Shown here in pieces: positions 1 through 33,149 of a stretch of 33,149 nucleotides of DNA. Below the pieces are notes generated by a model that saw only the letters and a program-made list of their open reading frames with translations, did no database searches and was not told where the DNA came from. Each line of letters opens with the position of its first letter. The stretch's first letter is position 1. The stretch is from Candidatus Saccharimonadota bacterium. Its GTDB lineage: Bacteria > Patescibacteriota > Saccharimonadia > Saccharimonadales > Saccharimonadaceae. Position numbers and translations under genes: made by a program. Where the stretch lies: the NCBI GenBank assembly GCA_027311865.1, contig DAICYC010000001.1, positions 1 to 33,149 on the forward strand, in the 5' to 3' direction.

Positions 1-66
1 TTGCTTTTTAGTCATCTTCTTCATATAAGCATAAGTATATCTGAGGTGATGGTTAGGGACAAGCTA

Positions 67-604
67 CTATTTAACCACTCGGTAATTACTAACCGTGCCG
101 TAACCGAGCCAGTTTGTCTCACAACTGCCGATATAAGTATTCGTCTGCGGCGATGATTCGAGTCGATAAACTAGCAAGTACATCTGACCTGGACCAGCAC
201 CACAGTAGGCTACTCCTGATGAAGTGGACGTAAAGTAAGCATAGTTATAGCCAGTGCTCATAATATAGGCGCCAGCCGTACTAACGGGATCTGAAGGCAT
301 TTTTGATAAATATTTTGGCGATAGTTGATTTGCTAAATGCGCCCAACTCGCATCGGCAGTTGTGCTCCAACTAGAGTTTATTGAGGTTGAGCCTGAAGCA
401 GTCGGAAATCGTCCATTATCGATATAGTACATCTCGATAGCTTTTGTTATCGCTCTGATGTCGGACAATCGCTGGTAGTCGCGCGCCTTTTGTTGAACTG
501 CCATAAGCAACCACCGTAACAGACGCCAGAACGCCTATCACAACAATAACAATCAGCAGCTCTACAATCGTAAATCCACGCCGTCTTTCTGAACTCATTA
601 GCAT
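67..604 (-). pseudogene. Type IV prepilin (PilA/GspG-like), split by a frameshift
   Basis: Two overlapping minus-strand frames make one prepilin. The upstream frame (604 to about 500) has a short basic leader and the class III cleavage motif RRGFTIVELLIVIVV, with Glu at +5 of the mature protein, followed by the hydrophobic N-terminal helix. The downstream frame (about 498 to 67) continues as VQQKARDYQRLSDIRAI, the usual pilin alpha-helix, then IDNGRFP and a C-terminal globular part with two cysteines. Removing one base near 499 would give VVAYGVQQKARD and a protein of about 178 residues, a normal prepilin length. It would be cleaved by a prepilin peptidase and assembled by PilB-type machinery, for which a gene lies at the other end of the window. 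The split could be a sequencing error, a true pseudogene or phase variation. A TACAAT box (612-617) ends 7 bases before the ATG at 604. Confidence 0.85.
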
Positions 605-611
605 AAGCCCT

Positions 612-617
612 ATTGTA
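612..617 (-). promoter_or_regulatory. -10 box of the prepilin gene, leaderless type
   Basis: TACAAT on the minus strand ends 7 bases before the ATG at 604, so transcription would start at or next to the start codon. No clear -35 box and no Shine-Dalgarno sequence were seen. Confidence 0.5.
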
Positions 618-633
618 TTACGATTAGTCGATT

Positions 634-840
634 CTAGTCGACTTTTATATAGCGCTGCTTGATCACAATCGCCGCAACCACCAGACCGATTGCTAGCAAA
701 AATCCAACCACACCCCAGCCAAACGAGGGCATATCACCGGCATAAGCTTGATTCGAGGCCAATCTAAACGACCAATAAGTCACGGCTACACTCAAGGCCA
801 AGCAAGTACCGTACGCAATTTTTGCCAAATATTTGTTCAT
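634..840 (-). CDS. Small two-helix membrane protein, unknown function
   Basis: This 68-residue protein starts at MNKYLAKIAYG. The ORF-track start at 894 would overlap the upstream gene's end and adds a non-hydrophobic stretch, so ATG 840 was preferred. A TATAGT box (848-853) ends 7 bases before this ATG, which supports the choice. The protein has two hydrophobic helices (about residues 8-24 and 43-62) joined by a short loop, and a basic tail (KQRYIKVD). No family is recognised. It lies between the unassigned 857-1363 gene and the prepilin, all on the same strand, but each seems to have its own promoter. Confidence 0.6.
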   Translation of the reverse strand: MNKYLAKIAYGTCLALSVAVTYWSFRLASNQAYAGDMPSFGWGVVGFLLAIGLVVAAIVIKQRYIKVD

Positions 841-856
841 ATCTCTAACTATACGC

Positions 857-1363
857 CTAATCAACCAGCCGGACGCTAGATGGTTCAATATCATAAGTGA
901 TCATTATTTCCGGTCGGTCAATCATGCCTAGCGAAAATGATTCCAGCGGCGTTAGTTTACGCCAATAACTAGCCGCTAGTTCATCTAGCTTGCCAGAATC
1001 AGATGAGCCTTCGATAGCTCGCTTGAGGGAGTCATAGGTATCCAAGTCTGAGACGTAGCACCTGCGTGGATCAACAACGAGTTCAATAATTTTTTGTGAA
1101 GTCCCGCTGATGAATTCGTTGATCGAAGTAACGGCCCCATCCGTGATATCGACTATCTTATCCTCAAAACTGAAATAAGCATACAGGTTGTTAGAGCGAC
1201 TAACCCCTTGGCGAACGAGAGCCACGGGGCAACGATCATCGAGAAAAACATCGGTTTGCGCAATCAATTGATCATCACCTTTGTCACCCCGTGACGTCCG
1301 TTTGATACCATTGTCGAGTATCGACTGAAGATGATCGGGATTGACGACGTGATAGACTTTCAT
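857..1363 (-). CDS. Hypothetical protein, possible ADP-ribosyltransferase-like fold
   Basis: This soluble protein of about 168 residues has no certain family. The N-terminus, VYHVVNPDHLQSILDNGI, follows the pattern H-x(2)-N/P-x-h-x(2)-I-h-x(2)-G-h seen at the first strand and helix of many ADP-ribosyltransferase-fold proteins (DarT, KptA and related toxins). The C-terminus (RPEIMITYDIEPSSVRLV) resembles the late strand carrying the catalytic Glu in that fold. An aromatic segment (YAYFSFEDK) lies in the middle. This is a fold-level guess from motif spacing, not a match. ATG 1363 was chosen over 1372 because a TACCAT box ends 7 bases before it. No partner antitoxin or macrodomain gene is adjacent; the neighbours are a small membrane protein and a histidine phosphatase. 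Confidence 0.6.
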   Translation of the reverse strand: MKVYHVVNPDHLQSILDNGIKRTSRGDKGDDQLIAQTDVFLDDRCPVALVRQGVSRSNNLYAYFSFEDKIVDITDGAVTSINEFISGTSQKIIELVVDPRRCYVSDLDTYDSLKRAIEGSSDSGKLDELAASYWRKLTPLESFSLGMIDRPEIMITYDIEPSSVRLVD

Positions 1364-1407
1364 AACAGTCATGGTACAACGTTATTGCGATAGCTAGAAC
1401 CAGATTG

Positions 1408-1926
1408 CTAAACTTTTATCTGGATAATTGAAGCATTCTTATGGGGAACATGCGAATGATCCGGATCTAGAATCGCTTGCATTCGATTCAAAACGCCGCC
1501 ATGAGCAACTACTAAAACGCTATCATACGGCTTTTGCTTAAGCTCATCAAGAAAATTGCTCACGCGTTTCGTAAACTCATCCAGCGTCTCTGCACCTTCG
1601 ATTGATACCGAGTCATTCAATGACCAAAACTGCTCCCAGTCGTGACTATCTCGATGGGTCCCTGAAGCTTCGCCAAAGTTGCGCTCCCTAAGTCGTGAAT
1701 CTTCAGTATAGGGAATATTTCTGTATTTTAGGACAAACTCATGTGCGGTTCTAGACGCGCGTTTTAAGTCTGACGAGTATATAGCCTCGATATCCTCGTT
1801 GAATTTATCAGCTATAAACCGAGCCTGCTTCAGACCCTTCTCGTTCAGTGATGTATCAAGCCACCCTTGCACAATTCCTGTCGCATTTTCGTCAGTTTCA
1901 CCATGACGCACTAAATATACTTTCAT
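1408..1926 (-). CDS. Histidine phosphatase family protein (phosphoglycerate mutase-like)
   Basis: The 172-residue protein opens with LVRHGETDEN, the RHG motif whose His8 would carry the phosphate. It also has RLRERNFGE (Glu81, proton donor region) and VVAHGGVLNR (His142), the second catalytic histidine. This is a complete branch-2-like histidine phosphatase core. The substrate cannot be read from the sequence: members hydrolyse sugar phosphates, nucleotides, alpha-ribazole phosphate or phosphoserine. The short length and lack of mutase insertions favour a phosphatase over glycolytic GpmA. A TATACT box (1935-1940) ends 8 bases before the ATG, with no Shine-Dalgarno sequence. Confidence 0.92.
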   Translation of the reverse strand: MKVYLVRHGETDENATGIVQGWLDTSLNEKGLKQARFIADKFNEDIEAIYSSDLKRASRTAHEFVLKYRNIPYTEDSRLRERNFGEASGTHRDSHDWEQFWSLNDSVSIEGAETLDEFTKRVSNFLDELKQKPYDSVLVVAHGGVLNRMQAILDPDHSHVPHKNASIIQIKV

Positions 1927-1934
1927 TAACTACA

Positions 1935-1940
1935 AGTATA
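1935..1940 (-). promoter_or_regulatory. -10 box of the histidine phosphatase gene, leaderless type
   Basis: TATACT on the minus strand ends 8 bases before the ATG at 1926. It lies between the tRNA-Arg 3' end and the gene, in an A/T-rich stretch. No good -35 box is visible. Confidence 0.5.
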
Positions 1941-1972
1941 TAAGAAAAATAATTTCTATGTATAACGGAAAT

Positions 1973-2049
1973 TGGTACCCCGGGCTGGGCTCGAACCAGC
2001 GACCTTAGGCTTAGAAGTCCTCTGCTCTATCCTGCTGAGCTACCGGGGC
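1973..2049 (-). tRNA. tRNA-Arg (anticodon TCT)
   Basis: The cloverleaf is GCCCCGG / TA / GCTC..GAGC / anticodon loop CTTCTAA / T arm GCTGG-TTCGAGC-CCAGC / CCGGGGT / A, with CCA encoded. The anticodon stem is weak: GAGGA faces GCCTA, which gives only three Watson-Crick pairs with mismatches at 27-43 and 31-39. The first acceptor pair is G-U. A TATAAT box at 2058-2063, overlapping the stop codon of the HIT gene, ends 8 bases before the tRNA 5' end. Confidence 0.93.
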
Positions 2050-2057
2050 ATAGGGTA

Positions 2058-2063
2058 ATTATA
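2058..2063 (-). promoter_or_regulatory. -10 box of tRNA-Arg, overlapping the HIT stop codon
   Basis: TATAAT on the minus strand shares bases with the TAA stop of the HIT gene and ends 8 bases before the tRNA. The primary transcript would start almost at the mature 5' end. The -35 region is poor, so read-through from the HIT gene is also possible. Confidence 0.4.
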
Positions 2064-2520
2064 GCAAATGGCCGCTAATAACTTGATTGATTTCATCTAG
2101 TAACGAGTCGTCTACTAGCTTCACCTGATTCCGGTCGTAGTGAAAGCCAAACTTAGGGTCATCGAACACCATTCCGCCCACTTTAACCTTGTGATCGTAA
2201 CGCGGCCGAAAATGCCAGTGAACATGAGGTTGAGCCGGTTGCTTCTGGTAAGCATTATTCATCAAACAAACCCAATTGAAGAGTTTGGCCCCAAAAGATG
2301 CCGCCATTGCCGACTCCAACTTCCTGACGACTTCGACGAATTCTTGCCACTGCTTATCACTCAGCCTCGACAGAGTCTCTCGGTGCTCTTTTAATGTGAC
2401 ATAACATCTCCCGAGATAACCCTGATCTTGCGATAAGGTAACCGTCCAGAATCGAGTTTCAAACAATGGCTCGTTATGAGCTAGGGCCTGACATACTTCG
2501 CAGGTATTATTTTCGATCAT
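2059..2520 (-). CDS. HIT family protein
   Basis: The 153-residue protein carries the histidine triad PHVHWHF (His99, His101, His103), the nucleotide-binding and catalytic signature of HIT hydrolases or transferases. The N-terminus has CEVC (residues 7-10), half of the zinc site found in many HIT proteins. It ends with an aromatic, acidic tail (about 35 residues after the triad). HIT proteins cleave nucleoside phosphoramidates or dinucleoside polyphosphates; the substrate here is not predictable. The gene is followed 10 bases later by tRNA-Arg on the same strand. Confidence 0.9.
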   Translation of the reverse strand: MIENNTCEVCQALAHNEPLFETRFWTVTLSQDQGYLGRCYVTLKEHRETLSRLSDKQWQEFVEVVRKLESAMAASFGAKLFNWVCLMNNAYQKQPAQPHVHWHFRPRYDHKVKVGGMVFDDPKFGFHYDRNQVKLVDDSLLDEINQVISGHLL

Positions 2521-2610
2521 ATCCCATCAATATTTACTCTACACCAGCCAAAGATTGTTGACAATTTTTAGAAGTGTTACCTGGCACAGTTTTAAGAACT
2601 TAAACGAGAA

Positions 2611-2633
2611 GAACCAATCACAAGGATTGGTTC
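2611..2633 (-). terminator. Hairpin terminator downstream of tRNA-Gly
   Basis: A 9-bp perfect stem GAACCAATC / GATTGGTTC with a 5-base loop is followed on the minus strand by TTCTCGTTT. It lies 7 bases after the tRNA-Gly CCA end. The U tract is interrupted, so strength is uncertain. Confidence 0.6.
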
Positions 2634-2639
2634 GTTTCA

Positions 2640-2714
2640 TGGTGCGGGCGGAGAGAATCGAACTCTCATCACATGCTTGGAAGGCACGTATATTAGCCAT
2701 TATACGACGCCCGC
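2640..2714 (-). tRNA. tRNA-Gly (anticodon TCC)
   Basis: The acceptor stem GCGGGCG/CGCCCGC is perfect. The anticodon loop CTTCCAA gives TCC, the T arm is GAGAG-TTCGATT-CTCTC, the discriminator base is A, and CCA is encoded. The D arm GTAT/ATAT is the short A/T-rich type usual for tRNA-Gly. Confidence 0.96.
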
Positions 2715-2724
2715 AGACCGAGTC

Positions 2725-2753
2725 ATTATAGCATATTCTCAAGCGAGCGCCAA
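2725..2753 (-). promoter_or_regulatory. Promoter of tRNA-Gly
   Basis: On the minus strand, TTGGCG (2748-2753) and TATAAT (2725-2730) are 17 bases apart, and the -10 box ends 10 bases before the tRNA. The region overlaps the divergent tRNA-His promoter. Confidence 0.7.
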
Positions 2754-2764
2754 TCTGTTACAAT
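2736..2764 (+). promoter_or_regulatory. Promoter of tRNA-His
   Basis: On the plus strand, TTCTCA (2736-2741, 4 of 6 matches) and TACAAT (2759-2764) are 17 bases apart. The tRNA begins 22 bases after the -10 box. It overlaps the divergent tRNA-Gly promoter. Confidence 0.5.
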
Positions 2765-2786
2765 ACATGTTGATATCGACAAACCT

Positions 2787-2864
2787 GGCGGATATAGCTC
2801 AGTTGGTTAGAGCGCCTGATTGTGGTCCAGGAGGTCGTGGGTTCAATTCCCATTATTCGCCCCA
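2787..2864 (+). tRNA. tRNA-His (anticodon GTG), with encoded G-1
   Basis: Alignment by the D stem GCTC/GAGC puts G2787 at position -1, paired with discriminator C73, the usual histidine identity element. The acceptor is GCGGATA/TATTCGC, the anticodon loop TTGTGGT, the T arm GTGGG-TTCAATT-CCCAT, and CCA is encoded. The anticodon stem CCTGA/CCAGG has an A-C mismatch at 31-39. Confidence 0.95.
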
Positions 2865-2873
2865 GGTTGATAT

Positions 2874-5303
2874 CTAAGAGAGTCGGTCGGCCATCAGCTG
2901 ATCGGCTCTTTGTTTTGTGTCGATTACACTTTTGACTTGATCAAGATTTAATTCAAAACTCTCGCCCGGCTTTAAATTTCCGGCTAATAACTGTTTCGCA
3001 ACCGTACTCTCAACCGCTCGTTGAACGACGCGACGCATCGGCCGGGCTCCGAGACGAGGATCATAACCAGCATCCACGAGATACTGTCTGGCTTCCGCCG
3101 TCACGCTAACAGATATCTTCTGGTCGTCGAGTATTTTATTGATCGATTTGAGAATAATATCAACAACCATTAATAGTTCAGCCTTGATCAACGGCCGGAA
3201 CACGACAATCTCATCGAACCGATTTAAGAATTCTGGATGAAACAAGCGACTGTCAACTAGTTCATCAACAAACTTTTCCTCGAATTGCTCTAATTGATAC
3301 CCTCTATGAATATATTCCTGAATACGATCCGAACCGGCGTTACTAGTCGCGATAATTATCGTATCGCGAAAACTTATCTCTCGATTGCGCCCATCCCGTA
3401 AAATACCCTCATCTAACAGCTGGAGTAACGTCGATAAGACGCTGGAATGAGCCTTCTCGATTTCGTCCAACAATATCACGCTAAACGGCTGCTTCATAAC
3501 CCGAGCCGTCAGGCTGTTTGGATCCTCAGTGCCATCAGCAATCAGTCGCGTTACGTCGTCTTCGGTAACAAATTCGTTCATGTCGAGTCGAATAATCGAA
3601 TCTTCACCACCGTAATAGACTGCGGCTAGAGACTTGGCCAGTTCAGTTTTGCCGACCCCGGTTGGACCAAGAAACAGAAATGTACCGACTGGTCGTTGTT
3701 GGTTGCGCACACCAGCCCTAGCTCGACGAAGAGCGTCTGAGACGACAGCGACAGCTCGATCTTGCCCAATCATTCGCTCATGAATCAGAGCCTCAAGATT
3801 CAGCAATGTGTCCCGTTCACTATCAGTGCCAACGGTAGTTGTCCGAATCCCGGTGGCTCTTTCAACAGCCAACTGAACCGAGCCAGCCGTCACGATTCCA
3901 TTGTCAGCATATTCAGCCGCCGACTCAAGTAAGCTAATTGACTGACCCGGCATCGCAATATCGTAAACATAGCGAGCACTGAGTCGGTATGCCTCCTTCA
4001 AAGCCTGATACATATATATCACCTTGAAACGATACTCTAGAACTGGGATCTTCTCTTCGAGGACCTTAAAGGTGCCGAATTCGTCGGTCGCCGGAACAGA
4101 TAACCGCTGAACACCCGACGCCAGCGACGGCAGCTGTCGACTGATACGCAAATAAGCCTGTTCATCCATCGTTAAGATCATTGGTAGTCGACCGGCTTCC
4201 AAAATAGGCATTAGCACCGAACTGATATCAAGCGAACCGACACCATTTTCAAAAAACAACTGGGCGTTATCGAGGCAGATTATTATATTCTTTGCCAAAT
4301 AAGCCTCACTCAAAATTGTCTGCACCAGGCTCTCCAATGAACCTTTTTCACTAGCGGCCGATAGCAATCTTGACGCATCGAGCATAAATACTTGACGATA
4401 ATGTAACCCCTGCGGCACATCCTCAGACGGATTCATCAATCGGCTGGCAAGCTCCGTCACAATCTCAGTCTTGCCAACACCAGTTGGACCGACTAAATTC
4501 AGCGCGCCCCTTCCTGAGTGAAGCGACGCCATCATTGAGTCGATTATCTCGTCACGGACACCGTTGATGACTGGAGGCGTACCAGAAACATTGGTCCCGA
4601 ACTTTGACAGATATGGAATCCATCCGAAGGTCCAGTCGCGACCGATTCCACCGGGCGACTTCGGTAAGCTTTCCTGATGTTTAATGATTTCTTCTAATCG
4701 ATGGAACCAGTGAATTCCTCTCAATAAGTCATCTTCGCTCAACTGCAGATGGCCCAGCAATGTGTCACGATTCGGAAGCTGCTCCAAAATTGCCACTATG
4801 AGTACACCCGAACAGATCAGACTATCAAAATCTTTAGCCAGTTGAACGGCTCGCTCAAATATAACAACTGAGTCATCGCGATTATCAGACACAATTTGTT
4901 CTATAAAGCCACCACCGATACCAAATCGGACGGCGAAGAAAGCTCCCGATTTACTGCTAGATATTGCCCGGGCAATATCTTTTGGATTCGGCTGTTCTGG
5001 CAACTGGGCCAGTAACTGCGTCTCGAGCATATCATCCACCGTTTGTCGCACATCAGGGTGAACAACATGCTTGAGTCCACGATCGTACCACTCACTTATC
5101 ATCGCCGGTATCGCCGCCAAGCCAAAAATCGCCCAACCAGCCGCAAAACCAGCGAACAGCAAACCTACCCCAACTAGCAACGTAGCAACGGTGCTAACCT
5201 TCAACACTATAATCCACGGCTGAAGCTGTCGGCCTAGTCGAGCCCGGTAGGCTCGTCCACTGTGATAATTAAAAAGTCGATTTACATCCACCGCGGTATC
5301 CAA
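2874..5303 (-). CDS. Membrane-anchored Clp-type AAA+ ATPase (ClpC/ClpB-like)
   Basis: This 809-residue protein has a basic N-terminus and two hydrophobic helices (about residues 30-71). A degenerate Clp N-repeat-like region follows (about 140-200), then two AAA+ modules. AAA1 has a good Walker A (GPTGVGKT, 272-279), but its Walker B is ICLDNAQ (about 342-348), so the catalytic Glu is Asn. AAA2 is intact, with GPTGVGKT (546-553), LLDEIEKAH (611-619) and the D2-small signature DPRLGARPMRR. I see no LGF/IGF ClpP-docking tripeptide in AAA2, so partnership with ClpP is unproven. The family unfolds or disaggregates proteins; the membrane anchor suggests envelope substrates. The start is TTG 5303 or GTG 5291, and it overlaps the upstream membrane-protein gene by about 20 bases, so the two are probably coupled. 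It converges on tRNA-His. Confidence 0.88.
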   Translation of the reverse strand: MDTAVDVNRLFNYHSGRAYRARLGRQLQPWIIVLKVSTVATLLVGVGLLFAGFAAGWAIFGLAAIPAMISEWYDRGLKHVVHPDVRQTVDDMLETQLLAQLPEQPNPKDIARAISSSKSGAFFAVRFGIGGGFIEQIVSDNRDDSVVIFERAVQLAKDFDSLICSGVLIVAILEQLPNRDTLLGHLQLSEDDLLRGIHWFHRLEEIIKHQESLPKSPGGIGRDWTFGWIPYLSKFGTNVSGTPPVINGVRDEIIDSMMASLHSGRGALNLVGPTGVGKTEIVTELASRLMNPSEDVPQGLHYRQVFMLDASRLLSAASEKGSLESLVQTILSEAYLAKNIIICLDNAQLFFENGVGSLDISSVLMPILEAGRLPMILTMDEQAYLRISRQLPSLASGVQRLSVPATDEFGTFKVLEEKIPVLEYRFKVIYMYQALKEAYRLSARYVYDIAMPGQSISLLESAAEYADNGIVTAGSVQLAVERATGIRTTTVGTDSERDTLLNLEALIHERMIGQDRAVAVVSDALRRARAGVRNQQRPVGTFLFLGPTGVGKTELAKSLAAVYYGGEDSIIRLDMNEFVTEDDVTRLIADGTEDPNSLTARVMKQPFSVILLDEIEKAHSSVLSTLLQLLDEGILRDGRNREISFRDTIIIATSNAGSDRIQEYIHRGYQLEQFEEKFVDELVDSRLFHPEFLNRFDEIVVFRPLIKAELLMVVDIILKSINKILDDQKISVSVTAEARQYLVDAGYDPRLGARPMRRVVQRAVESTVAKQLLAGNLKPGESFELNLDQVKSVIDTKQRADQLMADRLS
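2878..2914 (+). terminator. Terminator of tRNA-His inside the antisense 3' end of the Clp gene
   Basis: On the plus strand an 11-bp stem GAGTCGGTCGG / CTGATCGGCTC (2880-2908, with three G-U pairs) is followed by TTTGTTTTG. It begins about 15 bases after the tRNA-His CCA end and lies within the last codons of the convergent Clp gene. Confidence 0.55.
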
Positions 5304-5665
5304 TCGATTGCCATCAAAATAAAACCAGCGACAGGCAAAATTGGCAGAATCAACCAGATAGCCAAAGCGACCGCCCCGGCTAGTAGATGTCCGAACAATA
5401 CTACCAGTCCAACCAAGATCGTACCCGACCGAACGAAGGCTCCAACAATACGTGATATCAGCCGATCAATAAAGGCCCGAAATTGTATCGATAACGATCC
5501 GCCAACCCGTCCGGCCGAAATTTGTCGAAACGGCGAAAACAAAGTCTTGAATAATTGACCAATCGAAAAGAAATCGGCGGCGCCTTTGATGCGACGACCA
5601 ATCCGACTAGCTTCTTCCGCCCAACCTCGGCCATACCACCACTGCATCAGACCCACCAAAAACAT
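5282..5665 (-). CDS. Small membrane protein coupled to the Clp-type ATPase
   Basis: The 127-residue protein starts with hydrophobic MFLVGLMQWWYG. It continues with an amphipathic basic region (residues about 15-75, including LFKTLFSPFRQ) and ends with about two strong transmembrane helices (about 78-100 and 102-122). No family is recognised. Its stop codon overlaps the start of the Clp-type gene, and both appear to share one promoter. It may be a membrane adaptor or anchor for that ATPase, which is inference from gene order only. A TATAAT box (5672-5677) ends 6 bases before the ATG. Confidence 0.75.
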   Translation of the reverse strand: MFLVGLMQWWYGRGWAEEASRIGRRIKGAADFFSIGQLFKTLFSPFRQISAGRVGGSLSIQFRAFIDRLISRIVGAFVRSGTILVGLVVLFGHLLAGAVALAIWLILPILPVAGFILMAIDWIPRWM

Positions 5666-5671
5666 AACCTC

Positions 5672-5677
5672 ATTATA
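5672..5677 (-). promoter_or_regulatory. -10 box of the membrane protein-Clp operon, leaderless type
   Basis: TATAAT on the minus strand ends 6 bases before the ATG at 5665. A GAGG between box and start could act as a ribosome site only if transcription began upstream. It is divergent from the murT promoter. Confidence 0.55.
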
Positions 5678-5703
5678 TCACTCGCTCTAGACAAGCTATA
5701 CAG

Positions 5704-5709
5704 TATAAT
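5704..5709 (+). promoter_or_regulatory. -10 box of murT-gatD, leaderless type
   Basis: TATAAT on the plus strand ends 7 bases before ATG 5717, which puts the expected +1 at the start codon. No Shine-Dalgarno sequence is present and the -35 region is weak. Confidence 0.55.
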
Positions 5710-5716
5710 TGGATAT

Positions 5717-6994
5717 ATGTTCACCAAACTTACCGTCCCAATCGGCAAGGCCGTCCGGGCACTCATGAGACTTCGCGGCGGCGGCTCGGCCCTACCCGGC
5801 TTGATCGTCGAACGATTAGATCCCGATTTTGTGAAACGAACGTTAATTGACCTACCTCATGGAGTAGTCCTCGTTAGCGGCACCAACGGTAAGACAACCA
5901 CTACTAAAATGGTCGTATCACTACTTGAATCAGCTGGCTTAAAAGTCTTCACTAACCGAACCGGTAGTAATTTTGTTCGCGGCGTAGCAGCCGCCCTGGT
6001 AAAAGACGTTGACCTGACCGGACATCTCGACGCCGATGTTGCCGTCCTAGAATTAGACGAAGCTCATGCCGTTCGCTTTATAGAAGTAATTAAACCTCGA
6101 ACCAGTCTGCTACTAAACGTCATGCGCGATCAGCTAGACCGCTTTGGTGAGATTGACTCCACTGCCCGCCTGCTCACAACCGTCGCTCAAGCTACTAGTC
6201 GCAACGTCATTCTCAACCGCGAAGATCCTCGCATACGAGACATTGCCAAGCAACTGTCGGATTCACAAAACATCACCTACTTTGGACTCAGCGACATCGT
6301 TCGAGCCAACTTCCCTAACGACGACGATATCCATTCACTCCGCCTAGTCGAACAGCAAAATCTACCTGAGGCTAGCGTACTTTTAATGGGCTATGGTGAT
6401 GGCGAGGCTACGCTATCAATTAATCAGCAAATCTACACCACCAAACTAAAGATTCGCGGCATCTATAATGTCTTCAATGCGGCCGCAGCGGTAGCAACGG
6501 TTCGAGCTGTATTAGGGGATGACACTTCAAATGCCGATTTAATCAATAGCCTTAGTAACGTCACCCCTGCCTTTGGTCGTGGTGAAACTCTGATTATTGA
6601 TCACCAACCACTAGAACTTGTCTTGGTCAAGAACCCGTCAGGTTTTCGATTGAGCCTACAATCGTTCGATCCGACAAATTATGCCACAATGATCGCAATT
6701 AACGATAACTACGCCGATGGTCGTGATATGTCCTGGCTGTGGGATGTCGAATTTGACTCCTTGACCGAAGAAGGAGTCGCTATGGTAACTGGCGTTCGGG
6801 CTTACGATATGGCACTTCGACTCCAATATGATGAAATTACTGTCGACAAAGTTGACCCCGACATCGATTCGGCTCTCAAGCAGTTCGTCAAGTCCAATCG
6901 ATCTAAACCGAAGCGAATCTACTGTACCTACACTGCCATGCTGGCTATTCGAAAGAGTTTGCGCCGATTAACCAAAGTGGAGATAGTGTCATGA
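5717..6994 (+). CDS. murT: Lipid II isoglutaminyl synthase, Mur ligase-like subunit MurT
   Basis: MurT activates the alpha-carboxyl of the stem-peptide D-Glu of lipid II with ATP, and GatD supplies ammonia, giving D-isoglutamine. The 425-residue protein has the Mur ligase P-loop SGTNGKTTTTK (about residues 54-64), a Mur central region (VAVLELDEAH, LNVMRDQLDRFGE) and the DUF1727 C-terminal domain with DNYADGRDMSWLWDVEF. The start is MFTKLTVP; the ORF-track start at 5555 runs back over the divergent gene. In Staphylococcus and Streptococcus MurT the middle domain carries a Cys4 zinc ribbon. Here that region has no cysteines at all. The gene overlaps gatD by 4 bases (ATGA), consistent with a tight heterodimer. 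Confidence 0.95.
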   Translation: MFTKLTVPIGKAVRALMRLRGGGSALPGLIVERLDPDFVKRTLIDLPHGVVLVSGTNGKTTTTKMVVSLLESAGLKVFTNRTGSNFVRGVAAALVKDVDLTGHLDADVAVLELDEAHAVRFIEVIKPRTSLLLNVMRDQLDRFGEIDSTARLLTTVAQATSRNVILNREDPRIRDIAKQLSDSQNITYFGLSDIVRANFPNDDDIHSLRLVEQQNLPEASVLLMGYGDGEATLSINQQIYTTKLKIRGIYNVFNAAAAVATVRAVLGDDTSNADLINSLSNVTPAFGRGETLIIDHQPLELVLVKNPSGFRLSLQSFDPTNYATMIAINDNYADGRDMSWLWDVEFDSLTEEGVAMVTGVRAYDMALRLQYDEITVDKVDPDIDSALKQFVKSNRSKPKRIYCTYTAMLAIRKSLRRLTKVEIVS

Positions 6995-7713
6995 CCAACC
7001 GAGAAATAACTATCGTTCACTTGTATCCCGAAAAGATGAATATATATGGCGACAATGGCAACGTCCTAGTTTTGAAACGACGCCTGGAGTGGCATGGCTA
7101 TGAGCCTCACGTCATCGATTACAATGTTGGCGACGCCTTTCCTGAACATGTTGATATTCTAGTTGGTGGTGGCGGTCAAGACAGTGGCCAGATTAGCATC
7201 CATGACGACTTGATGAAAGTCGGGCCCCGCCTGCAGGAACTAGCCGACCATGATACACCGATGTTATTAGTCTGTGGACTCTATCAGCTATTTGGTAAGT
7301 TCTTTAAAACAGCTGATGGAACTAATCTAAAAGGAATCGGCATTTTCGATATTGAGACGCACGCCACGAACGAACGTCTGATTGGTAATGTCATTAGCCA
7401 CAACGACACATTTGGTGACATCATTGGCTACGAGAATCATAGCGGCCAGACTTATTTAGGCGAGAGGGCCCAGCCATTTGCTCGTGTCAAGAAAGGTGCT
7501 GGCAACAATTCGCAGGACAAACACGAAGGCGCCCGTTACCGAAATGTCATCGGTACTTATCTGCATGGCTCTCTGCTTCCGAAGAATCCCCGAATTGCTG
7601 ACTTTATGATTGAGATTGCTGTTCGAAAACGCTACGGTGATTTTTCTCCTCAGGTTATCGACGATCTCTTCGCGGACTTGGCCCGCGATGTCGCTAGCCA
7701 GCGACCACGCTAG
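6991..7713 (+). CDS. gatD: Lipid II isoglutaminyl synthase, glutamine amidotransferase subunit GatD
   Basis: This class I (CobB/CobQ-like) glutaminase releases ammonia from glutamine for MurT. The 240-residue protein has VGGGGQDSGQ (residues 58-67), the catalytic cysteine in LLVCGLYQLFG (Cys95) and the catalytic histidine in GTYLHGSLLPKNP (His192). These are the typical GatD residues. The start ATG overlaps the murT stop as ATGA, so translation is probably coupled. Its stop codon overlaps the stop of the convergent comEC-like gene by a few bases, with no room for a separate terminator. Confidence 0.95.
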   Translation: MTNREITIVHLYPEKMNIYGDNGNVLVLKRRLEWHGYEPHVIDYNVGDAFPEHVDILVGGGGQDSGQISIHDDLMKVGPRLQELADHDTPMLLVCGLYQLFGKFFKTADGTNLKGIGIFDIETHATNERLIGNVISHNDTFGDIIGYENHSGQTYLGERAQPFARVKKGAGNNSQDKHEGARYRNVIGTYLHGSLLPKNPRIADFMIEIAVRKRYGDFSPQVIDDLFADLARDVASQRPR

Positions 7714-9140
7714 ATAATCTGATAATCAACTAATCGATGCTGCGTTGTTCGCCACATGACATAACAGGCAACCACTAGTAGGCTGTAATAAATCAACAAT
7801 GCTACGACCGTCGGCGCCCAGTTGGTCTGCGACCATGGCAACGCCGCCAGCTTGGTGGCAACTTCAATCATGGATTGTAACAACCACTGAGCCGGCAGGC
7901 CAGCCAAATTTGCCAGTGGCGGCAGAATCAGACTGACGACGCCTGACAAAAATGTCAACAACATAGCTAGCGGCACAAATGGCACAATCGACAGGTTAGC
8001 AAAAATAGCCACTTGCGACATCGCACCGAATGATAGCGCTACGATCGGAACGGTGACAATGTGAGCGGCAATCGTCTCGCCTAGAATCTGACGAATCGCT
8101 CCAGGTGATTCGTCATCGAAGAAAAACTTCTGCAAGAGCGGCCCCACCACCATCACCCCAAAGAAAGCCGCAAAACTCAGCTGCCAACCCAGATCACCCC
8201 ATACGTAACTCGGCTGAATCAGGACTGTTATCGCCGCCACTAGTGACAACAGAACAAACGGATGAATCGTTCGACCATAGGCCCATGTCAACAGACTCAA
8301 ACTCGATACAATTCCCGCTCGCGTCATGCTCGGGCTGAGACCCGTTATCATTACAAAACTGAATATCATAATAAAGGCTGTTGTCATTGATAGATGTTTT
8401 GACTTGTTGACAAACAGACGTCGCGCTAATCGAACCAATATCGTCAAATTGTAACCACTAGCTACAATAATATGACTCAGTCCAGCGATTCGTAGAGATT
8501 CGGCAATATCAGCGGGCATAGTGCTCTTCTGTCCAGTCAAAAATCCAATGCCCAAACTAGCCGCCGGCTCTGCGATGCCTCGACGGACAACAGCGGCAAA
8601 CCAGTCACGCACGATCCGACCAACGTCTCCCGGAAATGGTCGCTCGATTGATATGAGGCGGGCATTCTGTAGAACCAGAGCAAATGAACCAAAACCGTGT
8701 CCAGCCACGCCCGCAACCGTCACTCTGTCGCCCCGCTTGATATCTTGCCCCGACACCGATAACCAGACATTACCTGGTCCAGCCCGAGTGTTAACTTGCC
8801 AATTTGAAAGTTGAAGCGATTTTTTCTTACCGGAAATTGTACCAACGTCCTCACGAATCGTTCCGGTAATTTGAACGGTCCGTCCGACGAAGCCGTTAAC
8901 TTCAGCTACTCGAGACTTCTCCAGGCTACCATAACTCACGCCTACGACAGCTGCGACAACGTACGCCGGCAGGAACAACCACCGTCTAGCCAGTCCGATG
9001 ACTAGTATGGCCGGAAAGACTAGCCAGCTTAAACCAAACAGCTGAATAAATTGCGCCGCCCACACTCCAGTAACAAAGCCGACACTGAGCATGCCAACAA
9101 ACCAAGAACGATGTATTGATTGATTCCACCAACTAGCCAC
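7710..9140 (-). CDS. comEC: ComEC/Rec2 family DNA-uptake channel, without the metallo-beta-lactamase domain
   Basis: ComEC forms the inner-membrane channel for single-stranded DNA during natural transformation. The 476-residue protein has N-terminal membrane helices, an OB-like soluble region (about residues 80-165, with ITGTIRED and GDRVTVAG) and the Competence domain, including GLSHIIVASGYN (about 220-231), the family's signature. It then has about eight more membrane helices. Many ComEC proteins end in a metallo-beta-lactamase-like nuclease domain; here the protein stops after the membrane part. The start is GTG 9140; an inner ATG (MLSVGF) is possible. The GH5 gene ends 24 bases upstream on the same strand. 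Confidence 0.9.
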   Translation of the reverse strand: MASWWNQSIHRSWFVGMLSVGFVTGVWAAQFIQLFGLSWLVFPAILVIGLARRWLFLPAYVVAAVVGVSYGSLEKSRVAEVNGFVGRTVQITGTIREDVGTISGKKKSLQLSNWQVNTRAGPGNVWLSVSGQDIKRGDRVTVAGVAGHGFGSFALVLQNARLISIERPFPGDVGRIVRDWFAAVVRRGIAEPAASLGIGFLTGQKSTMPADIAESLRIAGLSHIIVASGYNLTILVRLARRLFVNKSKHLSMTTAFIMIFSFVMITGLSPSMTRAGIVSSLSLLTWAYGRTIHPFVLLSLVAAITVLIQPSYVWGDLGWQLSFAAFFGVMVVGPLLQKFFFDDESPGAIRQILGETIAAHIVTVPIVALSFGAMSQVAIFANLSIVPFVPLAMLLTFLSGVVSLILPPLANLAGLPAQWLLQSMIEVATKLAALPWSQTNWAPTVVALLIYYSLLVVACYVMWRTTQHRLVDYQII

Positions 9141-9164
9141 CTATTCATGTTAATAAGTGGTCTT

Positions 9165-10166
9165 TTACTTATCGTTAAAAGTCAGTCCGTTGTCCTCAAC
9201 GAGCGATCTAAAATTATACATACCGCGACCCTCCGTCTTGTAGTTCCAGTAAAAAGTCGCCACTGATCGGTGAAACATTCGGCGTTGACGAGCGATAGTC
9301 TGAAGTAACATTTCTCGATGCTCCTCGATTGGTCGTCGATTAAACATTGGCTGCGGCAGGACTGAACTCCACTCGCCTACCATGACCGGCTGCGGCAAAC
9401 TCACCAATCGAATCAATAAACGATACAACCAACCTCTAATTCGATCATAGGCGGCGGGCTTTAGGTTAGCCAATAACTTCGGGAAAATTAAATATAGATG
9501 AGTGTCCATTATGACCGGGTAGTCGGAACGAACTCGAAGCGCACCACTGAAGAATGGCGGCAAAAAGCCGTCCTGAAAGACGACGATTGTACCGGGACGT
9601 AGAATTGAACAAAGCCGATCGTAAGCCTCTCGATAAAACCTCAACAGCGCAAAATAATGTCCGAAGACATGCGGCTCATTGATAATTTCTAACCCCCATA
9701 GAGCAGGGCTATCGCAATACCGACCAGCAAGCTCAGTCAGGATTGATAGATTTTCTTCATAATAAGCTAGCCAGTCCATTCGCTGCGTGTCACCGCTATG
9801 AACCTTACCGTTCTGAGAACCCTTCAGACCATGAAAATCGAGCAGTATCTTGATGTCATACTTTTGGGCCATTTCAAACGCCCAATCGAGCTCGCGTCGA
9901 GCATTTAGAAACGGCTTATCATCGTTCAACACCCAGTACCCGACTGGTAAACGAACATAGCCGACAGAGTTCGCCTTTAGCCATGACCAGTCCTCTTCCG
10001 TCATAAAGCTAGTCCGATGACGCTGAATTTTGTCTCCCGCGTCAGGTGTCATCATCAAGCTCCGCTCATCGACAGCCCCGGTTCCCCGAAACAATGACGG
10101 GGTCATCCAGGGCTCCAATATGAGCCAACCGCCCAAATTAACTCCTTCAATCGGTGATGTTGCCAT
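9165..10166 (-). CDS. Glycoside hydrolase family 5, exo-beta-1,3-glucanase-like
   Basis: The 333-residue protein starts at MATSPIEGVNLGGW. The N-terminal GVNLGGWLILEPWMTPSLF closely resembles fungal exo-1,3-beta-glucanases of the GH5_9 type. The GH5 acid/base is Glu164 in IINEPHVFG and the nucleophile is Glu265 in VMVGEWSS. HG in LLDFHGLKGSQN and the later MDTHLY also fit the family. A full (beta/alpha)8 catalytic domain seems present. No signal peptide or membrane anchor is seen after the chosen ATG, so secretion is unclear. The ORF-track extension to 10292 crosses the promoter and the divergent gene. The substrate could be host or biofilm glucan, or an internal oligosaccharide. TATACT (10173-10178) ends 6 bases before the ATG. 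Confidence 0.88.
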   Translation of the reverse strand: MATSPIEGVNLGGWLILEPWMTPSLFRGTGAVDERSLMMTPDAGDKIQRHRTSFMTEEDWSWLKANSVGYVRLPVGYWVLNDDKPFLNARRELDWAFEMAQKYDIKILLDFHGLKGSQNGKVHSGDTQRMDWLAYYEENLSILTELAGRYCDSPALWGLEIINEPHVFGHYFALLRFYREAYDRLCSILRPGTIVVFQDGFLPPFFSGALRVRSDYPVIMDTHLYLIFPKLLANLKPAAYDRIRGWLYRLLIRLVSLPQPVMVGEWSSVLPQPMFNRRPIEEHREMLLQTIARQRRMFHRSVATFYWNYKTEGRGMYNFRSLVEDNGLTFNDK

Positions 10167-10172
10167 GCATAT

Positions 10173-10180
10173 AGTATACT
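10173..10180. promoter_or_regulatory. Shared palindromic -10 region for two divergent genes
   Basis: AGTATACT reads TATACT on both strands. On the minus strand it ends 6 bases before the GH5 ATG (leaderless type). On the plus strand (10175-10180) it lies 25 bases before ATG 10206, followed by an AAAGGAG ribosome site at 10188-10194. The -35 regions are weak on both sides. The two polymerases could not bind at once. Confidence 0.5.
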
Positions 10181-10205
10181 TGACCCTAAAGGAGCAAACA
10201 CAAAC

Positions 10206-11183
10206 ATGAATGATGCCGAACAAATCCAAAATTTGACCAGCTACATAACTAGCTGTCGTCAACAAAATATCAGTGATGACAATACGCGCCAAGCCCTTCT
10301 CGGAAATGGCTGGAGTGAAGCGATGATTAATCGAGCGTTCAGCACCCTGGATGATAACGGAACAAGTTCCGCCGCATTAGCCAAACAGTTTGGACCAAAG
10401 TACTCGGCCGGGGCAGCTCTGCGTGACGCCTTCAACGCGATTGCCAAAAGCCCGGTCGCTTTTATCGTGGCGGTCGTCCTGTATATCGGCGGCATTGCCT
10501 TGATCGCCGCTTTACTAGCAGCAGTATTTCAAAACTTAACATCCCTGCTGTCCAGTTCAGCTTTGCCATTTGCCGGCTTTATCTTGCTACCTCTGGCTGG
10601 ATCGGCGCCAGCTGTCGGGATGTACATAATGAACTCGCTGTTAGCTACTGCTCTATCCTACATCGGAGTCAGCTATAAAAATCAAGTGACCGCGGATATA
10701 AAGACGATGCTCGGCCTGACTATCCGACGACTAGGTCGGGTTATTCTAGCTAATATCATGGTCGCTATCGCTGTCGCCGGACCAATTGTCTTGCTGTTTA
10801 CTCTGGTAGCCGTGATGGCATTCACATCGATAATCGACTTGAATAGCGCAGCAATTATTGTCTCCATAGTAGGTTTCGCCAGTATCATCTGGATGGTAGT
10901 GGCTTTTTTCCGCTACGCACTCGTTACTTATATCGCTATCAATGAACCCAATCTGCCAGTCATAAAAACGCTCGGCCGCAGCCATCGTTTACTGTCAAGC
11001 GGTGGTTATTCAAAGATACTCGGCTTAATAATTTATGCTGTCGGCATCAGCCTGATGATCACGTTGTTGACCGCGGTCATTCAGTCAGAATTGGTCGCGT
11101 CCATCGCTCTGGGCTTCTTCACGGCCGTTTACGCTGTAGCGACTACTATGATTTATTTGTGGCGCGTGGAGATAAAAGACTAA
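10206..11183 (+). CDS. Polytopic membrane protein of unknown function with N-terminal helical domain
   Basis: The 325-residue protein has a soluble N-terminus (about residues 1-65) with repeated short helices, including NTRQALLGNGWSEAMINRAF, a UBA-like pattern. Six or more transmembrane helices follow from about residue 78 to the end. The membrane part loosely resembles membrane domains annotated as DUF or glycerophosphodiester phosphodiesterase membrane domains, but no catalytic motif is visible. It has a clear ribosome site (AAAGGAG, 11 bases before ATG). It appears to be a single-gene transcript that ends in the hairpin at about 11199-11240, which it shares with the convergent tRNA-Lys. 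Confidence 0.8.
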   Translation: MNDAEQIQNLTSYITSCRQQNISDDNTRQALLGNGWSEAMINRAFSTLDDNGTSSAALAKQFGPKYSAGAALRDAFNAIAKSPVAFIVAVVLYIGGIALIAALLAAVFQNLTSLLSSSALPFAGFILLPLAGSAPAVGMYIMNSLLATALSYIGVSYKNQVTADIKTMLGLTIRRLGRVILANIMVAIAVAGPIVLLFTLVAVMAFTSIIDLNSAAIIVSIVGFASIIWMVVAFFRYALVTYIAINEPNLPVIKTLGRSHRLLSSGGYSKILGLIIYAVGISLMITLLTAVIQSELVASIALGFFTAVYAVATTMIYLWRVEIKD

Positions 11184-11203
11184 CGCTGTAAGCAAAACCA
11201 AGC

Positions 11204-11226
11204 AAAAAGCCGACCAAATGGTCGGC
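11204..11226 (-). terminator. Terminator of tRNA-Lys, probably bidirectional
   Basis: A 7-8 bp stem GCCGACC / GGTCGGC with an AAAT loop is followed on the minus strand by TTTTTG. Outer arms CCAAGCAAA / TTTGCTTGG extend the stem across an internal loop and include the tRNA CCA end. It also lies downstream of the plus-strand gene ending at 11183. Confidence 0.75.
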
Positions 11227-11234
11227 ACTTTGCT

Positions 11235-11311
11235 TGGAGGGACCGGTGGGGCTTGAACCCACGACACCCTGCTTAAAAGGCAGGTGCTCTAACCAGCTGA
11301 GCTACGGTCCC
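11235..11311 (-). tRNA. tRNA-Lys (anticodon TTT)
   Basis: The acceptor GGGACCG/CGGTCCC, D stem GCTC/GAGC, anticodon arm CCTGC-CTTTTAA-GCAGG and T arm GTGGG-TTCAAGC-CCCAC are all fully paired. CCA is encoded. The discriminator base is T, whereas lysine tRNAs usually have a purine (A). Confidence 0.95.
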
Positions 11312-11323
11312 TTACGCCAACCG

Positions 11324-11353
11324 AGTATATCGTAAACAGAGGTAAATTGTCAA
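11324..11353 (-). promoter_or_regulatory. Promoter of tRNA-Lys
   Basis: On the minus strand a consensus TTGACA (11348-11353) and TATACT (11324-11329) are 18 bases apart. The -10 box ends 12 bases before the tRNA. It is among the best housekeeping promoters in the window. Confidence 0.8.
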
Positions 11354-11355
11354 TC

Positions 11356-11841
11356 TTAGTGTCGACGTTTATCTTTATCGTTGCGAACTGGCTTGGTAAA
11401 GAAAATGTCAGTAACGGCCGCCACTACGCCGAAGCTAATAATCAAATCTTTTTGGTCTTTGATAAAGGTAAAGATCATCGCCGCATCGCCGGTTAACGGC
11501 AGAGTATATTCGAGTGGTTCTACCAAAAAAGCCAGCGCCAACAACGTAAACAGCGTCGCTCCGATGACACGACCGAGTCGGGTCTTGTAAACATAGCCAT
11601 GAAACAACAATAAGGCCGCCGGCAATAATACTACCGCTGACAAGGCCACCGCGTTGGTCGTCGGACCGCTCGGTAAGATTCCGAGAGCTGAAATCAGTAA
11701 GCCAGCATCATAACTCCAAATACTGCTCAGGGTAGCGCCAGCGGTTAGCGCTAGTCCCAGCAAGCCGAATCGGCGGCGTGATAAAAATGCCGCCACGAAT
11801 AGCACTACCGCAATCAGAACAAAGACCATCACCACTGTCAT
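11356..11841 (-). CDS. Hypothetical membrane protein linked to the DUF192 gene
   Basis: The 161-residue protein has four or five hydrophobic helices from the N-terminus (VVMVFVLIAVVLFVAAFL) to about residue 130. A short charged, basic tail (FTKPVRNDKDKRRH) follows, probably cytoplasmic. No family is recognised. The start ATG overlaps the stop of the DUF192 gene as ATGA, so the two are translationally coupled and probably work in the same place, the membrane. The tRNA-Lys promoter starts just beyond its stop codon. Confidence 0.75.
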   Translation of the reverse strand: MTVVMVFVLIAVVLFVAAFLSRRRFGLLGLALTAGATLSSIWSYDAGLLISALGILPSGPTTNAVALSAVVLLPAALLLFHGYVYKTRLGRVIGATLFTLLALAFLVEPLEYTLPLTGDAAMIFTFIKDQKDLIISFGVVAAVTDIFFTKPVRNDKDKRRH

Positions 11842-12302
11842 TCGACATTCTCCATATTCATCCTAAATCGTGCAACCGAGTCGAGCTTGATAGCGTGCTC
11901 GGCGACTGCGCCAGCTGACAGCTCAATGATATACCTAGCATCGGTCTCAGGGCGATAAACCATCTCCATTCCCAAATCAGGGTCAGCCTTTTCGACGATT
12001 TTTATGACTTTCCTGTCGTTATCGAGCCAAACAATATCGAGCGGAATCTTCATATCTTTCATCCAAATGCCATGTTGTCCCCCGTATCGATAAGCAAACA
12101 GCATTCCACCATTCGGTGGCAACGTCGACACGCCGCTCAAGCCTTGAATTCGTTCAGCACTGCTATCAGCAATTTTGAGTTGGAATCGACCGCCACCTAG
12201 TCGAACAGATATCGTTTCAGATGGCTGATAGTAGTTATACAAGAGAAATCCGGCAGCGACAGCCAAACCGACGACAATAATAATCTTGATCAACTTGCTC
12301 AT
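11838..12302 (-). CDS. DUF192 family protein, membrane-anchored
   Basis: The 154-residue protein has an N-terminal transmembrane helix or uncleaved signal (about residues 4-25) and a DUF192 domain. Typical DUF192 features are ERIQGLSGVSTLPPNGGMLF and GIWMKDMKIPLDIVWLD, followed by YIIELSAG near the C-terminus. The biochemical role of DUF192 is not established, although related proteins occur in secreted or envelope contexts. The domain would face outside. A TATAAT box at 12323-12328 lies 20 bases before ATG, giving a short leader without a clear ribosome site. The gene overlaps the following membrane protein by 4 bases. Confidence 0.9.
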   Translation of the reverse strand: MSKLIKIIIVVGLAVAAGFLLYNYYQPSETISVRLGGGRFQLKIADSSAERIQGLSGVSTLPPNGGMLFAYRYGGQHGIWMKDMKIPLDIVWLDNDRKVIKIVEKADPDLGMEMVYRPETDARYIIELSAGAVAEHAIKLDSVARFRMNMENVE

Positions 12303-12339
12303 CGCTTAATTACCATGAGCGTATTATAACATTTTGTGA

Positions 12340-13251
12340 CTAAGCGCCGACGCGGTCTTTTTTGTTGGCTCGACCGGCGTTTCGTTCGATATATTCGATG
12401 ATCGGACCAGCCACATTGCGACCGGTTACTTTTTCAATACCAAAGCCCGGGCTGGCGTTAACCTCGAGGATTAACGGGCCACGTGCGCTACGCATCATGT
12501 CGACACCGGCGATGTTTAATCCCATCGCCTTGGCGGCTTTGATGGCGGCGCGCTTTTCTTCATCAGTCAGCTTGATAGCTGTTCCCTCGCCACCCTTATG
12601 AAGATTTGACCGAAAGTCATCGTCGAGACTTTGTCGCTTCATACTGGCAACCACTCGACCACCCACGACGATTGCTCGAATATCGGTACCGGCTGATTCT
12701 TTAACGAATTCTTGAATCAAGACGTTGGTTCCGTCGTCGTTTGATAGATAGAGCGCCTGGAGGACCGACTTGGCGGCCTTCTTGGTTTCAGCCAAGACGA
12801 CTCCGTTCCCGTGTGTACCACGAGCCAATTTGATAATCACCGGCGTGCCACCAGCCTTGTCGATTAAGTCGTCGATATCAGTCGTGTTGCGAGAAACGAT
12901 TGTCTTTGGGATACCGACACCGGCTTTAGCGAGCAGCTGAAGGGTACGTAACTTATCGCGCGACCGAGTGATAGCAATCGAACTCGATGGCGTATAAACG
13001 CCTCGCATTTCCAGTTGACGAACGATTGCCGTACCGTAACGAGTCATATGTGAAGCAATTCGTGGAATAATTGCGTCGAAACCTGGTAGATCTTCTCCCT
13101 GGTAGCTTACCGTAGGGTTATTCTGTTCGATCGAAGCATAACAGTCACGATATTTGACGATGTGAACCTCGTGACCGCGAGCCAAGGCCTCTTCTTTGAG
13201 TCGCTTAGTTGAGTAATTGCCAGGACCATTTGATAAAATTGCGATTTTCAT
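12340..13251 (-). CDS. rimK: RimK family ATP-grasp ligase (alpha-L-glutamate ligase-like)
   Basis: RimK-type enzymes add amino acids, often glutamate, to the C-terminus of a protein such as ribosomal protein S6, or make related peptides. The 303-residue protein has the N-terminal pre-ATP-grasp domain (MKIAILSNGPGNYS, IIPRIASHMTRYG). It then has ATP-grasp elements: SRDKLRTLQLLAKAGVGIPKT, VIIKLARGTHGNGV, VLIQEFVKESAGTDIRAIV and the metal-binding LEVNASPGFGIEK. The Shine-Dalgarno AAGGAG is good. It begins 10 bases after the RimB-like protease gene and is probably co-transcribed with it. No rpsF is adjacent, so the target is unknown. Confidence 0.93.
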   Translation of the reverse strand: MKIAILSNGPGNYSTKRLKEEALARGHEVHIVKYRDCYASIEQNNPTVSYQGEDLPGFDAIIPRIASHMTRYGTAIVRQLEMRGVYTPSSSIAITRSRDKLRTLQLLAKAGVGIPKTIVSRNTTDIDDLIDKAGGTPVIIKLARGTHGNGVVLAETKKAAKSVLQALYLSNDDGTNVLIQEFVKESAGTDIRAIVVGGRVVASMKRQSLDDDFRSNLHKGGEGTAIKLTDEEKRAAIKAAKAMGLNIAGVDMMRSARGPLILEVNASPGFGIEKVTGRNVAGPIIEYIERNAGRANKKDRVGA

Positions 13252-13261
13252 GACAATCTCC

Positions 13262-13768
13262 TTAGCGAGGTGCCTTTAGGTGGTATTTTTTGTGAAACTT
13301 GGCCGGATTCTTGAGAAATTCTGCCTTCAAACCCTTCGGCTGGCTAGCAACCTCTAGTTCGACTTCCGCCCGCGCCACATCCACGACGAACTTCTTATGA
13401 AGTGTCCGTCGACCCAGTAATATTGGATAGGTGTTAGCCGAGCGATCAGCGAGGGTAAAGATGGCCTTGATTCGTTTTGCGCCAATTCGAACCGAAAATT
13501 GGACTCGATAACGTATCTGAGCGTGGCCATTAGAGCTACGGACGACTGAAAATTTGTAATTCTTGCGCTGAATGACTTCACCGGTGTAGTAGTCAGACTC
13601 CGGACCAAACAGCACGAAACTAAGCAAGCCATCTTTGTCGACATGAACATCAGTCGCCCAAACGGATGACCGATCAGCACCAGTATCAACCTTAGCGGGA
13701 ACCTTTGTGGCATGACCGATCAGGTCAATCAAGACGGTGCGTCCGATTACAGGAATTCGTTGGGCCAT
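13262..13768 (-). CDS. RimB-like aspartic-protease-fold peptidase (pfam05618 type)
   Basis: The 168-residue protein has the retropepsin-like signature VPAKVDTGADRSSVWA (residues about 20-35), with the DTGA active-site motif. Later it has YPILLGRRTLHKKFVVDV, the second conserved segment of the RimK-associated protease family (annotated ATP-dependent zinc protease, RimB or RloA2 type). Such proteins occur next to rimK and are thought to trim or remove glutamate tails. The gene order protease-RimK fits that role. Promoter TTGACT-17-TAAAAT lies upstream. Confidence 0.85.
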   Translation of the reverse strand: MAQRIPVIGRTVLIDLIGHATKVPAKVDTGADRSSVWATDVHVDKDGLLSFVLFGPESDYYTGEVIQRKNYKFSVVRSSNGHAQIRYRVQFSVRIGAKRIKAIFTLADRSANTYPILLGRRTLHKKFVVDVARAEVELEVASQPKGLKAEFLKNPAKFHKKYHLKAPR

Positions 13769-13812
13769 ATGTAATACTCTATATCTCGTTGTGATTTTCT
13801 GCTAATTTATAT

Positions 13813-13841
13813 ATTTTAGCATTAACGGATAGAAAAGTCAA
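13813..13841 (-). promoter_or_regulatory. Promoter of the rimB-rimK pair
   Basis: On the minus strand TTGACT (13836-13841) and TAAAAT (13813-13818) are 17 bases apart. The 5' leader would be about 38 bases. The -35 box lies just past the dnaJ stop codon. Confidence 0.7.
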
Positions 13842-13852
13842 TATCCGACCAG

Positions 13853-14929
13853 TCAACGTAACTGTTCGAGCAGCTCGCGTTGTTTACGATTTAGCCTGGT
13901 CGGTGTGTCGACGATAACAGTCACTATCTGCGGTCCGCGCCGATCACTCCGCAGGTGTGGCACACCATGGCCACTCAGCTTGAAATCGGTACCCGATTGC
14001 GTACCAGCTGGCACCTTCATTCTGACTACCCCATCAACAGTCCGAACATCAATCTCCGTACCAAGCGCGGCGTCAACCATGCCAACATGCTCTTCCGACA
14101 GAATAATATCACCCTCACGAGTAAAATGCTTGTGCGCTTTGACGCGGATATGGACATACAAATCACCCTTCTCGCCGCGACCAATCGCTTCCCCTCGACC
14201 CGAAACCCTAATCGTGGCGCCATCATCGATACCAGCCGGTATCTTGAGCTTGATTGTTTGCTTACGACGCTCGGTTCCCTTGCCGTGACAGACGCTACAT
14301 TTCTTCTCGGCCACCTTGCCACGACCATCACAGTCTTCACAGGTCACGGTTTGTTGGATTGGGCCAAACATCGTGTTCATAACTCGAGTTTGCTGACCGG
14401 CGCCATGACAAGTCGGACAGGTCTTTAGCTCATAGCCGGGCTCAACCGTCGACCCTTTACAGTGTGAACAAGTGTCCTCTAGCTCGAGTTCGAGATTGTG
14501 CTCCAACCCGAATACCGCCTCCTCGAAGGTCAGTTGTAGGCTAACTTCAACGTCACGTCCGCGTTGCGGTGCTCGACGGCTCGATCCGCCACCAAAGAAT
14601 TGACCAAAGATGTCGCCCAGACCTTCGCCGAAGTCGAAGTTAATATTCTGACCTTCGAAACCACCAAAGCCGCCAAATGGATTGCCACCGCCCCCGCTAT
14701 AGCCGCTCGAACCGCCGACACCGGCGTGACCGAACTGATCATATCGTTGCCGTTTCTGAGCATCTTTAAGGACGTCGTAGGCTTCATTAACCTCTTTAAA
14801 CTTAGTCTCATCACCACCCTCTTTATCAGGGTGATGCTTGACCGCCGCTCGGCGGTAGGCTTTCTTTATTTCATCAGCACTAGCGCTTTTTGACACACCT
14901 AGTACTTCGTAATAATCACGCTTCGTCAT
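13853..14929 (-). CDS. dnaJ: Chaperone protein DnaJ
   Basis: DnaJ delivers unfolded substrates to DnaK and stimulates its ATPase. The 358-residue protein has a J domain (residues 4-68, HPD in KHHPDKEGG), a Gly/Phe-rich linker (about 72-110) and a zinc domain with four CxxCxGxG-type repeats ([32 protein letters not shown]). C-terminal substrate-binding beta domains follow. It is a complete class A DnaJ. The gene has its own CIRCE operator and promoter upstream (14940-14977), so HrcA should repress it separately from dnaK. No Shine-Dalgarno sequence is evident, and the leader is only a few bases. Confidence 0.97.
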
Positions 14930-14939
14930 ATCTTTTACT

Positions 14940-14968
14940 AGTATATAAAACTAGCACTCTGATGTCCA
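14940..14968 (-). promoter_or_regulatory. Promoter of dnaJ
   Basis: On the minus strand TGGACA (14963-14968) and TATACT (14940-14945) are 17 bases apart. The -35 box lies inside the CIRCE spacer and the -10 box ends 10 bases before the dnaJ ATG, predicting a very short leader. Confidence 0.7.
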
Positions 14969-14977
14969 GAGTGCTAG
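14951..14977. promoter_or_regulatory. CIRCE operator (HrcA site) of dnaJ
   Basis: CTAGCACTC-N9-GAGTGCTAG is the CIRCE inverted repeat (consensus TTAGCACTC-N9-GAGTGCTAA, one change at each outer end). It lies 22 bases upstream of dnaJ and covers the -35 box. Confidence 0.95.
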
Positions 14978-15005
14978 TAGTGAAGATTGGTGTCGCTAGT
15001 CTAAA

Positions 15006-15275
15006 TTAGACGCGGTCACCACGACCGGTGACAGCCTTCCAGATGAATAGAAGGACAACAGCACCGACTAGAGCTACCAAGAAGCTCCATAGGTTAAAGC
15101 CTGTTACGCCGTCACCGCCGAATAGGCCGAAGAGCCATCCGCCAAGAAAACCACCGACGATACCGACGATGATGTTACCAAGTAAACCTTGCTTAGCGTC
15201 CGTACCTGCGATCATAGAAGCTACCCATCCGGCCAAGCCTCCTAGTATGATCCATCCCAAAAATCCGAGTTCCAT
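15006..15275 (-). CDS. GlsB/YeaQ/YmgE family stress-response membrane protein
   Basis: The 89-residue protein is small, glycine-rich and hydrophobic, with about three membrane helices. It carries the family pattern: WIILGGLAGWVASMIAG, a short polar segment (TDAKQG), GNIIVGIVGGFLGGWLFG, then a C-terminal helix and basic end. The family (transglycosylase-associated in older annotation) is linked to general and cell-wall stress, with no known enzymatic activity. It has a strong ribosome site (AGAGGAGGT) and a near-consensus promoter, so expression could be high. It lies within the heat-shock block, but no CIRCE precedes it. Confidence 0.92.
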   Translation of the reverse strand: MELGFLGWIILGGLAGWVASMIAGTDAKQGLLGNIIVGIVGGFLGGWLFGLFGGDGVTGFNLWSFLVALVGAVVLLFIWKAVTGRGDRV

Positions 15276-15308
15276 TCAGAACCTCCTCTTGTTAGTGATT
15301 GTATCTTT

Positions 15309-15337
15309 ATTGTACCGTGTCATATGTCACATTTCAA
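15309..15337 (-). promoter_or_regulatory. Promoter of the GlsB-like gene
   Basis: On the minus strand TTGAAA (15332-15337) and TACAAT (15309-15314) are 17 bases apart. The leader of about 27 bases contains AGAGGAGGT. Confidence 0.75.
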
Positions 15338-15406
15338 GACTTTTTTGAAAGAAAGCTGTGAATAAACTGTTGTCTCCCTGTTAACATCAGTCATTTATCA
15401 GAAGAA

Positions 15407-15431
15407 AAAGCCGCGGTATTAGCGCGGCTTT
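15407..15431 (-). terminator. Terminator of the pgsA-like gene
   Basis: A perfect 9-bp stem AAAGCCGCG / CGCGGCTTT with a 7-base loop is followed on the minus strand by TTC. It starts 4 bases after the stop codon. Confidence 0.8.
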
Positions 15432-15435
15432 GACT

Positions 15436-16005
15436 TCACGAAACTACCGGACGACCGTAGACGAACCGCTCGTAGTAATCCAACCACGACAACAGTGTCC
15501 ACAGTACGGCATTGACGGCCGATATACCGACCGACCAACCCGGTGTCACCTCTGATGGCAGTAGGAGTATTACAATCAAGAGCGCTTGTGAAAACATCTT
15601 GATCTTTCCTGACCAGACGGCGGCTTGGATTTGACCGCGCGACTTGATTTGCCAGGTGATAACCACCTCGCGTGCCAGCATCAGCACGGCGATTGGTATC
15701 AACCAGTGGTAGATGCCACACAAGGCGACGAGGGTCAAACCGACTAGGAGTTTATCAACCAACGGGTCGAGGAACATTCCCCAGGCCGTTACCTGATTGA
15801 AGCGGCGAGCGATGTAGCCGTCGACCACATCGGTGGCCGCAATCGCTACGAAAGCTCCAGCTGCCCACCACCGCATCGGACTGTCGTCAGGTGCCGACAA
15901 CAGGATGGCCGCCGGTAGCCAACTCACCAAGAGTCGCAGACTCGTGACGAGATTAGCTACCTTGAACCAATCCCGTCGAAAACTTTCCGTCGGGAATATT
16001 CCCAT
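15436..16005 (-). CDS. pgsA: CDP-alcohol phosphatidyltransferase (PgsA-like)
   Basis: This enzyme makes phospholipid by moving a phosphatidyl group from CDP-diacylglycerol to an alcohol, usually glycerol-3-phosphate. The 189-residue protein has the complete signature D-x2-DG-x2-AR-x8-G-x3-D-x3-D in TDVVDGYIARRFN...GMFLDPLVDKLL (about residues 59-86). About five membrane helices surround it. The length fits PgsA, but the alcohol acceptor is not fixed by the motif, so inositol or other acceptors are possible. Shine-Dalgarno AAAGGAAGG is good. It lies between the dnaK terminator and its own terminator, so it is a single transcription unit. Confidence 0.9.
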   Translation of the reverse strand: MGIFPTESFRRDWFKVANLVTSLRLLVSWLPAAILLSAPDDSPMRWWAAGAFVAIAATDVVDGYIARRFNQVTAWGMFLDPLVDKLLVGLTLVALCGIYHWLIPIAVLMLAREVVITWQIKSRGQIQAAVWSGKIKMFSQALLIVILLLPSEVTPGWSVGISAVNAVLWTLLSWLDYYERFVYGRPVVS

Positions 16006-16070
16006 TGCCTTCCTTTCGTGAAGTACACATCGAATGATGATTTGCCTGTTATATCATAAATATAGAGAAA

Positions 16071-16091
16071 AGTACACCATGACGGTGTACT
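16071..16091 (-). terminator. Terminator of dnaK
   Basis: An 8-bp perfect stem AGTACACC / GGTGTACT with a 5-base loop is followed on the minus strand by TTTCTC. It begins about 20 bases after the dnaK stop codon. Confidence 0.75.
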
Positions 16092-16110
16092 AGACTCTAT
16101 TTACACAAGC

Positions 16111-18003
16111 TTACTTCTTTTTTGAAGCGTCGTCGTCAACGACTTCACCTTCAACTGGGCCATCGGCTGACTGATCGTCGCCCGCCTCCTTGGCAGTTTC
16201 AGCTTCTTGCTGATACAACTTGGCGCCGATTGGCATGATGGCGTCGTTGAGAGACTTGGCAGCGGCTTCCAGCTCGTCTTTGTCGCTGGCGTCTTTGTGC
16301 TTCTTGGCTTCTTCGACGGCGTCGGTAATTACCTTTTTGTCGTCATCGGAGATCTTATCCTTGAACTCTTCAGGCATTTTTTCAGCCTGATAGATCGCAT
16401 TTTCAAGGGTATTACGAGCTTCGACGGCTTCGCGCTTTTTCTTGTCTTCTTCAGCGTGAGCTTCAGCTTCTTTTTGAGCTTTCTCGATGTCTTCTTTCGA
16501 TAAATTGCCACTGTTTTGAATGGTGATTGACTGTTCTTTGCCAGTACCCTTGTCCTTAGCCGTAACGTTCAAGATACCGTTGGCATCGAGGTTAAAGGTT
16601 ACTTCGATCTGCGGAATACCTCGTGGAGCTGGCGCAATGCCATCGAGAATGAAGCGACCGAGTGACTTGTTATCGGCTGACATTTCACGCTCGCCCTGGA
16701 GGACGTGAATCTCAACCTGAGGCTGGTTATCAGCCGCTGTTGAAAACGTCTCTGATTTCGAGGTCGGAATGGTTGTATTACGCTCGATCAATTTAGTGGT
16801 AACACCACCCATCGTTTCAATACCGAGGCTCAATGGCGTCACATCGAGTAACAGAACGTCCTTGACGTCACCCTGGAGAACGCCACCTTGAATAGCAGCA
16901 CCAACAGCAACGACTTCGTCTGGGTTAACACCCTTGAGCGGATCCTTGCCGAAAATAGACTTAACTTTCTCGACAACCGATGGCATACGTGTCATACCAC
17001 CGACGAGAATGACCTCATCAATATCACCGGCTTTAAGATCGGCGTCCTTGAGTGCCTTGTTGACAGGATCGGCCAAGCGATCGATTAAATCTTTGACCAA
17101 TTCTTCGAGCTTGGCGCGCGTCAACTTGTACTCAAAGTGCTTTGGACCATCAGCATCGGCGGTTAAGAATGGTAGGTTAACTTCGTACTCATTCGTGGAA
17201 GATAGTTCTTTTTTAGCCTTTTCTGCTTCATCCTTGAGCCGTTGCATGGCAGCGTTGTCGCCCTTTAGATCGATACCGTTCTCTTTCTTGAACACTTCTA
17301 GGAAGTGGTTGACGATGCGGTTATCAAAGTCTTCACCACCAAGGTGCGTATCACCGTTGGTCGAGCGAACCTCAAACACGCCATCACCTAATTCGAGGAT
17401 TGACACATCGAAAGTACCGCCACCGAGGTCAAAGACAGCAATCTTTTCCTCTTTCTTGTTTTCGAGACCATAAGCTAGTGCCGCCGCCGTTGGCTCATTG
17501 ATAATCCGTCGGACTTCGAGACCAGCGATTTTACCAGCATCTTTAGTGGCTTGACGCTGTGAGTCGTCGAAATAAGCCGGCACGGTGATGACCGCTTCGG
17601 TGACTTTTTCACCTAAATAGGCTTCGGCATCGGCTTTAATCTTCGACAAGATCATCGCCGAGACTTCTTCTGGCGTATATTCCTTGTCACCCAGCTTTAC
17701 GGCTACACCAGTGCCTTTTTTGACAATTTCATATGGCATGATATCGAGGTCTTTTTGGACTTCTTTGTCACTGAATTTGCGACCAATTAGGCGTTTAACA
17801 CCATAGATTGTGTTCTTGGCGTTAGTCACTCGCTGACGCTGAGCGACTTGACCAACCAGACGATCGCCTGATTTGTTGATGGCGACAACACTAGGCGTTG
17901 TACGATTTCCTTCGGCGTTAGCGATGACCTCTGGTTTGCCGGCCACCATGTAGGCGAAGGCGCTATTGGTTGTACCGAGGTCGATACCAATGATTTTTCC
18001 CAT
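16111..18003 (-). CDS. dnaK: Molecular chaperone DnaK (Hsp70)
   Basis: DnaK binds unfolded polypeptides in an ATP cycle driven by DnaJ and GrpE, both encoded in this window. The 630-residue protein begins [17 protein letters not shown] (phosphate loop 1) and has [42 protein letters not shown] and [13 protein letters not shown]. The [11 protein letters not shown] linker follows, then the substrate domain, a helical lid and an acidic tail ([16 protein letters not shown]). It is full length. Shine-Dalgarno AAGGAG is good. It has its own promoter and CIRCE, 75 bases upstream, in addition to possible read-through from hrcA-grpE. Confidence 0.99.
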
Positions 18004-18065
18004 AGTATTTACTCTCCTTATAATATCTTGCTAGCAATCAAGCTATGCGACTGCTGATTAAGTCT

Positions 18066-18095
18066 ATTGTAAATAAATTAGCACTCTCGTGTCAA
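18066..18095 (-). promoter_or_regulatory. Promoter of dnaK
   Basis: On the minus strand consensus TTGACA (18090-18095) lies inside the CIRCE spacer, and TACAAT (18066-18071) lies 18 bases downstream. The leader would be about 55 bases, with AAGGAG near its end. Confidence 0.8.
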
Positions 18096-18104
18096 GAGTG
18101 CTAA
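18078..18104. promoter_or_regulatory. CIRCE operator (HrcA site) of dnaK
   Basis: TTAGCACTC-N9-GAGTGCTAA is a perfect consensus CIRCE. It covers the -35 box and part of the promoter spacer. Confidence 0.98.
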
Positions 18105-18126
18105 ACGATTTTTCTAAATTTTTCGA

Positions 18127-18612
18127 TTATTTGCGCATAACTTTAACCATTGCTGGTCGAACGACTCGACCGTTCGAGAGATAACCAGTGCGGAGTGATT
18201 CAGCTATGACCTCTTCGTCACCTTCAGCTTCGTCATCGAATTGAACCGCTTCGTGAATCTCCGGGTTGAACTTTACACCGGTCGAACTGTCGATTTTCTT
18301 CAAATTTATTGATTCCATGGCTTTATCAAGCTGCTTAGCCAGCCCCATGATACCCTTAACCCATTCGTTGGTCCGCAGTTCAGACGGCGCCGCACTAATC
18401 GCGCGTTCAATGGTGTCAAAGATTGGGAGCATCTCGATTGCGGCAGCTTCGTGGCCTGATTGCCGGGCGGATGATTTTTCGAGTTCGGTGCGTTTTCGAT
18501 AATTTTCAAAATCAGCCCGGGTTCGCTGTAGATCGGCCGTCAACTCAGCCACGGCTTGCTTTGATTCACAGCACGGCTGGTTATTATTCTTAACTGGTTT
18601 TGATTTTGTCAT
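18127..18612 (-). CDS. grpE: Nucleotide exchange factor GrpE
   Basis: GrpE releases ADP from DnaK. The 161-residue protein has the long N-terminal coiled coil (VAELTADLQRTRADFENYRKRTELE, about residues 21-45) and the family's core AAIEMLPIFDTIERAI. The C-terminal beta domain contains GVKFNPEIHEAVQFDDE and a TGYLSNGRVVRPAMVKV signature. The start ATG directly follows the hrcA stop (TAGATG, no gap), with a strong AGAGGAGGT ribosome site inside the end of hrcA. It is co-transcribed with hrcA. Confidence 0.97.
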   Translation of the reverse strand: MTKSKPVKNNNQPCCESKQAVAELTADLQRTRADFENYRKRTELEKSSARQSGHEAAAIEMLPIFDTIERAISAAPSELRTNEWVKGIMGLAKQLDKAMESINLKKIDSSTGVKFNPEIHEAVQFDDEAEGDEEVIAESLRTGYLSNGRVVRPAMVKVMRK

Positions 18613-19323
18613 CTAAATAACCTCCTCTAACATGGCTCCGGCTTGACGAACCAGGCGCATGACTTTGGCATAACTCTGACGCGTCGGGCCAAGAACACCA
18701 ATATAACTATTATCACTGTACGGCGAACGAAAACGGCAAATTATTAAGGTAGCCCCACTGCTCTTGCCAACAGGGTTTTCGGACCCGATGTAGACACTGA
18801 GTGGCTCAGTTGGCTTGGCCTCCCGCAGCCACGGCTCTAAATTGTCTAACAGGCGCGCTACCGACTGAACATGATCACCCTGTAGAAACTCCGGTTGAGA
18901 AAAGAGATTACCGATACCATTCATATACAGTTCATCACCGATAGTGGCGATACCGAGGTTCTGGGTCAATTCCACCAGGCTGTCGACAGCGCTCCTAATC
19001 GCTCGATCAGCCCGATCGGAATAGTTATTAACTCTGGCCTGAATCGCTCTCGCACTGCGATCCTGAATCAGAAGCGGATTCGCTGGCTGGACTTCGTTTA
19101 GAGAATTGACGTAGAAACGGTAGCCAGCATCAGTTGGCACCCGTCCAGCGCTAGTATGTGGCTGTTCAATCAAGCCCATTTCCTCTAAACGAGCCATTTC
19201 GCTCCGAATCGTGGCACTGGAAACGCCAAACAACTTGGCTAGCATTACACTGCCAATAGGGGCGGCGATTTCAGCGTGCTGTTCGATAATTGCCGCTAAG
19301 ATTTGTCTTTGACGCTCCGTCAT
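18613..19323 (-). CDS. hrcA: Heat-inducible transcription repressor HrcA (compact)
   Basis: HrcA binds CIRCE and represses the chaperone genes; three CIRCE sites lie in this window. The 236-residue protein has the N-terminal winged helix (MTERQRQILAAIIEQH, then FGVSSATIRSEMARLEEMGLIEQPHTSAGRVPTDAGYRFYVN). A C-terminal effector domain has IGSENPVGKSSGATLIICRF and YIGVLGPTRQSYAKVMRLV. Many HrcA proteins are about 340 residues, so the middle is reduced. ATG 19323 was chosen: the ORF-track TTG at 19356 lies inside the operator, and the TATAAT box ends 7 bases before ATG. It is predicted to be autoregulated and probably leaderless. Confidence 0.95.
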   Translation of the reverse strand: MTERQRQILAAIIEQHAEIAAPIGSVMLAKLFGVSSATIRSEMARLEEMGLIEQPHTSAGRVPTDAGYRFYVNSLNEVQPANPLLIQDRSARAIQARVNNYSDRADRAIRSAVDSLVELTQNLGIATIGDELYMNGIGNLFSQPEFLQGDHVQSVARLLDNLEPWLREAKPTEPLSVYIGSENPVGKSSGATLIICRFRSPYSDNSYIGVLGPTRQSYAKVMRLVRQAGAMLEEVI

Positions 19324-19330
19324 GTTGTCA

Positions 19331-19360
19331 ATTATAGCAAATTGACTAGCACTCAATCAA
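19331..19360 (-). promoter_or_regulatory. Promoter of hrcA-grpE
   Basis: On the minus strand TTGATT (19355-19360) lies within the CIRCE spacer, and TATAAT (19331-19336) is 18 bases downstream. The expected +1 falls at or next to the hrcA ATG. Confidence 0.75.
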
Positions 19361-19372
19361 CAAGAGTGCTAG
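19346..19372. promoter_or_regulatory. CIRCE operator (HrcA site) of hrcA-grpE
   Basis: CTAGCACTC-N9-GAGTGCTAG is a CIRCE repeat identical in its arms to the dnaJ site. It overlaps the last bases of gmk (stop at 19369-19371). Confidence 0.95.
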
Positions 19373-20100
19373 ATACTGGACCGACGAACGATGTCGTCGA
19401 GAAGAGTTTGAGCGATTTGGCGCACTTCGACGTCTTTGTCGATAAAGCGATCATGTCGAGCCGTGATGTCACGAACGGCGCTAACCGCCTTGTCTAAATC
19501 CTGATTAACGATGAAGTGATAATAATCCACCTCGAGAGCCTTGGTCAGCTCGTGAACAGCTGTCTGGACGCGAACCTCGAAGGCCTCTTCGAACGTCGCT
19601 TTATCGGGATACCTTTGAGCAAAGCGCTGACGCCAAATGTCGTAGTCGGGCGGCAGAATAAACATCGCAATGACTCGATTGGATATTTCTTTATACTCAG
19701 CCACCCCCTGTACATCAATATCGGTGACCGCCACCTTGTATTGTCGAGCAATATCCTTCAGGGCTTTAATCGAGGTGCCGTAGACAGTACCGTGAACGAA
19801 TTTGGCCTCGACAAACTCACCGCCCTTCAACATCTGTGTGGCTTGATTGTCGTTAATGAAGTGGTATTCTCGACCGTCCACTTCTGGCTGACCATTATTG
19901 ACACGTGGCGGACGCGTCGTGTGCGACACCAAGTCACTGAAACCACCACCCGCCACTAGTTGTCGTTTGATAGTATCCTTGCCGGCTCCACTGATTCCGG
20001 CCAAAAGCACAATCTCACACTCATCAACAATCTGACGTGCCCGCTCAGGAGTTCGATAATTTTCTATCAACTGCTGTAGTTCAATTGCGGACTCGCTCAT
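19369..20100 (-). CDS. gmk: Guanylate kinase
   Basis: Guanylate kinase converts GMP to GDP with ATP. From ATG 20100 the protein is 243 residues. It has a P-loop LLAGISGAGKDTIKRQL (about residues 32-48), the GMP-binding HTTRPPR and DGREYHFI segments, and DIDVQGVAEYKE, where the family usually has D-x-D-x-Q-G. The P-loop has Asp after Lys where Ser or Thr is more usual. An N-terminal extension of about 25 residues precedes the core. The gene follows lepA closely and its end overlaps the CIRCE of hrcA, so HrcA binding could also hinder gmk read-through. Confidence 0.9.
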   Translation of the reverse strand: MSESAIELQQLIENYRTPERARQIVDECEIVLLAGISGAGKDTIKRQLVAGGGFSDLVSHTTRPPRVNNGQPEVDGREYHFINDNQATQMLKGGEFVEAKFVHGTVYGTSIKALKDIARQYKVAVTDIDVQGVAEYKEISNRVIAMFILPPDYDIWRQRFAQRYPDKATFEEAFEVRVQTAVHELTKALEVDYYHFIVNQDLDKAVSAVRDITARHDRFIDKDVEVRQIAQTLLDDIVRRSSI

Positions 20101-20107
20101 CGCCAAT

Positions 20108-21886
20108 TTAATCCCGCTTCAACATCACCATGAAGGCTTCGGATGGAATATCAACCTTTCCAAAGCGTTTCATGCGTTTCTTACCTTTGGCCTGCTTAGC
20201 CAAGAGCTTCTTTTTACGAGACACGTCACCACCGTAAAGATAGCCGGTGACATCTTTTCGGAAAGCACTGAGGTCTTCACGGGCAATAAACTTACCACCA
20301 ATCGCCGCCTGAAGAGCTACCTGGAAATTCTGGCGTGGAATAACATCTTTGAGCTTGCGAACAGTTTCACGACCTAGGTATTGAGCCTCGGAGCGGTGAG
20401 CCATAACGCTGAGCGCATCAACAATTTCACCGGCCACATAAAAGTCGACTCGCACCAAATCCTCGGCTCGATAATCGTCAAGCTCGTAGTTGAACGATCC
20501 ATAGCCACTAGTTGACGACTTCAATTGATCATAAAAGTCGGTTAACAGGTTAGCTAGTGGCGCCTCGAAACTAATCAAAGCCCGCTCGTCGATGTAGCTC
20601 AAGTTCTTTTGAATTCCCCGCTTGGCAACGATCAATTGAATTACGCCACCGATGTAGTCAGTTGGCACGACAATTTCACCTTTAATCCAAGGCTCTCGGA
20701 TTTCTTTGATTTTGCTCATGTCTGGCAAATCGCTCGCTGATTTAATGTCGATTTCTTCGCCATCGGCTAGGGTGACCTGGTAATCGGTCGAAGGATTTGT
20801 TACCACGAGATCGAGATTGTACTCACGCTCCAATCGTTCACGAATAATATCCATGTGAAGCAGACCCAAAAAGCCGATTCGCACCCCGTAACCAAGAACT
20901 GGTGAGTTTTCCGGTTCAAACTGCAGCGCCGAGTCGCTCAAGCTCAACTTTTCGATGGCATCTTTGAGGTCCTGGTATTCGTCGTTACTGGTCGGGAAAA
21001 AGCCGGCATAAACGAACGGCTTGATGAGCTTGTAGCCCGGCAATGGCTCAGTCGAACGACGCCGTGAAGTTGTAACGGTATCACCCACCCGAGCGTCACG
21101 AGTCGTATGGAGGTTAGTGACGATGTACCCAATCTGACCGGTCGATAGTTCACCGGTTGGCGACATGCCTGGGTTCAGTGAGCCCACCTCCAAGGCTTGA
21201 CCCGACGCTTTGGTTCCCAGCATCTCAATCGTATCGGACCGACTAATTGATCCGCTAAAAATTCTGACATAGAGCACCACGCCACGATAATCATCGTAAT
21301 AGCTATCAAAAATCAGGGCCTTAGTAACATTTTCGTCAGCCACAACTGGTCCAGGGATTCGATCCACGACCGCATCGAGAACTGACTCCACCCCCTCACC
21401 GGTTTTGGCGCTAATTTTAATAATGTCCGATTCATCACAACCGAGCAGGTTGATAATTTCAGCACTGACTCGCGGCACGTCGGCGGCGGGCAAGTCGATC
21501 TTGTTCAGTACTGGAATGATTGTTAAATCAGCCGCCATTGCCAGGTAAACGTTAGCTAGGGTCTGCGCCTGAATACCTTGACTGGCATCAACCACTAAGA
21601 TCGCGCCCTCACAGGCCTGCAAACTTCGCGATACCTCGTAGCTAAAGTCGACATGCCCCGGCGTATCAATCAGATTCAGTTCATGACCTCGAAAATTCAT
21701 GCGAACTGGTGTGAGTTTGATAGTGATGCCTTTTTCTCGCTCCAACTCCATACTGTCGAGCAACTGGGATTTCATATCCCGTTGTTGGACCGTGCTGGTT
21801 ATTTCCATCATCCGATCAGCCAAAGTCGACTTACCGTGATCGATATGCGCGATAATACAGAAATTTCTAATCATATTAACTGACAT
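20108..21886 (-). CDS. lepA: Elongation factor 4 (LepA)
   Basis: LepA is a ribosome-associated GTPase related to EF-G. The protein has all the G motifs: AHIDHGKSTLADRMME (G1), REKGITIKL (G2), DTPGHVDFSYEV (G3), NKIDLPAAD (G4) and SAKTGEG (G5). EF-G-like domains and the LepA-specific C-terminal domain follow (YLYGGDVSRKKKLLAKQAKGKKRMK). It is full length at about 592 residues. The start ATG 21886 overlaps the end of murJ; ATG 21874 (MIRNFCII), just after the murJ stop, is equally possible. It lies in a run murJ-lepA-gmk with gaps of a few bases, probably an operon. Confidence 0.98.
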   Translation of the reverse strand: MSVNMIRNFCIIAHIDHGKSTLADRMMEITSTVQQRDMKSQLLDSMELEREKGITIKLTPVRMNFRGHELNLIDTPGHVDFSYEVSRSLQACEGAILVVDASQGIQAQTLANVYLAMAADLTIIPVLNKIDLPAADVPRVSAEIINLLGCDESDIIKISAKTGEGVESVLDAVVDRIPGPVVADENVTKALIFDSYYDDYRGVVLYVRIFSGSISRSDTIEMLGTKASGQALEVGSLNPGMSPTGELSTGQIGYIVTNLHTTRDARVGDTVTTSRRRSTEPLPGYKLIKPFVYAGFFPTSNDEYQDLKDAIEKLSLSDSALQFEPENSPVLGYGVRIGFLGLLHMDIIRERLEREYNLDLVVTNPSTDYQVTLADGEEIDIKSASDLPDMSKIKEIREPWIKGEIVVPTDYIGGVIQLIVAKRGIQKNLSYIDERALISFEAPLANLLTDFYDQLKSSTSGYGSFNYELDDYRAEDLVRVDFYVAGEIVDALSVMAHRSEAQYLGRETVRKLKDVIPRQNFQVALQAAIGGKFIAREDLSAFRKDVTGYLYGGDVSRKKKLLAKQAKGKKRMKRFGKVDIPSEAFMVMLKRD

Positions 21887-23519
21887 GCCGGGCAATCATT
21901 TTCCTAACTAGATAATAAATTTGCTTGAATCGGCCGACAATTGGCTTGGTTTCCGATAGCCTCATTAGGTAACTGAAGGCAAAATAAGCCGCGAAGCTAA
22001 CCGCCGAAATCAGCGCAAATTTAGGGAAAGTAATCCAGATGCTATTGTCGTCAGCCTCAAGTGGCACCATCAGAACCATCAAGTAAGTAATAATCCCCGC
22101 CACGAACGCCGATATAGCCATTCGGCCAACAGCGTGAAGGAATTCAGCATCAAAGAGATTCTGGATTCGCTTCGACATCAGATAGAACAAAATCGTAACT
22201 TCGAGAATCGAGGTTATCACCACCGCCCAAGCCAACCCTTCGACACCCATGTCTAAGCCCATCGACAACCATACGGCTAGAACAATGTTCGCGCCAATCG
22301 TAAAAAACGAAATATACATCGGCGTTCGAGTGTCTTGTTGTGCGTAGAAGCTTCGTGCTGAAATAAAGTAAATCGATCGAAAGACTATCCCGATCGCCAA
22401 AACACCCAGGATACTAGCCATATACGGATCACCACCGTTGACGATAAAGTTTACGACATAACCTCGAGCAAAGAAGAACAGAACCGCGACCGGTAACGCC
22501 AGCCAAATTATCACCCTCAGTACCGATATTAGTTCTGCCTTGAACAAATCAGGTCGTCCCTCGACGAGACGTTCGGTCATTTTCGGATAAGCCGCTGTGC
22601 TAATCGCCACACCAATCAAATTTATCGGCATATACGCCAGGGTTGTAGCCTGCTGATAGGCTCGCACACTGCTCGCCACCATTCGTGACGCCAGGTTGAT
22701 TTCGACGATGCTATTAATGTAGTCGATTCCCTGGTCAAGCGATCGGGGCGGTAACAACCTAAGCACTCGCCGAAAACCTTTGTTTTTCCAGAAGATTTTG
22801 AATTGATAATCAAAGCCCATACCAATCAAGCCCAAGGAGCTCACAATCAGCTGGAGCATCGCCCCCAACACGACACCGAGTGCCACACCCATGATGCCAC
22901 CTTCGAAAATCACTTGACCAAACAGAGTAATACCATCGGTAAAGTACATCAAACCGATCAGAATTCCGATGTTATAAACAGCCGGTGCTAGCGCAAAGAA
23001 CGCGAATCGTCCCACCGCCTGCTGCATACTAGTGAGAACCGTGGCAACCGCGAACAAGAACGGACTGACAGCCATAACACGCATCATACTTGACGCCAGG
23101 GCTCGACTCGACTCATCCAGACCAGGTCCAACCACATAGCGCACCAATGGCTCGGCAAAGATAATCATCAGAATACTAGCAGCCAAAGTCGCTAACGCCA
23201 TCAAATTCAAAATGCTGGTCGACAGCTCCCAAGCTGACCGCTTGTTACCGGAATTCAATCGCTGATTAAAAACCGGTATAAAGCTGACACTTAGCGCACC
23301 CGATACCAGGATGACGAACATAAAGTCCGGCACCGCAAAAGCCACCGTATAGGCATCGGCCCCCGTCGGATAGGTCGTGTAGTACAACGTATTAAAGATA
23401 CGGTCACGCAGAAAGCCCAGCAGACTGGCAATCAGGGTCGATCCGGCTAGCAGTGACGCGGCTAATTTCAGCGATAATCGCTTATTCAAGCGTGAGATGG
23501 TCTTTCGGAAATACTGCAT
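21876..23519 (-). CDS. murJ: Lipid II flippase MurJ (MviN family)
   Basis: MurJ moves lipid II across the membrane for peptidoglycan synthesis. The 547-residue protein has the MviN/MurJ pattern: LLGFLRDRIFNTLYY near the N-terminus, DAYTVAFAVPDFMFVILVSGALSVSFIPVFN and about 14 membrane helices. Arg36-Asp37-Arg38 lie in the conserved early segment, fitting the substrate-binding core. Its product supplies the substrate of MurT-GatD (encoded at 5.7-7.7 kb). It starts 18 bases after ftsH and overlaps lepA. No clear ribosome site was seen. Confidence 0.95.
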   Translation of the reverse strand: MQYFRKTISRLNKRLSLKLAASLLAGSTLIASLLGFLRDRIFNTLYYTTYPTGADAYTVAFAVPDFMFVILVSGALSVSFIPVFNQRLNSGNKRSAWELSTSILNLMALATLAASILMIIFAEPLVRYVVGPGLDESSRALASSMMRVMAVSPFLFAVATVLTSMQQAVGRFAFFALAPAVYNIGILIGLMYFTDGITLFGQVIFEGGIMGVALGVVLGAMLQLIVSSLGLIGMGFDYQFKIFWKNKGFRRVLRLLPPRSLDQGIDYINSIVEINLASRMVASSVRAYQQATTLAYMPINLIGVAISTAAYPKMTERLVEGRPDLFKAELISVLRVIIWLALPVAVLFFFARGYVVNFIVNGGDPYMASILGVLAIGIVFRSIYFISARSFYAQQDTRTPMYISFFTIGANIVLAVWLSMGLDMGVEGLAWAVVITSILEVTILFYLMSKRIQNLFDAEFLHAVGRMAISAFVAGIITYLMVLMVPLEADDNSIWITFPKFALISAVSFAAYFAFSYLMRLSETKPIVGRFKQIYYLVRKMIARHVS

Positions 23520-23537
23520 ATGGATCGACTTGTCTAA

Positions 23538-25403
23538 TTAAGCGTGTAGTTTAGCTTCTTTCGGTAATTTGGCGTCTTTGAGAAGTTCGACAACACCGTC
23601 TTCCTCAATAGTTTCTTGTTCGAGCAGTGCATCGGCCAATTTTTGGAGACTAGTCATGTTGTTCTTGAGAACAATCTCCGCTCGATGGGCCGCCTCTTTA
23701 ATCAAGGTTGAGACCTCTTCGTCAATTGCCCGTGCCGTTTCATTACTGTATGGCCGTTCGTGAGTAATCTTATCGAAAACCATACCGCCATTGTCTTCGT
23801 GGAAAACCTGGTCGCGTAACTTGGTGCCCATACCTTGTTCGATTACCATATCACGGGCGATTTCAGTAGCTTTACGCAAGTCTGAACCAGCACCCGTCGT
23901 GATACCATCGTCACCGTTAACCAACTTCTCGGCGATTCGGCCACCTAGGGCTCGAGCCAGAATGTCTTTGAATTCATAAACATTCGTGTAAGAAGTATCC
24001 TCTGGCGGCAAGAACCAAGTAACGCCACCTGTACCACCGCGCGGAATAATTGTGACCTTATGAACTGGGTCGCTATCAGGCAAAACATGTCCAACAAGCG
24101 CGTGACCCGCCTCGTGATATGCTGTCAGCTCCTTGTCCTTTTGGCTCATGACCTTGCTCTTGCGCTCTGGGCCGATTGCGACCTTCTCAAAGGCTTCGGT
24201 GATATCAGCGTTGCTAATTTTTTTGGCGTCGCGTCGAGCTGCCACGATAGCGGCCTCGTTGGCGATGTTGGCCAGGTCAGCACCCGATGAACCGGCTGTC
24301 TTGGCGGCCAGCTTGTCGAGATTAACTGACTCGTCGACTGGCTTATTCTTGAAGTGAACTTTCAAAATGGCTTCCCGGTCTTTACGCTCCGGCAACATGA
24401 TGTTAGTTCGACGGTCAAAGCGACCGGGACGAAGGAGAGCTGGATCGAGTACATCGGCGCGGTTAGTTGCCGCTAGCACGATGACATTCGTGCCAGTTTC
24501 GAAACCGTCCATTTCGACAAGAATCTGGTTGAGCGTCTGTTCTCGTTCGTCATGACCGCCGCCCATGCCGCTTCCGCGACGTCGACCGACGGCATCGATT
24601 TCATCGATAAAGATAATGCAGGGCGCACTCTTCTTGGCCTGATCGAAAAGGTCGCGGACGCGCGAAGCGCCCACGCCGACGAACATCTCAACGAATTCTG
24701 AGCCGCTGATGCTAAAGAACGGTACGTTGGCTTCACCGGCGACAGCTCGAGCAAGCATCGTCTTACCAGTACCTGGACTACCAACTAGCAGTACGCCCTT
24801 TGGAATCTTGGCACCGAGCCCCTCATATTTCTTGGGATTTTTTAAAAAATCGACGACTTCTTCAAGATCCTGTTTTGCCGAATCATTTCCGGCGATATCA
24901 GCAAAGACAACTTTAGTCTTATCTTCACCGTACAATTTAGCTTTTGACTTACCAAAGCCCATCGCTTGGTTATTCTGACCTTGGGCTTGACGCATCATAT
25001 ACATGAAAAAGGCCGCAATTAAGATCACCGGTATCACAATGATCGCCAAGTTCCACAATACCTCACTAGTATTTGATGGTGTCGAAATCTGTAGCTCGAC
25101 ATCGGCATCCGGCTCGAGGCCCTGCTCCTGGAGGCTAGCTGACGGATCCTTTGTTGAACGCTCGGTCGCAACATCGCTCCCCTCTGGCGTCACCTTGAGT
25201 TCGTTGCCTTGAAGCTCAATTTTGGTAATCTCACCCTTATTAGCGCGATCAATCACACTCGAAAGTGGAACATTGGTCAGTTGTTCGTTTGGTGTAGTCA
25301 AGGCGTAGACAGCCAACAAACCAAACACCAGCAATGCCCAAAAAAGCGACAAGCGCACAAAATTATTCGTTTTCTTCGGTGGCAGCGGAGCCTTCTTCAC
25401 CAT
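23538..25403 (-). CDS. ftsH: ATP-dependent zinc metalloprotease FtsH
   Basis: FtsH degrades membrane and some soluble proteins. The 621-residue protein has two N-terminal membrane helices (about 18-36 and 116-137) flanking an extracytoplasmic domain. Its AAA module has Walker A GSPGTGKT (208-215), Walker B IIFIDEID (about 263-270) and the SRH region [21 protein letters not shown]. The zinc site is HEAGH (430-434), with a later Asp-containing segment ([17 protein letters not shown]). Gly, not the more common pore GYxG pattern, is not an issue here: [11 protein letters not shown] is the usual FVG pore loop. It lies downstream of tilS, as in many bacteria. Confidence 0.99.
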
Positions 25404-25449
25404 AAAGTATGTGTCCTTTCAGGAGATCAGAAATAAATGTCTATCTATG

Positions 25450-26283
25450 TTATTTTAACAGTGACAGGGAAAAATTACGAGTACTGATAGATATCCGAAT
25501 CTGGCCGCCGAGCTCGAGCTGAGAACCTGGTCGAGCGGTTTTTATTGCCAGCAACAATCGCTCCATCTGCGGGCGAGTTAATTTGGCTTGAGTCAGGTGA
25601 CGAATCACCTCTACTGCGACTGGTTGAGGCATCATAATAAACGAATGCCGACGATACTCGCCTGGTCCAGATTGGTAGTCAGACAGTTCGCGATCAATAG
25701 CCGCTTTGATCTCTATTTGTCTTAGGCGAAGTTGCGCAAGTTGCGCCACATTCGACTCGGACAAGTCAAGCACTCCTGCTCGCAGTCGATTACGCAAGTA
25801 GCGATGATCCCGGTTAGTCGAATCTTCTGACCACTCAAGCTGATGATGAAGCGCATAGCGATACAGCTGTTCTTTGGATAACGCTAGTAGCGGTCGCGCT
25901 ACATCACTACCGTGCGTCGCCAAGCCACGCCAACCAGTCCCGCGACTTATGTTTATGGCCATCGTCGCTATCACATCATCTCGATGATGAGCGGTGACAA
26001 TTCGAGCATCGTACTTTTTAGCGACCTGTCGAAGAAATCGATAGCGAACCTTACGAGCCGCTTCTTCGCTAGCCTTCGGGCCGAGCTCATAGCGGCACGA
26101 CTCATAGATCAAACCGTAGCGGTGAGCCAGCGCTGCAACAAAACGCTCGTCGGCGGCCGAATCGGCTCGAATCCCGTGATCAACATGAGCCACGACAATA
26201 TCATTATCACCGACTTGTACCATCATATCGAGCAAAACGACCGAATCGACACCTCCGCTAACCGCCACAACATATCGCGCCAT
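25450..26283 (-). CDS. tilS: tRNA(Ile)-lysidine synthase TilS (short form)
   Basis: TilS changes the CAU anticodon of tRNA-Ile2 to lysidine so that it reads AUA. The 277-residue protein has the PP-loop VVAVSGGVDSVVLLDMM (residues 5-21) and the family motifs VAHVDHGIRADSAADE, ARKVRYRFL, TAHHRDDVIATMAINISRGTGWRGLATHG and WSEDSTNRDHRYLRNRLR. The C-terminal part after about residue 190 is short, so the second tRNA-binding domain found in E. coli TilS is reduced or absent. The gene precedes ftsH. A TATAAT box (26292-26297) ends 8 bases before the ATG. Confidence 0.95.
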   Translation of the reverse strand: MARYVVAVSGGVDSVVLLDMMVQVGDNDIVVAHVDHGIRADSAADERFVAALAHRYGLIYESCRYELGPKASEEAARKVRYRFLRQVAKKYDARIVTAHHRDDVIATMAINISRGTGWRGLATHGSDVARPLLALSKEQLYRYALHHQLEWSEDSTNRDHRYLRNRLRAGVLDLSESNVAQLAQLRLRQIEIKAAIDRELSDYQSGPGEYRRHSFIMMPQPVAVEVIRHLTQAKLTRPQMERLLLAIKTARPGSQLELGGQIRISISTRNFSLSLLK

Positions 26284-26291
26284 ATGTCTTC

Positions 26292-26315
26292 ATTATATTC
26301 CAGACGCGCTATAAT
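26292..26315. promoter_or_regulatory. Back-to-back -10 boxes for tilS and the OpgC-like gene
   Basis: The minus-strand TATAAT at 26292-26297 ends 8 bases before tilS ATG 26283. The plus-strand TATAAT at 26310-26315 ends 8 bases before ATG 26324. The whole divergent region is only 40 bases, so both mRNAs should be leaderless or nearly so. A TTGACA on the minus strand at 26319-26324 is too far (21 bases) for a standard spacer. Confidence 0.55.
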
Positions 26316-26323
26316 GATTGTCA

Positions 26324-27394
26324 ATGTCAGAAAAAACTTCAAATTCAGAACGTTTCGCCGTCCTCGATTGGCTTCGCGGCTATTTTATTATCGTAATTAT
26401 CGTCGACCACTTGTCGCGCTGGCCAAGCATCTGGAGCACCATATCAGGTAAAGCCTGGCTGTGGGTCACCGCCGCCGAAGGTTTTATCATCATTTCGGGG
26501 TTATTGGTAGGCTATATTCGCGGCTATAAGAAACGCTTCGATCCAATGAACCTCGTCACCAAATCTCTACTCAAGCGTGCCCTAACTCTCTATATCTGGG
26601 CCGTTCTAGGCACGATTGTTTATACTACGCTGATTTGGTACTTACCTCTGATTGGTGGCGCCCCTGGGATGCCGGTTAGTCGTGGTGACTGGTCATCGTT
26701 AATCGGTCGAGCGGTGATACTAGACTTCACCTACGTTTGGGTATACTTCCTCAAGCTGTACGCCGTCTTTTTGGCCTTCGCGCCAATTGCCGTGTGGCTA
26801 CTACGTCGGTCACAAGCCGGAATGTTAATGTCAATCAGCACCAGTCTACTCATGATCGGCTGGGCAACTCAAAATGAACTGCTGCAATGGCAATTCTTGT
26901 TCTTTATTCCGAGCATGGTCGGCTATCATCTCGACGAAATAATTAATTGGTGGCGTCGAACCACATCAACGATTCGGGCGAGCTTATCTTGGTCGGTCAT
27001 CGGGCTGTCTCTGGTGACTATTGTTTTGTCGGTCTTAGCCACCTTCCATCAGTCAACAATCTCCAGCCTAGCTAGTGCTCTGAATCCGTTATTCGAAAAA
27101 GACACCATCAGCTTAGCTCGAGCCGGTATGGCCTTCTTGTGGTTCAGCGGCCTCCTGTTAATCTTTATCAAGGCCCGTCATTTTATTGCCCGCTGGCTGG
27201 CTTGGTTAATCGAGCCCATCGGACGCAGTTCTCTCACCGCCTATATACTTCACGGGATGGCCCTAATTACTATCAGCTCACTTACTGCGAGCGGTAGCAA
27301 CATCTTTATCAATAGCGCCCTGGGTGCCGCCGCCGTCTTGATTGTCTGGAGTTTGCTAAAAATCCCTCGAATCAATCGTGTTATTCCGCGCTAG
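26324..27394 (+). CDS. OpgC/acyltransferase-3-like polytopic membrane protein
   Basis: The 356-residue protein begins with a short polar segment and then FAVLDWLRGYFIIVIIVDHLSRWPS, the first helix and R/H motif of the OpgC and acyltransferase-3 families. WVTAAEGFIIISGLLVGY follows. Around ten membrane helices are spread over its length. OpgC-like proteins add succinyl or acetyl groups to glycans, and related proteins O-acylate surface polysaccharide; the substrate here is unknown. ATG 26324 was chosen over TTG 26318 by the -10 spacing. Its 3' end overlaps the convergent GT39 gene by about 14 bases. Confidence 0.82.
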   Translation: MSEKTSNSERFAVLDWLRGYFIIVIIVDHLSRWPSIWSTISGKAWLWVTAAEGFIIISGLLVGYIRGYKKRFDPMNLVTKSLLKRALTLYIWAVLGTIVYTTLIWYLPLIGGAPGMPVSRGDWSSLIGRAVILDFTYVWVYFLKLYAVFLAFAPIAVWLLRRSQAGMLMSISTSLLMIGWATQNELLQWQFLFFIPSMVGYHLDEIINWWRRTTSTIRASLSWSVIGLSLVTIVLSVLATFHQSTISSLASALNPLFEKDTISLARAGMAFLWFSGLLLIFIKARHFIARWLAWLIEPIGRSSLTAYILHGMALITISSLTASGSNIFINSALGAAAVLIVWSLLKIPRINRVIPR

Positions 27395-28955
27395 CGGTTT
27401 GGAGCTTGATACCTTTGTATAGGCTCTTACCGTCAACTGGGCTAACAGCCTCCACTCGATCAATCGTTTCGAGGCTATCCCGCGGGGCTTCTAGTTCAGC
27501 TGAAGCGTGACCGATGTACCAGACAGTCGGATGTTCAAGCAGGAACTTATCTAAATCTTTAATTTTAAAGCGATCGTCTTCTTGTAGCATCAACAGTGAG
27601 CCAAATTCGTACTTGGTCGACTTGTCGAGGAAGTAGATTGGATAGTCTTCGCTATTATAAAAAGCCGCCTCATAAAACACCCAAGGTGTATTAGTTATAA
27701 TCGGCGTGCCCGGTTCACTTCGCTCCCGGACCATCATAACCACGTTACGAGTCTGAATATCGGTTCGAGAGTTCTTGTTGTAGTTACCGTAAAAATACAT
27801 TGTCGATAAGCCGCTCATTAGCATCGCCAAGACAATGGCCGCGACCGTTAGCTTAGCCCAAATACTACTTCGCCGCAGTCCGACCACTAGAACCAAACCA
27901 ACAAACAGAGCCGAAGCGACCGCCGCCGGCAACAAATAGCGTTCGACAAACGATGACTGGAGCGGTGGTAGTGAAGCTGCGTACAGCACCAGTGGCGGTA
28001 CTGCCGCTAGGCATAGCAGCAACCAATACGACCGACGTTCAGCGACTCGCAGCCGACGATAAGTCACCACCGCCGAAACACCCACTACAATCGCCATCAA
28101 TATTAGACCGGCCGACTGCCAGCCGACAACCTGATTACTCTGAAGGAAATAAACGAGCGTTCCGAAATAACTGCCGACCGAATCGACACCTACTGGACTG
28201 ATCCAGAATCCACCCGACTGGATAACCACCAGTTGATAAACCATAGACGGCAACCATGGCAGAAACAAACCGATCGCCAAGCCATACGCTATCAGCCAAT
28301 CTTTATCAAAGAAACGCTTTAGTAAGACCTTGCCGGTGGCTCCTTTCTGACGAATCACCACCACTCGCCATACCCAATGCGCAATCCAGACGAGGGCCAT
28401 AAAATAATGCGTCAACATACCGGCGGCCACCAAGACACCGTAAATAATCCAATCGCGTCGTCGCTTGCTGTCTAAAGCGATTGTCATAACATAAGTCGCC
28501 GCCATCGCAATCGCCGCCGACATCGTGTACATCCGAGCTTCTTGACTATAGCGAATGAATAGCGGTGATAGCACTAATATCGCCAATGAAATAATTGCCA
28601 CCTGCTTACCGAACTGACGTCGCATCCAAGCGTAGCCGAAACCAGCCGCCACCACACCGAACACAATACTAAGTGATCGCAACCCAACCTCGGTGTAACC
28701 AAAAATCGTCGACCAGACTTTTAACACCCAGTAATACAGTGGCGGATGGACGTCGGCCGCTGTATAGCGAGCAATGTCGTAGGCGTTAAACTGAATAATA
28801 TAAGCGCTAAACGCCTCATCGAACCAAATCGCCCCCTTGGTGAGGTTCCATAGCGACAAGCTAACATAAACCCCGAGAAGTAAACCGACCAGTACCCATT
28901 CATATGTTGTTCGGGTGCGCAAAAAAGTTGTGACATTATCAAATAGCTGTTTCAT
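27381..28955 (-). CDS. Glycosyltransferase family 39 (PMT/ArnT-like) membrane protein
   Basis: The 524-residue protein is a GT-C-fold enzyme that moves a sugar from a polyprenyl-phosphate donor to a protein, lipid or glycan. It has a first helix, then the extracytoplasmic loop with IWFDEAFSAYI, where the Asp-Glu pair is the usual catalytic site, and ADVHPPLYYWVLKVW. About ten further helices follow, and then a soluble C-terminal domain (about 420-524). The start is MKQLFDN at 28955, with GGTGA upstream; the ORF-track start at 29114 runs through the antisense of tRNA-Pro and is not real. Acceptor and donor are unknown. Its neighbour is the OpgC-like protein, another envelope-glycan candidate. 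Confidence 0.88.
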   Translation of the reverse strand: MKQLFDNVTTFLRTRTTYEWVLVGLLLGVYVSLSLWNLTKGAIWFDEAFSAYIIQFNAYDIARYTAADVHPPLYYWVLKVWSTIFGYTEVGLRSLSIVFGVVAAGFGYAWMRRQFGKQVAIISLAILVLSPLFIRYSQEARMYTMSAAIAMAATYVMTIALDSKRRRDWIIYGVLVAAGMLTHYFMALVWIAHWVWRVVVIRQKGATGKVLLKRFFDKDWLIAYGLAIGLFLPWLPSMVYQLVVIQSGGFWISPVGVDSVGSYFGTLVYFLQSNQVVGWQSAGLILMAIVVGVSAVVTYRRLRVAERRSYWLLLCLAAVPPLVLYAASLPPLQSSFVERYLLPAAVASALFVGLVLVVGLRRSSIWAKLTVAAIVLAMLMSGLSTMYFYGNYNKNSRTDIQTRNVVMMVRERSEPGTPIITNTPWVFYEAAFYNSEDYPIYFLDKSTKYEFGSLLMLQEDDRFKIKDLDKFLLEHPTVWYIGHASAELEAPRDSLETIDRVEAVSPVDGKSLYKGIKLQTASAE

Positions 28956-28988
28956 AATTATCACCATAATACCACGGCGACAAACCTC

Positions 28989-29017
28989 TAGAAAAACTGT
29001 CCGATACGGTGTATAAT
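28989..29017 (+). promoter_or_regulatory. Promoter of tRNA-Pro
   Basis: On the plus strand TAGAAA (28989-28994) and TATAAT (29012-29017) are 17 bases apart. The tRNA starts 20 bases after the -10 box. It lies divergent from the GT39 gene. Confidence 0.65.
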
Positions 29018-29036
29018 CACCTTCGGACACACACAT

Positions 29037-29113
29037 CGGGGTGTGGCGCAGTTGGCTAGCGCGCGCGGTTTGGGACCGTGAGGTCGAAGGTTCGAATCCT
29101 TTCACCCCGACCA
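29037..29113 (+). tRNA. tRNA-Pro (anticodon TGG)
   Basis: The acceptor CGGGGTG/CACCCCG, D stem GCGC/GCGC, anticodon arm CGCGG-TTTGGGA-CCGTG and T arm GAAGG-TTCGAAT-CCTTT are consistent, with discriminator A and encoded CCA. The anticodon stem ends with a G-U pair. Confidence 0.96.
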
Positions 29114-29116
29114 TAG

Positions 29117-29145
29117 AAAAAAGGACACAATACGTGTCCTTTTTT
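29117..29145. terminator. Bidirectional terminator between tRNA-Pro and rny
   Basis: AAAAAAGGACAC / GTGTCCTTTTTT is a perfect 12-bp stem with a 5-base loop and A/T runs on both sides. It lies 4 bases after tRNA-Pro on the plus strand and 22 bases after the rny stop on the minus strand. Confidence 0.92.
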
Positions 29146-29166
29146 CTTGCGTGAAATTATTTATTT

Positions 29167-30678
29167 CTACTTCGCATACTCAATCGCCCGAGTCTCTCGG
29201 ATCACATTGACCTTGATAGTACCAGGGTATTGCATCGTGCTTTCGATTTTGTTGGCGATGTCGCGAGCTAGCTTAATCGCCGAAAGGTCATCGATGCTTT
29301 CCGGTCGGACGATAACACGGACTTCACGTCCAGCGCTGATAGCAAAGGACTTTTCGATGCCCGGGAAGCTATTGGCCACGTTTTCGAGGTCACGCATCCG
29401 TTCAGCAAAGTTCTCGGCGCTGATGTTGCGCGCGCCCGGACGGGCCGCCGACAAGGCGTCACAGATACGAACGATGATTGCTTCTGGTGTGGTCGCTTCG
29501 ATGTCATCGTGATGAGCTTCGATAGCGTGAACGATTTCGTCACTCAAGCCGTACTTTCGAGCCAACTCGGCACCGATATGATGGTGCTTACCTTCAACCT
29601 TATGGGTAACAGCCTTGCCGATGTCGTGGAGCAGTGTCGCAATCTTGGTGATTCGCACATCAGCTCCAATCTCTTCCGCAATCAAGCCGGCCATATGGGC
29701 CATTTCCGTGCTGTGCATCAGAACATTTTGACCAAAGCTGGTTCGGAATTTCAGCTCACCAAGCAAATGAAGCATTTCTTTAGGAATACCGACGACACCA
29801 ACCTCTCGGGCCGCATCTTCACCGGTACGAACGACTTCTTTTTCGATTTCTTTTTGGGCCTTGGCGACCACTTCTTCAATTCGGCCCGGATGGATACGGC
29901 CGTCTTTCATGAGCATTTCTAACGACAAACGAGCCACCTGTCGACGCATCGGATCGAAGCTCGAGAGAATAACCATACCTGGCGTATCATCTACCATGAT
30001 ATCGACACCAGTAGCCCGCTGTAGCGCCTGAATGTTGCGGCCTTCTTTACCAATAATTCGGCCCTTCATTTCATCATCTGTCAGCTTCAGAGCTGTCACG
30101 GTTCGTTCGGCCGTCACCTCGCTGCTCATTCGTTCCATGGCGGTGACGAGGATCATCTGCGCCTTTTCTTCGGCTGTTTCTTCGGCATCATTTTGAAGCT
30201 TACTGACCAGACCAAGCAAATCCTGCTTGATATCACGCTCCGTCATATCCATTAACTTCTGAGCCGCCTCGGCTTTTTTGAGGCCAGCAATTTTTTCTAA
30301 CTTCTCCTGTTGACGCGTTCGGATTTCACGAATTTCATTCTTCAAGTCTTCAACTTCATCCTCTTGCGCACGAAGCTTCTCGGCTCGCTTATCGAGCTCA
30401 TCGAGCTTGCGATCTAAACTAGTCTCTCGTTCAGCCAAGCGACTCTCGGTCTTGTCCCACTGCTTACGTCGATCCGACTCTTCTCTCTTGGCTTCATCGG
30501 CCAAGCGAACGGCCTCGTCTTTGGCTTTGAGAACGATGTCGCTAGCCTTTGTTTTGGCGTCGGCGATTAATTGATCGGCTCGGTGCTTACCACCGGTCAC
30601 CTTTGCTCTCGTGTAAGTCACCGCCCCGCCGGCACCAGCTAAAACACCGATAATTGCGGCGATAATTGCTTCAACCAT
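29167..30678 (-). CDS. rny: Ribonuclease Y
   Basis: RNase Y is a membrane-bound endoribonuclease that starts mRNA decay. The 503-residue protein has an N-terminal membrane helix (residues 1-20), a long charged coiled coil (about 30-170) and a KH domain with RIIGKEGRNIQALQ (about 208-221) and DDTPGMVILSSFDP. The HD domain has LLHDIGKAVTH (HD at 351-352) with upstream HSTEMAHMAGLIAEE and KHHHIGAELARKYG. It is full length and complete. Shine-Dalgarno GAGGAAGGA is good. It is probably the main mRNA-turnover enzyme. Its terminator is shared with tRNA-Pro. Confidence 0.98.
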   Translation of the reverse strand: MVEAIIAAIIGVLAGAGGAVTYTRAKVTGGKHRADQLIADAKTKASDIVLKAKDEAVRLADEAKREESDRRKQWDKTESRLAERETSLDRKLDELDKRAEKLRAQEDEVEDLKNEIREIRTRQQEKLEKIAGLKKAEAAQKLMDMTERDIKQDLLGLVSKLQNDAEETAEEKAQMILVTAMERMSSEVTAERTVTALKLTDDEMKGRIIGKEGRNIQALQRATGVDIMVDDTPGMVILSSFDPMRRQVARLSLEMLMKDGRIHPGRIEEVVAKAQKEIEKEVVRTGEDAAREVGVVGIPKEMLHLLGELKFRTSFGQNVLMHSTEMAHMAGLIAEEIGADVRITKIATLLHDIGKAVTHKVEGKHHHIGAELARKYGLSDEIVHAIEAHHDDIEATTPEAIIVRICDALSAARPGARNISAENFAERMRDLENVANSFPGIEKSFAISAGREVRVIVRPESIDDLSAIKLARDIANKIESTMQYPGTIKVNVIRETRAIEYAK

Positions 30679-30796
30679 ATTGTTTCCTTCCTCGGTCGCA
30701 TCTGGCTAAGTGTACGTCTTAGCAAAAAAGATTGATCACAGACACAACCGAAATACATCAAAAAATATTCAAACGTCTTGTATAACAGACTTTATT

Positions 30797-30826
30797 ATTG
30801 TAGCCCTGTTTACATCATTCACGCAA
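30797..30826 (-). promoter_or_regulatory. Candidate promoter of rny
   Basis: On the minus strand TTGCGT (30821-30826) and TACAAT (30797-30802) are 18 bases apart. The predicted leader of about 110 bases is the longest in the window. The -35 box lies in a small hairpin CACGCAA/TTGCGTG (30820-30839) that overlaps the tsaB stop codon. Confidence 0.45.
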
Positions 30827-30828
30827 GG

Positions 30829-31221
30829 CTATTTGCGTGGCTGGGTAATATGCGCTTGTCCGCCATACTCCGGCATGACGACCCGGTCATTTTCTGAGGC
30901 CTCTAGTCGATTCAGCCCCACCTCGAGCCAGTCGTCGCTATCGTCGACGCCAACAATTGGCACCGCTAAGCTTTCAGCTAGCGTGTTGGCCACCGTTAGG
31001 CCGATACGTAGTCCGGTATAACTACCCGGCCCACGCATAACAATCAGACCGTGAATTGATTCTAGGCCATCCATACCGACGTCCTGGAGGGCTTCGATGA
31101 GATGTTTGTGTAGATTCGCCGCCAGGGTTCGTCCGGCTTCCCAATCAAAGCTTTCCCACTGTCCATCGACGTATAGCCGTAAACGGCAAACAGGGGTTGA
31201 GGTGTCGAGTGCCACTAGCAT
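30829..31221 (-). CDS. tsaB: TsaB, tRNA threonylcarbamoyladenosine biosynthesis (short form)
   Basis: TsaB supports TsaD in making t6A at position 37 of ANN-reading tRNAs. The 130-residue protein starts LVALDTSTPVCRLRLY and has the core motif VMRGPGSYTGLRIGLTVANTLA (about residues 61-82), followed by VPIVGVDD. Usual TsaB proteins are about 200-230 residues. Here nearly all of the second ASKHA-like lobe is missing, and the ORF ends at a proper stop 20 codons after a polar segment. The start overlaps the tsaE end by 7 bases, so the pair is coupled. TsaD and TsaC are not in the window. Confidence 0.88.
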   Translation of the reverse strand: MLVALDTSTPVCRLRLYVDGQWESFDWEAGRTLAANLHKHLIEALQDVGMDGLESIHGLIVMRGPGSYTGLRIGLTVANTLAESLAVPIVGVDDSDDWLEVGLNRLEASENDRVVMPEYGGQAHITQPRK

Positions 31222-31661
31222 GATAATTCCTTTGTAATTTCCGGTGCGCCGTCAATATCGAGCGCCCGTTCATTTTCACTGATAACTGTAAATCTAATTC
31301 GCAAACGATCAGCCGGTAGATTGTCCGCTACGATATCGGCCCACTCGATAACTGTAACAGTATGTCGATCAGCCATGGCTTCTTGGATATCTTCGCTCAA
31401 CACGCCAGCCTCACCTAATCTGTAAAAATCATAGTGCGCCAAGACGATGTCATCTCGACCTTCGTAGACTCGGCTAATTGTGAAACTTGGGCTCTGAATC
31501 TCATCGGTAATATCTAAGCCTTGCGCCAAACCTTTGACAAAGGTCGTCTTGCCAGCCCCGACATCGCCCGATAGTTCGATCGTTTCGTGGCCAACTAAAA
31601 GTCGTCCGACTTGTTCACCAAAGCCGCGCATTGCTTGCTCATTCAAAATAATCTTATTCAC
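31215..31661 (-). CDS. tsaE: TsaE, tRNA threonylcarbamoyladenosine biosynthesis ATPase
   Basis: TsaE is the P-loop ATPase that resets the TsaBD complex during t6A synthesis. The 148-residue protein has ELSGDVGAGKTTFVKGLAQGL (Walker A about residues 32-39), the conserved SPSFTISRVYEG and HYDFYRLGE segments, and VIEWADIVADNLP with the Trp-Ala-Asp motif. The length is normal. The start is GTG at 31661. A TATAAT box at 31671-31676 ends 9 bases before it. The gene overlaps tsaB. Confidence 0.94.
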   Translation of the reverse strand: MNKIILNEQAMRGFGEQVGRLLVGHETIELSGDVGAGKTTFVKGLAQGLDITDEIQSPSFTISRVYEGRDDIVLAHYDFYRLGEAGVLSEDIQEAMADRHTVTVIEWADIVADNLPADRLRIRFTVISENERALDIDGAPEITKELSC

Positions 31662-31670
31662 TACGGTGAC

Positions 31671-31676
31671 ATTATA
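31671..31676 (-). promoter_or_regulatory. -10 box of tsaE-tsaB, near-leaderless type
   Basis: TATAAT on the minus strand ends 9 bases before the GTG start. It lies in the 63-base divergent region shared with pilB. Confidence 0.5.
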
Positions 31677-31704
31677 ACATCTGGTGATTTTAAAGCGGCT
31701 AGGC

Positions 31705-31710
31705 TACAAT
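31705..31710 (+). promoter_or_regulatory. -10 box of pilB
   Basis: TACAAT on the plus strand is followed directly by GGAG (31711-31714), which lies 10 bases before ATG 31725 and may be the ribosome site. No good -35 box was seen. Confidence 0.45.
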
Positions 31711-31724
31711 GGAGCGTAAGCATT

Positions 31725-33149
31725 ATGCGCATATCGGACGACACAACAAAGACCATACTCGAGCAGCAGCAGTTGGCCTCTGCCGATCAGTTAAAGACGC
31801 TACTCGAACAGGCCGAACGCGTCAAACGACCTCTCCGTGAGATAGTCGTTGAAGAACGCGTTGCCACTGAGAAGCAGCTGGTTGAAGCTTTCTCGGCAAT
31901 ATCTGGCGTTCCGTTCGTCGAACTGACGCCAAATCAAATATCCCTCGACACTCTCGAGCTTCTGCCCGAACGGGTGGCTCGTCAGTACAATGCCGTCGTT
32001 TTCAAGTCTGACAAAGACAACATCCGCCACATCGCCATGGAAGATCCGGACGACGTTCAGGCGATTAACTTTATCCAGAAAGAGCTCGGCGTCGATTCCA
32101 AAATTTACATTGCCACCAAAGACAACATCCTGTCGGTCCTGGAACTATACCGCGGCGATGTCAACAAAGAGCTAAACGAAGTTATCGAGACTCAGCGCGA
32201 GCAAGGACAAGGCGCCGCCTCCAAGGCCATCTCCGAAGGTGAGATTGACGAGAATTCACCAATTGCCCAAACCGTTAACTTGTTGCTGGAATACGCCATT
32301 CGATCCTTCGCCAGTGACGTTCACATTGAACCCCGTGAAGGTTACGTCCAGATTCGTTACCGCGTCGACGGTGTCCTAAAAGAAGTCAATCGTTTGCCTC
32401 AAAATGTTCAAGACGCCCTCGTCAGTCGTATCAAAATTCTCGCCAATCTTAAAATCGACGAACGTCGCGTCCCACAGGACGGTCGTTTCAAGATCCGTGT
32501 AGCCGGCCGGCAATATGCCCTGCGTGTTAGCACCCTACCAATTACCGACGGCGAAAAGATCGTTATGCGTATTCTCGACGAATCCAACCAAGCCATTACT
32601 CTCGAAGACCTCGGCTATTGGGGCCGCGCCTTAGTCGACCTAAAATCAACCATGACCGAACCTAATGGCATCGTTCTGATGACTGGACCAACCGGCTCCG
32701 GAAAGTCAACCAGCCTCTTTAGTATTCTAACCATGCTCAACAAGCCTGATGTCAACATTTCTACAATCGAAGACCCGGTTGAATATAAGATTCTTGGCGT
32801 CAACCAGACTCAGACCAACCCCAAAGCTGGTATGACCTTCGCCAGCGGTCTTAGGGCTCTACTCCGTCAAGATCCTAATATCATCATGGTCGGTGAGATT
32901 CGTGACGCTGAAACCGCCAACCTTGGTATCCAAGCCGCGCTAACCGGACACATGGTCTTCAGTACCCTCCACACCAATAATGCTGCCACCTCTCTGCCCC
33001 GTTTGCTCGATATGGGCATTGAGCCATTCTTGATTGCCAGCACCATTCGATCGGTCGTTGGTCAACGTCTGGTCCGACGGCTTCATCGAGAATCGCGTCA
33101 GAGTTACACGCCATCCGAGGAAGAAAAGGCTGAAATTATGCGGCTATTC
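31725..33149 (+). CDS. pilB: Type IV pilus assembly ATPase PilB (GspE family), 3' end beyond the window
   Basis: PilB powers pilin polymerisation from the cytoplasm. The reading frame is open from ATG 31725 to the window edge (475 codons); it is absent from the ORF track because it has no stop here. It has an N-terminal MshEN/T2SSE_N-like domain (residues about 10-140), then AIRSFASDVHIEP and an arm to the ATPase. Walker A is GPTGSGKS (321-328), followed by EDPVEYKI, Walker B in PNIIMVGEIRDAET, and the His box TGHMVFSTLHTNN. The usual CxxC...CxxC zinc site after RLVRRL reads HRES here, with His454 and Ser457. The split prepilin gene at the other end of the window is a likely pilus partner. 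Confidence 0.95.
   Translation, partial: MRISDDTTKTILEQQQLASADQLKTLLEQAERVKRPLREIVVEERVATEKQLVEAFSAISGVPFVELTPNQISLDTLELLPERVARQYNAVVFKSDKDNIRHIAMEDPDDVQAINFIQKELGVDSKIYIATKDNILSVLELYRGDVNKELNEVIETQREQGQGAASKAISEGEIDENSPIAQTVNLLLEYAIRSFASDVHIEPREGYVQIRYRVDGVLKEVNRLPQNVQDALVSRIKILANLKIDERRVPQDGRFKIRVAGRQYALRVSTLPITDGEKIVMRILDESNQAITLEDLGYWGRALVDLKSTMTEPNGIVLMTGPTGSGKSTSLFSILTMLNKPDVNISTIEDPVEYKILGVNQTQTNPKAGMTFASGLRALLRQDPNIIMVGEIRDAETANLGIQAALTGHMVFSTLHTNNAATSLPRLLDMGIEPFLIASTIRSVVGQRLVRRLHRESRQSYTPSEEEKAEIMRLF

Follow-up and report, generated by a model that had tools for sequence, protein, structure and literature searches.

Promoter -10 boxes set against start codons predict leaderless mRNAs for first genes of transcription units in a Saccharibacterium

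The closest described systems are the TA-led genes that Zheng et al. (2011, PMC3160421) reported from Actinobacteria and Deinococcus-Thermus, in which a -10 signal lies about 10 bp before the start codon, and leaderless genes stand beside genes with a Shine-Dalgarno (SD) sequence and are tied to operon-proximal positions. Leaderless genes average 19% in Actinobacteria, 39% in Deinococcus-Thermus and 5% in Chloroflexi, counting genomes in which they occur (PMC3160421). As relayed in PMC9581028, Lomsadze et al. (2018) predicted leaderless transcription for 21.6% of bacterial species, in up to 40% of their transcripts, and the genome described here would fit the leaderless-transcription class of GeneMarkS-2 as it is summarized there. 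It shares with the genomes of Zheng et al. the position of the signal, the coexistence of the two gene types, the operon-proximal tie and similar proportions, but differs from them in its small size, its 49% GC and its full TATAAT consensus. A text search of PMC3160421 yielded no mention of TM7 or of any candidate phylum, and our literature searches combining leaderless genes with Saccharibacteria, Patescibacteria or the Candidate Phyla Radiation returned only passing mentions or reference titles, with poor coverage of subscription papers. Leaderless mRNA goes unmentioned in a 2024 perspective that regards control of translation as probably of central importance in these bacteria (PMC11665869). 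The mechanism is therefore a known one and the lineage apparently an unreported one, although absence from the literature is weak evidence. Patescibacteria, whose ribosomes are small and whose genomes are reduced, make up a large and hardly cultured share of bacterial diversity.

The window, by which we mean the whole analysed stretch of 33,149 nucleotides, opens a contig of 118,605 bases in a draft genome (639 kb in 29 contigs, 92% complete, 48.6% GC) of a tiny, probably host-dependent bacterium. Defining a strict box as TA....T with at least 5 of 6 matches to TATAAT, we found one 6-9 nt upstream of the start in 10 of the 32 window genes, a number that chance would reach or exceed with a probability of 5e-8 given the shuffle rate of 0.033, and of 8e-4 if each gene is granted three possible starts. 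All ten boxes listed in the initial annotation were re-found at the claimed positions and distances. On the reverse strand they precede a pilin-like gene with an N_methyl domain (TACAAT, 612-617, 7 nt to ATG 604), the small ORF 634-840 (TATAGT, 848-853, 7 nt to ATG 840), a histidine phosphatase/PGM-like gene (TATACT, 1935-1940, 8 nt to ATG 1926), a small membrane protein gene (TATAAT, 5672-5677, 6 nt to ATG 5665), a GH5-like gene (TATACT, 10173-10178, 6 nt to ATG 10166), hrcA (TATAAT, 19331-19336, 7 nt to ATG 19323), tilS (TATAAT, 26292-26297, 8 nt to ATG 26283) and a TsaE-like gene (TATAAT, 31671-31676, 9 nt to GTG 31661). On the forward strand, they precede murT (TATAAT, 5704-5709, 7 nt to ATG 5717), back to back with the box of the small membrane protein gene and 26 bp from it, and an OpgC/acyltransferase-like gene (TATAAT, 26310-26315, 8 nt to ATG 26324), back to back with the tilS box at 12 bp. 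The GH5-like start is less certain, since the coding-score caller on its own picked a later ATG at 10106. A further box, absent from the earlier list, lies 10 nt before the dnaJ start (TATACT, 14940-14945, reverse strand, ATG 14929). None of the ten boxed genes has an SD core, in line with the lack of SD sequences previously ascribed to most of them, and SD cores were found at dnaK, grpE, rimK and rny, where good ones had been claimed, as well as at ftsH. This mutual exclusion is partly mechanical, as a box at 7-15 nt fills the usual SD site.

The same signal was sought across 638 of the 639 kb, with genes and starts called by a home-made coding-score caller that contains no start motif, so that the spacing test is not circular. 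The genome-wide alignment that had been proposed as a check revealed a -10 peak at 6-9 nt: strict boxes before leading genes number 23, 14, 8 and 10 at 6, 7, 8 and 9 nt, respectively, and 0-6 at each other distance below 25 nt, so that the TA-like signal of Zheng et al. (2011), with its positional peak some 10 bp ahead of the start codon, is present here too. The peak persists among genes with a single plausible start (21% of 86 leading genes, and 48% of 23 genes with a gap of 25-59 nt). Searched directly, TATAATN{6,9}ATG gives 69 matches versus 18 for the N{16,19} control, and 48 of the former, but none of the latter, coincide with a called start or with an alternative start close by in the same frame. 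A strict box lies 6-9 nt before the start in 85 of 356 first-in-unit genes (23.9%). The figure drops to 3.3% in dinucleotide shuffles, to 2.5% at the control distance of 16-19 nt and, in a 200-kb portion of E. coli K-12 analysed gene by gene with the same pipeline, to 1 of 114 (0.9%; p=1e-10). Operon-internal genes carry the box in 19 of 221 cases (9%; p=2e-6 versus first-in-unit genes). These contrasts support the earlier idea that one genome combines two ways of initiating translation and that the leaderless one is preferred by first genes. Deinococcus plasmid MP1 was also considered as a positive control, but was dropped because its 50 kb are too small and too GC-rich.

An EM mixture of two motifs, seeded with AGGAGG and TATAAT, converged on AGGAG(a) and TATAAT. 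The TATAAT motif takes 25-31% of all genes, with main spacers of 6, 7, 8 and 9 nt. Its share depends on context, reaching 39-50% in divergent genes, 61-67% in genes 25-59 nt behind a same-strand neighbour and 18-28% in those at least 60 nt behind one; in operon-internal genes, less than 25 nt behind the preceding gene, the box takes 11-15% and SD 69-79%. The signal thus resides mainly in first genes of units and SD in distal ones, the distribution described by Zheng et al. (2011). At a posterior above 0.5, 148 of 600 genes are assigned to the box versus 42 of 600 with shuffled upstream sequences, and at a posterior above 0.9 the numbers are 115 and 8. Since shuffles still yield 42 assignments, the net number of boxed genes is nearer 100-140, and the predicted leaderless share would seem to be about 20-30% of genes, or about a fifth to a quarter. 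The initial annotation had singled out the rate: it is indeed high, but it is not unprecedented, given the Deinococcus-Thermus and Actinobacteria averages cited above, which were obtained by similar prediction.

Comparison with orthologues indicates that the two modes are inherited gene by gene, some genes keeping the box and others the SD. Of the 67 relatives with a readable hrcA start, 63 have a box ending 5-11 nt upstream of it, and in 54 the distance is exactly 6 nt; the letters between box and ATG vary freely. For dnaJ a box at 7-11 nt, mostly at 8 or 10 nt, is present in 33 of 36 relatives, and for the OpgC-like gene a box is found in 10 of 11. Conversely, no box was seen at dnaK in 48 relatives, at grpE in 11 or at rimK in 15, with SD present in 46, 11 and 15, respectively. 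The pilin-like gene has a box at 9 and 11 nt in two relatives, and tilS has one in just 4 of 29, so that of the first-gene examples put forward originally, hrcA holds and tilS does not hold as a conserved case.

Repeats of the TTAGCACTC-N9-GAGTGCTAA type precede hrcA, dnaK and dnaJ, and an HrcA gene, with its closest relatives in Candidatus Saccharibacteria, is present, as in known HrcA/CIRCE heat-shock regulons. These relatives make it most likely that the genome belongs to Saccharimonadia (Patescibacteria). The hrcA operator occupies 19347-19371 on the reverse strand, its 9-nt spacer containing the -35 hexamer TTGATT (19355-19360); upstream of dnaJ lies the CIRCE-like inverted repeat TAGCACTC-N9-GAGTGCTA (14950-14978, reverse strand), and a CIRCE-like repeat with TTGACA in its spacer (18078-18104, reverse strand) precedes dnaK, a gene with an SD and a longer leader. 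Two features set this system apart from the known regulon: hrcA and dnaJ appear to be leaderless, and in most relatives the -35 of hrcA lies inside the CIRCE spacer. Indeed, nearly all hrcA relatives have CIRCE upstream, TTGACA or a variant of it in the 9-nt spacer, and the box about 18 bp downstream, so that the operator, the promoter elements (-35 and -10) and the start codon are locked together as a unit. Because CIRCE encloses the -35, HrcA would be expected to repress its own leaderless message by blocking RNA polymerase at the promoter. The five papers found to contain the words HrcA, CIRCE and leaderless all concern other bacteria, judging by their titles.

We consider it very probable that the boxes are sigma-70 -10 elements placed at the start codon, with leaderless first genes, and with SD sites serving operon-internal genes and some of the first ones. 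TTGACA-like -35 hexamers (at least 4 of 6 matches) lie 17 bp before 14 boxes and 18 bp before 11, where shuffles predict about 4.5 each (25 versus 9.1 in total), TGn immediately precedes 37% of boxes, and the starts behind boxes are ATG in 99 of 103 cases (p=0.001 versus other genes). The -35 spacing and TGn, together with the first-in-unit bias, mark the box as a sigma-70 promoter and not a ribosome-binding site, the same distinction that was drawn by Zheng et al. (2011). On a rival view, the box is a ribosome-binding signal that is AT-rich and distinct from SD, like the one proposed for Bacteroidetes; this would account for its location in the region typical of such signals and for its marking of SD-less genes. 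A translation signal should, however, be equally common inside operons, where the box is about three times rarer. The canonically spaced -35 and TGn also speak against this view, as does the fixed spacing of the hrcA box from the TTGACA inside CIRCE, and we regard it as very unlikely. An excess of TTGACA-like hexamers was also observed 9 bp before the box (12 versus 4.1 expected in 103 boxed genes).

Granting that the boxes are real promoters, the leaders might still be very short, about 3-10 nt, rather than absent. The tail of the spacer distribution towards 9-11 nt and the 7-11 nt spacing in dnaJ speak for this; however, the hrcA spacer is fixed at exactly 6 nt in most relatives, the modal spacer overall is 6 nt as well, and under canonical sigma-70 spacing a 6-nt spacer sets +1 on the A of ATG, and such short leaders are very unlikely. 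It is extremely unlikely that the starts were simply mis-assigned, with the real ones lying downstream behind SD sequences in ordinarily leadered genes: start calling without motifs is imprecise, and for tilS, ftsH and the GH5 gene a later codon is preferred by coding score, but the peak survives among genes with a single plausible start, and in most of the relatives found the conservation of HrcA extends to its very first residue. If the boxes are, as we favour, promoters set against the start codon, they would place transcription start at its first base or 1-3 nt before it, and promoter spacing predicts exact 5' ends at the AUG. The boxed genes would yield leaderless mRNAs on which a ribosome can start without SD, presumably by entry at the 5'-terminal AUG, while operon-internal genes and some first genes, such as dnaK, would rely on SD sites. 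The predicted 5' structure of boxed and SD genes (-3.9 and -4.7 kcal/mol, respectively) did not differ significantly (p=0.09).

Nothing points to an altered ribosome, as S1, IF3 and YchF are encoded in the genome and CCTCC at the 16S 3' end is kept in three relatives, including the complete Saccharibacterium TM7i, the genome's own 16S being broken at a contig end. YchF is an ATPase reported, according to a citation in PMC12641178, to promote leaderless translation; its own ATG is preceded here by TATAAT at 7 nt (contig C22, 36294-36309, reverse strand).

The -10 signal spans Saccharimonadia and has a patchy distribution in other Patescibacteria. In loci pooled from 68 Saccharibacteria contigs, where many genes are orthologous and hence not independent, 52% of divergent genes with unambiguous starts are boxed at 6-9 nt and 3% at 16-19 nt, and in TM7i 26.6% of first-in-unit genes are boxed. 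The N{6,9}:N{16,19} ratio, which is diluted by high AT content, reaches 2.6 in the family (16 genomes, counting those of the same genus), 1.6 in the rest of the order (7 genomes) and 3.6 in the class (3 genomes). Among 97 genomes from other classes of the phylum, an incomplete and non-random sample of 261, its median is 1.5, with 32 genomes at 2 or above and 34 below 1.2; the peak is visible gene by gene in the high-ratio genomes G165 and G144, and the low-ratio genomes G012 and G218 are barely above their controls. In G165, a complete Patescibacteria genome of 1.05 Mb sampled at loci L135, L157-L166 and L198, the EM -10 box takes about 47% of genes, the SD-like motif is only diffuse, SD cores occur in 5-13% of genes, and the 16S tail ends in GGATCACCTCCTTT. 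That leaderless initiation is a major conserved mode in Saccharimonadia and several other Patescibacteria classes, and the main one in some, such as G165, despite an anti-SD, is a tentative extension, which we regard as somewhat less probable than its opposite. In four Chloroflexota genomes (G290-G293; loci L123 and L125-L127), TATAATN{6,9}ATG outnumbers its reversed control by a factor of 2 to 5 (34:7, 33:8, 67:16 and 38:18), and a small gene-level sample from a few Chloroflexota loci displayed no 6-9 nt peak.

If a fifth to a quarter of Patescibacteria genes are leaderless, annotation tuned to SD sequences will misplace many starts in such genomes, expression cassettes could do with almost no 5' leader, and conditions favouring leaderless mRNA could tune translation. 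The lineage would also be one more to consider in the debate on the age of leaderless initiation, with hrcA and dnaJ offering a conserved and directly testable set.

Several local arrangements are worth recording. Ten divergent ORF pairs in the genome, among them 5665-5717 and 26283-26324 in the window and others on contigs C22, C28, C23, C17 and C2, have a box and start on each strand, with starts about 37-69 bp apart and, in four pairs, a box-to-box distance of 12-15 bp; they can be read as very compact back-to-back predicted leaderless promoters. At 12302-12328 (reverse strand), TATAAT stands 6 nt before the ATG of a 5-codon ORF, whose TGA shares bases (ATGA) with the start codon of the gene that follows, itself devoid of SD; this micro-ORF may possibly be leaderless and hand ribosomes on to that gene, and a search for similarly coupled leaderless micro-ORFs yielded few cases. 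A tRNA-Arg gene (1973-2063, reverse strand) starts 8 nt past a TATAAT box, so that its promoter is likewise packed against the gene. Finally, tRNA-Pro (29037-29114, forward strand) overlaps the N-terminal extension (MVGVKGFEPSTSRSQTARASQLRH...) of ORF 27381-29114 on the reverse strand, and the true start of this membrane protein is probably located downstream.
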